NCBI RefSeq assembly: GCF_024713975.1
Contig: NC_091102.1
Location: 18,191,501-18,255,500, forward strand
Direction of reading: 5' to 3'
DNA length: 64,000 bases
DNA from: Paralichthys olivaceus
Taxonomy: Eukaryota > Chordata > Actinopteri > Pleuronectiformes > Paralichthyidae
Of the stretch, positions 1-64,000 are shown in pieces. The translations under genes and the position numbers were made by a program. Under the pieces are notes generated by a model. It was not told where the DNA came from. It worked only from the letters and a program-made list of their open reading frames with translations, and did not search any database. How positions within the stretch are numbered: position 1 is the stretch's first letter; the number at the start of each line of letters is the position of its first letter.

Positions 1-3000
1 CGTATTTTCTGTGGCATACCTTTTTATTTAAGTATCGAAGAATAATATTTTTGACCTCATCTGGAAGCGCAAAGCGATACTTCTGGTAGATGGACGCGTG
101 CTCCTTCCCCTCAAAGAACTGGTGTGTCATGGTGGGGTTTCTTTTAGTCTTGTCAGTTGTGCCTTCTTTGACCTTTGTTCCAGAAGTCCTTGTTGTTTAG
201 TAAAGCTTCTCCTTATTTTTTTATTTCAGCCTCTTGTCTGCCTTTGTTATGTTCCCATTCAATTACGTTTCCAGGACACTCACAGACACTGCACTCCTGC
301 CAACGTTTCACCCAATTCCTGCAAGGTAGTTGAGTCTTTTTAATACCTAACATGCTGGAAAATAATCACTATGTTCAACACAGTTAAGTTACTGAGTAAA
401 TCAAGCTGCAGTGTCAAACAGTGGAGAAAACAAACATTTACAGCCTTGAAGGAAGAGCTGTTTAGAAAAGATATTATACTAGTTGAGAGCTGCATTTGAA
501 ATTAGCAAACTCATGTTGACAGTGAGTCACAGGGACAGGGCCTCTTTCTTACCCCATCATGGCCAAATAATTCTTGCAGAGGGTATTTAACAGCTGCATA
601 CTTACAAAAGGATTAATCATATTCTAGTGGCAACAAGATAACAGGCATGTGACTTTAGTCTGACTGACTAAAACCAACCACCACTATCAACAAATACAAA
701 ACAGAGACAGAACTTTCCATTTTTAGCACATGCACAATGGACATATTTCATTTCATGACATCACAGTCTCTTGCTTATATAGCAAACCATTGCTGCATTT
801 TTATGGCACAGTTTGATTTCTTTTATTTGCAAGGATTTCAGTTTACAGGCGATTGTCTTGTCTTAAATTAACTTTTGAACTTTTGAACTGACTTAAATGG
901 TTGATCAGATTTTAACAAACAACCATGATTTTAAAAATAGATATTTACCCATCACCCTTGCCTGCATGGCATAAAAGTGCAACAGAAACAAAGCACTACA
1001 AATACTATCCTAACAGTCTCTACAAACGTGTGGGGTCACCATGTGAGTGACCTCCAGAAATGGCAGACTAAACCATAAACTGTTAACACTTTATATACAC
1101 TCTACACTTGATAAGGTTTTTAATGACAGGTTCGTGCCAACAGGGTGTACTTCATAAATGACGTGTACATGGTGAGATCTTTACCAAACTTCACATGTGT
1201 GATACATATCCATACATATCTTAGTCACATCAGGTTGACCATATCTACAAGGGTTAGGATTAAGATTAGGTAAGGGTAAGTGTTAGGGTTAGGCATTTAG
1301 TTGTGATGGTTAACTTAGGTTAAGGGCTAGGGAATAGATTATGTCAGTAATTGTCCTCACAACTATGGAGATGTGCATGTGTGTGTGTATATGAGAGGAG
1401 GGGGAAGAAAGAGACAACAGGGGAGAAGGAAAACTAATGGTGGAGCCTTAAGGCCTGTTTTATACGAGGTTTATGTACCCTTACATAAGTAATTTTTCTT
1501 AATCATTGCATTTCTGGCACAAGTTCATATCTGTGTAAACACAATTCATATCAGTCAGAACTACCAGAGATTTGGGATTGTTTATTCATTTTTGCTCAAC
1601 ATTATCTTTGTCTCTTTTTACCCATTTATTTGTCACTAGTGGACAACTGAATGGACATTACTATTTTGGTGAATTCTCTGTGTATGATCCATGCCCATGA
1701 CATAAGAGGCTGCTCCTTGAATCCAATGATAATAAAGATTCTGAATTGTGTTGCAAAGTTGCAAGGGCCCGTCAGTGTTGCATGTTGCTTTAGTCTAAGT
1801 TTAGTTTTCATTCTCTTGACCATTTGCAAAACTGAAAAACATCTTTGTTTTGGCTTGGTTGCCCAGGATGGGCCTCCAGGGTTGTCAAGTGTGTTTAATT
1901 GCTCTTGGGGGATGATGGAGATAATGACCTGTTGACCACTTCCAACTTAATTATTCTGTATTTATAACCTTCGAAAAATAAAGCTTGCAGTGTTCTGCCC
2001 CATGGGCTCTCATTAGAGTCTTGACATCATTAACAGTCACATGGACAGAGTTGGACCATTTCATGTATATTTCTTTTCTTTTAATAAAGATCTCAAGTGA
2101 CACTAATTGCCCAGGTTCTCTAGCACCTGGTGAAGGTACTCAAGGGATCTCGTGATGGGCATTGAAGAGGGCATAGGGAGTAAGAAAAGTCATTGCAGTA
2201 ACCTTACATCACTCATGGAATATGGCCAGTTCTTTTGAAAAGTGTATAGGTTCAAAAAGTTAAAGACTGTGCAAAGTTAAATATCTTTTCTGAGTTCGTC
2301 ACACCAATGACCAAAGTGGTATCAAACACCCAAGCAAATTGTATTGCTTAAAAAGAAGTGTACTAAATAGGGTTCAAAATCATTAAAACTTATGCATTTT
2401 TTGTTTTTACATATATTTAATTAATTACTTGCTGACATGTATGTTAAGAGACAAATGACTGACTTTGCTTTACACAATCTTTAAATATAGTAGATTAACT
2501 CAGACTGGTACAGTGTATACAAATATTGTTGTTGTGCACTTGTTACCAATATCTTACGATGAAGTCTATATGTCTAAGCAGAAATGTCTGTATCAGATAT
2601 CATGCCAAATGTTTTAGATGTGTGTATTTGTTTCATAAACATTTATCTGGTGACTAAGATATGTTTCTCTCATAAGAGTCATACGTCACATTCTAGTCTA
2701 GTCACACTGAATTGAAGGATGAGGGTAGCGTTATTTGATATTACTGCCAGTAGGACAACTGAAAACATTTTAATTAACAATAAATGGACAAATACTAACA
2801 AGCAATGTGTATGTACCCAAGACACATGCTCGGGTATTGGGCTTTGTGTATATGCTCGGGAGACCAACAACCGAATCAAGCTGACAGAAAATCTACAGTA
2901 ACTCAGAACTGTAGTGAGCAGAAAGAAAAAAAAAACATTTTCTTGGCAAAATTTGGGCCCTAAGTACCAATCAATCATGCTCTGTCTGAGTATTACTGGA

Positions 3001-3017
3001 GACCTGATCATCCCTTT
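1..3017. other. Non-coding AT-rich DNA, no gene recognised
   Basis: Short open frames of 60-110 residues occur on both strands, but none shows a family motif or composition typical of coding DNA. A degenerate TTAGGG-like patch lies at 1251-1335. Otherwise I see nothing I can name. Confidence 0.6.
1251..1335 (+). repeat. Degenerate TTAGGG-like interspersed repeat
   Basis: The stretch has several variants of GGGTTAGG, TTAGGGTTAGG and TAAGGGTAAG, followed by a GTCCTCAC patch and a short GT run. This combination is common in fish interspersed repeats. It is too short and irregular to be a working telomere. Confidence 0.5.
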
Positions 3018-3364
3018 GAAGGTTCACTGTGTAAGATTCAGGTGAACGAGAGAAACTGAAAATGAAATGATCCTAGTCATGTTTTCACTAGTGTACAAAT
3101 TGTTGATTTCTTTACTCTTAAGTGGGCACTTTATATTTAAATATTTAATATTTACATTCAGGGTGGGTCATCTTTATGTGGCTGTCATTTTTTTCACAGT
3201 TGCCCAAGCTGGACTAACTAAAAACCAGTCTGAGTTTTTATGAAAACTGAAGGCTACCACAGGTTATCTCTCATGTTGGAAGGGGAGAGTGAGGTGAGGT
3301 GTATCCAGCTGCAACATGACACTTCACTGATGGATGTCACTAACTTCTACACACTAAACCTTTA
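3018..3364 (+). mobile_element. MITE family 1, copy 1
   Basis: A non-autonomous element of about 350 bp. It starts GAAGGTTCACTGTGTAAGAT and ends with a TTCTACACACTAAACCTT-like inverted end. It is homologous to the elements at 27411, 50481 and, in the opposite orientation, 6395. The internal GGGTGAGGTGAGG-like block and the final GATGTCACTAA are shared. No protein is encoded. I do not assign a superfamily. Confidence 0.75.
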
Positions 3365-3393
3365 AGGCTACAATGTACTATCTTCTACCGAGT

Positions 3394-3845
3394 AGTTCCT
3401 GCACGGTAATGCACCATGTATAACATCTTCTCAAACTTGTTTCATAAACATGATAATGAGTTCAGTGAACTCAGTCGACCTGTCCAGCCACCATATCTTA
3501 ATCTAACAGAAAACCTCTATGGTGTAGTCAAATAACAGCAGCATGGGAACATGGTCTCACATACATGAATGCGAAGTGATTATTGTAAAAGTTGAGTGTC
3601 ATCCCACAATTTGCCTCACCACAGGAAGCAAATGTTTTATTTTATATATGTTCACCACTGATAAATATGCATGTACGTGTGACAGTGCCCTGAATGTTCA
3701 GCTGGCAGATTATCTGATGCAGTCATGTCAACATGGAGCAGGAACTTTTCCAAAATTGTGTGAACTAAATGCCATTAATAATTGAAGTAATTTAGAGAGC
3801 AGAGGGAGGCCCTACTACCCTAGGTATTAGTATGGTGTTCCTCAC
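3394..3845 (+). mobile_element. Tc1/mariner-like transposon relic, transposase 3' part
   Basis: In one frame around 3450-3530 the translation reads FSELSRPVQPPYLNLTENLY, which resembles the Tc1-type transposase signature PAQSPDLNPxENLW. Downstream, 3700-3840 matches the expected end of the same element: a GTCATGTCAACATGGAGCAG stretch, then GGGAGGCCCTAC and TATTAGTATGGTGTTCCT. About 100 bp between the two parts does not fit, so the copy is rearranged. It is 5' truncated and dead as a transposase gene. Assignment rests on remembered fish Tc1-like sequence. Confidence 0.65.
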
Positions 3846-4097
3846 AGAGTCATGGGGTGTATAAACTTAAGTGTATCCCAGATCTTTGAAGTAGATTGTG
3901 CTGACAATATGTTTTATACACAACTCCACATTGACGCTGAGGATACAATTGACCAGACATATTCACTGTCAACTTTGTCTTGATATGCCAGTAAAGTTGG
4001 TAGAAAATTTGTGCAGAGGTACAGTAATTTGTTTTCTACATAGTAAGTGTTATGATCAGAAAAAAAGGTTTTAATCCTAAAGAGAAAATGTTTTTCC
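3846..4097. other. Unassigned intergenic DNA
   Basis: AT-rich spacer between the Tc1-like relic and the duplicated 5' flank of OR1. I see nothing recognisable in it. Confidence 0.5.
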
Positions 4098-4484
4098 CTC
4101 CCCACGGACTGTGATGCCTGTGATGATGTAATAACAGTGTGTGTGTGACAAGTTAAAGAAGCTCTCAGCTGCTATGGTGAAACCACAGTGGTTACCTTCC
4201 CTGACACAGACCACACACAGCCAGCTTGAGGATCATTTGGGAGCAGAGTGAACTAAAAGACTTGGTTCTGATTGAACTTTCTTACTTATTGATGGTATTT
4301 ATTTCTACATGTTTACATACATAAATACTTCTACCTCATAATTGTATTGGATCATTTATCACAGTAACTGCCTGAATAAGTGACTAAACAGGTAAAAGGA
4401 AGGGGCAGCTGCATTGTAACTACTGAAGATGAGACTGTAGAGTTTTCTCATCACTGACCCCCTCTGGCTCTTTCTATGAGGTAA
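4098..4484 (+). promoter_or_regulatory. 5' flank of OR1, duplicated upstream of OR2
   Basis: This block is nearly identical to 7731-8110 upstream of OR2, so about 390 bp upstream was duplicated with the gene and should contain the proximal promoter. It has a short GT run, a GGCAGCTGCATTG patch and the shared sequence right up to the ATG. It lacks the CCACTGATTGG motif found upstream of OR3 and the later cluster. Confidence 0.5.
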
Positions 4485-5432
4485 ATGGAAAACAATACTA
4501 ATCCCCCTTATTTTAACCTCACCATGTTTGTGAACTTAGGCAGCTACCGCTACCCAACCTTTGTCTTGTGTTTGTTGCTGTATGCATTTACTGTCTCAGC
4601 TAATCTTGTAATAATACTGGCAATATCACAAGAGAAGAAATTACATGAGCCCATGTATATTTTCATTATGTGCCTCTCTATTAACTCTATGTACGGCTCT
4701 GCTGGCTTCTTCCTCAGATTTCTCAGAGACCTTTTGTCTGATACTCATATGATCTCACGGTCGGCATGTTTCACTCAGGTCTACATCATTTACACCTATG
4801 CATCCTATGAGCTCACCATTTTAGGCATTATGGCTTATGATCGATATGTCGCTGTATGTCAACCTTTGCACTACCACAACAAAATAACATTGAAGGTGGT
4901 GTCTAAGTTGATTTTATTAGCATGGATTTATCCATCCATTTCTGTTGGAGTCTGTGTTTATCTGTCCTCCAGGCTTCCTTTGTGTGGCAATAAGATACCA
5001 AAGGTGTTTTGTGCAAACTGGCCTGTCGTAAAACTGTCATGTGTTGCTACTGTGATCAATAACCTTGTTGGCATGCTTGTTTCCACAAGCACAGTCTTTC
5101 TTCCCCTGGCTTTTGTCTTGTATACATATGTACGCATTTTTTGTGTGTGTAGAAAACGCACTTCCAAATTCAAGGGCAAAGTCATACAAAGCTGTGTGCC
5201 ACACATTGTTACATTTGTCAATTATTCCATCACTGTGTTTTGTGACGTTGCCCTCAGCAGAATTAATGTTGAAGAGCTGAATCCATTTCTGGGTGTAATT
5301 CTGTCACTTGAGTTTGTTGCAATTCCTCCGATTCTGAATCCTCTTGTGTATGGCCTGAAGTTACCAGAAATTAGGAAAATTATAACAAGAATGCTCTCCT
5401 GCTCAAAACATGACAAAGAAGCTAAACCTTAG
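4485..5432 (+). CDS. Olfactory receptor OR1, delta-like
   Basis: Intact single-exon odorant receptor of 315 residues, a typical length for fish ORs. It is a seven-helix plasma-membrane GPCR expected to act in olfactory cilia. Visible features are N-glycosylation sites N3-N-T and N11-L-T, AN in TM1 (39-40, where GN is common), LHEPMY (53-58), the TM3-top cysteine C95, MAYDRYVAVC (116-125), the loop-2 cysteines in LPLCGNK and VFCANW, and PPILNPLVYG in TM7. The start is the first ATG of the frame and is shared with OR2. OR2, 3.6 kb downstream, is a recent duplicate. The two proteins differ at 17 positions by hand count, 16 of them from TM4 to TM6. Ligand unknown. The delta-group placement is from family memory. 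Confidence 0.93.
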   Translation: MENNTNPPYFNLTMFVNLGSYRYPTFVLCLLLYAFTVSANLVIILAISQEKKLHEPMYIFIMCLSINSMYGSAGFFLRFLRDLLSDTHMISRSACFTQVYIIYTYASYELTILGIMAYDRYVAVCQPLHYHNKITLKVVSKLILLAWIYPSISVGVCVYLSSRLPLCGNKIPKVFCANWPVVKLSCVATVINNLVGMLVSTSTVFLPLAFVLYTYVRIFCVCRKRTSKFKGKVIQSCVPHIVTFVNYSITVFCDVALSRINVEELNPFLGVILSLEFVAIPPILNPLVYGLKLPEIRKIITRMLSCSKHDKEAKP

Positions 5433-5809
5433 AAATAAGATGATTATAATGTCCTTTTTGACTTACTAATTATGTTACCTTACTAATTATAAGTACGTAT
5501 TATGAATGTTGTGAATACTTGGCTTTATATTTGTGGACAACCTTTTCCTTTAATCAATTACAGAAACAAAATACAAAAATGTAAATAATGAATAAAAAAT
5601 AATTTGTTGATTCATGAATAAAGTGATGAAAAGTGGTGTGAGAGATAAAAGTCATCGGGAAAAAATTGGAATCATCTGTAAAAGAGCCACACTGATAGTG
5701 GAGTAAAGATGACCTGCAATTAACTGAAATAAAATTCATAACAATAATTAAATGAATACATTTATTATTGTGATTGTGTCAAGGAACAAGGTGAAGTAAA
5801 ATTTCAAAA
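5433..5809 (+). repeat. 3' flank of OR1, homologous to 9059-9380
   Basis: AT-rich 3' flank that aligns with the DNA after OR2: a shared ATAATGTCCTT, GTGAATACTTGGCT and a GATGAAAAGTG block. It is more diverged than the coding region. The duplication therefore includes about 350 bp of 3' DNA and ends where a LINE begins in each copy. Confidence 0.6.
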
Positions 5810-7140
5810 TACTTTTAAAATCTATCTTAGATTCTCACTTTACATTTAAAAAACATGTGACCAAAGTAGGAACAAGATGTTAAATTTGGATTATCTAATT
5901 GTAGGATTATAAAACTGTATATTCCGCTACAGGAAGCCAAATTATACTTGCATGGGATGATACTTTCTCATTTTAATTATTGTATGACCAGCTGGTCTCA
6001 AACTGGAGTTACTACATTAAGGCCAATTGAATTACTTCATAAACAAACATTGAACTCCTGGATAAAAAGCCTAATAGCTACCATCATTGTAACATTATTG
6101 TCAAGTATAATTTATTCAGTTTGGACAGCTTCAAACAATAAACAGATATATGGCTGATGTTTAAAACTCTTAATGGACTAGCTCCTCCTCCCCTAAGTGT
6201 TTACATTACAACTAAGAATAAGGACTGGAGTTTAACAAGGTCAGTAACCAGAGGAGACTGTTGTGTTCCATACAGACACAGTACATTTGTCAATTCTGTA
6301 TTTTCAGTGAGAGCCTCAAAAATCTGGAATAGACTCCCTATCAGAAACTATACCAATTACTACACTTTTTAAATTTTAATTGAAATATTATTTACAGGTA
6401 CAGTGTGTAGAATCTTGTGACATCTAGTGTTGAAATTGCATGTTGCAGCTCAACACCCCTCACCTCACCCTCTCCTTCCAAACATGAAAAACAAACTGTG
6501 GTAGCCTTCTGTTGTCATAAAAACTCAGAAGGTGTTTAGTTTGTCCAGTCTGAACAACAGTAAAAAACATGGCAGCCTCCGTAGAGAGGACCCCCTCGAT
6601 GTAAATATAAAGTATTTAAATATAAAGGGCCTTTTCTGGGGTAAAGAAAACTACAATTCATACAATTTAGATGAAATGAACTAGTGAAAACATCATGAGG
6701 ATTATTCTACATTAAATTTCTGCCAATAGATCCTTTTCACTTAAATCTTACACACTGGACCTTTAAAATCTAAGCAAATCTGTACACATGAGTAATGCTC
6801 CCAAGTGGATTGTTTGCCTTGATGTCCTCTAAGATGTTGTGTATGCTAACATTGGAGTATCATTTTATTAATATGTTCTGAGAAACAATATTAGTATGTT
6901 TCTTTTTTTCTTTCTCCTTTTTCCTTAACTATATTTTATTTACGACACTAAGTTACTGTCTTGTATGTGCTATATTGTGTTTCATATGACACCTTTTAAT
7001 GTACCTTTCAATCGTCCTACTGCTCAGGGACTACAGGTGCAAATTAGCTCCTACAGCTAACCTTGGCACATTTACATTGATTGTAAAATTGATGTTGATC
7101 AATGTGCATTGTCCCTGATTAAATAATAAATTGATTGATT
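5810..7140 (+). mobile_element. LINE fragment (reverse transcriptase C-terminal part and 3' UTR), interrupted by a MITE
   Basis: Broken frames give MILSHFNYCMTSWSQT at about 5950 and FKTLNGLAPPPLS, FSVRASKIWNRLP at 6160-6345. These match the conserved C-terminal region after the RT domain in fish non-LTR retrotransposons (HMILSHLSYCLTSWSQ, LAPPPLSEF, FSVRA.. WN.IP). The 3' UTR at 7010-7140 has CTGCTCAGGGACTACAGG, TGTGCATTGTCCCTG and a TTGATTGATT tail, typical of such an element. A MITE sits inside at 6395-6774. The element is 5' truncated, with frameshifts and internal loss. The clade is not assigned with confidence. Confidence 0.75.
6395..6774 (-). mobile_element. MITE family 1, copy 2, inserted in a LINE
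   Basis: Inverted copy of the family seen at 3018, 27411 and 50481. It begins AGGTACAGTGTGTAGAAT and ends TCTTACACACTGGACCTTT, so the two ends are inverted repeats. LINE coding remnants continue on both sides, which makes it a later insertion into the LINE. Confidence 0.75.
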
Positions 7141-7730
7141 AGGCAAAACCTGGTCATTGTGCTGTCGGGGCTCCTGCTGCATACAGGTGGATGGGTTGTT
7201 TTTGTGCCTCGCTACCTAAAGCAAAGGCTCAGAGACCTGCTGCTATATGAATATCTCAATAGTTGACCTGCTGCTATATGAATATCTCAATAGTTGACCT
7301 GCTGCTATATGAATATCTCAATAGTTGACCTGCTGGAGAGTTCCTCCACCTGTATGTGAAAGGTATCTGAGGCTTGACCATTGTTCAAGTCTGTGCTGCG
7401 GCTGCAGCTGGACCCTTCTCTCTAGATTACCTCTGAGGAGGAAGTGGAAGCAGGTGCTCCCTCACAGGTCCCCGGACAACTGAAGTGGCCACGAACGTTC
7501 TTTGAAACAATATTATTACCATAATAATAATTACTCAAGTTTAACCACATTAATGTGATCACCCTATATGATGGGTGCCACACTGGCATTTATTTGATTT
7601 TATAATGTTACAGTGGCACACGGCATAAACAATTTTTAAGAGCGACCTATCTTTTAAAAACATTTGATATGATCAGTAAAATATTTTAATGTTAGAAGCC
7701 AAATTGATTTTCACATTTTTTATGTCCAGT
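7141..7730. other. Spacer with a short tandem repeat
   Basis: Non-coding DNA between the LINE tail and the OR2 5' flank. Apart from the 31-bp tandem repeat at 7234-7335 I see no recognisable feature. Confidence 0.5.
7234..7335 (+). repeat. Tandem repeat, 31-bp unit, 3.3 copies
   Basis: Three perfect copies of a unit starting GACCTGCTGCTATATG lie at 7234-7264, 7265-7295 and 7296-7326, then a partial GACCTGCTG. Identity between copies implies recent expansion. Confidence 0.95.
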
Positions 7731-8110
7731 TTCCCTGCGGACTGTGATGATGTAATAACAGTGTGTGTGTGACAAGTTAAAGAGGCTCTCAGCTGCTATG
7801 GTGAAACCACAGTGGGTACCTTCCCTGACACAGACCACACACAGCCAGCTTGAGGATCATTTGGGAGCAGAGTGAACTAAAAGACTTGGTTCTGATTGAA
7901 CTTTCTTACTTATTGATGGTATTTATTTCTACATGTTTACATACATATATGTACTTCTACCTCATAATTGTATTGGATCATTTATCACAGTAACTGCCTG
8001 AATAAGTGACTAAACAGGTAAAAGGAAGGGGCAGCTGCATTGTAACTACTGAAGATGAGACTGTAGAGTTTTCTCATCACTGACCCCCTCTGGCTCTTTC
8101 TATGAGGTAA
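7731..8110 (+). promoter_or_regulatory. 5' flank of OR2, copy of the OR1 flank
   Basis: Near-identical copy of 4098-4484, with a few substitutions and a 10-bp length difference near its start. It presumably carries the same promoter as OR1. Confidence 0.5.
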
Positions 8111-9058
8111 ATGGAAAACAATACTAATCCCCCTTATTTTAACCTCACCATGTTTGTGAACTTAGGCAGCTACCGCTACCCAACATTTGTCTTGTGTTTG
8201 TTGCTGTATGCATTTATTGTCTCAGCTAATCTTGTAATAATACTGGCAATATCACAAGAGAAGAAATTACATGAGCCCATGTATATTTTCATTATGTGCC
8301 TCTCTATTAACTCTATGTACGGCTCTGCTGGCTTCTTCCTCAGATTTCTCAGAGACCTTTTGTCTGATACTCATATGATCTCACGGTCGGCATGTTTCAC
8401 TCAGGTCTACATCATTTACACCTATGCATCCTATGAGCTCACCATTTTAGGCATTATGGCTTATGATCGATATGTCGCTGTATGTCAACCTTTGCACTAC
8501 CACAACAAAATAACATTGAAGGTGGTGTCTAAGTCTATTGTGTTAGCATTGTTTTTTCCAGCCATTTCTGTTGGAGTCTGTGTTTATCTGTCCTCCAGGC
8601 TTCCTTTGTGTGGCAATAAGATACCAAAGGTGTTTTGTGCAAACTGGCCTGTCGTAAAACTGTCATGTGTTGCTACTGTGATCAATAACCTTGTTGGCAT
8701 GCTTCTGACTACAAGCACAGTCTTTCTTCCCCTGGCTTTTGTCCTGTATACATATGTACAAATTATTTTTGTGTGTAGAAAACGCATTTCCAAATTCAAG
8801 GGCAAAGTCATACAAAGCTGTGTGCCACACATTGTCACGTTTGTCAGTTTTTCCATCACTGTGTTTTGTGACATTTCCCTCAGCAGAATTAATGTTGAAG
8901 AGCTGAATCCATTTCTGGGTGTAATTCTGTCACTTGAGTTTGTTGCAATTCCTCCAATTCTGAATCCTCTTGTGTATGGCCTGAAGTTACCAGAAATTAG
9001 GAAAATTATAACAAGAATGCTCTCCTGCTCAAAACATGACAAAGAAGCTAAACCTTAG
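8111..9058 (+). CDS. Olfactory receptor OR2, duplicate of OR1
   Basis: Intact 315-residue single-exon odorant GPCR, sister to OR1. Residues 1-140 differ from OR1 only at residue 36 (I here, T in OR1). The rest of the differences fall in four clusters: TM4 (SIVLALFFPA for LILLAWIYPS), TM5 (LLTTST for LVSTST), the TM5/loop-3 edge (QIIFVCRKRI for RIFCVCRKRT) and TM6 (SFSITVFCDIS for NYSITVFCDVA). All OR hallmarks are kept: LHEPMY, MAYDRYVAVC, the loop-2 cysteines and NPLVYG. The change pattern suggests altered ligand range or conversion from a third gene. Start codon and flanks match OR1. Confidence 0.93.
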   Translation: MENNTNPPYFNLTMFVNLGSYRYPTFVLCLLLYAFIVSANLVIILAISQEKKLHEPMYIFIMCLSINSMYGSAGFFLRFLRDLLSDTHMISRSACFTQVYIIYTYASYELTILGIMAYDRYVAVCQPLHYHNKITLKVVSKSIVLALFFPAISVGVCVYLSSRLPLCGNKIPKVFCANWPVVKLSCVATVINNLVGMLLTTSTVFLPLAFVLYTYVQIIFVCRKRISKFKGKVIQSCVPHIVTFVSFSITVFCDISLSRINVEELNPFLGVILSLEFVAIPPILNPLVYGLKLPEIRKIITRMLSCSKHDKEAKP

Positions 9059-9399
9059 AAATAAGGTGAATATAATGTCCTTGTAACTTACAAATTATTT
9101 TATTACACTAAGGATGATTAAATATTATGAATATTGTGAATACTTGGCTCAATATTTGTGGAGTTTGAGATAAAGGTATTTTTCCTGTCTATCAATTAAA
9201 CAAACAACTGTGTAAAAATGAACACAAAATGCATTGTTGATTGATGGACAAAAGAGCGATGAAAAGTGTTTTTGAGTGAAATAAAAGTCATAATAATACT
9301 TCATGACAATTATTTAATGAATGCATGTATTATTGTAGTTATGACAAGGGACAAGATGAAATCATATTTCTATTTAATTCAAGTTAAACCTTCAATGTA
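9059..9399 (+). repeat. 3' flank of OR2, homologous to the OR1 3' flank
   Basis: AT-rich DNA aligning with 5433-5809 until about 9375, where an L2-type LINE takes over. No gene seen. Confidence 0.55.
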
Positions 9400-11345
9400 T
9401 CCACTTTAAAAGGCTGTTCCTCCCCGAACCAACTGGAACCTCTTTCATAGTCTCGATTTAGAGGAGGACGCAGTACTATTACAGACTATATTAACTTTTG
9501 TAAAGATAATGTGTTCACCCAACTATGCATTCAAACACTAGTTGATAACTTTGTTAACTTTGTTAACTTTGTTAATAGTACAGCAGCTTCATTTAAAAAC
9601 AACCCTTGATGCTGTCGCCCCTCTAAAAAAAAAGAAAGTATATCAGAGGAGATTAGCTTCTTTACAAATAAAATTATAACCATCAGGGATAAAATCCACC
9701 ACCTCCTCCCCATGAATAGCACATACAAAGATACATTTTCTGGTCCTGAAACCATAGAACCAGATTTATGTTTGAACCAATTTTCTTCTATTGATCTTCC
9801 TGAACTGACCTTATTAGTTTCATTATGTAAACCAACAACTTGTCAATTAGACTCTGTCCCAACTGGACTTTTTAAGGAAGTTTTCCCCCTGATTGACAGT
9901 TCCTTATTAAATCAGATTAACATGTATTTGTTAACAGGCTATGTATCACAAGCTTTTAAGGTAGCTGTTATTAAACCTCTGCTTAAAAAGCTTACGCTTG
10001 ATCCAGAAGTTTTTAACTAATTATAGACCCATATCAAAGCTGCCCTTCATTTCAAAAATCCTACAAAAAGCTGTTGCTAACCAGCTGTGTGATTACTTAG
10101 ATAGTAACGGCTTGCTGGACAAATTCCAGTCAGGATTTAGAATCCATCACAACACAGAAACAGCACTATTGAAAGTCACTAATGACCTTTTCATGGCCTC
10201 AGATGATGGACTTGTCTCTGTGCTCGTCTAGTTGGATCTTAGTGCAGCATTTGACAACATAGATCATAGGATCTTGTTACAGAGACTAGAACAACGTATG
10301 GGGATCAGTGGAACTGCACTAGACTTAAATCATATTTATCAGATAGATTTCAATTTGTTAACATGAACAAAGACCCCTCCATGCACATGCAAGTTAGTCA
10401 TGGAGTTCCACAAGGTTCTGTCCTTGGACAGATACTCTTCACCTTATACATGCTCCCCTTAGGCAACATCGTGAGAAAGCACCCCATACACTACTATTGT
10501 TACACAGACGACACCCAGCTGTACATTTCTATGAAGCATGATGAATCTAATCACTTAGTTCAACTTCAGGAATGTCTCAAGAACATCAAGGCCTGGATGA
10601 CCCAAAACGTCTTACTTCTAAATTCAGACAAAACTAAGGTCGTTGTAATTGGCCCTAAACATCTTAGAGAATCACTGTCTGAACAGATAGTTACCTTGGA
10701 TGGTGTCAGTTTGGCCTCCAGCTCAACTGTGAGGAACCTTGGAGTCAAATTTGACCAGGACATGTCATTTGACCCACATATAAAACAAGTCTCTAGGACA
10801 GCTTCCTTCCACCTACGCAATATTAAGAAAATTAGAAACATCCTGTCTCAGAAGGATGCTGAAAAACTAGTCCACGCATTTGTTACCTCTAGATTAGATT
10901 ACTGTAATTCCTTATTATCAGGATGCCCCAGGAAATCTGTAAAAAGTCTCCAGACCAAAATGCCGCAGCACGAGTGCTGACAGGAACTAGAGGGAGAGAT
11001 CATATTACTCCTGTCTTAGCTTCTCTACATTGGCTCCCTGTAAAATTCAGAATAGATTTCAAGATCCTGCTCCTCACATTTAAAGCCCTCAACAATCAAG
11101 CCCCTTCATATACCAAAGACCTGATAACACCATATTATCCAAATAGATCACTTCGTTCTCAAAACACAGGCTCTCTAGTGGTTCCAAGAGTCTGTAAGAG
11201 TAGAACAGGAGGTAGAGCATTCAGCTACCAGGCTCCTCCTGTGGAACCAACTCCCACTCTCGGTTCGGGAGGCAGACACCATCTCGTCATTTAAAGTTAA
11301 ACTTAAAACGTTCCTTTTCGATAAAGCCTATAGTTAGTTCTGGAT
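9400..11345 (+). mobile_element. L2/CR1-type LINE, 5'-truncated reverse transcriptase gene, broken
   Basis: Consecutive broken frames follow the order of an L2/CR1-type RT protein: KPTTCQLDSVPTGLFKEV (9830), [14 protein letters not shown] (9950), [19 protein letters not shown] (10020), [18 protein letters not shown] (10127), LDLSAAFDNIDHRIL (10235), VSHGVPQGSVLG (10395), the catalytic box YTDD (10500; usually YADD), LNSDKTKVVVIGPK (10620), SRLDYCNSLLSGCP (10890), then LASLHWLPVKFRIDFKILL (11010) and GGRAFSYQAP (11215). The endonuclease and any ORF1 are missing. I see at least one in-frame stop (near 10229) and several frameshifts (for example near 10005, 10330 and 10950), so it is inactive. 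Three copies of a 9-bp AACTTTGTT unit lie at 9547-9573. Confidence 0.88.
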
Positions 11346-11977
11346 CAGGTGAGGCCTGAACCATCAATTAGTTATGCTGCTAATTCAGTACGGTATCACC
11401 TCTCTGTGTAGTTGAAAACCAAACTGTACCGGTTGATTCCTGGAAAATCATCTGCATTAAAGTGCACATATCCCTGCAAACTATTTATCAACAGGCTACT
11501 CTAGAACAGGCCAATAGAATTAAGGTTAATGACACTTCCCATTTTCTGCACACAAAGTATGAGCTGCAGCCCTCTGGTGCGAGGTGTAAAGTCCTTCATT
11601 GAAGATTGATCAAATTTAGAAATTAATTTATCCAGGTGTCTATAAAACTTTGAAATAGTAGCAGGAAAGCAGAATTGACATTGAAGGATTAGTCCTCATA
11701 TAAATTTCTTGCAGTGGTATTCTTACTGCTGGTTGGTAAATATCTATTTATTTTAATAATTTTAAAAATCAATTTAATTTGCTTACTTTTTTATGATGTG
11801 TGTTTTATGTATGTTTGTTTTATGAAGCATGCTTGTTTGCCAATTTGCTTTCCTTTTTTTTTTTATGGCTGCAGCCTGGCTGAAAAGCCCAAGATAAATT
11901 TTCCAATAAACACAATCCAACACTAAATTTAATCTATATCTTGATTCATTGATCCCTCCTACAACGGCTTCAACAGT
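11346..11977. other. Unassigned DNA between the LINE and the OR3 promoter region
   Basis: The first 80 bp may be LINE 3' UTR (GAGGCCTGAACCATC). The remainder is AT-rich, with no gene or repeat I can name. Confidence 0.4.
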
Positions 11978-12002
11978 CCACTGATTGGTCTGGTTGAATC
12001 CC
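11978..12002 (+). promoter_or_regulatory. Conserved OR upstream motif at OR3
   Basis: CCACTGATTGGTCTGG followed by TTGAATCCC, 144 bp before the OR3 ATG. It closely matches the motif upstream of OR4 to OR15 (CCACTGATTGGTTGG, then TTTTAATTCCC) although OR3 is otherwise diverged. It contains an inverted CCAAT box (ATTGG). Promoter function is inferred from conservation and position. Confidence 0.5.
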
Positions 12003-12146
12003 ATATCTCTGCTGTTGTTCTCAGAGAAGGTTATTGTAAGAGGCAGTCACTAGTCTCTCACTTCACTTGGTCACACAGAGAAGTTCTCCAAGCCAGTACT
12101 TAGGTAACTAATAGTGTTTGTTTAAAGGGATTCTGCATGTTTTAAA

Positions 12147-13130
12147 ATGATGGAAAATGCTTCAGATGTCACACTGTTAACTCTTTCAGGTTTAGATTTT
12201 ACATCGGAGTATAAAATTACTCTCTTCTTGTTGACTTTACTGTGGTATTTAATTATTCTGTTGGGAAACATTAGTGTCATCGTTGCCATTGTTGTGGATA
12301 AAAACCTCCATGAGCCGATGTATATCTTTTTGGGTAATCTATGCATCAATGCTTTGTATGGGACGCTTGGTTTTTATCCCAAATTCCTTCTTGATCTTCT
12401 GTCATCTCATGTAATTTCTTATGCTGGATGCATGCTGCAGGGTTTTGTGATACATTCATCGATTTGCTGTGATTTTTCGATCTTGGCCCTGATGGCATAC
12501 GACAGATATGTGGCCATATGTCAACCTTTAGTCTACAATTCATTCATGACAAAACAGAGAGTCACCATCTTTGTGTTTTTCTCGTGGCTCATACCTATTT
12601 ATTGTATGTTTATGAACACAGCAACATTATTAGGATCAAGTTTATGTGGCTCACATGTGAAAAAAATCTATTGCGTTAACTGGATGATATTTACTCTTAC
12701 TTGCTCACCACCCACAGCAAACATTGGAGTTACATATTTTAATCTCTTGTTTTATTTTGCACATTTTGTGTTTATTATTTGGTCTTATGTGTATTTGATA
12801 AAAACATGCTTAGGATCCACAGAAAACTGGGGGAAGTTTATGCAAACATGTTTGCCGCATTTGATCTCTCTTGCCACTTTTACCATATCTGTCCTTTTAG
12901 ATTTACTGTACATGAGATATGGGTCACCGAATTTATCTCAAGATCTCAGTAATTTTATGTCAATGGAATTTCTACTTATTCCTCCAGCTGTGAATCCATT
13001 TGTGTATGGATTCAAACTTACCAAAATTCGCAACACATTTGTGAATTTTGTTTATATTAAAAGGAAAAAACGCGTGTCAACCCATGGATTTTTTTCGGAC
13101 AAAAGTGTGCTCTCTGAAACTGCGACATAA
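12147..13130 (+). CDS. Olfactory receptor OR3, delta-like, divergent
   Basis: Intact single-exon odorant GPCR of 327 residues. N-glycosylation site N4-A-S, GN in TM1 (40-41), LHEPMY (54-59), TM3-top cysteine C95, MAYDRYVAIC with DRY at 119-121, loop-2 cysteines in SLCGS, IYCVNW and LTCS, KFMQTCLPHL before TM6, and PPAVNPFVYGFKLTKIR at TM7. The C-terminal tail is longer and more basic (KRKKR) than in its neighbours. It is closer to the OR4-OR16 subfamily than to OR1/OR2, sharing the MM start, SGL and KLTKIR, but it is a separate lineage with no duplicate in the window. An alternative start one codon later is possible. Confidence 0.93.
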   Translation: MMENASDVTLLTLSGLDFTSEYKITLFLLTLLWYLIILLGNISVIVAIVVDKNLHEPMYIFLGNLCINALYGTLGFYPKFLLDLLSSHVISYAGCMLQGFVIHSSICCDFSILALMAYDRYVAICQPLVYNSFMTKQRVTIFVFFSWLIPIYCMFMNTATLLGSSLCGSHVKKIYCVNWMIFTLTCSPPTANIGVTYFNLLFYFAHFVFIIWSYVYLIKTCLGSTENWGKFMQTCLPHLISLATFTISVLLDLLYMRYGSPNLSQDLSNFMSMEFLLIPPAVNPFVYGFKLTKIRNTFVNFVYIKRKKRVSTHGFFSDKSVLSETAT

Positions 13131-13319
13131 ACATGGGTAATGAAGTCAGTGCCTTGTGTAGGCCTATATGCAGAAAATGGAAATTATGGGGAAAATAGAT
13201 TTATTCAGGAAAAATCTTCTTTTCTTTTCTTGTTAGTTGAAACTGTTTGAATGTTGTTTATGTAGAATATAACAGTAGTACAGTGACATAATTGTTCAAT
13301 GATCTTAAATTGCTATGTG
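13131..13319. other. 3' flank of OR3
   Basis: AT-rich DNA, no feature recognised. Confidence 0.4.
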
Positions 13320-13716
13320 GTGTCTGAAATGTTATGTGTTGTCTTCCCTTGAAGGACATTTATCTTTGGGTTTGAGGCCCACAGATCCTGAGAAAATCGG
13401 AGGAAGTTTAGGTTGTCTGAGAAAAACTGAATGTATACATTAGGGCATTAGATCACGGCTCTAACTGTCACCCTAAATTTGAGCTGGTGTCATTCCTTTC
13501 CTGTTACCGGACAGTCTGGAAGAAAGCCAGATGCATTTTCTTCAGATTCACTCCAGGCAGGAGAGATGCACATTGACCCCGGATCTCTCCCTAGGCAGAC
13601 TGCATGTATTGATGCTGAACTTTTTGTAATAAACATTTTATACAATTAAGACGATGTCATCGGAGATTCCCTCTTCATCTTCACATCATCGCAACCCCAA
13701 TATACGACAGCTACTA
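13320..13716 (+). mobile_element. Possible solo LTR (fossil)
   Basis: A block with more balanced base composition than its surroundings. It begins near TGTTGTCTTCCC, contains an AATAAACAT-type polyadenylation signal about 80 bp before its end, and closes CCAATATACGACA. This layout resembles a solo LTR. I could not find a clear target-site duplication and see no coding part. Family unknown. Confidence 0.3.
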
Positions 13717-15250
13717 AATGAAATGCATGATTTACTGTAACATGCACAAGCATATGATATAGAAATCACATTTTATCTTATAATAAACGATCCACAAAAT
13801 CTTTGTTTGCATTTATCATGTTGGGCTGTTTCATTGTCAACAGGGCTGATACTCCATTCTTCAACATTCTACAGTCAGATGTGTTGACATGTCAATGCTT
13901 TTTTTTCCTCCATATTTTTTATGCATTTCCTACATTTTAGAAAAACTGTAAAGCTCAAACTGTACAATTGTAACTGCAACCAGCGCCACTATAGATTCCT
14001 GTGATTTGAATGTTTCTGTCACCAGGCACAAATATAAAATATAATCACTTGTGCTGTTCTATAACAAACTGAGTAGTCAATTAAGTAGGTCAGCATCTGT
14101 AAACAAGATATGTGCTGCAATATGTAAAAAGAAGCTGTGGGATGTGTCAGTAGATGATATTTTTAAATAAAAGGACTTTGAAGATGAGGTGTTTTTCTGA
14201 TGGGTTCATTTCCTCAAATGTAGATAACAAAATGAAAATAGTAGCAATGGGGGCCATAAAAGCCCAAATGTTGTGCCATCAGTAAATATTAATCCCACTG
14301 TTTCTTCAGACACACTGATCTTAATAATTGCATATCTTAATGAGTGTGACAGGACAATAAAAAACTGTGTCTAAAGGAGCGACATGAGTCAGAATCAGTC
14401 CTTTCTCCTGTCTGACCTGTGTCCTCTCTCTGCTGCTGCTCTGACATTATCTGCAGGTACCACTGGTCAAGAGGGAGTTTACCAGATTCATAACAAATTA
14501 ACATTATCGCACAGACTTCAGACAGACAGCACATGAATGTGGGTCAAAACAATGTTGCTCAGAGCTATACCTTACTTTTATTGTATCACAAATAAAGCAG
14601 CCTGTCTTGCAGGCCATAGAAAAATGTAAAAGATGTGTGTTGAATATGCAACAAGTTGAACCTGTAGAGCCTGTTGCTTCCCACAACCACAAAGCTACCA
14701 ACTGAGTTCCACAATTTTCTTTATTTTTGATATAAGGGGTAGACATTAGATAACGAATAGATATAGATGAGATATACACCTTTAGTAAAAGTTGAGTAAA
14801 ATAGTAAAATTAAGCAAAGGTTCAGCCAGAAAGACTGTCTTCTTACACATCCCTCATAATGCCTGGGCCACACTGGGAGAAAGTGCAGGGAGGGACAGCG
14901 GCTTGCTCCTTGAATGCAACTGAGCTGCTAATGAAGGTTTCTGGTATGACGTGTATTTCCTTGAATGAAAGTCTTTGTACTTTGTACTAATGGACTCTAC
15001 GGTATGAAGATGTTTATCTTCGGGTCCTACAATAACAATTAGAACTTAACGGGGAAAAAAGAATGAATTGAGTCAGTCAACAGAAACGCTACCATATTTT
15101 TACTTTGGAACAGACACAGGAAGTGTGAATATTTATGCTTGTTACATATTCAACAGATGGAAATTTTAAACGAGGTGAAAGATACATTTTATTTTGTATT
15201 TTGCTGTGAACTATGCACAGCACAGACAGAATAGGCCAGACTCCTGCTCT
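13717..15250. other. Intergenic DNA, nothing recognised
   Basis: AT-rich non-coding sequence. Short frames on both strands have no recognisable motif. Confidence 0.5.
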
Positions 15251-15770
15251 CTAGAGCTGCTTTCAGACATGCACTCGACTCCCGAAATTCTCCACACCTT
15301 CTCCAGAGGACGTACATGTGTGAACGCAAAAGTCTCAGGATATCTGCAGACTTTCTCCACCCAGAAAGTCTGGACAATCCGATGGGAGAACACAGCAACC
15401 CCTGCTGGATTCACCGCAAGTGACTGGAGAGGGGGATGGATGAGGCCTTTATCACAGACGCATGACAGACGCAAAAAAATAATCTAATAAAACAAATATC
15501 TCCCGATCAAAAAGTGATTCCACACACATAGAAGACACTGACAAAAAATTTGCATGATCCCTGCAGCAGTTTTTATACGTCACTTCCTGCCTCTGTCAAC
15601 TGCACCTGGTTGCTCCACCTCTCACCTGAATAATGCAGAGGATTTGTTGCTGTTGTAAACACATCTGTGCAGAGAACGTCTCGCTGCTTGTGCATGTGTG
15701 AAACAAAACTGTCCAGATCCAATTCTCCGTACTTTATCCACGAAGCTGTTTTCAGACATGAAAACAGATT
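15251..15770 (+). mobile_element. MITE family 2 pieces
   Basis: Starts CTAGAGCTGCTTTCAGACAT, followed by repeated TCTCCACA- and AGTCTGGACAA-like words. A related GCTGTTTTCAGACATG occurs at 15748. The same left end is found in reverse orientation inside every M cassette (for example 23160-23325, ending CATGTCTGAAAGCAGCT before 23326). No protein is encoded. The internal structure suggests two joined partial copies. Confidence 0.5.
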
Positions 15771-16955
15771 AGTAGAGCAGTGCAGCTCACACACATTTGC
15801 CTTGAGCTAGTCACCTATAAGCTGTTAAAATTTTAAATGTTCTCTCTCCCTCCTTAAACTCAGCTGTGTCAAGTCTTTAACAATATAGGTGAGTTGACAG
15901 AGAAGGTGGGGGTTATCCTGGGGGGATATGGCAGAGGAGAGGGTTCGGGTTTCGTGAGCTGCTGGCAGGCTCAATACTCGGCAAGGCAGGCAGACTGATA
16001 AACTGCACAGATAGAAATTAAGGTTTAAACGAGATTCAGAATTAGGTGGCAGAATGAGTTCATCAAAAAAGACTAGATAGCACTGTTACAGCAAACAGTT
16101 ATAGAGCGAGTCGATCCTGCAGGGAGTGAGTCAGTGCAGAGCAGATATTCTGTGTGGTGATGAGCTGATGAAAACCAGGGGAGCTTGATCCCTTAGGCAA
16201 GGCAGGCAGACCAGACTGAGCTGACAGAATGCAGGGGAGTTCTCACCGATGGCATTTTGACAAGCTGTCAGATATGTCCTGGGATCAATGAGTGACCCAC
16301 CTCCACCCCTATACCACTTCAACCTTGGATACTTGTTCATCTCCCATCAACCATCCAACCAGAAGCCCTTCATAGTGATCCAAACCTTATCACCTCCATA
16401 GTGTCTGCTCCAGGGAGAAGTCTCCTTCATAGTCAGACCAACAAAGACTATTCCTCTTGTTCACAATAAATGTAATTTCCTTTATTCATTCTCATTTGAT
16501 TCTTTATGTGTCTCTCCTGATTGAAAGACCTCAGGAAGGATAAAGGCAACATGCACCACAAGACACTTACTCGCCATTATGATTTCACCAAAGTCTGTTT
16601 TTGTGCGAGTGCAGACATGTGAACACCACCATAACTAGTAGGAAGCTGCTACATTAGCCAGATTTACATTTGGTTGACAAACAAGACAAACGAGATCCTA
16701 TTTTAATTTGTCCATATGCCTCATTCACTTTCTTTGGACTTTAATGTCCTTTCATGATCAGTCGTGAATCTTAAACTGACCAATCATCATGAGACCAATG
16801 ATAAGGGGAAAACCAGCCTCCCTGTAAGAAAAATGAAAGAAAAAATTGTGTAACTTTTTGTCGAGAGACAAGTGACAAGGTTTTCGCTTCATAAGCTCCA
16901 TTAATTCCAGTTAATAGAGAACTACCTCGCAATTGCACTCCAGGTGATTTGCAGC
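15771..16955. other. Intergenic DNA upstream of OR4
   Basis: Mixed-composition non-coding sequence. There is a repeated GGCAAGGCAGGCAGAC word at about 15978 and 16197. No gene seen. Unlike later A flanks, no M cassette is present here. Confidence 0.5.
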
Positions 16956-17203
16956 TACTTTTGGTGCAACAAGCTCTCCATAGATGACCTCTGGTATTAC
17001 CTTGGTATTTTGGTAAACAGCTGTGCGTGCGGATAGATGCTTAGTGATGAAAGGGTTTCCAGACCACTGATTGGTTGGTTTTAATTCCCAGTTTGTCGAT
17101 ACTGTCCTCAGACAGGATACTAAGTGAGATGAGGAGACAGACCTTGTGTGTTAGTCAGGGAGGTATACTACAAAGGGAGGAAAGTAAAGTTTTCTTTCTA
17201 CTC
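16956..17203 (+). promoter_or_regulatory. Flank A of OR4 with conserved motif
   Basis: First of seven copies of flank A, beginning TTTTGGTGCAACAAGCTCTC. The motif CCACTGATTGGTTGG is at 17064-17078, 140 bp before the ATG, with TTTTAATTCCC following. An in-frame upstream ATG (17075) would add 43 residues; I treat that stretch as 5' UTR because flank-B genes cannot encode it. Confidence 0.5.
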
Positions 17204-18148
17204 ATGATGGATAATGTCTCTGTGATAACAATATTCTACCTTTCAGGTTTAAATGACAAAATGAGCCACAGGTTTATTCTCTTCTTTCTCAGTTTGTTGT
17301 GTTACTGTGTCATTTTGCTGGTAAATATAACTCTTATTGTGACCATCATCTTGGATAAAAACCTCCATGAACCAATGTATATTCTGCTGTGTGCATTTTG
17401 CATGAATTCACTTTATGGAACAACAGGTTTCTTCCCCAAATTTCTGTGGGATCTGCTCTCTCCTGTTCATGTCATCTCTTATTCTGGATGTTTTCTTCAG
17501 GCTCAGGTACTGTACTCATTTGCAGCCAGTGAACTCTCTTTTCTTGCAGTGATGGCATATGACAGATATGTGGCTATATGTCGCCCACTGCAGTATAACT
17601 CTGTCATGTCAAAGCAAAGACTCATAAAGTTACTGTGTTTCTCCTGGTTTATACCTTTCTGCATTATAGGCTCAAATATTTGTCTGACATCCAGACTGAA
17701 GTTATGCAGCCCGTATATTGCCAGACTCTTCTGTGTGAATTGGATCATTGTTGCACTTGCTTGTTTCCCAGCTGAAACTATTATTAACAACATAGTTGCA
17801 TATATTTCAATAATCATTTATGTATTTCATGGTGTATTTATAGTTTGGTCCTACATATATCTCATTAGAACATGTGTAAATTCTAAAGAAAACAGGGCAA
17901 AGTTCATGCAAACATGTGTGCCACATTTACTCTCCTTGATCACTTTTCTTTTCACAATACTTTTTGATATGATAAGTATACGTTTTGGTTCAAAAAACTT
18001 ACCTCAACCCTTTAAAAACTTTTTTGCAATAGAATTTCTTGTCATACCTCCAATCATGAATCCTCTCATTTATGGTTTCAAATTGACCAAAATTCGAAAC
18101 AGACTTCGCGGAATTGTTTTTTTTAAAACCAGTCTTGGTGTACATTAA
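17204..18148 (+). CDS. Olfactory receptor OR4
   Basis: Intact 314-residue odorant GPCR, first member of the large tandem subfamily. Start chosen at MMDNVS; N4-V-S is a glycosylation site. Other marks are VN (40-41), LHEPMY (54-59), C96 at the top of TM3, MAYDRYVAIC (117-126), loop-2 cysteines 168, 177 and 187, KFMQTC (233-238), and NPLIYG (286-291). Variable sites: TM3 AQVLYSFAASE, TM4 FIPFCIIGS, TM5 IINNIVAYISIIIYVF, TM6 ILFDMISIRFGSKN. The tail ends KTSLGVH, the type linked to 3' flank d1. Expected to act in olfactory neurons; ligand unknown. Confidence 0.94.
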   Translation: MMDNVSVITIFYLSGLNDKMSHRFILFFLSLLCYCVILLVNITLIVTIILDKNLHEPMYILLCAFCMNSLYGTTGFFPKFLWDLLSPVHVISYSGCFLQAQVLYSFAASELSFLAVMAYDRYVAICRPLQYNSVMSKQRLIKLLCFSWFIPFCIIGSNICLTSRLKLCSPYIARLFCVNWIIVALACFPAETIINNIVAYISIIIYVFHGVFIVWSYIYLIRTCVNSKENRAKFMQTCVPHLLSLITFLFTILFDMISIRFGSKNLPQPFKNFFAIEFLVIPPIMNPLIYGFKLTKIRNRLRGIVFFKTSLGVH

Positions 18149-20175
18149 GGAAATTTAAAACCATGTTTGCAATGCACATACTTTTAATATGCACTGCTAG
18201 ACCAGCTGTTATTTGTAAGTTAGTTACATATCTAACTTTTTATTTTAAATTAAAATTGGTATTGATGTGTGTAGAATATTGTTTATGCTCAAGGTTTAGG
18301 GTGATTAGTCCTCTGCCTCTTTTTATTTAGTACTATTATTAAATCATTTTGTATTACCATTTTGTGTATGTCTACTCCCTTGATTCACATTCATTTAAAT
18401 ATTAATTCAAATGTACTGTTGTTGTTTTTTAAGAAATGATGTGCAAATTTCATAGTATAAGTCATAAGGAAACTATTTTTTTAAGTTGGTATTATGATAT
18501 GTCTAATAAAACAAGACTTGTGAAAGGTGAAAGATAAGAGTAGCCAATGTTCAACATTTTCATTTAACACAGAAGCACCCAGTGAACATTTCTGCTGTAA
18601 ACTTCCATGGGAAAAAAAAACATAAACATACATACTATCAAATTAACTGCAATAGTTTATTCCAACATTTTGATTGTGCCAAAAAGCAGCATTCTTGAGT
18701 ATGTCCTGGCCTTCACCACAATACATTCAACTACTATAGTACAAGTATTCAGGCCTAGTATACATTAAACCAAATGGCAATAAAAGATGTAATAATATCT
18801 GTTATTTTGGGTGGCTGGGATTGGTATTAAGATTAAAACTTTACATGTTTTTATTTTACATGAAATATGAAGTTGTAATCAGACTTATTGTCAGCACAAG
18901 GAACTGTGTGATATAATTCTAATCATACGATTCCTCTGACAAACCCAAAAGTAGAATTTTGTTTCCACCATAGGCAATTTGCTATACATTTTTTCAACCC
19001 TATTATAAATTATAATCAGTATATTAGATTGTTTTTATTCCCCACAATTATTATTCCCTGAGAATTAACAGGCTGATTTCAATAAATAATTTGAAAGCCT
19101 GATTAAGTGAAATTTGTTATTTTAATGCAGCTTATTATTTTCACTGTTCACTGTTCTATTCACCTAAACTATTGTGATTGTTATCGAAAACCAGGTTGAT
19201 GTTAATGTTATTACCTTTTAATGATCAATATAATCAAAGTAATCTGAGAAATCAGTTAAATAACACACTTGCTGCCTCTTTTATTACATCCTATAACATT
19301 ATAAATATTCTGTGTAAAGGACAGAATACATTCATGGTGAAGATCAATTCACTTTATTTTGACTTTTTTGGCATTAGAGTCAAAATTAAGTCAACATAAA
19401 CGTGCCATACGTTGTTGATCAGGAAATCAAATGCTTCCACAATCATTAGGTAGGCAAAAGGATAAAGATGCATATAAACAACAGCAACTGGGTCATCCCT
19501 GCTCTTTTGGTTCTAACAGCACACTATATCAAAGCTGACTTTGTTTGTTCTCATTATATAAGAAAATAAAATCAACTTAGATGTTACCGAATAAAAAGGA
19601 ACATATATAAAGGGGCATTCAGGTACGATTCAAAATGTTGTTTGGAACACAGGAACAGACCAACACCATTTCCCTGCAGCTTGACACTTTGGCCCCCTCT
19701 GTTAAATCACATGGAATAAATCTTGGACTCTGTTTTGGAGTTGATTTAAGACTGAAGATTGGCAAACATATTAATCAGATACTATAATTACAATATTTAC
19801 TGCTCTGCATAATTTCCAAGCTCAAATAAATAATCTTTTAATTCTTCTTCTGCCAAAATGGGGAAACAATTTCCTACTTTCATATCCTCCCATCCTTAAT
19901 CACTGCAATTCTTTGGGAAGCACTCGTTCTTGGTAATCTCAACTCGAATTAGGAATAAATGTGGCTGCAAGAATAGAAAAGAGGTGGCACACAACTCCCA
20001 TTCTTGACTTCAGCGTCATACACATATAATGTTGTTTCTAAAGGAGAAATGGCATAAAAATAAACCTCTGTCTGAAGTTGGGTTCAAAATTCAAAATTCA
20101 AATATTAAGAGGTTTTAATACTGGGCATGAATTGTTCAGGTATGACTGGGTTGTCAAATATAAAAAATATATAAC
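18149..20175 (+). repeat. 3' flank block d1, copy 1
   Basis: AT-rich block repeated at 33795-35715 and 41875-43793, always after a gene with the LGVH tail and always before a flank-B gene. Small frames in it (for example 19178-19399) are conserved only because the whole block was duplicated. It carries a LINE relic (19640-20080). No host gene recognised. Confidence 0.85.
19640..20080 (+). mobile_element. LINE relic (RT C-terminal region) inside d1, copy 1
   Basis: Broken frames read LDTLAPSVKSHGINLGLCF around 19680-19740, like the LGPLSxxVKxxxxNLGVIFD region of fish L2-like LINEs. They are followed by LKIGKHINQI, then LNHCNSLG and NVAARI..HTTPIL remnants of RLDYCNSL..NAAAR..HITPVL. It has many stops and is clearly old, since all three d1 copies carry it in the same place. 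Confidence 0.65.
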
Positions 20176-20425
20176 ATGGGGGTGAATCTCCAGGTGCTTT
20201 CAGGAATTACTTTGTTTAGTATCCAGTGGTGCTTATACACATTAATGCTCAATGATGAAAGCACTTCCAGACCACTGATTGGTTGGTTTTAATTCCCAGC
20301 TCATGCACTGCTGACTTCAGACAAGATACTAATAACAGTACGATGAGGGGATGAGAGTGTTATTCATGAAGGTAGACTGGACAGAAAACAGATAAAATAA
20401 AATATATCATTAGAAGCTTCTACTC
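20176..20425 (+). promoter_or_regulatory. Flank B of OR5 with conserved motif
   Basis: First of three copies of flank B. It shares the CCACTGATTGGTTGG motif (20272-20286) with flank A but differs around it. An in-frame TAG at 20411-20413 shows that translation must begin at MMDNVS in flank-B genes. Confidence 0.55.
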
Positions 20426-21400
20426 ATGATGGATAATGTCTCTGTGATAACAATATTCTACCTTTCAGGTTTAAATGACAAAATGAGCCACAGGTTTATT
20501 CTCTTCTTTCTCAGTTTGTTGTGTTACTGTGTCATTTTGCTGGTAAATATAACTCTTATTGTGACCATCATCTCGGATAAAAACCTCCATGAACCAATGT
20601 ATATTCTGCTGTGTGCATTTTGCATGAATTCACTTTATGGAACAACAGGTTTCTTCCCCAAATTTCTGTGGGATCTGCTCTCTCCTGTTCATGTCATCTC
20701 TTATTCTGGATGTTTTCTACAGGCTTTAGTAATGTACTCATTTGCCTGTGGTGACCTCTCTTTTCTTGCAGTGATGGCATATGACAGATATGTGGCTATA
20801 TGTCGACCACTGCAGTATAACTCTGTCATGTCAAAGCAAAGACTCATCAAGTTAGTGTGTTTCTCCTGGTTTATACCTTTCTGCATTATGGGCACAAATA
20901 TTTGTCTGACATCCAGACTGAAGTTATGCAGCCCGTATATTGCCAGACTCTTCTGTGTGAATTGGATCATTGTTACACTTGCTTGTTTCCCAGCTGAAAC
21001 TATGGTAAACAGTATAGTTGCATATATTACAATATTATTTTATGTATCTCATGGTGTATTTATAGTTTGGTCCTACATATATCTCATTAAAACATGTGTA
21101 AATTCTAAAGAAAACAGGGCAAAGTTCATGCAAACATGTGTGCCACATTTACTCTCCTTGATCACTTTTCTTTTCACTCTACTTGTTGATGTTATGAATA
21201 TGCGTTTTAGTTCAAAACAAATACCTCTACCTCTAAAAAACTTTGTTGCAATAGAATTTCTTGTCATACCTCCAATCATGAATCCTCTCATTTATGGTTT
21301 CAAATTGACCAAAATTAGAAACAGACTTAGCAAAATGTTTTACTTAAGTAAACTGTTAAGTTTTGGTGTACATTACAGAAACACAAAACCCTGTTTGTAA
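20426..21400 (+). CDS. Olfactory receptor OR5
   Basis: Intact 324-residue odorant GPCR. The start at MMDNVS is fixed by an in-frame stop 15 bp upstream. Hallmarks at the same residues as OR4: N4 glycosylation site, LHEPMY 54-59, DRY 120-122, loop-2 cysteines 168/177/187, NPLIYG 286-291. Variable sites: residue 50 is S where the others have L, TM3 ALVMYSFACGD, TM4 FIPFCIMGT, TM5 MVNSIVAYITILFYVS, TM6 LLVDVMNMRFSSKQ. The tail is longer (SKMFYLSK to KPCL), the type linked to 3' flank d2. Flank B upstream. Closest relatives are OR9 and OR14. Confidence 0.94.
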   Translation: MMDNVSVITIFYLSGLNDKMSHRFILFFLSLLCYCVILLVNITLIVTIISDKNLHEPMYILLCAFCMNSLYGTTGFFPKFLWDLLSPVHVISYSGCFLQALVMYSFACGDLSFLAVMAYDRYVAICRPLQYNSVMSKQRLIKLVCFSWFIPFCIMGTNICLTSRLKLCSPYIARLFCVNWIIVTLACFPAETMVNSIVAYITILFYVSHGVFIVWSYIYLIKTCVNSKENRAKFMQTCVPHLLSLITFLFTLLVDVMNMRFSSKQIPLPLKNFVAIEFLVIPPIMNPLIYGFKLTKIRNRLSKMFYLSKLLSFGVHYRNTKPCL

Positions 21401-23087
21401 TTGAATACTTTAAATATGCACTGCTGAACCAGCTGTTATTTTGAAGTTAGTTACATATTGAATTTTTTTTCAGTTAAAATTGGTATTGATGTGTGTAAAA
21501 TATTCTTTATGCTCAAGGTTTAGGGTGATGAGTCCTGTGCCTCTTTTTATTATATATATATTTTGTACTGTATTACCATTTTGTGTTTGATTCCCATTCA
21601 TTTAAATATCTAGTCAGATGTAATATTGTTCTTTGTTGATGAATTATGTGCACATTTCATAAATTTAGTTATAAGGAAACTGATCTGTTAGTTGGTATTA
21701 AGATATCTTTGTATGAAAAAAAAAAACATTGAGAAAAACAACACCTACTAAAGGAGAGAGAGAAAAAAGTCAATGGCCAACCGTTTCATTTAACACAGAG
21801 GTACCTGGTAAACATAGAAACATACATACCATCAAATTCATTGTAATAGTTTATTCCAAACATACACACAGATTTCAATAAACAATACTATTGGTCATCA
21901 ATTGCCACAGTGGCGCCCAATGTCGGGCTCCACGCAGCCAGAGACGAGGTCCTGCAGGCGGAGATGGCGTTGGTGCGAATGGCAGAGGGTACCATGTACC
22001 AGGAGCATGCAGCGGAGAACAGACGGCGGCTGTAAGCTCTCCAGAGGCAGGCAGAGAGCTGCACAATGCTGGTGGAAGGTCAGGCCGGATGGCTACCTGG
22101 CTCAGAGAGCATCTCCACCTGTACCAGAGGAATAATCAGCGCATTCGAGGGCTGTTAGCTGATTGATCCTCTGGAACAAAAGGAAGAGCCCGGCTGAGCT
22201 GTAAAGCAAGCCACCTGAAAACGTTATGTGACGGACAATTAAAGTTTGAGTTCTGAATTTATCGTCGATTGCCACAGTTTGCTTTGATGAATGTCTTTTT
22301 AGAAGAACATTATTTTATCAAACACTTTTTGTTTATCGAATGCTCTTTACACTAAGTGCTTCTTTTTTACTTGCTACCTAAACTAATGAAAAACATAATG
22401 TGAATTATGTTCATCTGATGGCCTTGTAAAATGTTATATGACAGGAATAAATGCATTTTTGAAAGTATGATTTTGGACTTCAGTGAAAATCAAAAGTAAA
22501 ATCAATCACTTTTATTCAAATATGCAAAAGGGAAATGTAAAAACTGCTTTTGACTTAAAATTATTAATAGCATTAGTTTTAATCTGTTATTCACATTTAT
22601 ACATATGACAGATTGTTTTAGGAAAACATCAGGAGTGCAAACAAACAAGTATTAATCTAGAGCTGGTTTTATTCCCAATCACTGTCTAAGCATCTTCATT
22701 GCCAGCAGTGTTTTACAAAGTCTCATCATCATGATTCTTCTGATGGAACCATGCACAACTTTGTCTTCATCTCAGGCAGCTTCCTTTCAAATGATCCCTT
22801 TAACATGTTGCAATAAAAATATTTGACTTTTGTTCATTCTCCATGTTGATTATTACCAGAAATTAAAAAAGGGTTGTATAAATAAGGCAGGAGACCAGCT
22901 TTCACCTCCTGTGAAACTGTTGAGAATCCTCACAGTAAAACTTTCATTTCACTGAGTCATTGTATGAGTCGTGCATTCGGGTCCAGTTGCTGCTTCAACT
23001 GTCACACAGTAGGAAGTAGAATGCCATGGAAGCAGCCCTATTAATTGGGTCATTTGGATATGAGGGAGACCTCATATCTATTTCATG
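21401..23087 (+). repeat. 3' flank block d2, copy 1
   Basis: Block repeated after psi-OR7, OR9 and OR14 (28910, 36941, 54888). It carries an LTR-element remnant in its middle. Its ends align with parts of d1, d3 and d4, so all 3' flanks look like diverged versions of one ancestor. GC-rich frames at 21875-22166 come from the LTR remnant and are not a host gene. Confidence 0.85.
21901..22277 (+). mobile_element. LTR-retroelement remnant, copy 1 (fossil)
   Basis: GC-rich island in AT-rich DNA. It opens with ATTGCCACAG then TGGCGCCCAATGTCGGG, like an LTR end plus a primer-binding site, and closes with the same GATTGCCACAG word. A gag-like coiled-coil stretch may follow the primer site. It is broken and has no pol. 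Age: older than the d2 duplications, since all four d2 copies carry it. The four copies differ in length. Confidence 0.45.
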
Positions 23088-23142
23088 AACTATTATTAAC
23101 AACGTAGTTGCATTTATTTCAATATTCATTTATGTATCTCAT
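23088..23142 (+). pseudogene. OR relic, TM5 piece, copy 1
   Basis: About 55 bp matching OR TM5 coding sequence (ACTATTATTAACAACGTAGT, translating as TIINNVVAFISIFIYVSH). It stops exactly where cassette M begins. The same relic precedes M at 30660, 38712 and 56660. Confidence 0.75.
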
Positions 23143-25035
23143 GTTTTACCCTTTTACATATCTGTGTCTGTCACGAGTTAGAAGTGTCAACAACCCCTCT
23201 GCTGGGTTCACTTGCTCATACCCTGCTGTGTTGAAAGTCTGCAGAAAATCCAGAGGCTCTCACTCGGACATTTGCACTCACACTGCGGAGGATTCCCAGA
23301 GTTCATTGCATGTCTGAAAGCAGCTAATGGCTCCTTTCAGAGGAGCTGATCACAGGAGGTTGGGCAATTTGAACCAAGGATATTAGGTGATAGGAGTTGA
23401 CAGTGACATAATTGTTGACAGTGTTGAAAAGAAGTTAAAGCTGAGAGACACGATAACCACTTTTAAGTCTAAAGTCTGGACCCACAATGGTTTTGACAAC
23501 ATCGATGGGTCAAACAAAATCCATAAGAATACACTACATGTAGTACCTCTGTGGTGAAAGTAAGGCACCAGCAACAACACAAAAAAACCCACCTGAATGA
23601 CAAGGGACAGTGCAGCTTCTATACTGGTCTCTAATTTGGTGTTTTAGGCCAATGCTGCATTGCAAAGCTGTGTGCAGCGACTCGCTTGCAGTATCGCACA
23701 CTCGTGTAATTATCCATAAAGTTTTTACCATCCATGCAGACAGCCAAACCTGATAGTTTCACCTGCAGTTGTGTAGGCACACCTAAGTGGCATGCTATGT
23801 ACTGTAGTTCCCTCTCTTACACAAGAACTTGTCTTAACACTTTCGTCTGACTATCTGTCACTCTGAATCTGTTGCACACGATGCACCATTGCTGCCACCA
23901 TACATTGACAAATTTCAGTGGGAAATGAGGAGAAATGGAATTTAAAAAATGATGGATCTACCCATTTATTCTCACCTGCTCCAAAATTGAACAGGTTCTT
24001 CTTTGGGTCATGTCACACCCCACCGCAAACCTTCATGGGAATAGGTTGAGTAGTTTTTACATCATCCTGCTAAGTAACAAACAGACACAGATGAAAACAT
24101 AACCTCCTTGGCAGAGACAATAAACCTATGGCCTTCGTCAATCCTGGATTAATAATGAGTTTAGAGAAAGGAGGAGAGCAAGCAGATGGAGGGATCATAG
24201 GTGGAAGCCAGAAAAATTACAGCTCTTATTGCAAACACTTTCTCAATTTCAATCAGGACACATTTATAGAGAAAACTAATAAGAATGGGTAATTGTGAAT
24301 AGGGGAATAGTCTTTGGTTGGTGTCATGCTGTCATGCACTTGCCCTCCTCCCTCCTCTGTGTTTTTGTGGGAGTTAATGTTGACTGAATGAACAATAATT
24401 GGACTGGAATGCTTGGTATATGTGAGTGTGTGATTGGTATGACATCGGCACCTACGCCCTGCACCACCATGAAAGAAACATCACACACTGCAGAACGCTG
24501 CAGCCAATGGCTCTGGATCAGGAGGAAACATCCCAACTGGGCCCCAACATGCTAGGGACATGCACCCAGGTCTGTTAAACCTGTGATGGGCCTGCCTTAG
24601 AAGAGTCTCGTGACTTGATGACACTAAGATGCACAACTGAAGACATGTCCCTCACATCACATCATTACTAACATCCGCTAACATCAACTGGTGGTTGGTG
24701 TTAATCAGTGTAGTAGATCAAAGGATATTCTCCATCTTGTGCTATGTTCTAGAAAGTGACAGCGTTTAGTTTAAAATGGCATAGAGGTAAAAGGTCCGAT
24801 CTAGTGAGCGGGCCACATGTCTTTCATATTACTGTCATACAAACCAGTGGACAGATTTACCTTTAGCCTCAGCGTACCCTCAAGTTCTGACTGTATCATT
24901 GATTACAAGGCCAAAACACTTGATGACTCTGAGGTGCACAACTAAATTTATGTTCATAACAGCCGCTGGTGGCCGATAACACCTGCTAACATCTACTGGT
25001 CACTTTCTTGTCCAATATTCCAATAAAATATTTCA
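23143..25035 (+). repeat. Cassette M, copy 1
   Basis: A 1.9-kb block found six times, each directly upstream of a flank-A gene. It starts TTTTACCCTTTTACATATCT and runs into flank A. It contains a reversed MITE-2 end (23160-23325), a 70-residue antisense frame kept in all copies (24324-24536) and two diverged copies of an ACTTGATGAC..CACAACT word at about 24615 and 24919. No recognisable protein. It could be an enhancer-bearing spacer, or passive DNA carried by tandem duplication. Confidence 0.85.
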
Positions 25036-25285
25036 ACTTCTTTTGGTGCAACAAGCTCTCCATAGATGACCTCTGGTATTACCTTGGTAATTTGGTAAAC
25101 AGCTGTGCGTGCGGATAGATGCTTAGTGATGAAAGGGTTTCCATACCACTGATTGGTTGGTTTTAATTCCCAGTTTGTCGATACTGTCCTCAGACAAGAT
25201 ACTAAGTGAGATGAGGAGACAGACCTTGTGTGTTAGTCAGGGAGGTATACTACAAAGGGAGGAAAGTACAGTTTTCTTTCTACTC
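25036..25285 (+). promoter_or_regulatory. Flank A of OR6 with conserved motif
   Basis: Copy of flank A; motif CCACTGATTGGTTGG at 25146-25160, 140 bp before the ATG. Directly follows cassette M. Confidence 0.5.
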
Positions 25286-26218
25286 ATGATGGATAACGTC
25301 TCTGTGATAACAATATTCTACCTTTCAGGTTTAAATGAGAAAATGAGCCACAGGTTTATTCTCTTCTTTCTCAGTTTGTTGTGTTACTGTGTCATTTTGC
25401 TGGTAAATATAACTCTTATTGTGACCATCATCTTGGATAAAAACCTCCATGAACCAATGTATATTCTGCTGTGTGCATTTTGCATGAATGGACTTTATGG
25501 AACAACAGGTTTCTTCCCCAAATTTCTGTGGGATCTGCTCTCTCCTGTTCATGTCATCTCTTATTCTGGATGTTTTCTTCAGGCTCAGGTACTGTACTCA
25601 TTTGCAGCCAGTGACCTCTCTTTTCTTACAGTAATGGCATATGACAGATATGTGGCTATATGTCGACCACTGCAGTATCACTCTGTCATGTCAAAGCAAA
25701 GACTCATAAAGTTACTGTGTTTCTCCTGGTTCACACCTTTCTGCATTGTAGGCTCAAATATTTGTCTGACATCCAGACTGAAGTTATGCAGCCCGTATAT
25801 TGCCAGACTCTTCTGTGTGAATTGGATCATTGTTGCACTTGCTTGTTTCCCAGCTGAAACTATTATTAACAACATAGTTGCATATATTTCAATAATCATT
25901 CATATATTTCATAGTGTATTTATAGTTTGGTCCTACATATTTCTCATTAAAACATGTGTAAATTCTATAGAAAACAGGGCAAAGTTCATGCAAACATGTG
26001 TGCCACATTTACTCTCCTTGATCACTTTTCTTTTCACTATACTTTTTGACTTTGTTAATATCAGGTTTGAATCAACATATTTATCTCAACCCCTGAAAAA
26101 CTTTATTTCAATGGAATTTCTTATCATACCTCCCATTATGAATCCTCTCATTTATGGTTTCAAATTGACCAAAATTCGAACGAGATTACAGGATGTTTTT
26201 ACTTTTAAAACCAGTTAA
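25286..26218 (+). CDS. Olfactory receptor OR6
   Basis: Intact 310-residue odorant GPCR. Start taken at MMDNVS; an in-frame ATG 129 bp upstream lies in flank A. Hallmarks as in OR4. Differences: T at residue 115 before MAYDRY (others have A), CMNG at 66-69, TM3 AQVLYSFAASD, TM4 FTPFCIVGS, TM5 IINNIVAYISIIIHIFHS, TM6 ILFDFVNIRFESTYLSQPL. The tail is short, ending LQDVFTFKTS, the type linked to 3' flank d3. OR12 and OR15 share the TM6-to-tail region. Confidence 0.94.
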   Translation: MMDNVSVITIFYLSGLNEKMSHRFILFFLSLLCYCVILLVNITLIVTIILDKNLHEPMYILLCAFCMNGLYGTTGFFPKFLWDLLSPVHVISYSGCFLQAQVLYSFAASDLSFLTVMAYDRYVAICRPLQYHSVMSKQRLIKLLCFSWFTPFCIVGSNICLTSRLKLCSPYIARLFCVNWIIVALACFPAETIINNIVAYISIIIHIFHSVFIVWSYIFLIKTCVNSIENRAKFMQTCVPHLLSLITFLFTILFDFVNIRFESTYLSQPLKNFISMEFLIIPPIMNPLIYGFKLTKIRTRLQDVFTFKTS

Positions 26219-28179
26219 CGTGTGTGCTGTTTCACCTGTTGATGGCTTTTGTTACACATTATTTTCTTATAGATTAACAACCGAGGGTTTTGCAGTTTCA
26301 TCAAACATTAGTTTGGTATGCGTTGCTGAATGTCTATTCAGAAGAATGTTTGCATTTTACAAAGTTTGTGTTGCATGTTTTTGTATATACGTGTTTATGT
26401 GTGTAGGGTGATTAATCATGTGCCTCTTTTAAAATTGTGACCACTCTAAATTAAACATTGAATGGTAGCATTTCCTTTTTGTATTTACATGATTTCCACT
26501 CATCTGATGGTCGAGTCAGTTGCACAGTGATTCATTGTTGGAAACTTCGGTGCACATTCAGTAAAAGGATGTCATTAGATATATTCAATTCAAATTCAAA
26601 ACAACTTTCTCCGTCACTGGAGGGCAATTGTACGGCACACAGAGCATGTCAAGACAAGTGAAAACAGGAAGGAAACAATGATGACATGAGTGCAAAGGAG
26701 TTGAACTGCCCTGGGAACAAAGGTTCTGCCCTTCTCCTCTGAGTCCTGCAGCCAGGGCAGCGAAGTCGGAGTCCTGAGGGGAGCCATTCAAACGCTGGGA
26801 AGAGAGCATATTTTCAATGTTGTGTAAATTTATTAAAGCCAGAATAATGTTACCATAAACATGTATCAAACAGTTTTGAAAATTATAAATCATGTATTTC
26901 CACTATGATAGAAAATAACCAGCAATGTCTGGTGGGAAGATGATCAATGTTATTAAAGCAAATGTTTGTCTGAAACTCACCAGGAGGGTAGACGAGTGAT
27001 GAGGATTCATTGTAAAACACAGGCTGTCTCTGCTTTTTGTAATTTACACTTTATCAAAACTCACATTCTGTTTGTTCTCATAACATATGAAAAATAAAGT
27101 CTTACATGTCACCAACTACAAGCCTTTTTGCTTCATATCCAAAGAATCTTACAGATGTTTATAGTATTTGTTTTGTAGCAGTTGCAAAAAGTAAAAGTGC
27201 AAAGCTCCAGTAATGTTTTTGCTTTGACTGTTTCACTGCCTCCAACACCTGTGTTGTCAATGGGGCCACTATAGATTTTTAATAAATTGCGACATAAAAC
27301 AGTCCTCATGACAGTAATTTGTAGTGAAGGCATTATTATGTGTATACATCAATTAAGATCAATGTTTGGTATTGCTGTTCAATTAAATCATATACTTGTG
27401 TTTGTGGATTAAAGGTTCAGTGTGTAATATTTAGGTGAAAGGGATCTATTGGCACAAATTGAACATAAAATAACCCTCATGATAATGTGTTATATCAAAA
27501 TTGTATGAATTGTAATTTTTTTTACCCCAGAACAGGCCCTTTATATCTAAATACTTTATATTTACATTGAGGGAATCCTCTCTATGGAGGCCGCCATGTT
27601 TTTAACAGTAGTCCAGACTGGACAAACTAAACAACTTTTGAGTTTTTATGTCAACTGAAGCTACCACAGATTCTCTTTGACGTATGGAAGGGGAAGGTGA
27701 GGTGAGGGGTATTCAGCTACAACATGCAATTTCACCACTAGATGTCACTAAATTCTACACACTGTACCTTTAAGTACTAGAGAAATAATGTGTTATGTTT
27801 AATGTCATTAAAAGCCACTGAGCAGGTTGGTCTAACTAGCTACTAACAGGCCACAATGGTCATGCATGCTATCAGGGCCATGTCATCAATATAAACTAAC
27901 ATGGGTGACTTTTTCCACTAAAAGTGTAATTGGAATGAAAAGAAACTAGTTTGTATAAATAATCATTCACAGTTTGTATCAGAGTTCAGGAATCTAACTC
28001 AAACTGATTCAATACCTACCTATGGAATCTTTTACATGAATCTTTTGGAATTTGAATGATAACTCATTTACATCCATAGTTTCATGTATTACAAGTAGAA
28101 AACCAAAACTTTGAAGCATTCTTTGTGATTTTTTTAACCATATTTTGTGGACTCATCTCATGATTTATCTAGAGACTAG
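26219..28179 (+). repeat. 3' flank block d3, copy 1
   Basis: Block repeated at 49290-51249 and, shortened, at 59818-60506. It contains a MITE-1 (27411-27771) and an inverted pair CTGCCCTGG (26706) / CCAGGGCAG (26752). Small frames such as 26458-26661 and an antisense 102-residue frame (26585-26893) are not recognised. It ends at the broken edge of psi-OR7. Confidence 0.8.
27411..27771 (+). mobile_element. MITE family 1, copy 3
   Basis: Begins AAAGGTTCAGTGTGTAATAT and ends TTCTACACACTGTACCTT. The inverted ends share AAGGT(T/A)CAGTGTGTA. Flanking TTA and TAA are compatible with a short target duplication. The same insertion is present in d3 copy 2, so it predates that duplication. Confidence 0.8.
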
Positions 28180-28909
28180 GGATCTGCTCTCTCCTGTTCA
28201 TCTCATCTCTTATTCTGGATGTCTTGTTCAGGCTTTAGTAATGTACTCTTACGTCTGCAGTGAACTCTCTTTTCTTGCAGTGATGGCATATGACAGATAT
28301 GTGGCTATATGTCGACCACTGCAGTATCACTCTGTCATGTCAAAGCAAAGACTCATAAAGTTAGTGTGTTTCTCCTGGTCCACACCTTTCTGCATTATAG
28401 GCACAAATATTTGTCTGACATCCAGACTGAAGTTATGCAGCCCGTATATTGCCAGACTCTTCTGTGTGAATTGGATCATTGTTACACTTGCTTGTTTCCC
28501 AGCTGAAACTATGGCGAACAGTATAGTTGCATATATTACAATATTACTTTATGTATCTCTTGGTGTATTTATAGTTTGGTCCTACATATTTCTCATTAAA
28601 ACATGTGTCAATTCTATAGAAAACAGGGCAAAGTTCATGCAAACATGTGTGCCACATTTACTCTCCTTGATCACTTTTCTTTTCACTCTACTTGTTGATG
28701 TTATGAATATGCGTTTTAGTTCAAAACAAATACCTCTACCTCTAAAAAACTTTGTTGCAATAGAATTTCTTGTCATACCTCCAATCATGAATCCTCTCAT
28801 TTATGGTTTCAAATTGACCAAAATTAGAAACAAACTTAGCAAAAAAGTTTACCTAAGTAAACTGTTAAGTTTTGGTGTACATTACAGAAACACAAAACCC
28901 TGTTTGTAA
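28180..28909 (+). pseudogene. psi-OR7, 5'-truncated olfactory receptor
   Basis: Homology starts at the codon for D83 (GATCTGCTCTCTCCTG) and stays open to the normal end with the KPCL tail. N-terminus, TM1 and TM2 are missing, with no flank A or B upstream. An ATG at 28145 lies in unrelated flank DNA. The retained part has MAYDRYVAIC, loop-2 cysteines and NPLIYG, TM3 ALVMYSYVCSE, TM4 STPFCIIGT. A five-helix product would not be a working receptor. Loss of the first 82 codons is the only defect I see, so the truncation may be recent or its sequence kept fresh by conversion. Confidence 0.9.
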
Positions 28910-30659
28910 TTGAATACTTTAAATATGCACTGCTGAACCAGCTGTTATTTTGAAGTTAGTTACATATTGAATTATTTTTCAGTTAAAATTGGTATTGATG
29001 TGTGTAAAATATTCTTTATGCTCAAGGTTTAGGGTGATGAGTCCTGTGCCTCTTTTTATTATATATATATTTTGTACTGTATTACCATTTTGTGTTTGAT
29101 TCCCATTCATTTAAATATCTAGTCAGATGTAATATTGTTCTTTGTTGATGAATTATGTGCACATTTCATAAATTTAGTTATAAGGAAACTGATCTGTTAG
29201 TTGGTATTAAGATATCTTTGTATGAAAAAATAAAACATTGAGAAAAACAACACCTACTAAAGGAGAGAGAGAAAAAAGTCAATGGCCAACCTTTTCATTT
29301 AACACAGAGGTACCTGGTAAACATAGAAACATACATACCATCAAATTCATTGTAATAGTTTATTCCAAACATACACACAGATTTCAATAAACAATACTAT
29401 TGGTCATCCATTGCCACAGTGGCGCCCAATGTCGGGCTCCACGCAGCCAGAGACGAGGTCCTGCAGGCGGAGATGGCGTTGGTGTGAATGGCAGAGGGTA
29501 CCATGTACCAGGAGCATGCAGCGGAGAACAGACGGCGGCTGTAAGCTCTCCAGAGGCAGGCAGAGAGCTGCACAATGTGGGTGGAAGGTCAGGCCGGATG
29601 GCTACCTGGCTCAGAGAGCATCTCCACCTGTACCAGAGGAATAATCAGCGCATTCGAGGGCTGTTAGCTGATTGATCCTCTGGAACAAAAGGCAGAGCCC
29701 GGCTGAGCTGTAAAGCAAGCAACCTGAAAACGTTATGTGACGGACAATTAAAGTTTGAGTTCTGAATTTATGTTTGCTCGTGTCATTAAGAAAGAATAAA
29801 GAATCTGAAAAGCGACTGGATTGTCTCTGGCTGTGATTGGGACATACCCGTTGCATCGTTGATGGCCACAGTTTGCTTTGATGAATGTATTTTAGAAGAA
29901 CATTATTTTATCAAACACTTTTTGTTTATCGAATGCTCTTTACACTAAGTGCTTCTTTTTTACTTGCTACCTAAACTAATGAAAAACATAATGGGAATTA
30001 TGTTCATCTGATGGCCTTGTAAAATGTTATATGACAGGAATAAATGCATTTTTGAAAGTATGATTTTGGACTTCAGTGAAAATCAAAAGTAAAATCAATC
30101 ACTTTTATTCAAATATGCAAAAGGGAAATGTAAAAACTGCTTTTGACTTAAAATTATTAATAGCATTAGTTTTAATCTGTTATTCACATGTATACATATG
30201 ACAGATTATTTTAGGAAAACATCAGGAGTGCAAACAAACAAGTATTAATCTAGAGCTGGTTTTATTCCCAATCACTGTCTAAGCATCTTCATTGCCAGCA
30301 GTGTTTTACAAAGTCTCATCATCATGATTCTTCTGATGGAACCATGCACAACTTTGTCTTCATCTCAGGCAGCTTCCCTTCAAAAGATCCCTTTAACATG
30401 TTGCAATAAAAATATTTGACTTTTGTTCATTCTCCATGTTGATTATTCCCAGAAATTTAAAAAGGGTTGTATAAATAAGGCAGGAGACCAGCTTTCACCT
30501 CCTGTGAAACTGTTGAGAAGTCACTGAGTCATTGTATGAGTCGTGCATTCGGGTCCAGTTGCTGCTTCAACTGTCACACAGTAGGAAGTAGAATGCCATG
30601 GAAGCAGCCCTATTAATTGGGTCATTTGGATATGAGGGAGACCGCATATCTATTTCATG
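28910..30659 (+). repeat. 3' flank block d2, copy 2
   Basis: Near-identical to d2 copy 1. Follows the KPCL tail of psi-OR7, which shows the broken gene kept its original 3' flank. Confidence 0.85.
29410..29872 (+). mobile_element. LTR-retroelement remnant, copy 2 (fossil)
   Basis: Same island as at 21901, longer at its 3' side, where an AATAAAG signal and a GGGACATACCCG stretch look like the 3' part of an LTR. Broken, no pol. Confidence 0.45.
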
Positions 30660-30714
30660 AACTATTATTAACAACGTAGTTGCATTTATTTCAATATTCA
30701 TTTATGTATCTCAT
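30660..30714 (+). pseudogene. OR relic, TM5 piece, copy 2
   Basis: Same 55-bp TM5 relic as at 23088, abutting cassette M. Confidence 0.75.
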
Positions 30715-32613
30715 GTTTTACCCTTTTACATATCTGTGTCTGTCACGAGTTAGAAGTGTCAACAACCCCTCTGCTGGGTTCACTTGCTCATACCCTGCTG
30801 TGTTGAAAGTCTGCAGAAAATCCAGAGGCTCTCACTCGGACATTTGCACTCACACTGCGGAGGATTCCCAGAGTTCATTGCATGTCTGAAAGCAGCTAAT
30901 GGCTCCTTTCAGAGGAGCTGATCACAGGAGGTTGGGCAATTTGAACCAAGGATATTAGGTGATAGGAGTTGACAGTGACATAATTGTTGACAGTGTTGAA
31001 AAGAAGTTAAAGCTGAGAGACACGATAACCACTTTTAAGTTCAAAGTCTGGACCCACAATGGTTTTGACAACATCGATGGGACAAACAAAATCCATAAGA
31101 CTACACTACATGTAGTACCTCTGTGGTGAAAGTAAGGCAACAGCAACAACACGAAAAAACCCACCTGAATGACAAGGGACAGTGCAGCTTCTATACTGGT
31201 CTCTAATTTGGAGTTTTAGGCCAATGCTGCATTACAAAGCTGTGTGCAGCGACTCGCTTGCAGTATCGCACACTGATGTAATTATCCATAAAGTTTTTAC
31301 CATCCATGCAGACAGCCAAACCTGTTTCACCTGCAGTTGTGTAGGCACACCTAAGTGGCATGCTATGTACTGTAGTTCCCTCTCTTACACAAGAACTTGT
31401 CTTTAACACTTTCGTCTGACTATCTGTCACTCTGAATCTGTTGCACACGATGCACCATTGCTGCCACCATACATTGACACATTTCAGTGGGAAATGAGGA
31501 GAAATGGAATTTAAAAAATGATGGATCTACCCATTTATTCTCACCTGCTCCAAAATTGAACGGGTTCTTCTTTGGGTCATGTCACACCCCACCGCAAACC
31601 TTCATGGGAATAGGTTGAGTAGTTTTTACATCATCCTGCTAAGTAACAAACACACACAGATGAAAACATAACCTCCTTGGCAGAGACAATAAACCTATGG
31701 CCTTCTTCAATCCTGGATTAATAATGAGTTTAGAGAAAGGAGGAGAGCAAGCAGATGGAGGGATCATAGGTGGAAGCCAGAAAAATGACAGCTCTTATTG
31801 CAAACACTTACTCAATTTCAATCAGGACACATTTATAGAGAAAACTAATAAGAATGGGTAATTGTGAATAGGGGAATAGTCTTTGGTTGGTGTCACGGTG
31901 TCATGCACTTGCCCTCCTCCCTCCTCTGTGTTTTTGTGGGAGTTAATGTTGACTGAATGAACAATGATTGGACTGGAATGCTTGGTATATGTGAGTGTGT
32001 GATTGGTATGACATCGGCACCTACGCCCTGCACCACCATGAAAGAAACATCACACACTGCAGAATGCTGCAGCCAATGGCTCTGGATCAGGAGGAAACAT
32101 CCCAACTGGGCCCCAAGATGCTAGGGACATGCACCCAGGTCTGTTAAACCTGTGATGGGCCTACCTTAGAAGAGTCTTGTGATTAAAAGGCAGATACACT
32201 TGATGACACTTAGATACACAACTGAAGACATGTCCCTCACATCACATCATTACTAACATCCACTGACATCAACTGGTGGTTGGTGTTAGTAGAACATACA
32301 AAGGATATTCTCCATCTTGTTCTATGTTCTAAAATGGGACAGCGTTTAGTTTAAAATGGCATAGAGGTAAAAGGTCCGATCTAGTGAGCGGGCCACATGT
32401 CTTTCATATTACTGCCATATAAGCCAGTAGACAGATTTACCTTTAGCCTCAGTGTACCCTCAAGTTCTGCCTGTATCATTGATTACAAGGCCAAAACACT
32501 TGATGACTCTGAGGTGCACAACTAAATTTATGTCCCTAACATCTGCTGGTGGCCGATAACACCTGCTCTCATCTACTGGTCACTTTTTTGTCCAATATTC
32601 CAATAAAATATTG
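30715..32613 (+). repeat. Cassette M, copy 2
   Basis: Second copy of M, before OR8. Antisense 70-residue frame at 31893-32105. No gene recognised. Confidence 0.85.
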
Positions 32614-32849
32614 CAACTTCTTTTGGTGCAACAAGCTCTCCATAGATGACCTCTGGTATTACCTTGGTAATTTGGTAAACAGATGCTTAGTGATGAAAGG
32701 GTTTCCAGACCACTGATTGGTTGGTTTTAATTCCCAGTTTGTCGATACTGTCCTCAGACAAGATACTAAGTGAGATGAGGAGACAGACCTTGTGTGTTAG
32801 TCAGGGAGGTATACTACAAAGGGAGGAAAGTAAAGTTTTCTTTCTACTC
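32614..32849 (+). promoter_or_regulatory. Flank A of OR8 with conserved motif
   Basis: Motif CCACTGATTGGTTGG at 32710-32724. This copy lacks about 13 bp (the CTGTGCGTGCGGA region) upstream of the motif compared with other A flanks. Confidence 0.5.
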
Positions 32850-33794
32850 ATGATGGATAACGTCTCTGTGATAACAATATTCTACCTTTCAGGTTTAAAT
32901 GACAAAATGAGCGAGAGGTTTATTCTCTTCTTTCTCAGTTTGTTGTGTTACTGTGTCATTTTGCTGGTAAATATAACTCTTATTGTGACCATCACCTTGG
33001 ATAAAAACCTCCATGAACCAATGTATATTCTGCTGTGTGCATTTTGCATGAATTCACTTTATGGAACAACAGGTTTCTTCCCCAAATTTCTGTGGGATCT
33101 GCTCTCTCCTGTTCATGTCATCTCTTATTCTGGATGTTTTCTTCAGGCTCAAGTAATGTACTCATTTGCCTGTGGTGACCTCTCTTTTCTTGCAGTGATG
33201 GCATATGACAGATATGTGGCTATATGTCGACCACTGCAGTATCACTCTGTCATGTCAAAGCAAAGACTCATAAAGTTAGTGTGTTTCTCCTGGTTCACAC
33301 CTTTCTGCATTATGGGCATAAATATTTGTCTGACAACAAGACTGAAGTTATGCAGCCCGTATATTGCCAGACTCTTCTGTATGAATTGGATCATTGTTAC
33401 ACTTGCTTGTTTCCCAGCTGAAACTATGGTGAACAGTATAGTTGCATATATTTCAATATTATTTTATGTATCTCATGGTGTATTTATAGTTTGGTCCTAC
33501 ATATATCTCATTAAAACATGTGTAAATTCTACAGAAAACAGGGCAAAGTTCATGCAAACATGTGTGCCACATTTACTCTCCTTGATCACTTTTCTTTTCA
33601 CTATACTGTTTGATGTTATGAATATGCGTTTTAGTTCAAAACAAATACCTCTACCTCTAAAAAACTTTGTTGCAATAGAATTTCTTGTCATACCTCCAAT
33701 CATGAATCCTCTCATTTATGGTTTCAAATTGACCAAAATTAGAAACAGACTACGCGGAATTGTTAGTTTAAAAACCAGTCTTGGTGTACATTAA
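32850..33794 (+). CDS. Olfactory receptor OR8
   Basis: Intact 314-residue odorant GPCR, start at MMDNVS. Hallmarks as in OR4. Distinctive sites: SERF at 21-24 (SHRF in many others), T at residue 49, TM3 AQVMYSFACGD, TM4 FTPFCIMGI, TTRLKLC instead of TSRLKLC in loop 2, MNW at 178-180, TM5 MVNSIVAYISILFYVS, TM6 ILFDVMNMRFSSKQ. The tail ends SLKTSLGVH and the following DNA is d1, as for OR4 and OR10. TM6 is of the type otherwise seen with the KPCL tail, so this gene is mosaic. Confidence 0.94.
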   Translation: MMDNVSVITIFYLSGLNDKMSERFILFFLSLLCYCVILLVNITLIVTITLDKNLHEPMYILLCAFCMNSLYGTTGFFPKFLWDLLSPVHVISYSGCFLQAQVMYSFACGDLSFLAVMAYDRYVAICRPLQYHSVMSKQRLIKLVCFSWFTPFCIMGINICLTTRLKLCSPYIARLFCMNWIIVTLACFPAETMVNSIVAYISILFYVSHGVFIVWSYIYLIKTCVNSTENRAKFMQTCVPHLLSLITFLFTILFDVMNMRFSSKQIPLPLKNFVAIEFLVIPPIMNPLIYGFKLTKIRNRLRGIVSLKTSLGVH

Positions 33795-35715
33795 CGGAAC
33801 TTAAAACCCTGTTTGTAATACACATATTTTTAATATGCACTGCTAGACCAGCTGTTGTATGTTATTTTAATTATATGTTGTCTGTCATTTTCTGTGTGTA
33901 TATTTCCATGATTCTCGTTCATTTAAACATTAATTCAAATGTACAACAGTTTTTTGTTGAGAAATGATTTGCACATTACAGTACATTTGTTATAAGGACA
34001 CTGTTCTGTTGATCATTTTTTAGTTGGTATTAAGATATGTCGAATAAAAAAAGACTTGCTAAAGGAGAAAGTTAAAGTAGTCAATGCTTTACATTTTCAT
34101 TTAACACAGAGGCACCTGTTGAACATTTCTGCTGTAAACTTCCATGGAAAAAAAACTATAAACATACATACTATCAAATTAACTGCAATAGTTTATTCCA
34201 ACATTTTGATTGCGCCAAAAAGCAGCATTCTTGAGTATGTCCTGGCCTTCACCACAATACATTCAACTACTATAGTACAAGTATTCAGGCCTAGTATACA
34301 GTAAACCAAATGGCAATAAAAGATGTAATAATATCTGTTATTTTGGGTGGCTGGGATTGGTATAAAGATTAAAACTTTACATGTTTTTATTTTACATGAA
34401 ATATGAAGTTGTAATCAGACTTATTGTCAGCACAAGGAACTGTGTGATATAATTCTAATCATGCGATTCCTCTGACAAACCCAAAAGTAGAATTTTGTTT
34501 CCACCATAGGCAATTTGCTATACATTTTTTCAACCCTATTATAAATTATAATCAGTATATTAGATTGTTTTTATTCCCCACAATTATTATTCTCTTTGAA
34601 TTAACAGGCTGATTTCAATAAATAATTTGAAAGCCTGATTAAGTGAAATTTGTTATTTTAATGCAGCTTATTATTTTCACTGTTCACTGTTCTATTCACC
34701 TAAACTATTGTGATTGTTATGGAAAACCAGGTTGATGTTAATGTTATTACATTTTAATGATCAAAATAATCAAAGTAATCTTAGAAATCAGTTAAATAAC
34801 ACACTTGCTGCCTCTTTTATTACATCCTATAACATTATAAATATTCTGTGTAAAGGACAGAATACATTCATGGTGAAGATCAATTCACTTTATTTTGACT
34901 TTTTTGGCATTAGAGTCAAAATTAAGTCAACATAAACGTGCCATACGTTGTTGATCAGGAAATCAAATGCTTCCACAATCATTAGGTAGGCAAAAGGATA
35001 AAGATGCATATAAACAACAGCAACTGGGTCATCTCTGCTCTTTTGGTTCTAACAGCACACTATATCAAAGCTGACTTTGTTTGTTCTCATTATATAAGAA
35101 AATAAAATCAACTTAGATGTTACCGAATAAAAAGGAACATATATAAAGGGGCATTCAGGTACGATTCAAAATGTTGTTTGGAACACAGGAACAGACCAAC
35201 ACCATTTCCCTGCAGCTTGACACTTTGGCCCCCTCTGTTAAATCACATGGAATAAATCTTGGACTCTGTTTTGGAGTTGATTTAAGACTGAAGATTGGCA
35301 AACATATTAATCAGATACTATAATTACAATATTTACTGCTCTGCATAATTTCCAAGCTCAAATAAATAATCTTTTAATTCTTCTTCTGCCAAAATGGGGA
35401 AACAATTTCCTACTTTCATATCCTCCCATCCTTAATCACTGCAATTCTTTGGGAAGCACTCGTTCTTGGTAATCTCAACTCGAATTAGGAATAAATGTGG
35501 CTGCAAGAATAGAAAAGAGGTGGCACACAACTCCCATTCTTGCCTTCAGCGTCATACACATATAATGTTGTTTCTAAAGGAGAAATGGCATAAAAATAAA
35601 CCTCTGTCTGAAGTTGGGTTCAAAATTCAAAATTCAAATATTAAGAGGTTTTAATTTATACTGGGCATGAATTGTTCAGGTATGACTGGGTTGTCAAATA
35701 TAAAAAATATATAAC
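33795..35715 (+). repeat. 3' flank block d1, copy 2
   Basis: Second d1 copy. Its first 200 bp differ from copy 1 and match copy 3, so copies 2 and 3 are the closer pair. LINE relic at 35180-35620. Confidence 0.85.
35180..35620 (+). mobile_element. LINE relic inside d1, copy 2
   Basis: Same RT C-terminal remnant as at 19640-20080, carried by block duplication rather than by a new insertion. Confidence 0.6.
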
Positions 35716-35965
35716 ATGGGGGTGAATCTCCAGGTGCTTTCAGGTATTACTTTGTTTAGTATCCAGTGGTGCTTATACACATTAATGTTCAATGATGAAA
35801 GCACTTCCAGACCACTGATTGGTTGGTTTTAATTCCCAGCTCATGCACTGCTGACTTCAGACAAGATACTAATAACAGTAAGATGAGGGGATGAGAGTGT
35901 TATTCATGAAGGTAGACTGGAAAGAAAACAGATAAAATAAAATACATCATTAGAAACTTCTACTC
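35716..35965 (+). promoter_or_regulatory. Flank B of OR9 with conserved motif
   Basis: Motif CCACTGATTGGTTGG at 35812-35826. An in-frame TAG 15 bp before the ATG fixes the start. Confidence 0.55.
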
Positions 35966-36940
35966 ATGATGGATAATGTATCTGTGATAACAATATTCTA
36001 CCTTTCAGGTTTAAATGACAAAATGAGCCACAGGTTTATTCTCTTCTTTCTCAGTTTGTTGTGTTACTGTGTCATTTTGCTGGTAAATATAACTCTTATT
36101 GTGACCATCATCTTGGATAAAAACCTCCATGAACCAATGTATATTCTGCTGTGTGCATTTTGCATGAATTCACTTTATGGAACAACAGGTTTCTTCCCCA
36201 AATTTCTGTGGGATCTGCTCTCTCCTGTTCATGTCATCTCTTATTCTGGATGTTTTCTTCAGGCTCAAGTAATGTACTCATTTGCCTGTGGTGACCTCTC
36301 TTTTCTTGCAGTGATGGCATATGACAGATATGTGGCTATATGTCGCCCACTGCAGTATAACTCTGTCATGTCAAAGCAAAGACTCATCAAGTTAGTGTGT
36401 TTCTCCTGGTTTATACCTTTCTGCATTATAGGCACAAATATTTGTCTGACATCCAGACTGAAGTTATGCAGCCCGTATATTGCCAGACTCTTCTGTGTGA
36501 ATTGGATCATTGTTACACTTGCTTGTTTCCCAGCTGAAACTATTGTTAACAGTATAGTTGCATATATTTCAATGTTATTTTATGTATCTCATGGTGTATT
36601 TATAGTTTGGTCCTACATACATCTCATTAAAACATGTGTCAATTCTATAGAAAACAGGGCAAAGTTCATGCAAACATGTGTGCCACATTTACTCTCCTTG
36701 ATCACTTTTCTTTTCACTCTACTTGTTGATGTTATGAATATGCGTTTTAGTTCAAAACAAATACCTCTACCTCTAAAAAACTTTATTGCAATAGAATTTC
36801 TTGTCATACCTCCAATCATGAATCCTCTCATTTATGGTTTCAAATTGACCAAAATTAGAAACAGACTTAGCAAAATGTTTTACCTAAGTAAACTGTTAAG
36901 TTTTGGTGTACATTACAGAAACACAAAACCCTGTTTGTAA
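35966..36940 (+). CDS. Olfactory receptor OR9
   Basis: Intact 324-residue odorant GPCR, positional counterpart of OR5 in the next repeat unit (flank B, d2 after). Hallmarks as in OR5. Variable sites: TM3 AQVMYSFACGD, TM4 FIPFCIIGT, TM5 IVNSIVAYISMLFYVS, YIHLIKTC at the end of TM5 where most have YIYLIKTC, NSIEN in loop 3, TM6 LLVDVMNMRFSSKQ. Tail ends KPCL. Confidence 0.94.
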   Translation: MMDNVSVITIFYLSGLNDKMSHRFILFFLSLLCYCVILLVNITLIVTIILDKNLHEPMYILLCAFCMNSLYGTTGFFPKFLWDLLSPVHVISYSGCFLQAQVMYSFACGDLSFLAVMAYDRYVAICRPLQYNSVMSKQRLIKLVCFSWFIPFCIIGTNICLTSRLKLCSPYIARLFCVNWIIVTLACFPAETIVNSIVAYISMLFYVSHGVFIVWSYIHLIKTCVNSIENRAKFMQTCVPHLLSLITFLFTLLVDVMNMRFSSKQIPLPLKNFIAIEFLVIPPIMNPLIYGFKLTKIRNRLSKMFYLSKLLSFGVHYRNTKPCL

Positions 36941-38711
36941 TTGAATACTTTAAATATGCACTGCTGAACCAGCTGTTATTTTGAAGTTAGTTACATATTG
37001 AATTTTTTTTCAGTTCAAATTGGTATTGATGTGTGTAAAATATTCTTTATGCTCAAGGTTTAGGGTGATGAGTCCTGTGCCTCTTTTTATTATATATATA
37101 TTTTGTACTGTATTACCATTTTGTGTTTGATTCCCATTAATTTAAATATCTAGTCAGATGTAATATTGTTCTTTGTTGATGAATTATGTGCACATTTCAT
37201 AAATTTAGTTATAAGGAAACTTATCTGTTAGTTGGTATTAAGATATCTTTGTATGAAAAAAAAAAACATTGAGAAAAACAACACTTACTAGAGGAGTGAG
37301 AGAAAAAAGTCAATGGCCAACCTTTTCATTTAACACAGAGGTACCTGGTAAACATAGAAACATACATACCATCAAATTCATTGTAATAGTTTATTCCAAA
37401 CATACACACAGATTTCAATAAACAATACTATTGGTCATCCATTGCCACAGTGGCGCCCAATGTCGGGCTCCACGCAGCCAGAGACAAGGTCCTGCAGGCG
37501 GAGATGGCGTTGGTGCGAATGGCAGAGGGTACCATGTACCAGGAGCATGCAGCGGAGAACAGACGGCGGCTGTAAGCTCTCCAGAGGCAGGCAGAGAGCT
37601 GCACAATGCTGGTGGAAGGTCAGGCCGGATGGCTACCTGGCTCAGAGAGCATCTCCACCTGTACCAGAGGAATAATCAGCGCATTCGAGGGCTGTTAGCT
37701 GATTGATCCTCTGGAACAAAAGGCAGAGCCCGGCTGAGCTGTAAAGCAAGCCACCTGAAAACGTTATGTGACGGACAATTAAAGTTTGAGTTCTGAATTT
37801 ATGTTTGCTCGTGTCATTAAGAAAGAATAAAGATGCTGAAAAGCGACTGGATTGTCTCTGGCTGTGATTGGGACATACCCGTTGCATCGTCGATGGCCAC
37901 AGTTTGCTTTGATGAATGTCTTTTTAGAAGAACATTATTTTATCAAACACTTTTTGTTTATCGAATGCTCTTTACACTAAGTGCTTCTTTTTTACTTGCT
38001 ACCTAAACTAATGAAAAACATAATGGGAATTATGTTCATCTGATGGCCTTGTAAAATGTTATATGACAGGAATAAATGCATTTTTGAAAGTATGATTTTG
38101 GACTTCAGTGAAAATCAAAAGTAAAATCAATCACTTTTATTCAAATATGCAAAAGGGAAATGCAAAAACTGCTTTTGACTTAAAATTATTAATAGCATTA
38201 GTTTTAATCTGTTATTCACATTTATACATATGACAGATTGTTTTAGGAAAACATCAGGAGTGCAAACAAACAAGTATTAATCTAGAGCTGGTTTTATTCC
38301 CAATCACTGTCTAAGCATCTTCATTGCCAGCAGTGTTTTACAAAGTCTCATCATCATGATTCTTCTGATGGAACCATGCACAACTTTCTCTTCATCTCAG
38401 GCAGCTTCCCTTCAAATGATCCCTTTAACATGTTGTAATAAAAATATTTGACTTTTGTTCATTCTCCATGTTGATTATTCCCAGAAATTAAAAAAGGGTT
38501 GTATAAATAAGGCAGGAGACCAGCTTTCACCTCCTGTGAAACTGTTGAGAATCCTCACAGTAAAAATTTCATTTCACTGAGTCATTGTATGAGTCGTGCA
38601 TTCGGGTCCAGTTGCTGCTTCAACTGTCACACAGTAGGAAGTAGAATGCCATGGAAGCAGCCCTATTAATTGGGTCATTTGGATATGAGGGAGACCGCAT
38701 ATCTATTTCAT
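36941..38711 (+). repeat. 3' flank block d2, copy 3
   Basis: Third d2 copy, after OR9, with the LTR remnant at 37441-37903. Confidence 0.85.
37441..37903 (+). mobile_element. LTR-retroelement remnant, copy 3 (fossil)
   Basis: Same island as at 29410, similar length. Broken, no pol. Confidence 0.45.
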
Positions 38712-38766
38712 GAACTATTATTAACAACGTAGTTGCATTTATTTCAATATTCATTTATGTATCTCA
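38712..38766 (+). pseudogene. OR relic, TM5 piece, copy 3
   Basis: Same 55-bp relic as at 23088, directly before cassette M. Confidence 0.75.
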
Positions 38767-40680
38767 TGTTTTACCCTTTTACATATCTGTGTCTGTCACG
38801 AGTTAGAAGTGTCAACAACCCCTCTGCTGGGTTCACTTGCTCATACCCTGCTGTGTTGAAAGTCTGCAGAAAATCCAGAGGCTCTCACTCGGACATTTGC
38901 ACTCACACTGCGGAGGATTCCCAGAGTTCATTGCATGTCTGAAAGCAGCTAATGGCTCCTTTCAGAGGAGCTGATCACAGGAGGTTGGGCAATTTGAAAC
39001 AAGGATATTTGGTGATCGAATTTGACAGTGACATAATGGTGTGGTGAAAAGAAGTTAAAGCTGAGAGACACGATAACCACTTTTAAGTTCAAAGTCTGGA
39101 CCCACAATGGTTTTGACAACATCGATGGGACAAACAAAATCCATAAGAATACACTACATGCAGTACCTCTGTGGTGAAAGTAAGGCACCAGCAACAACAG
39201 GAAAAAACCCACCTGAATGACAAGGGACAGTGCAGCTTCTATACTGGTCTCTAATTTGGTGTTTTAGGCCAATGCTGCATTGCAAAGCTGTGTGCAGCGA
39301 CTCGCTTGCAGTATCGCACACTGATGTAATTATCCATAAAGTTTTTACCATCCATGCAGACAGCCAAACCTGATAGTTTCACCTGCAGTTGTGTAGGCAC
39401 ACCTAAGTGGCATGCTATGTACTGTAGTTCCCTCTCTTACACAAGAACTTGTCTTTAACACTTTCGTCTGACTATCTGTCACTCTGAATCTGTTGCACAC
39501 GATGCACCATTGCTGCCACCATACATTGACAAATTTCAGTGGGAAATGAGGAGAAATGGATTTAAAAAAATGATGGATCTACCCATTTATTCTCACCTGC
39601 TCCAAAATTGAACGGGTTCTTCTTTGGGTCATGTCACACCCCACCGCAAACCTTCATGGGAATAGGTTGAGTAGTTTTTACATCATCCTGCTAAGTAACA
39701 AACAGACACAGATGAAAACATAACCTCCTTGGCAGAGACAATAAACCTATGGCCTTCTTCAATCCTGGATTAATAACAATGATTTTAGAGAAAGGAGGAG
39801 AGCAAGCAGATGGAGGGATCATAGGTGGAAGCCAGAAAAATGACAGCTCTTATTGCAAACACTTTCTCAATTTCAATCAGGACACATTTATAGAGAAAAC
39901 TAATAAGAATGGGTAATTGTGAATAGGGGAATAGTCTTTGGTTGGTGTCACGGTGTCATGCACTTGCCCTCCTCCCTCCTCTGTGTTTTTGTGGGAGTTA
40001 ATGTTGACTGAATGAACAATGATTGGACTGGAATGCTTGGTATATGTGAGTGTGTGATTGGTATGACATCGGCACCTACGCCCTGCACCACCATGAAAGA
40101 AACATCACACACTGCAGAATGCTGCAGCCAATGGCTCTGGATCAGGAGGAAACATCCCAACTGGGCCCCAAGATGCTAGGGACATGCACCCAGGTCTGTT
40201 AAACCTGTGATGGGCCTACCTTAGAAGAGTCTTGTGATTAAAAGGCAGATACACTTGATGACACTAAGATACACAACTGAAGACATGTCCCTCACATCAC
40301 ATCATTACTAACATCCGCTAACATCAACTGGTGGTTGGTGTTAATCAGTGTGGTAGAACATACAAAGGATATTCTCCATCTTGTTCTATGTTCTAGAATG
40401 GGACAGCGTTTAGTTTAAAATGGCATAGAGGTAAAAGGTCTGATCTAGTGAGCGGGCCTCGTGTCTTTCATATTACTGCCATATAAGCCAGTAGTCACAT
40501 TTACCTTTAGCCTCAGCGTACCCTCAAGTTCTGACTGTATCATTGATTACAAGGCCAAAACACTTGATGACTCTGAGGTGCACAACTAAATTTATGTTCA
40601 TAACATCTGCTGGTGGCCGATAACACCTGCTAACATCTACTGGTCACCTTCTTGTCCAATATTCCAATAAAATATTGCAA
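38767..40680 (+). repeat. Cassette M, copy 3
   Basis: Third copy of M, before OR10. The stretch near 39000-39055 is the most changed among the copies. Antisense 70-residue frame at 39948-40160. Confidence 0.85.
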
Positions 40681-40929
40681 CTTCTTTTGGTGCAACAAGC
40701 TCTCCATAGATGACCTCTGGTATTACCTTGGTAATTTGGTAAACAGCTGTGCGTGCGGATAGATGCTTAGTGATGAAAGGGTTTCCAGACCACTGATTGG
40801 TTGGTTTTAATTCCCAGTTTGTCGATACTGTCCTCAGACAAGATACTTAGTGAGATGAGGAGACAGACCTTGTGTGTTAGTCAGGGAGGTATACTACAGA
40901 GGGAGGAAAGTAAAGTTTTCTTTCTACTC
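40681..40929 (+). promoter_or_regulatory. Flank A of OR10 with conserved motif
   Basis: Motif CCACTGATTGGTTGG at 40790-40804, 140 bp before the ATG. Confidence 0.5.
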
Positions 40930-41874
40930 ATGATGGATAATGTCTCTGTGATAACAATATTCTACCTTTCAGGTTTAAATGAGAAAATGAGCGAGAGGTT
41001 TATTCTCTTCTTTCTCAGTTTGTTGTGTTACTGTGTCATTTTGCTGGTAAATATAACTCTTATTGTGACCATCATCTTGGATAAAAACCTCCATGAACCA
41101 ATGTATATTCTGCTGTGTGCATTTTGCATGAATTCACTTTATGGAACAACAGGTTTCTTCCCCAAATTTCTGTGGGATCTGCTCTCTCCTGTTCATGTCA
41201 TCTCTTATTCTGGATGTCTTGTTCAGGCTTTAGTACTGTACTCTTACGCCTGCAGTGACCTCTCTTTTCTTGCAGTAATGGCATATGACAGATATGTGGC
41301 TATATGTCGACCACTGCAGTATCACTCTGTCATGTCAAAGCAAAGACTCATAAAGTTAGTGTGTTTCTCCTGGTCCACACCTTTCTGCATTATGGGCATA
41401 AATATTTGTCTGACATCCAGACTGAAGTTATGCAGCCCGTATATTGCCAGACTCTTCTGTGTGAATTGGCTCATTGTTACACTTGCTTGTTTCCCAGCTG
41501 AAACTATGGCGAACAGTATAGCTGCATATATTACAATATTACTTTATGTATCTCTTGGTGTATTTATAGTTTGGTCCTACATACATCTCATTAAAACATG
41601 TGTAAATTCTACAGAAAACAGGGCAAAGTTCATGCAAACATGTGTGCCACATTTACTCTCCTTGATCACTTTTCTTTTCACTATACTGTATGATGTTATG
41701 AATCAGCGTTTTAGTTCAAAACAAATACCTCTACCTCTAAAAAACTTTGTTGCAATAGAATTTCTTGTCATACCTCCAATCATGAATCCTCTCATTTATG
41801 GTTTCAAATTGACCAAAATTAGAAACAGACTTCGCGGAATTGTTAGTTTAAAAACCAGTCTTGGTGTACATTAA
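40930..41874 (+). CDS. Olfactory receptor OR10
   Basis: Intact 314-residue odorant GPCR, start at MMDNVS. Hallmarks as in OR4. Distinctive sites: SERF at 21-24, TM3 GCLVQALVLYSYACSD (LV instead of FL after C96), TM4 STPFCIMGI, NWL at 179-181, TM5 MANSIAAYITILLYVSLG, TM6 ILYDVMNQRFSSKQ with Y254 and Q259, both unusual here. Tail ends SLKTSLGVH; 3' flank d1 follows. TM3 to TM5 resembles psi-OR7, psi-OR13 and OR14. Confidence 0.94.
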   Translation: MMDNVSVITIFYLSGLNEKMSERFILFFLSLLCYCVILLVNITLIVTIILDKNLHEPMYILLCAFCMNSLYGTTGFFPKFLWDLLSPVHVISYSGCLVQALVLYSYACSDLSFLAVMAYDRYVAICRPLQYHSVMSKQRLIKLVCFSWSTPFCIMGINICLTSRLKLCSPYIARLFCVNWLIVTLACFPAETMANSIAAYITILLYVSLGVFIVWSYIHLIKTCVNSTENRAKFMQTCVPHLLSLITFLFTILYDVMNQRFSSKQIPLPLKNFVAIEFLVIPPIMNPLIYGFKLTKIRNRLRGIVSLKTSLGVH

Positions 41875-43793
41875 CGGAACTTAAAACCCTGTTTGTAATA
41901 CACATATTTTTAATATGCACTGCTAGACCAGCTGTTGTATGTTATTTTAATTATATGTTGTCTGTCATTTTCTGTGTGTATATTTCCATGATTCTCGTTC
42001 ATTTAAACATTAATTCAAATGTACAACAGTTTTTTGTTGAGAAATGATTTGCACATTACAGTACATTTGTTATAAGGACACTGTTCTGTTGATCATTTTT
42101 TAGTTGGTATTAAGATATGTCGAATAAAAAAAGACTTGCTAAAGGAGAAAGTTAAAGTAGTCAATGCTTTACATTTTCATTTAACACAGAGGCACCTGTT
42201 GAACATTTCTGCTGTAAACTTCCATGGAAAAAAAACTATAAACATACATACTATCAAATTAACTGCAATAGTTTATTCCAACATTTTGATTGCGCCAAAA
42301 AGCAGCATTCTTGAGTATGTCCTGGCCTTCACCACAATACATTCAACTACTATAGTACAAGTATTCAGGCCTAGTATACATTAAACCAAATGGCAATAAA
42401 AGATGTAATAATATCTGTTATTTTGGGTGGCTGTGATTGGTATTAAGATTAAAACTTTACATGTTTTTATTTTACATAAAATATAAAGTTGTAATCAGAC
42501 TTATTGTCAGCACAAGGAACTGTGTGATATAATTCTAATCATGCGATTCCTCTGACAAACCCAAAAGTAGAATTTTGTTTCCACCATAGGCAATTTGCTA
42601 TACATTTTTTCAACCCTATTATAAATTATAATCAGTATATTAGATTGTTTTTATTCCCCACAATTATTATTCTCTTTGAATTAACAGGCTGATTTCAATA
42701 AATAATTTGAAAGCCTGATTAAGTGAAATTTGTTATTTTAATGCAGCTTATTATTTTCACTGTTCACTGTTCTATTCACCTAAACTATTGTGATTGTTAT
42801 CGAAAACCAGGTTGATGTTAATGTTATTACCTTTTAATGATCAAAATAATCAAAGTAATCTGAGAAATCAGTTAAATAACACACTTGCTGCCTCTTTTAT
42901 TACATCCTATAACATTATAAATATTCTGTGTAAAGGACAGAATACATTCATGGTGAAGATCAATTCACTTTATTTTGACTTTTTTGGCATTAGAGTCAAA
43001 ATTAAGTCAACATAAACGTGCCATACGTTGTTGATCAGGAAATCAAATGCTTCCACAATCATTAGGTAGGCAAAAGGATAAAGATGCATATAAACAACAG
43101 CAACTGGGTCATCTCTGCTCTTTTGGTTCTAACAGCACACTATATCAAAGCTGACTTTGTTTGTTCTCATTATATAAGAAAATAAAATCAACTTAGATGT
43201 TACCGAATAAAAAGGAACATATATAAAGGGGCATTCAGGTACGATTCAAAATGTTGTTTGGAACACAGGAACAGACCAACACCATTTCCCTGCAGCTTGA
43301 CACTTTGGCCCCCTCTGTTAAATCACATGGAATAAATCTTGGACTCTGTTTTGGAGTTGATTTAAGACTGAAGATTGGCAAACATATTAATCAGATACTA
43401 TAATTACAATATTTACTGCTCTGCATAATTTCCAAGCTCAAATAAATAATCTTTTAATTCTTCTTCTGCCAAAATGGGGAAACAATTTCCTACTTTCATA
43501 TCCTCCCATCCTTAATCACTGCAATTCTTTGGAAAGCACTCGTTCTTGGTAATCTCCACTCGAATTAGGAATAAATGTGGCTGCAAGAATAGAAAAGAGG
43601 TGGCACACAACTCCCATTCTTGCCTTCAGCGTCATACACATATAATGTTGTTTCTCAAGCAGAAATGGCATAAAAATAAAACTCTCTGAAGTTGGGTTCA
43701 AAATTCAAAATTAAAATATTAAGAGGTTTTAATTTATACTGGGCATGAATTGTTCAGGTATGACCGGGTTGTCAAATATAAAAAATATATAAC
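41875..43793 (+). repeat. 3' flank block d1, copy 3
   Basis: Third d1 copy, nearly identical to copy 2. LINE relic at 43260-43690. Confidence 0.85.
43260..43690 (+). mobile_element. LINE relic inside d1, copy 3
   Basis: Same RT C-terminal remnant as in the other d1 copies. Confidence 0.6.
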
Positions 43794-44043
43794 ATGGGGG
43801 TGAATCTCCAGGTGCTTTCAGGTATTACTTTGTTTAGTATCCAGTGGTGCTTATACACATTAATGCTCAATGATGAAAGCACTTCCAGACCACTGATTGG
43901 TTGGTTTTAATTCCCAGCTCATGCACTGCTGACTTCAGACAAGATACTAATAACAGTAAGATGAGGGGATGAGAGTGTTATTCATGAAGGTAGACTGGAC
44001 AGAAAACAGATAAAATAAAATACATCATTAGAAACTTCTACTC
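43794..44043 (+). promoter_or_regulatory. Flank B of OR11 with conserved motif
   Basis: Motif CCACTGATTGGTTGG at 43890-43904; in-frame TAG 15 bp before the ATG. Confidence 0.55.
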
Positions 44044-44976
44044 ATGATGGATAATGTATCTGCGATAACAATATTCTACCTTTCAGGTTTAAATGACAAA
44101 ATGAGCCACAGGTTTATTCTCTTCTTTCTCAGTTTGTTGTGTTACTGTGTCATTTTGCTGGTAAATATAACTCTTATTGTGACCATCACCTTGGATAAAA
44201 ACCTCCATGAACCAATGTATATTCTGCTGTGTGCATTTTGCATGAATTCACTTTATGGAACAACAGGTTTCTTCCCCAAATTTCTGTGGGATCTGCTCTC
44301 TCCTGTTCATGTCATCTCTTATTCTGGATGTTTTCTTCAGGCTCAGGTACTGTACTCATTTGCCTGTGGTGACCTCTCTTTTCTTGCAGTAATGGCATAT
44401 GAGAGATATGTGGCTATATGTCGACCACTGCAGTATAACTCTGTCATGTCAAAGCAAAGACTCATCAAGTTAGTGTGTGTCTCCTGGTTTATACCTTTCT
44501 GCGTTATGGGCACAAATATGTGTCTGACATCCAGACTGAAGTTATGCAGCCCGTATATTGCCAGACTCTTCTGTATGAATTGGATCATTGTTGCACTTGC
44601 CTGTTTCCCAGCTGAAACTATTGTTAACAACATAGCTGCATATATAACAATAATCATTTATGTATCTCATGGTGTATTTATAGTTTGGTCCTACATATAT
44701 CTCATTAAAACATGTGTCAATTCTATAGAAAACAGGGCAAAGTTCATGCAAACATGTGTGCCACATTTACTCTCCTTGATCACTTTTCTTTTCACTATAC
44801 TGTTTGATGTTATGAATGTGCGATTTGGTTCAAAAAACTTACCTCAAACCTTTAAAAACTTTATTGCAATAGAATTTCTTATCATACCTCCAATCATGAA
44901 TCCTCTCATTTATGGTTTCAAATTGACCAAAATTAGAAAGAGATTACAGGAGGTTTTTACTTGTAAAACCAGTTAA
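44044..44976 (+). CDS. Olfactory receptor OR11, ERY variant
   Basis: Intact 310-residue odorant GPCR with flank B. It is the only gene here in which the DRY motif reads ERY (codon GAG at 44401-44403); ERY is common in other class A GPCRs, so function is probably kept. Other sites: A7 in MMDNVSA, T49, TM3 AQVLYSFACGD, VCVSWF at 144-149, TM4 FIPFCVMGTNM, TM5 IVNNIAAYITIIIYVS, TM6 ILFDVMNVRFGSKNLPQTF. The tail ends LQEVFTCKTS, a variant of the OR6 type, followed by the unique 3' flank d4. It has the most mixed set of segments in the cluster. Confidence 0.93.
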   Translation: MMDNVSAITIFYLSGLNDKMSHRFILFFLSLLCYCVILLVNITLIVTITLDKNLHEPMYILLCAFCMNSLYGTTGFFPKFLWDLLSPVHVISYSGCFLQAQVLYSFACGDLSFLAVMAYERYVAICRPLQYNSVMSKQRLIKLVCVSWFIPFCVMGTNMCLTSRLKLCSPYIARLFCMNWIIVALACFPAETIVNNIAAYITIIIYVSHGVFIVWSYIYLIKTCVNSIENRAKFMQTCVPHLLSLITFLFTILFDVMNVRFGSKNLPQTFKNFIAIEFLIIPPIMNPLIYGFKLTKIRKRLQEVFTCKTS

Positions 44977-46189
44977 CTTTTTTTTTCTCCTGAAAAAAGC
45001 TGATGGCTGTTATTTTGAAGTTAGTTACATGTATCCTCAGAAAAAACCTTTGTAGGTTTTGTGGTTTCATCAAATATTCAGCTTTCCTTGAAGAATGTCT
45101 TTTGAGAAGAACATTTTTATTTTATCAAACACTTTGTGTGTATAGAATGGTCTGTATACTGAGTTTTATTTTTTACTTGCTACCTAAACAATAATTAAAA
45201 ACATAATGTGAATTATGTTCATCTGATGGTCTTGTAAATTGCAAAGTGATTCATTGTTGACAAATGAGAGCACATCATGTGATAACTTGTAAAACAAAAC
45301 ACTTTGCTTTAGATATTAAATTGAATGTAAATTCACTTTGTTGCATTAACTTTTTTTGCTGATATCTTTGTCATTGGGCTAAACTACATGCACAAGTAAC
45401 ATCACATCGAAAAGAGGAAGAACTAAATAATGAATTAAAAAATGTTCAAATGATTCAACATCAATCTATTAAAATAGCAAGGATTTTATTTCAATATTGA
45501 AAGTTATATGTCACAAATAAATGCATTAATGAAACTAACGTTTTGTACTTCTGTGAAAGTCAAAAATAAAAACCATTCCTTTTTGATCAAATATATAAAA
45601 TAAAATATATAAATGTTTTTTCATTTTAAATTGGTCTCAAAATTATCAATAGCATTAGATTTACTCTGTTTTTCACATTTATACATTTGACAGAGGGCTA
45701 AAACAAATAAGTATAACGCTAGAGCTGATTTTATTTCCCATTATGTGTTTTACAAACTTCTCATCATCATGATTCTTCTGATGGAACCACATGCAGAATT
45801 GTGTCTCCATCTCAGGCAACTTCTTTGATATGATCCCTTGAACTTGTTGCAAAAAACATATTTGATTTTTGTTCATTATCCATGTTGATTATTCTCAGAT
45901 ATTAAAAAAGGGTGATTTAAAAAGGCATCAATTGAATGTCCAATTGTCTGAGATCGCCTCATTTAGTCCAGCTTATTTTTCAATATTCTTCTTTTAGGGT
46001 TGTTGTGATTGTAGCTGTGGGAAAGCACAGTGAATTGTATTTCATACAACTTAAATAATTGTCATCATCAAATGCTCATATGTTCACAACAGCAACAAAA
46101 TCAATATGAATTTCATGGCTGAGATCACATGTTTTTGTTTCTACCTTCTACCTGTGCGGCACCACTTTTTCAGCCAAAAATATATATTT
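44977..46189 (+). repeat. 3' flank block d4, diverged relative of d2/d3
   Basis: Single copy. It aligns with the outer parts of d2 (GAAGTTAGTTACAT, GAATGTCTTTT, CTTGCTACCTAAAC, TTATGTTCATCTGATGG) but lacks the LTR remnant and its surroundings. Its last 85 bp (TTTCATGGCTGAGATCACAT) match the spacer after psi-OR13. No gene recognised. Confidence 0.65.
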
Positions 46190-48105
46190 TCCTTTTACCC
46201 TTTTACATATCTGTGTCTGTCACGAGTTAGAAGTGTCAACAACCCCTCTGCTGGCCTCACTTGCTCATACCCTGCTGTGTTGAAAGTCTGCAGAAAATCC
46301 AGAGGCTCTCACTCTGACATTTGCACTCACACTGCACAGGATTCCCAGAGTTCATTGCATGTCTGAAAGCAGCTAATGGCTCCTTTCAGAGGAGCTGATC
46401 ACAGGAGGTTGGGCAATTTGAACCAAGGATATTTGGTGATAGGAGTTGACAGTGACATTATTGTTGACAGTGTTGAAAAGAAGTTAAAGCTGAGAGACAC
46501 GATAACCACTTTTAAGTCTAAAGTCTGGACCCACAATGGTTTTGACAACATCGATGGGACAAACAAAATCCATAAGACTACACTACATGTAGTACCTCTG
46601 TGGTGAAAGTAAGGCACCAGCAACAACAGGAAAAAACCCACCTGAATGACAAGGGACAGTGCAGCTTCTATACTGGTCTCTAATTTGGTGTTTTAGGCCA
46701 ATGCTGCATTACAAAGCTGTGTGCAGCGACTCGCTTGCAGTATCGCACACTCGTGTAATTATCCATAAAGTTTTTACCATCCATGCAGACAGCCAAACCT
46801 GATAGTTTCACCTGCAGTTGTGTAGGCACACCTAAGTGGCATGCTATGTACTGTAGTTCCCTCTCTTACACAAGAACTTGTCTTTAACACTTTCGTCTGA
46901 CTATCTGTCACTCTGAATCTGTTGCACACGATGCACCATTGCTGCCACCATACATTGACACATTTCAGTGGGAAATGAGGAGAAATGGAATTTAAAAAAT
47001 GATGGATCTACCCATTTATTCTCACCTGCTCCAAAATTGAACAGGTTCTTCTTTGGGTCATGTCACACCCCATCGCAAACCTTCATGGGAATAGGTTGAG
47101 TAGTTTTTACATCATCCTGCTAAGTAACAAACACACACAGATGAAAACATAACCTCCTTGGCAGAGACAATAAACCTATGGCCTTCTTCAATCCTGGATT
47201 AATAATGAGTTTAGAGAAAGGAGGAGAGCAAGCAGATGGAGGGATCATAGGTGGAAGCCAGAAAAATGACAGCTCTTATCTCAAACACTTTCTCAATTTC
47301 AATCAGGACACATTTATAGAGAAAACTAATAAGAATGGGTAATTGTGAATAGGGGAATAGTCTTTGGTTGGTGTCACAGTGTCATGCACTTGCCCTCCTC
47401 CCTCCTCTGTGTTTTTGTAGGAGTTAATGTTGACTGAATGAACAATGATTGGACTGGAATGCTTGGTATATGTGAGTGTGTGATTGGTATGACATCGGCA
47501 CCTACGCCCTGCACCACCATGAAAGAAACATCACACACTGCAGAACGCTGCAGCCAATGGCTCTGGATCAGGAGGAAACATCCCAACTGGGCCCCAAGAT
47601 GCTAGGGACATGCACCCAGGTCTGTTAAACCTGTGATGGGCCTGCCTTAGAAGAGTCTTGTGATTAAAAGGCAGATACACTTGATGACACTTAGATACAC
47701 AACTGAAGACGTGTCCCTCACATCACATCATTACTAACATCCACTGACATCAACTGGTGGTTGGTGTTAATCAGTGTGGTAGAACATACAAAGGATATTC
47801 TCCATCTTGTGCTTTGTTCTAAAATGGGACAGCGTTTAGTTTAAAATGGCATAGAGGTAAAAGGTCCGATCTAGTGAGCGGGCCACGTGTCTTTCATATT
47901 ACTGCCATATAAGCCAGTAGTCACATTTACCTTTAGCCTCAGCGTACCCTCAAATACGGCCTGTATCATTGATTACAAGGCCAAAACACTTGATGACTCT
48001 GAGGTGCACAACTAAATTTATGTTCATAACATCCGCTGGTGGCCGATAACACCTGCTAACATCTACTGGTCACTTTTTTGTCCAATATTCCAATAAAATA
48101 TTGCA
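46190..48105 (+). repeat. Cassette M, copy 4
   Basis: Fourth copy of M, before OR12. A 76-residue plus-strand frame (46376-46606) is open here and in copies 5 and 6 but not in 1-3. Antisense 70-residue frame at 47374-47586. Neither is recognised. Confidence 0.85.
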
Positions 48106-48356
48106 ACTTCTTTTGGTGCAACAAGCTCTCCATAGATGACCTCTGGTATTACCTTGGTAATTTGGTAAACAGCTGTGCGTACGGATAGATGCTTAGTGAT
48201 GAAAGGGTTTCCAGACCACTGATTGGTTGGTTTTAATTCCCAGTTGTTGCACTACTGACTTCAGACAAGATACTAAGTGAGATGAGGAGACAGACCTTGT
48301 GTGTTAGTCAGGGAGGTATACTACAAAGGGAGGAAAGTAAAGTTTTCTTTCTACTC
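48106..48356 (+). promoter_or_regulatory. Flank A of OR12, A/B mosaic, with conserved motif
   Basis: Motif CCACTGATTGGTTGG at 48216-48230. Just after it the sequence TTGCACTACTGACTTCAGAC resembles flank B, then returns to flank A. This removes the upstream in-frame ATG seen in other A flanks. Confidence 0.5.
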
Positions 48357-49289
48357 ATGATGGATAATGTCTCTGTGATAACAATATTCTACCTTTCAGG
48401 TTTAAATGACAAAATGAGCGAGAGGTTTATTCTCTTCTTTCTCAGTTTGTTGTGTTACTGTGTCATTTTGCTGGTAAATATAACTCTTATTGTGACCATC
48501 ATCTTGGATAAGAACCTCCATGAACCAATGTATATTCTGCTGAGTGCATTTTGCATGAATTCACTTTATGGAACAACAGGTTTCTTCCCCAAATTTCTGT
48601 GGGATCTGCTCTCTCCTGTTCATGTCATCTCTTATTCTGGATGTTTTCTTCAGGCTCAGGTACTGTACTCATTTGCCTGTGGTGACCTCTCTTTTCTTGC
48701 AGTAATGGCATATGACAGATATGTGGCTATTTGTCGACCACTGCAGTATAACTCTGTCATGTCAAAGCAAAGACTCATCAAGTTAGTGTGTTTCTCCTGG
48801 TCCACACCTTTCTGCATTATGGGCATAAATATTTGTCTGACAACAAGACTGAAGTTATGCAGCCCGTATATTGCCAGACTCTTCTGTGTGAATTGGATCA
48901 TTGTTACACTTGCTTGTTTCCCAGCTGAAACTATTATTAACAACGTAGTTGCATATATTTCAATAATCATTTATATATTTCATGGTGTATTTATAGTTTG
49001 GTCCTACATATTTCTCATTAGAACATGTGTAAATTCTATAGAAAACAGGGCAAAGTTCATGCAAACATGTGTGCCACATTTACTCTCCTTGATCACTTTT
49101 CTTTTCACTATACTGTTTGACTTTATTAATATCAGGTTTGAATCAACATATTTATCTCAACCCCTGAAAAACTTTATTGCAATAGAATTTCTTATCATAC
49201 CTCCCATTATGAATCCTCTCATTTATGGTTTCAAATTGACCAAAATTCGAACGAGATTACAGGATGTTTTTACTTTTAAAACCAGTTAA
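48357..49289 (+). CDS. Olfactory receptor OR12
   Basis: Intact 310-residue odorant GPCR, start at MMDNVS. Hallmarks as in OR4. Distinctive sites: SERF at 21-24, S63 where others have C, TM3 AQVLYSFACGD, TM4 STPFCIMGI, TTRLKLC in loop 2 (shared with OR8), TM5 IINNVVAYISIIIYIFHG, IFLIRTC at the end of TM5, TM6 ILFDFINIRFESTYLSQPL. Tail LQDVFTFKTS; d3 follows. TM5-to-tail matches OR6 while TM4 matches OR10 and OR15. Confidence 0.94.
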   Translation: MMDNVSVITIFYLSGLNDKMSERFILFFLSLLCYCVILLVNITLIVTIILDKNLHEPMYILLSAFCMNSLYGTTGFFPKFLWDLLSPVHVISYSGCFLQAQVLYSFACGDLSFLAVMAYDRYVAICRPLQYNSVMSKQRLIKLVCFSWSTPFCIMGINICLTTRLKLCSPYIARLFCVNWIIVTLACFPAETIINNVVAYISIIIYIFHGVFIVWSYIFLIRTCVNSIENRAKFMQTCVPHLLSLITFLFTILFDFINIRFESTYLSQPLKNFIAIEFLIIPPIMNPLIYGFKLTKIRTRLQDVFTFKTS

Positions 49290-51249
49290 CGTGTGTGCTG
49301 TTTCACCTGTTGATGGCTTTTGTTACACATTATTTTCTTATAGAGTAACAACCGAGGGTTTTGCAGTTTCATCAAACATTAGTTTGGTATGCGTTGCTGA
49401 ATGTCTATTCAGAAGAATGTTTGAACTTTACAAAGTTTGTGTTGCATGTTTTTGTATATACGTGTTTATGTGTGTAGGGTGATTAATCATGTGCCTCTTT
49501 TAAAATTGTGACCACTCTAAATTAAACATTGAATGGTAGCATTTCCTTTTTGTATTTACATGATTTCCACTCATCTGATGGTCGAGTCAGTTGCACAGTG
49601 ATTCATTGTTGGAAACTTCGGTGCACATTCAGTAAAAGGATGTCATTAGATATATTCAATTCAAATTCAAAACAACTTTCTCCGTCACTGGAGGGCAATT
49701 GTACGGCACACAGAGCATGTCAAGACAAGGGAAAACAGGAAGGAAACAATGATGACATGAGTGCAAAGGAGTTGAACTGCCCTGGGAACAAAGGTTCTGC
49801 CCTTCTCCTCTGAGTCCTGCAGCCAGGGCAGCGAAGTCGGAGTCCTGAGGGGAGCCATTCAAACGCTGGGAAGAGAGCATATTTTCAATGTTGTGTATAT
49901 TTATTAAAGCCAGAATAATTTTACCATAAACATGTATCAAACAGTTTTGAAAATTATAAATCATGTATTTCCACTATGATAGAAAATAACCAGCAATGTC
50001 TGGTTGGAAGATGATCAATGTTATTAAAGCAAATGTTTGTCTGAAACTCACCAGGAGGGTAGACGAGCGATGAGGATTCATTGTAAAACACAGGCTGTCT
50101 CTGCTTTTTGTAATTTACACTTTATCAAAACTCACATTCTGTTTGTTCTCATAACATATGAAAAATAAAGTCTTACATGTCACCAACTACAAGCCTTTTT
50201 GCTTCATATCCAAAGAATCTTACAGATGTTTATAGTATTTGTTTTGTAGCAGTTGCAAAAAGTAAAAGTGCAAAGCTCCAGTAATGTTTTTGCTTTGACT
50301 GTTTCACTGCCTCCAACACCTGTGTTGTCAATGGGGCCACTATAGATTTTTGATAAATTGCGACATAAAACAGTCCTCATGACAGTAATTTGTAGTGAAG
50401 GCATTATTATGTGTATACATCAATTAAGAAATAGTTTGGTATTGCTGTTCAAGTAAATCATATACTTGTGTTTGTGGATTAAAGGTTCAGTGTGTAATAT
50501 TTAGGTGAAAGGGATCTATTGGCACAAATTGAACATAAAATAACCCTCATGATAATGTGTTATATCAAAATTGTATGAATTGTAATTTTTTTTACCCCAG
50601 AACAGGCCCTTTATATCTAAATACTTTATATTTGCATTGAGGGAATCCTCTCTATGGATGCCGCCGTGTTTTTTACAGTAGTCCAGACTGGACAAACTAA
50701 ACAACTTTTGAGTTTTTATGTCAACTGAAGCTACCACAGATTCTCTTTGACGTTTGGAAGGGGAAGGTGAGGTGAGGGGTATTCAGCTACAACATGCAAT
50801 TTCACCACTAGATGTCACTAAATTCTACACACTGTACCTTTAAGTACTAGAGAAATAATGTGTTATGTTTAATGTCATTAAAAGCCACTGAGCAGGTTGG
50901 TCTAACTAGCTACTAACAGGCCACAATGGTCATGCATGCTATCAGGGCCATGTCATCAATATAAACTAACATGGGTGACTTTTTCCACTAAAAGTGTAAT
51001 TGGAATGAAAAGAAACTAGTTTGTATAAATAATCATTCACTGTTTGTATCAGAGTTCAGGAATCTAACTCAAACTGATTCAATACCTACCTATGGAATCT
51101 TTTACATGAATCTTTTGGAATTTGAATGATAACTCATTTACATCCATAGTTTCATGTATTACAAGTAGAAAACCAAAACTTTGAAGCATTCTTTGTGATT
51201 TTTTTAACCATATTTTGTGGACTCATCTCATGATTTATCTAGAGACTAG
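49290..51249 (+). repeat. 3' flank block d3, copy 2
   Basis: Near-identical to d3 copy 1, including the MITE and the junction with a truncated OR. The 94-residue frame at 49529-49813 is longer than its counterpart in copy 1 because of a single base difference; I do not regard it as a gene. Confidence 0.85.
50481..50841 (+). mobile_element. MITE family 1, copy 4
   Basis: Same insertion as at 27411-27771, duplicated with d3. Confidence 0.8.
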
Positions 51250-51615
51250 GGATCTGCTCTCTCCTGTTCATCTCATCTCTTATTCTGGATGTCTTGTTCA
51301 GGCTTTAGTAATGTACTCTTACGTCTGCAGTGAACTCTCTTTTCTTGCAGTGATGGCATATGACAGATATGTGGCTATATGTCGACCACTGCAGTATCAC
51401 TCTGTCATGTCAAAGCAAAGACTTATCAAGTTAGTGTGTTTCTCCTGGTTCACACCTTTCTGCATTATGGGCACAAATATGTGTCTGAAAAGATTGAAGT
51501 TATGCAGCCCGTATATTGCCAGACTTGTCTGTGTGAATTGGACCATCGTTGTGCTTGTATGTCTCCTAGCTGAAACTTTAGTTAACAGCATAATTGCATA
51601 TATCACAATACTCAT
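51250..51615 (+). pseudogene. psi-OR13, olfactory receptor truncated at both ends
   Basis: Starts at the same D83 breakpoint as psi-OR7 and is identical to it through TM3 (ALVMYSYVCSE). From loop 2 it diverges: MCLKRLKLCSP lacks one codon, then LVCVNWTIVVLVCLLAETLVNSII. Homology ends in TM5 at ACAATACTCATTTTT and the frame closes shortly after (51631). TM1, TM2, TM6 and TM7 are absent. The 3' half is more diverged than any intact gene, which suggests a mosaic or older lineage. Not functional. Confidence 0.88.
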
Positions 51616-51754
51616 TTTTCAATTAAATTAAATATAAATTTCATGGCTGAGATCACATGTTTTTGTTTACAGCTCTTATCAACGCAAACTCTCTTGAAAT
51701 CTTCGTCTTCCACTTGTGAGGCACCACTTTTGCATCCAGAGATATTTGTTTCGT
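51616..51754 (+). other. Spacer between psi-OR13 and cassette M
   Basis: About 140 bp sharing TTTCATGGCTGAGATCACAT with the end of d4. Absent at the d2-M junctions. Confidence 0.6.
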
Positions 51755-53665
51755 TTTACCCTTTTACATATCTGTGTCTGTCACGAGTTAGAAGTGTCAA
51801 CAACCCCTCTGCTGGCCTCACTTGCTCATACCCTGCTGTGTTGAAAGTCTGCAGAAAATCCAGAGGCTCTCACTCTGACATTTGCACTCACACTGCACAG
51901 GATTCCCAGAGTTCATTGCATGTCTGAAAGCAGCTAATGGCTCCTTTCAGAGGAGCTGATCACAGGAGGTTGGGCAATTTGAACCAAGGATATTTGGTGA
52001 TAGGAGTTGACAGTGACATAATTGTTGACAGTGTTGAAAAGAAGTTAAAGCTGAGAGACACGATAACCACTTTTAAGTCTAAAGTCTGGACCCACAATGG
52101 TTTTGACAACATCGATGGGACAAACAAAATCCATAAGACTACACTACATGTAGTACCTCTGTGGTGAAAGTAAGGCACCAGCAACAACAGGAAAAAACCC
52201 ACCTGAATGACAAGGGACAGTGCAGCTTCTATACTGGTCTCTAATTTGGTGTTTTAGGCCAATGCTGCATTACAAAGCTGTGTGCAGCGACTCGCTTGCA
52301 GTATCGCACACTCGTGTAATTATCCATAAAGTTTTTACCATCCATGCAGACAGCCAAACCTGATAGTTTCACCTGCAGTTGTGTAGGCACACCTAAGTGG
52401 CATGCTATGTACTGTAGTTCCCTCTCTTACACAAGAACTTGTCTTTAACACTTTCGTCTGACTATCTGTCACTCTGAATCTGTTGCACACAATGCACCAT
52501 TGCTGCCACCATACATTGACAAATTTCAGTGGGAAATGAGGAGAAATGGAATTTAAAAAATGATGGATCTACCCATTTATTCTCACCTGCTCCAAAATTG
52601 AACAGGTTCTTCTTTGGGTCATGTCACACCCCATCGCAAACCTTCATGGGAATAGGTTGAGTAGTTTTTACATCATCCTGCTAAGTAACAAACACACACA
52701 GATGAAAACATAACCTCCTTGGCAGAGACAATAAACCTATGGCCTTCTTCAATCCTGGATTAATAATGAGTTTAGAGAAAGGAGGAGAGCAAGCAGATGG
52801 AGGGATCATAGGTGGAAGCCAGAAAAATGACAGCTCTTATCTCAAACACTTTCTCAATTTCAATCAGGACACATTTATAGAGAAAACTAATAAGAATGGG
52901 TAATTGTGAATAGGGGAATAGTCTTTGGTTGGTGTCACGGTGTCATGCACTTGCCCTCCTCCCTCCTCTGTGTTTTTGTAGGAGTTAATGTTGACTGAAT
53001 GAACAATGATTGGACTGGAATGCTTGGTATATGTGAGTGTGTGATTGGTATGACATCGGCACCTACGCCCTGCACCACCATGAAAGAAACATCACACACT
53101 GCAGAATGCTGCAGCCAATGGCTCTGGATCAGGAGGAAACATCCCAACTGGGCCCCAAGATGCTAGGGACATGCACCCAGGTCTGTTAAACCTGTGATGG
53201 GCCTACCTTAGAAGAGTCTTGTGATTAAAAGGCAGATACACTTGATGACACTTAGATACACAACTGAAGACGTGTCCCTCACATCACATCATTACTAACA
53301 TCCACTGACATCAACTGGTGGTTGGTGTTAATCAGTGTGGTAGAACAAAGGATATTCTCCATCTTGTGCTATGTTCTAGAAAGTGACAGAGTTTAGTTTA
53401 AAATGGCATAGAGGTAAAAGGTCTGATCTAGTGAGCGGGCCACGTGTCTTTCATATTACTGCCATATAAGCCAGTAGTCACATTTACCTTTAGCCTCAGC
53501 GTACCCTCAAATACGGCCTGTATCATTGATTACAAGGCCAAAACACTTGATGACTCTGAGGTGCACAACTAAATTTATGTCCCTAACATCCGCTGGTGGC
53601 CGATAACACCTGCTAACATCTACTGGTCACTTTCTTGTCCAATATTCCAATAAAATATTGCAACT
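51755..53665 (+). repeat. Cassette M, copy 5
   Basis: Fifth copy of M, before OR14, very close to copy 4. Open 76-residue frame at 51937-52167; antisense 70-residue frame at 52935-53147. Confidence 0.85.
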
Positions 53666-53912
53666 TCTTTTGGTGCAACAAGCTCTCCATAGATGACCTC
53701 TGGTATTACCTTGGTAATTTGGTAAACAGCTGTGCGTGCGAATAGATGCTTAGTGATGAAAGGGTTTCCAGACCACTGATTGGTTGGTTTTAATTCCCAG
53801 TTTGTTGATACTGTCCTCAGACAAGATACTAAGTGAGATGAGGAGACAGACCTTGTGTGTTAGTCAGGGAGGTATACTACAAAGGGAGGAAAGTACAGTT
53901 TTCTTTCTACTC
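53666..53912 (+). promoter_or_regulatory. Flank A of OR14 with conserved motif
   Basis: Motif CCACTGATTGGTTGG at 53773-53787, 140 bp before the ATG. Confidence 0.5.
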
Positions 53913-54887
53913 ATGATGGATAATGTCTCTGTGATAACAATATTCTACCTTTCAGGTTTAAATGAGAAAATGAGCCACAGGTTTATTCTCTTCTTTCTCA
54001 GTTTGTTGTGTTACTGTGTCATTTTGCTGGTAAATATAACTCTTATTGTGACCATCATCTTGGATAAGAACCTCCATGAACCAATGTATATTCTGTTGTG
54101 TGCATTTTGCATGAATGGACTTTATGGAACAACAGGTTTCTTCCCCAAATTTCTGTGGGATCTGCTCTCTCCTGTTCATGTCATCTCTTATTCTGGATGT
54201 CTTGTTCAGGCTTTAGTAATGTACTCTTACGCCTGCAGTGACCTCTCTTTTCTTGCAGTAATGGCATATGACAGATATGTGGCTATATGTCGCCCACTGC
54301 AGTATCACTCTGTCATGTCAAAGCAAAGACTCATAAAGTTAGTGTGTTTCTCCTGGTTTATACCTTTCTGCATTATAGGCACAAATATTTGTCTGACATC
54401 CAGACTGAAGTTATGCAGCCCGTATATTGCCAGACTCTTCTGTGTGAATTGGATCATTGTTACACTTGCTTGTTTCCCAGCTGAAACTATGGTGAACAGT
54501 ATAGCTGCATATATTACAATATTACTTTATGTATCTCATGGTGTATTTATAGTTTGGTCCTACATACATCTCATTAAAACATGTGTAAATTCTAAAGAAA
54601 ACAGGGCAAAGTTCATGCAAACATGTGTGCCACATTTACTCTCCTTGATCACTTTTCTTTTCACTATACTTGTTGATGTTATGAATATGCGTTTTAGTTC
54701 AAAACAAATACCTCTACCTCTAAAAAACTTTGTTGCAATAGAATTTCTTGTCATACCTCCAATCATGAATCCTCTCATTTATGGTTTCAAATTGACCAAA
54801 ATTAGAAACAGACTTAGCAAAATGTTTTACTTAAGTAAACTGTTAAGTTTTGGTGTACATTACAGAAACACAAAACCCTGTTTGTAA
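53913..54887 (+). CDS. Olfactory receptor OR14, flank A with d2-type tail
   Basis: Intact 324-residue odorant GPCR, start at MMDNVS. Hallmarks as in OR5. It is the only complete gene combining flank A with the KPCL tail and 3' flank d2, so it is a recombinant of block types. Variable sites: CMNG at 66-69 (shared with OR6), TM3 GCLVQALVMYSYACSD, TM4 FIPFCIIGT, TM5 MVNSIAAYITILLYVSHG, YIHLIKTC, TM6 ILVDVMNMRFSSKQ. Confidence 0.94.
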   Translation: MMDNVSVITIFYLSGLNEKMSHRFILFFLSLLCYCVILLVNITLIVTIILDKNLHEPMYILLCAFCMNGLYGTTGFFPKFLWDLLSPVHVISYSGCLVQALVMYSYACSDLSFLAVMAYDRYVAICRPLQYHSVMSKQRLIKLVCFSWFIPFCIIGTNICLTSRLKLCSPYIARLFCVNWIIVTLACFPAETMVNSIAAYITILLYVSHGVFIVWSYIHLIKTCVNSKENRAKFMQTCVPHLLSLITFLFTILVDVMNMRFSSKQIPLPLKNFVAIEFLVIPPIMNPLIYGFKLTKIRNRLSKMFYLSKLLSFGVHYRNTKPCL

Positions 54888-56659
54888 TTGAATACTTTAA
54901 ATATGCACTGCTGAACCAGCTGTTATTTTGAAGTTAGTTACATATTGAATTTTTTTTCAGTTAAAATTGGTATTGATGTGTGTAAAATATTCTTTATGCT
55001 CAAGGTTTAGGGTGATGAGTCCTGTGCCTCTTTTTATTATATATATATTTTGCACTGTATTACCATTTTGTGTTTGATTCCCATTCATTTAAATATCTAG
55101 TCAGATGTAATATTGTTCGTTGTTGATGAATTATGTGCACATTTCATAAATTTAGTTATAAGGAAACTGATCTGTTAGTTGGTATTAAGATATCTTTGTA
55201 TGAAAAAATAAAACATTGAGAAAAACAACACCTACTAAAGGAGAGAGAGAAAAAAGTCAATGGCCAACCTTTTCATTTAACACAGAGGTACCTGGTAAAC
55301 ATAGAAACATACATACCATCAAATTCATTGTAATAGTTTATTCCAAACATACACACAGATTTCAATAAACAATACCATTGGTCATCAATTGCCACAGTGG
55401 CGCCCAATGTCGGGTTCCACACAGCCAGAGACGAGGTCCTGCAGGCGGAGATGGCGTTGGTGCGAATGGCAGAGGGTACCATGTACCAGGAGCATGCAGC
55501 GGAGAACAGACGGCGGCTGTAAGCTCTCCAGAGGCAGGCAGAGAGCTGCACAATGTGGGTGGAAGGTCAGGCCGGATGGCTACTTGGCTCAGAGAGCATC
55601 TCCACCTGTACCAGAGGAATAATCAGCGCATTCGAGGGCTGTTAGCTGATTGATCCTCTGGAACAAAAGGCAGAGCCCGGCTGAGCTGTAAAGCAAGCAA
55701 CCTGAAAACGTTATGTGACGGACAATTAAAGTTTGAGTTCTGAATTTATGTTTGCTCGTGTCATTAATAAAGAATAAAGATGCTGAAAAGTGACTGGATT
55801 GTCTCTGGCTGTGATTGGGACATACCCGTTGCATCGTCGATTGCCACAGTTTGCTTTGATGAATGTCTTTTTAGAAGAACATTATTTTATCAAACACTTT
55901 TTGTTTATCGAATGCTCTTTACACTAAGTGCTTCTTTTTTACTTGCTACCTAAACTAATGAAAAACATAATGGGAATTATGTTCATCTGATGGCCTTGTA
56001 AAATGTTATATGACAGGAATAAATGCATTTTTGAAAGTATGATTTTGGACTTCAGTGAAAATCAAAAGTAAAATCAATCACTTTTATTCAAATATGCAAA
56101 AGGGAAATGCAAAAACTGCTTTTGACTTAAAATTATTAATAGCATTAGTTTTAATCTGTTATTCACATTTATACATATGACAGATTGTTTTAGGAAAACA
56201 TCAGGAGTGCAAACAAACAAGTATTAATCTAGAGCTGGTTTTATTCCCAATCACTGTCTAAGCATCTTCATTGCCAGCAGTGTTTTACAAAGTCTCATCA
56301 TCATGATTCTTCTGATGGAACCATGCACAACTTTGTCTTCATCTCAGGCAGCTTCCTTTCAAATGATCCCTTTAACATGTTGTAATAAAAATATTTGACT
56401 TTTGTTCATTCTCCATGTTGATTATTCCCAGAAATTAAAAAAGGGTTGTATAAATAAGGCAGGAGACCAGCTTTCACCTCCTGTGAAACTGTTGAGAATC
56501 CTCACAGTAAAACTTTCATTTCACTGAGTCATTGTATGAGTCGTGCATTCGGGTCAAGTTGCTGCTTCAACTGTCACACAGTAGGAAGTAGAATGCCATG
56601 GAAGCAGCCCTATTAATTGGGTCATTTGGATATGAGGGAGACCGCATATCTATTTCATG
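54888..56659 (+). repeat. 3' flank block d2, copy 4
   Basis: Fourth d2 copy, after OR14, with the LTR remnant at 55388-55850. Confidence 0.85.
55388..55850 (+). mobile_element. LTR-retroelement remnant, copy 4 (fossil)
   Basis: Same island as at 29410. Broken, no pol. Confidence 0.45.
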
Positions 56660-56714
56660 AACTATTATTAACAACGTAGTTGCATTTATTTCAATATTCA
56701 TTTATGTATCTCAT
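56660..56714 (+). pseudogene. OR relic, TM5 piece, copy 4
   Basis: Same 55-bp relic as at 23088, abutting cassette M. Confidence 0.75.
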
Positions 56715-58637
56715 GTTTTACCCTTTTACATATCTGTGTCTGTCACGAGTTAGAAGTGTCAACAACCCCTCTGCTGGCCTCACTTGCTCATACCCTGCTG
56801 TGTTGAAAGTCTGCAGAAAATCCAGAGGCTCTCACTCAGACATTTGCACTCACACTGCGGAGGATTCCCAGAGTTCATTGCATGTCTGAAAGCAGCTAAT
56901 GGCTCCTTTCAGAGGAGCTGATCACAGGAGGTTGGGCAATTTGAACCAAGGATATTTGGTGATAGGAGTTGACAGTGACATTATTGTTGACAGTGTTGAA
57001 AAGAAGTTAAAGCTGAGAGACACGATAACCACTTTTAAGTCTAAAGTCTGGACCCACAATGGTTTTGACAACATCGATGGGACAAACAAAATCCATAAGA
57101 CTACACTACATGCAGTACCTCTGTGGTGAAAGTAAGGCACCAGCAACAACAGGAAAAAACCCACCTGAATGACAAGGGACAGTGCAGCTTCTATACTGGT
57201 CTCTAATTTGGTGTTTTAGGCCAATGCTGCATTACAAAGCTGTGTGCAGCGCCATTTGCTTGATGGAGCGCACACTGATGTAATTATCCATAAAGTTTTT
57301 ACCATCCATGCAGACAGCCAAACCTGATAGTTTCACCTGCAGTTGTGTAGGCACACCTAAGTGGCATGCTATGTACTGTAGTTCCCTCTCTTACACAAGA
57401 ACTTGTCTTTAACACTTTCGTCTGACTATCTGTCACTCTGAATCTGTTGCACACGATGCACCATTGCTGCCACCATACATTGACACATTTCAGTGGGAAA
57501 TGAGGAGAAATGGAATTTAAAAAATGATGGATCTACCCATTTATTCTCACCTGCTCCAAAATTGAACGGGTTCTTCTTTGGGTCATGTCACACCCCATCG
57601 CAAACCTTCATGGGAATAGGTTGAGTAGTTTTTACATCATCCTGCTAAGTAACAAACAGACACAGATGAAAACATAACCTCCTTGGCAGAGACAATAAAC
57701 CTATGGCCTTCGTCAATCCTGGATTAATAACAATGATTTTAGAGAAAGGAGGAGAGCAAGCAGATGGAGGGATCATAGGTGGAAGCCAGAAAAATTACAG
57801 CTCTTATTGCAAACACTTTCTCAATTTCAATCAGGACACATTTATAGAGAAAACTAATAAGAATGGGTAATTGTGAATAGGGGAATAGTCTTTGGTTGGT
57901 GTCACGGTGTCATGCACTTGCCCTCCTCCCTCCTCTGTGTTTTTGTGGGAGTTAATGTTGACTGAATGAACAATGATTGGACTGGAATGCTTGGTATATG
58001 TGAGTGTGTGATTGGTATGACATCGGCACCTACGCCCTGCACCACCATGAAAGAAACATCACACACTGCAGAATGCTGCAGCCAATGGCTCTGGATCAGG
58101 AGGAAACATCCCAACTGGGCCCCAAGATGCTAGGGACATGCACCCAGGTCTGTTAAACCTGTGATGGGCCTGCCTTAGAAGAGTCTTGTGATTAAAAGGC
58201 AGATACACTTGATGACACTTAGATACACAACTGAAGACGTGTCCCTCACATCACATCATTACTAACATCCGCTAACATCAACTGGTGGTTGGTGTTAATC
58301 AGTGTGGTAGAACATACAAAGGATATTCTCCATCTTGTGCTTTGTTCTAAAATGGGACAGCGTTTAGTTTAAAATGGCATAGAGGTAAGAGGTCTGATCT
58401 AGTGAGCGGGCCACGTGTCTTTCATATTACTGCCATATAAGCCAGTAGTCACATTTACCTTTAGCCTCAGCGTACCCTCAAATACGGCCTGTATCATTGA
58501 TTACAAGGCCAAAACGCTCGATGACTCTGAGGTGCACAACTAAATTTATGTCCCTAACATCCGCTGGTGGCCAATAACACCTGCTAACATCTACTGGTCA
58601 CCTTCTTGTCCAATATTCCAATAAAATATTGCAACTT
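56715..58637 (+). repeat. Cassette M, copy 6
   Basis: Sixth copy of M, before OR15. Open 76-residue frame at 56899-57129; antisense 70-residue frame at 57902-58114. A short patch near 57250-57270 differs from all other copies. Confidence 0.85.
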
Positions 58638-58884
58638 CTTTTGGTGCAACAAGCTCTCCATAGATGACCTCTGGTATTACCTTGGTAATTTGGTAAACAG
58701 CTGTGCGTGCGAATAGATGCTTAGTGATGAAAGGGTTTCCAGACCACTGATTGGTTGGTTTTAATTCCCAGTTGTTGCACTACTGACTTCAGACAAGATA
58801 CTTAGTGAGATGAGGAGACAGACCTTGTGTGTTAGTCAGGGAGGTATACTACAAAGGGAGGAAAGTAAAGTTTTCTTTCTACTC
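58638..58884 (+). promoter_or_regulatory. Flank A of OR15, A/B mosaic, with conserved motif
   Basis: Motif CCACTGATTGGTTGG at 58744-58758. Same B-like patch after the motif as in OR12, so the two 5' flanks share a conversion event or ancestor. Confidence 0.5.
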
Positions 58885-59817
58885 ATGATGGATAATGTCT
58901 CTGTGATAACAATATTCTACCTTTCAGGTTTAAATGAGAAAATGAGCGAGAGGTTTATTCTCTTCTTTCTCAGTTTGTTGTGTTACTGTGTCATTTTGCT
59001 GGTAAATATAACTCTTATTGTGACCATCACCTTGGATAAAAACCTCCATGAACCAATGTATATTCTGTTGTGTGCATTTTGCATGAATTCTCTTTATGGA
59101 ACAACAGGTTTCTTCCCCAAATTTCTGTGGGATCTGCTCTCTCCTGTTCATGTCATCTCTTATTCTGGATGTTTTCTTCAGGTTCAGGTACTGTACTCAT
59201 TTGCAGCCAGTGACCTCTCTTTTCTTGCAGTGATGGCATATGACAGATATGTGGCTATATGTCGACCACTGCAGTATAACTCTGTCATGTCAAAGCAAAG
59301 ACTCATAAAGTTACTGTGTTTCTCCTGGTCCACACCTTTCTGCGTTATGGGCATAAATATTTGTCTGACATCCAGACTGAAGTTATGCAGCCCGTATATT
59401 GCCAGACTCTTCTGTATGAATTGGTTCATTGTTGCACTTGCTTGTTTCCCAGCTGAAACTATGGTTAACACCATAGTTGCATATATTTCAATATTATTTT
59501 ATGTATCTCATGGTGTATTTATAGTTTGGTCCTACATATTTCTCATTAGAACATGTGTAAATTCTATAGAAAACAGGGCAAAGTTCATGCAAACATGTGT
59601 GCCACATTTACTCTCCTTGATCACTTTTCTTTTCACTATACTTTTTGACTTTATTAATATCAGGTTTGAATCAACATATTTATCTCAACCCCTGAAAAAC
59701 TTTATTTCAATGGAATTTCTTATCATACCTCCCATTATGAATCCTCTCATTTATGGTTTCAAATTGACCAAAATTCGAAAGAGATTACAGGATGTTTTTA
59801 CTTTTAAAACCAGTTAA
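58885..59817 (+). CDS. Olfactory receptor OR15
   Basis: Intact 310-residue odorant GPCR, start at MMDNVS. Hallmarks as in OR4. Sites: SERF at 21-24, T49, V100 in TM3 (QVQVLYSFAASD), TM4 STPFCVMGI, MNWF at 178-181, TM5 MVNTIVAYISILFYVSHG, IFLIRTC, TM6 ILFDFINIRFESTYLSQPL, tail LQDVFTFKTS. TM5 is like OR8 while TM6 to tail is like OR6 and OR12, a clear mosaic. Last complete gene of the array. Confidence 0.94.
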   Translation: MMDNVSVITIFYLSGLNEKMSERFILFFLSLLCYCVILLVNITLIVTITLDKNLHEPMYILLCAFCMNSLYGTTGFFPKFLWDLLSPVHVISYSGCFLQVQVLYSFAASDLSFLAVMAYDRYVAICRPLQYNSVMSKQRLIKLLCFSWSTPFCVMGINICLTSRLKLCSPYIARLFCMNWFIVALACFPAETMVNTIVAYISILFYVSHGVFIVWSYIFLIRTCVNSIENRAKFMQTCVPHLLSLITFLFTILFDFINIRFESTYLSQPLKNFISMEFLIIPPIMNPLIYGFKLTKIRKRLQDVFTFKTS

Positions 59818-60506
59818 CGTGTGTGCTGTTTCACCTGTTGATGGCTTTTGTTACACATTATTTTCTTATAGAGTAACAACCGAGGGTTTTGCAGTTTCAT
59901 CAAACATTAGTTTGGTATGCGTTGCTGAATGTCTATTCAGAAGAATGTTTGAACTTTACAAAGTTTGTGTTGCATGTTTTTGTATATACGTGTTTATGTG
60001 TGTAGGGTGATTAATCATGTGCCTCTTTTAAAATTGTGACCACTCTAAATTAAACATTGAATGGTAGCATTTCCTTTTTGTATTTACATGATTTCCACTC
60101 ATCTGATGGTCGAGTCAGTTGCACAGTGATTCATTGTTGGAAACTTCGGTGCACATTCAGTAAAAGGATGTCATTAGATATATTCAATTCAAATTCAAAA
60201 CAACTTTCTCCGTCACTGGAGGGCAATTGTACGGCACACAGAGCATGTCAAGACAAGGGAAAACAGGAAGGAAACAATGATGACATGAGTGCAAAGGAGT
60301 TGAACTGCCCTGGGAACAAAGGTTCTGCCCTTCTCCTCTGAGTCCTGCAGCCAGGGCAGCGAAGTCGGAGTCCTGAGGGGAGCCATTCAAACGCTGGGAA
60401 GAGAGCATATTTTCAATGTTGTGTAAATTTATTAAAGCCAGAATAATGTTACCATAAACATGTATCAAACAGTTTTGAAAATTATAAATCATGTATTTCC
60501 ACTATG
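59818..60506 (+). repeat. 3' flank block d3, copy 3 (short)
   Basis: Matches d3 to about the CATGTATTTCCACTATGA word, then jumps to the d3 end next to an OR relic. About 1.2 kb, including the MITE, is absent relative to copies 1 and 2. Confidence 0.8.
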
Positions 60507-60609
60507 AATTTTTTTTTTATCATATTTTGTGACTCATGTTGTGATTTATCTAGAGACTAGGGATCTGCTTTCTCCTGTTCATCTCATCTCTTACTCTGGA
60601 TGTCCTGTT
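60507..60609 (+). pseudogene. OR relic with the psi-OR7/psi-OR13 breakpoint
   Basis: Carries the same flank word AGAGACTAGGGATCTGCT and about 50 bp of OR coding sequence up to TCTGGATGTCCTGTT (SGCPV), then ends. It is the third instance of the D83 breakpoint. Confidence 0.8.
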
Positions 60610-61560
60610 AAAATGTCTTTTTTGAAGATGTTTTGCATTTTATTGAATAAAAATGAGCATTTTACTGCAAGGAATATTTTTTTTTCTAAGAATGATTAAT
60701 TTTGTATCTCATTTTTATTTTCTGTCAAACTTGTTAAATCAAATACTTTACTGTACATATTAATTTATGTTCATAATTTATATTTGTATATTGGACTGCC
60801 ATAAATGTTGCATGATAAATCTACTGATAGCCTTGCCACTGAGCTACTGGAAAAGCAAAAGTAACTCTCACAAAAATAGATCTTCAAAAACAGAGGGAGC
60901 TCATTCATTAATAACAAAATGTTGAAAAAATACAACTTCTGTTACTTAAGGGAAGCAGTAAATAAACACAACATATACATTTCGGACTTAAGTGAAAGTT
61001 GCTTTTCGTCTGACTCACAGGAAAACAAAAACGTAGTTTAAACTGAAGAGATCTTTCCAACTTTATAATAGAAGCAGTTCGCTGAAGCTGTAGCAATATA
61101 GATGAGAATAATTCCAGTAGTTTTAATAATAGTCTGTTATTTGCATTCAAACATTTGGCAAACAGAGGTGCAAACAAACAATAGAATCAATCTTGAACTG
61201 ACTTTATTTCTAATCTGTCTGTGCATCTTCGTTGTTTCCAGTTTTGTGTTTTATTTCATCGTTTTATTATTTCTCTGATTTAACTAACAGCCGATTTTGT
61301 TTTGCATTTTCCTTTTATTTTATCCTTATTACATCATGTGATGAATATATTTCTCTGTTGTTCACTTTCCATGTTGATTATTTGTTGAGATAAAAACTTG
61401 CTGATTTAGATAAGGAATCATTTGAAGACCCAGTTATATGAGAAATGCCCTATTCATGCAGCTGAGTATTTTCCCTATTCTCCTTTCAGGTTGTAGTGAC
61501 TGTAGCTTTTGAAACATTCTGTTTTAATTATCTAAATAATCTGTTAAAATAATAATAAAT
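60610..61560 (+). repeat. Diverged 3' flank block
   Basis: Aligns loosely with d2 and d4 (AATGTCTTTTTTGAAGA, CATGTTGATTATT, GTTGTAGTGACTGTAGCTT). No gene recognised. Confidence 0.5.
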
Positions 61561-61599
61561 TATCTGTGGTGTAGCCAAAAGCTTCCATACTTGGTCTGA

Positions 61600-62404
61600 T
61601 CTTTTCTATCTCTTGTCTCCTGCTAAACAACATTTGGAAACATTTCTTAAAACCATTATCTGGGTGATACAGAGATCTAGCTCCTCCTGGAGGCGTATCA
61701 ATACAGCACACTAACTAACCTCAAGCTCTGGTTTCAAGACAGCAAATCCTGAATGGCTGCAAACTTAAAATCTGACTTTTCTTTGGACTAGTGGAACAGA
61801 CAAACAATTATTTCTGCCAAGCATGGCCCTCATGGCTTCCTCTGTTAAAGTACAAGCAGAAACTTTTGTAATCAGTGTGAATGTATTCATAATTGATGAT
61901 TTGCTCTTTGTATCTGATGTCACAACCCAACTCAAGGCTAGGCAAAGTGGGGGAGGCCACACATGAGTATAACCTAAAAATAAGTTTATTTAAAGAAATG
62001 CACACTAAATGAAAAATTTAGTAATCAACTAAAACCGAATTCTGTGGAAGTCATGGGGGAGAGGGGGACTGGCTGAATGTCACCAGCGTATTTACTGCAG
62101 CCAGACAAGTGGAGGTGAATCTCCCAACAGGCTCCTGCAGAGAGGCCGGCTTTGAGAAGGTCATCACACTGACCTGGAGAAAAAAAAACTCTTCCCTTAT
62201 CATAGCATCCCACCTTAAAGACTGCAATTCTTTACATATTCAAAACAGTTCTTCTTGTTTATCTTAACTCCAACTGGTAAGATATGCAACAATAAGAGCA
62301 AAAAGAGGAAGCACAATTCTCCCATTACTGCCTCCACACACATGTATGCTTTCTCAAAAGAAGAAATGGCAAATATGTAACATCTGTCTCAAGTTGGGTT
62401 CATG
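61600..62404 (+). mobile_element. LINE relic (RT C-terminal region), disrupted
   Basis: Fragments read NGCKLKSDFSLD near 61755, like WMAANFLxLNxDKTE, and DCNSLHIQ near 62222, like RLDYCNSL. The part after 62195 parallels the LINE relic in d1 (19880-20090). About 300 bp between them is unassigned. Old and inactive. Confidence 0.5.
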
Positions 62405-63117
62405 TAGAGCTGGGGGATATGGAAAAAAATTTGGTTAATATCAATATATATATATATATATATATCGAGATTTAAATCAAATAACCCGAAAATAAATGTT
62501 TTGCACATTTGTGTTAATGTACAATGTTCTTCTTATGTATTTATGTATTTTCTTATGCAAAAAACTGATGTTACTTGTTCGTACAATCATCCTGAGCCAA
62601 TGCACTTTACTTGTAACATTTCATACAAACCACTACAGTGAAAAGGTTTATAACATGTACATACTCAGCATTTGTTTTATTTTATTTTAATAACATTTTT
62701 CCATTGCCTTTTTCTATTTCTTTATTCTGGGGTCTACCTCATTGTGACCTGCTGCTGTAAAATCCGATTTTCCCCGGTGTGTGGCTTAATAAAGTTTTTA
62801 TCTTATCCTATCTTAAATCAGCGCCACTGCTCTGAGGTGCATTACTCCCCTGGTCAACAAGTGACTCCGCTCCTCTGATGCTTTGTAATCATCACCCTTA
62901 GAACTGATCTTTATAAAAACCTGCTGAATTCATATTTATGTTCCTGGATAAACGGGGCAAGTTAAAACACTGCGAACTTCTGTCTGTGGAAGTGTGTGTG
63001 TGTGTGTGTGTGTGTGTCTGCTCATCTCTATCAATGTTATAACAACATGTCTAAAATTTCTATCGAGGAAAAGTTATACCGCGATAATTATCGATATTGT
63101 TTTATCACCCAGCCCTA
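62405..63117 (+). mobile_element. hAT-like non-autonomous element with nested retroposon tail
   Basis: Starts TAGAGCTGGGGGATATGG and ends TTATCACCCAGCCCTA, inverted ends typical of a common fish MITE group. Flanks GGTTCATG and TGTTCAAG could be an imperfect 8-bp target duplication. Inside are an AT run (62444-62465), a retroposon-like 3' tail (62680-62812, ending TTTATCTTATCCTATCTTA) and a GT run (62992-63017). No transposase is seen. Confidence 0.6.
62992..63017 (+). repeat. (GT)13 microsatellite
   Basis: Uninterrupted GT dinucleotide run inside the hAT-like element. Confidence 0.95.
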
Positions 63118-63645
63118 TGTTCAAGTCTCAAAGTTGTTGATTCAGATGCCCCAGAGAGCGAGGCCCCAACTTCAACTCTTTTGTGTATTACACCAGTGGC
63201 AAGACATAATGACACAATGTGATTTAGGAATGGATGCTTTAGGCTTAACTATCCAATTGGATGTAACACCTACATGCAACATAGAGTGACTGCAATTCTA
63301 GCCATTCATGGAGGTGCTGTTAGAATGGGTGACACAGGGTGAGGGAGATATAAGGAGAATGCCGTGAGACGTCTTCAGACTTGAGGGTGACAATTGCTCA
63401 TGTTACTCTGGTAGCTGGTATATTGCTCCACCTTCTGGTCTCCTTGATGCATCAAGTCTATATTTAACTCTTCTGCGTATCAGCTGCCGCCCAAGTTCTC
63501 ACCAGCTTCCAGAAAACTTCCATAGCAGTGCACTGCACTTCAAACAAAATTAAACAAAAAACAGTGAGATGAGGGGACGGTACCTGTGTTAATTATGGAG
63601 GGATACTACCCAAGGAAAAAAAGGAATATTGTACTTCTACTCACA
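63118..63645. other. 5' region of OR16, unlike flanks A and B
   Basis: No CCACTGATTGG motif is seen. Only the last 85 bp (AGTGAGATGAGG, GGAGGGATACTAC, CTTCTACTCA) align loosely with flank A. The rest is unassigned. Confidence 0.55.
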
Positions 63646-64000
63646 ATGGATAACGTCTCTGTGATTAAAATATTTTACCTTTCAGGTTTAACTGAATCAG
63701 TAAACTACAGGTTTATTCTCTTCTCACTCACTTTATTGTGTTACTGTGTCATTTTGCTGGCAAATCTTTCTGTTATTGTGACCATCATCTTGGATAAGAA
63801 CCTCCATGAACCAATGTATATTCTGCTGTGTGTATTTTGCATGAATTCACTTTATGGAACAACAGGTTTCTTCCCCAAATTTCTGTGGGATCTGCTCTCT
63901 CCTGTTCATGTCATCTCTTATTCTGGATGTCTCATTCAGGTTCAGGTACTGTACTCATTTGCAGGCGGTGATCTCTCCATTCTTGCAGTGATGGCATATG
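63646..64000 (+). CDS. Olfactory receptor OR16, cut by the window end
   Basis: Open frame of 118 codons running off the window just before the DRY motif (last residues LAVMAY). Starts MDNVSVIKIF with one M where the others have MM, because the codon before is ACA-type, not ATG. N3-V-S glycosylation site, AN in TM1 (39-40), LHEPMY, the TM3-top cysteine in SGCLIQ. It is more diverged than OR4-OR15 in TM1 (FSLTLLCYCVILLANLSV) and TM3 (QVQVLYSFAGGDLSI). Whether it is intact cannot be judged here. Confidence 0.88.
   Translation, partial: MDNVSVIKIFYLSGLTESVNYRFILFSLTLLCYCVILLANLSVIVTIILDKNLHEPMYILLCVFCMNSLYGTTGFFPKFLWDLLSPVHVISYSGCLIQVQVLYSFAGGDLSILAVMAY

Follow-up and report, generated by a model that had tools for sequence, protein, structure and literature searches.

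A tandem row of near-identical, fish-type odorant receptor genes in Paralichthys olivaceus (NC_091102.1) has very probably been reordered by unequal crossing-over between its coding exons, with the 5' flank inherited separately from the 3' flank and receptor tail. The window, meaning the whole 64-kb stretch of DNA that was analysed, shows recurring block combinations, linkage spacer by spacer, a history that no single tree fits, recombination within the coding sequence (CDS) and a coding start homogenised across unlike flanks. A sequence-only reading of the window had proposed that unequal crossing-over or conversion in near-identical exons made new combinations of flank and receptor. This proposal is supported, with both flank exchanges and internal patches traced.

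Results

The 10 full-length genes of the row, OR4-OR6, OR8-OR12, OR14 and OR15, were compared with each other. In a profile search, OR10 matched Pfam PF13853 (7tm_4) at 1e-35 (124 bits, cut-off 27), and all 10 genes exceeded this cut-off. The best PDB match was consOR4 (1.6e-38). Each gene is an intact single coding exon, and none of the 10 has an in-frame stop in its first 876 bases.

The sequence-only reading described two 5' flanks (A and B) and four 3' flanks (d1-d4) in varying combinations, and a table of flank identities confirms this for 9 of the 10 genes. All of them lie on the plus strand. A is paired with d1 in OR8 (32850-33794) and OR10 (40930-41874), with d3 in OR6 (25286-26218), OR12 (48357-49289) and OR15 (58885-59817), and with d2 in OR14 (53913-54887). 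B is paired with d2 in OR5 (20426-21400) and OR9 (35966-36940), and with d4 in OR11 (44044-44976). The remaining gene, OR4 (17204-18148), is only partly A-d1: it has a short A-like 5' flank and its own proximal 3' flank, followed by d1. A third 5' flank, C, precedes three truncated exons, also on the plus strand. These are OR7 (28160-28909), which lacks its 5' end and is followed by d2; OR13 (51249-51610), a broken fragment with two in-frame stops; and a 50-base exon remnant (60560-60609), where the last 50 bases of C are present at 88% identity. Each of the three exons meets C at coding position ~245.

The flank types are well separated. Over -1800 to -260, the A flanks of OR6, OR8, OR10, OR12, OR14 and OR15 are 96.6-99.1% identical (15 pairs) and the B flanks 98.8-99.2% (3 pairs), whereas these A flanks agree with B at only 40-46% in forced alignment and are thus unrelated. 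Over the last 250 bases, all seven A-type genes are 64-69% identical to B. Same-type 3' flanks agree at 98.3-100% over +1 to +300 (7 pairs, OR4 excluded); d1 and d2 are relatives, and d3 and d4 likewise have related coding tails. The first 300 bases of the CDS, whatever the flank, are 96-100% identical across the 10 genes. This includes all 21 A-B pairs (96.7-99.7%) despite their unrelated 5' flanks, and at the start codon mean A-B identity steps up to 97%, having been 66% before it. Exact tracts common to A- and B-type exons reach 287 bases (OR4/OR9). A 28-base element (25146-25173, plus strand; other copies at 17064, 20272, 32710, 35812, 40790, 43890, 48216, 53773 and 58744) occurs unchanged in each of the 10 genes, ~140-155 bases upstream of the ATG, and is a candidate promoter element.

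The statement that the switch always lies within the coding exon was too strong. OR4 shares A over the last ~255 bases only (from 16949), and its 3' flank is ~80% like d1 over the first ~200 bases and 98% identical further out. These two edges (16949 and ~18358) and the left edge of the A block all fall outside the CDS. The A block (23144-25285; other copies start at 30716, 38769, 46193, 51754 and 56716) has a sharp left edge ~2.1 kb before the exon in three left contexts. We considered the block as a mobile element and rejected this, since none of the 35 partial genome matches listed starts at the block edge. In the search of the fish's own genome, with 40 of 1243 first-look candidates scored, the first 1257 bases of the block gave at least 41 matches; this is a lower bound, which makes the result weak for the edge itself. 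Among the matches listed, six were full-length, all in this array, and the 35 partial ones mostly covered query positions ~485-738 or ~803-986, while a single one covered 90-182.

The inherited unit is the spacer from one exon to the next, not the flank alone. The 3' flank d1 leads to B in 3 of 3 cases, d2 to A in 4 of 4 and d3 to C in 3 of 3, counting the d1 of OR4 and the third C as partial copies. The d1-B spacers lie at 18149-20425, 33795-35965 and 41875-44043; 18358-22262 matches 33886-37802 at 97.3%, and 18358-21364 matches 41966-44981 at 95.3%. The d2-A spacers lie at 21401-25285, 28910-32849, 36941-40929 and 54888-58884. The d3-C spacer at 26219-28178 has a second copy at 49290-51248 (99.0%) and a third, shortened one at 59818-60559, in which 690 bases at the start remain, at 99.4% identity, and, as noted, the last 50. 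Two spacers, d4-A (44977-48356) and OR13 tail-A (51611-53912), are present in a single copy. The exon is the hinge, since it is the sole long near-identical sequence common to unlike spacers.

Of the single products, OR14 (A-d2) is the most clear-cut, with the structure expected if neighbouring A-d3 and C-d2 genes (OR6 and OR7, for instance) had fused. It is OR6-like from -250 to ~288, then OR10/OR7-like, and like d2 genes (OR5) from ~424, so that its 5' part with flank and its 3' part with flank come from different paralogues. The same is true of OR11, which is B-d4 against B-d2 in OR5 and OR9; donor painting is noisy in the 3' flank of OR11, which has no relative. Long identical tracts occur between genes, and the joint of OR14 is bracketed rather than fixed, its parents having since changed. 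Its distal 5' flank is nearest to OR12 (99.1%), not OR6 (97.2%); OR14 is therefore more than one simple OR6-OR7 fusion.

One tree does not serve for the 5' flank, CDS and 3' flank. In AU tests among five segments, every segment rejected all four trees built from the others (20/20, p 0.03 or lower), and a single-tree history was rejected on these grounds. Coding bases 1-300 did not reject the whole-CDS tree (p 0.09), and neither did the whole CDS reject that of bases 301-624 (p 0.08). The sequence-only reading had also predicted breakpoints inside the CDS, and tests on the CDS only (PHI, a simulation control and a one-breakpoint test) did find recombination there. The PHI value was reached in 0 of 2000 permutations, and in 6 of 2000 with third positions alone. 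We counted 39 donor switches against a mean of 22 in single-tree simulations, of which 1 in 100 reached the observed count. The proportion of incompatible site pairs was 0.50, compared with a maximum of 0.357 among the same 100 scored simulations, which carried a fitted, very strong rate heterogeneity. In the one-breakpoint test, 9 of 720 triples survived correction for 32,324 split tests and marked six genes as recombinants (OR5, OR6, OR8, OR12, OR14 and OR15); no significant single breakpoint was found in the other four (OR4, OR9, OR10 and OR11).

Synonymous divergence climbs along the exon from 2.8% to 8.2% to 15.8% (all 45 pairs), so amino-acid constraint alone does not account for the identical start. 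Variation in the CDS goes with the 3' class at bases 501-620 and 761-885 (0/400 permutations each) and only weakly with the 5' type, with a lowest value of 18/400 (bases 401-500), which places the joint between +1 and roughly 760. Between genes with the same flanks (five overlapping pairs), 101 of 2300 mid-exon sites are different (4.4%); the corresponding counts are 198 of 8855 in the 5' flanks (2.2%) and 31 of 4115 in the 3' flanks (0.75%). The mid-exon excess is weak at fourfold sites alone (11/291). For 80 of the 101 differences, both alleles are present in other genes of the array. Short tracts, synonymous sites included, are common to loci with unlike flanks, as in gene conversion or concerted evolution. 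In the A flank of the six A genes, 577 of 1081 site pairs were incompatible, and recombination may therefore not be peculiar to the exon; PHI was not significant there (356/1000) or in coding bases 1-300 of the same genes (950/1000).

For comparison, we sampled stretches from four further receptor arrays in the genome (C15 at 0.34 Mb, C15 at 6.4 Mb, C10 at 15.6 Mb and C11 at 20.66 Mb). These are likewise tandem rows of near-identical receptors but, unlike the present one, mostly keep their flank pairs together. With flank types clustered at one threshold and the truncated OR7 and OR13 left out, the four gave 43 concordant and 7 discordant gene pairs, compared with 5 and 18 here, where one discordant pair is the downstream pair 18262040/18264032 and two come from the partial d1 of OR4. 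All 3 discordant pairs at C15 0.34 Mb, a set that omits five genes beyond 409944, involve the first gene of the array, and a single gene from another CDS family takes part in all 4 at C15 6.4 Mb. For C11, the sample covered 20 kb and 5 genes. PHI was applied to C15 0.34 Mb and C10 15.6 Mb, since neither of the remaining two has a CDS family with five or more members. Exon mosaicism was also present at C15 0.34 Mb, whose flanks are unshuffled (PHI 0/500).

Discussion

We propose that near-identical exons misalign and that unequal crossing-over then duplicates, deletes and re-orders the spacers. As a result, the 5' flank (A, B or C) would be passed on separately from the 3' flank and receptor tail (d1-d4). 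The flank exchanges would arise by meiotic unequal crossing-over (non-allelic homologous recombination, NAHR), and the short internal patches without flank exchange by non-crossover gene conversion. If the 5' blocks carry the promoters, new combinations of regulator, receptor and tail would be formed.

It is quite unlikely that the flanks changed through template switching during replication, or through stalled forks at short homology, in place of meiotic unequal crossing-over. Abrupt edges with no homology across them, namely the junction of C with exon position ~245 in OR7 and OR13 and the left edge of the A block in its three contexts, would suit such a process, but the joints of A and B with the d flanks fall in long stretches of nearly identical exon, where homologous exchange would place them. 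Crossing-over and template switching are not distinguished by the present data. It is very unlikely that the block order is an assembly artefact in which unlike copies were joined inside a near-identical exon. The exact tracts of up to 287 bases between A and B exons are where short-read assemblies misjoin. However, the window contains no N despite exact repeats of up to 670 bases, 31 of them at least 250 bases long, and it belongs to a 588 Mb assembly in 25 contigs; both points speak against a simple artefact of short reads. Same-type spacers also differ by ~1-3%, each with its own variants, the mosaic switches in the middle of the exon are flanked by differences that lie close together, and the sampled stretches of the four other arrays in this assembly mostly keep their flank types together.

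Selection was weighed in two forms. One is that no recombination took place, purifying selection having kept the exons alike while the flanks were replaced or diverged. The receptor exons are indeed constrained (pooled pN/pS 0.63-0.74 in three segments), but this account can hardly be right: homogenisation at the 5' end extends to synonymous sites, which vary along the exon, and noncoding flanks of one type mostly equal or exceed the exons in similarity. Pure exon conservation is refuted by the synonymous-site pattern together with the AU tests and the simulation control. The other is that the mid-exon excess reflects positive selection on the ligand-binding core instead of imported patches, which we consider unlikely. 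OR6 and OR15 differ mid-exon by 20 nonsynonymous and 2 synonymous changes, and the weak fourfold excess points the same way; against this, pooled pN/pS is below 1 in every segment, and most of the differing sites have both alleles elsewhere in the array. Positive selection and imported patches may both be at work mid-exon.

In olfactory neurons, receptor choice depends on the DNA adjoining the gene. Exon-centred recombination could rewire receptor regulation. Near-identical receptors behind unlike 5' blocks, and unlike cores behind one block, form a natural experiment that could separate promoter from receptor effects. Single-tree analyses of such genes mislead. A far more speculative and rather improbable reading is that the array is a long-lived combinatorial assembler, in which the first third of the exon, kept by conversion, serves as a handle by which three independent modules (regulatory block, ligand-binding core at ~300-760 and cytoplasmic tail) are re-dealt, with block-specific expression and many combinations segregating.

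Regulated exchange of DNA cassettes, of the VSG or mating-type kind, uses a dedicated expression site or silent cassettes; here, each of the 10 intact genes retains a 5' flank with the 28-base element. In our literature search, no publication reported an exchange of flank blocks among the OR genes of a fish array, which is weak evidence of absence as most subscription journals were outside the search. In humans, according to one report, tandem receptor genes were fused within the coding exon by NAHR (OR8U8/OR8U9 to OR8U1, and OR51A2/OR51A4), over a 119-base identical interval, and the second case combined the coding region of one gene with the upstream DNA of the other (PMC2570968). Those fusions, as described there, are single deletion alleles, whereas here several exchanges built a standing array that has three types of 5' flank and four of 3' flank. 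Mammalian OR clusters carry mosaic receptors made by conversion and recombination (Sharon et al. 1999; Glusman et al. 1996; cited in the review PMC1995454). They are alike in this respect, but in the present array the flanks are exchanged too, with the spacer as the inherited unit. The gamma-c OR genes of Cory's shearwater, a recently expanded clade, have a GARD breakpoint inside the CDS (PMC6969042) and resemble this array in that respect, the comparison covering the coding sequence. Recombination inside a receptor CDS is a mechanism known from single human examples, and here it is found many times in one row.

Flank types and spacers of the array

The receptor genes in the window (C10:18191501-18255500 of a 588-Mb genome assembly in 25 contigs) are all olfactory receptors on the + strand, and their sequences suggest a teleost. 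One subfamily has ten full-length members, OR4-6, 8-12, 14 and 15, numbered along the window; three of its relatives are broken, namely OR7, OR13 and a remnant of 50 bases. Upstream of this array lie OR3 and a tandem match, OR1/OR2 (93.6%). Two further tandem pairs downstream (98.0% and 99.3%) have flank types that do not occur in the array; these pairs, at 63146-64000 and L009:1-9345, are recent, and their full genes resemble the shuffled ones at about 86-89%. A reverse-transcriptase fragment at 10363-10980 (PF00078, 7.4e-16) is probably LINE-like.

Flanks were compared over seven segments in all 45 pairs of the ten full-length genes. The 5' flank A, about 2 kb long, is common to six genes and B to three; the two are unrelated except in their last 250 bases. 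OR4 shares no more of A than its final ~255 bases. The 3' flanks sort into four types, d1-d4, and the 3' block also sets the C-terminal tail of the receptor. The sequence-only reading had held that A and B are shuffled against d1-d4, with the switch always inside the coding exon; this comparison bore out its combinations for nine of the ten genes, OR4 being a partial case. The first 300 bases of the CDS are 96.3-99.7% identical over the 45 pairs and 96.7-99.7% in A-B pairs (n=21), and mean A-B identity rises from 66% in the last 20 bases 5' of the start codon to 97% over coding bases 1-40.

Read as exon-to-exon spacers, the row has a simple order. Type d1 is followed by B in 3/3 spacers (d1 of OR4 is partial), d2 by A in 4/4 and d3 by C, another 5' flank type, in 3/3, with the middle lost in the third copy; d4 then A, and the OR13 tail then A, occur in one spacer each. 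Thus, a 3' flank moves jointly with the 5' flank of the next gene and not with that of its own gene, as expected if exchange takes place inside exons. At 97.1%, the longest of the tandem matches pairs 28179-36904 with 36210-44981 and has both ends in exons or at most 5 bases from one. Other tandem matches start instead at the A-block edge, e.g. 23144-28543 against 46193-51610. The A blocks start at the same base (23144, 30716, 38769, 46193, 51754 and 56716) and have three kinds of sequence to their left, of which one is an exon remnant of ~40-50 bases; possibly, the blocks were homogenised up to a deletion edge. Within the A block, ~23628-23881 and ~23946-24129 are pieces of dispersed repeats. 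They have numerous matches at 68-86%, most of which lie on other contigs.

A 28-base element, CCACTGATTGGTTGGTTTTAATTCCCAG, was found ~140-155 bases before the start codon, at 17064, 20272, 25146, 32710, 35812, 40790, 43890, 48216, 53773 and 58744. It is identical in 10/10 genes, whereas the sequence around it is ~65% alike between A and B, and no further site occurs in the window at up to 7 mismatches. This shared element and their position suggest A and B as putative promoters. The TAAT and TCCCAG parts of the element resemble homeodomain and O/E sites and are candidates for such sites. Directly 3' of the element, OR12 (48244-48268) and OR15 (58772-58796) have a short B-like patch, the rest of the flank being A.

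Recombination within the coding exon

PHI for the CDS alone was 0.338 against 0.512, lower than all 2000 permutations; with third positions alone, the observed value was reached in 6/2000. In AU tests, the trees of five segments rejected each other in 20/20 cross tests; CDS bases 1-300 did not reject the whole-CDS tree (p 0.09), nor the whole CDS that of bases 301-624 (p 0.08). A single-tree simulation used the fitted rate heterogeneity, whose extreme level favours the null. Its mean was 22 donor switches (39 observed; reached in 1/100 simulations), and its incompatible site pairs peaked at 0.357 (0.50 observed). A one-breakpoint test left 9/720 triples after heavy correction, with six recombinant genes; no triple survived for OR4, OR9, OR10 or OR11.

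CDS variation is linked to 3' class at 501-620 and 761-885 (0/400 permutations each; 621-760 gave 18/400). Its link to 5' type is weak at most (18/400 at 401-500, at least 25/400 elsewhere). Among the six A genes, CDS 761-885 is perfectly tree-like (0/253 incompatible pairs) and 301-760 is not (276/741; PHI 0/1000).

From -250 to 288, 6 positions separate OR14 from OR6, and beyond 288 many do; from 424 to 1000, 6 positions separate it from OR5, a d2 gene. Between 288 and 424, OR10 and OR7 are closest. We infer that adjacent A-d3 and C-d2 genes fused, an arrangement that persists today as OR6-OR7. More exchange would have followed, since the distal 5' flank is nearer to OR12 (99.1%) than to OR6 (97.2%).

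Probable crossing-over and conversion, and the assembly

Flank exchange requires crossing-over or an equivalent. Conversion would account for exon patches without flank exchange, as in the same-flank pairs. In these five overlapping pairs, differences affect 4.4% of sites in the mid-exon, 2.2% in the 5' flank and 0.75% in the 3' flank, and for 80/101 of the mid-exon differences, both alleles are present elsewhere in the array. At fourfold sites alone the excess is weak (11/291), and selection may contribute to it. The exon is the only long part common to unlike spacers. It is probably not the sole recombining part, since incompatible sites also abound in the A flank when A genes are compared (577/1081 pairs); A-flank PHI among these genes was not significant (356/1000), a pattern expected from very short tracts or recurrent mutation. 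An assembly artefact seems unlikely: the stretch has no N, exact repeats of up to 670 bases are resolved, and copies have variants of their own.

As a control, stretches of four other receptor arrays of the genome (41 genes) were read by the same script. Among pairs sharing a flank type, 43 were concordant on both sides and 7 discordant, against 5 and 18 in the shuffled array and its neighbours (17 genes), where the discordant pairs include one downstream pair and two from OR4. Flank shuffling therefore makes this array stand out among those compared. Coding PHI was run on two of the four, those at C11 20.66 Mb and C15 6.4 Mb being too small. It was significant at C15 0.34 Mb (0/500), so mosaic exons recur in the genome, and not significant at C10 15.6 Mb (359/500). 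The C15 0.34 Mb array (C15:348118-372951) repeats a two-gene unit of ~7 kb with flanks in register, the first gene apart; the significant coding PHI is that of its CDS family, despite the registered flanks.

Comparison with known systems

In humans, one study describes fusion by NAHR within an OR exon and the joining of one gene's coding region to another's upstream DNA (PMC2570968). Mosaic receptors arising through conversion and recombination are presented as a general principle in a review (PMC1995454). The array belongs among known exon-fused and mosaic OR genes, as a rich example; it is unusual in how many flank modules it has and in the clean rule that its spacers follow.
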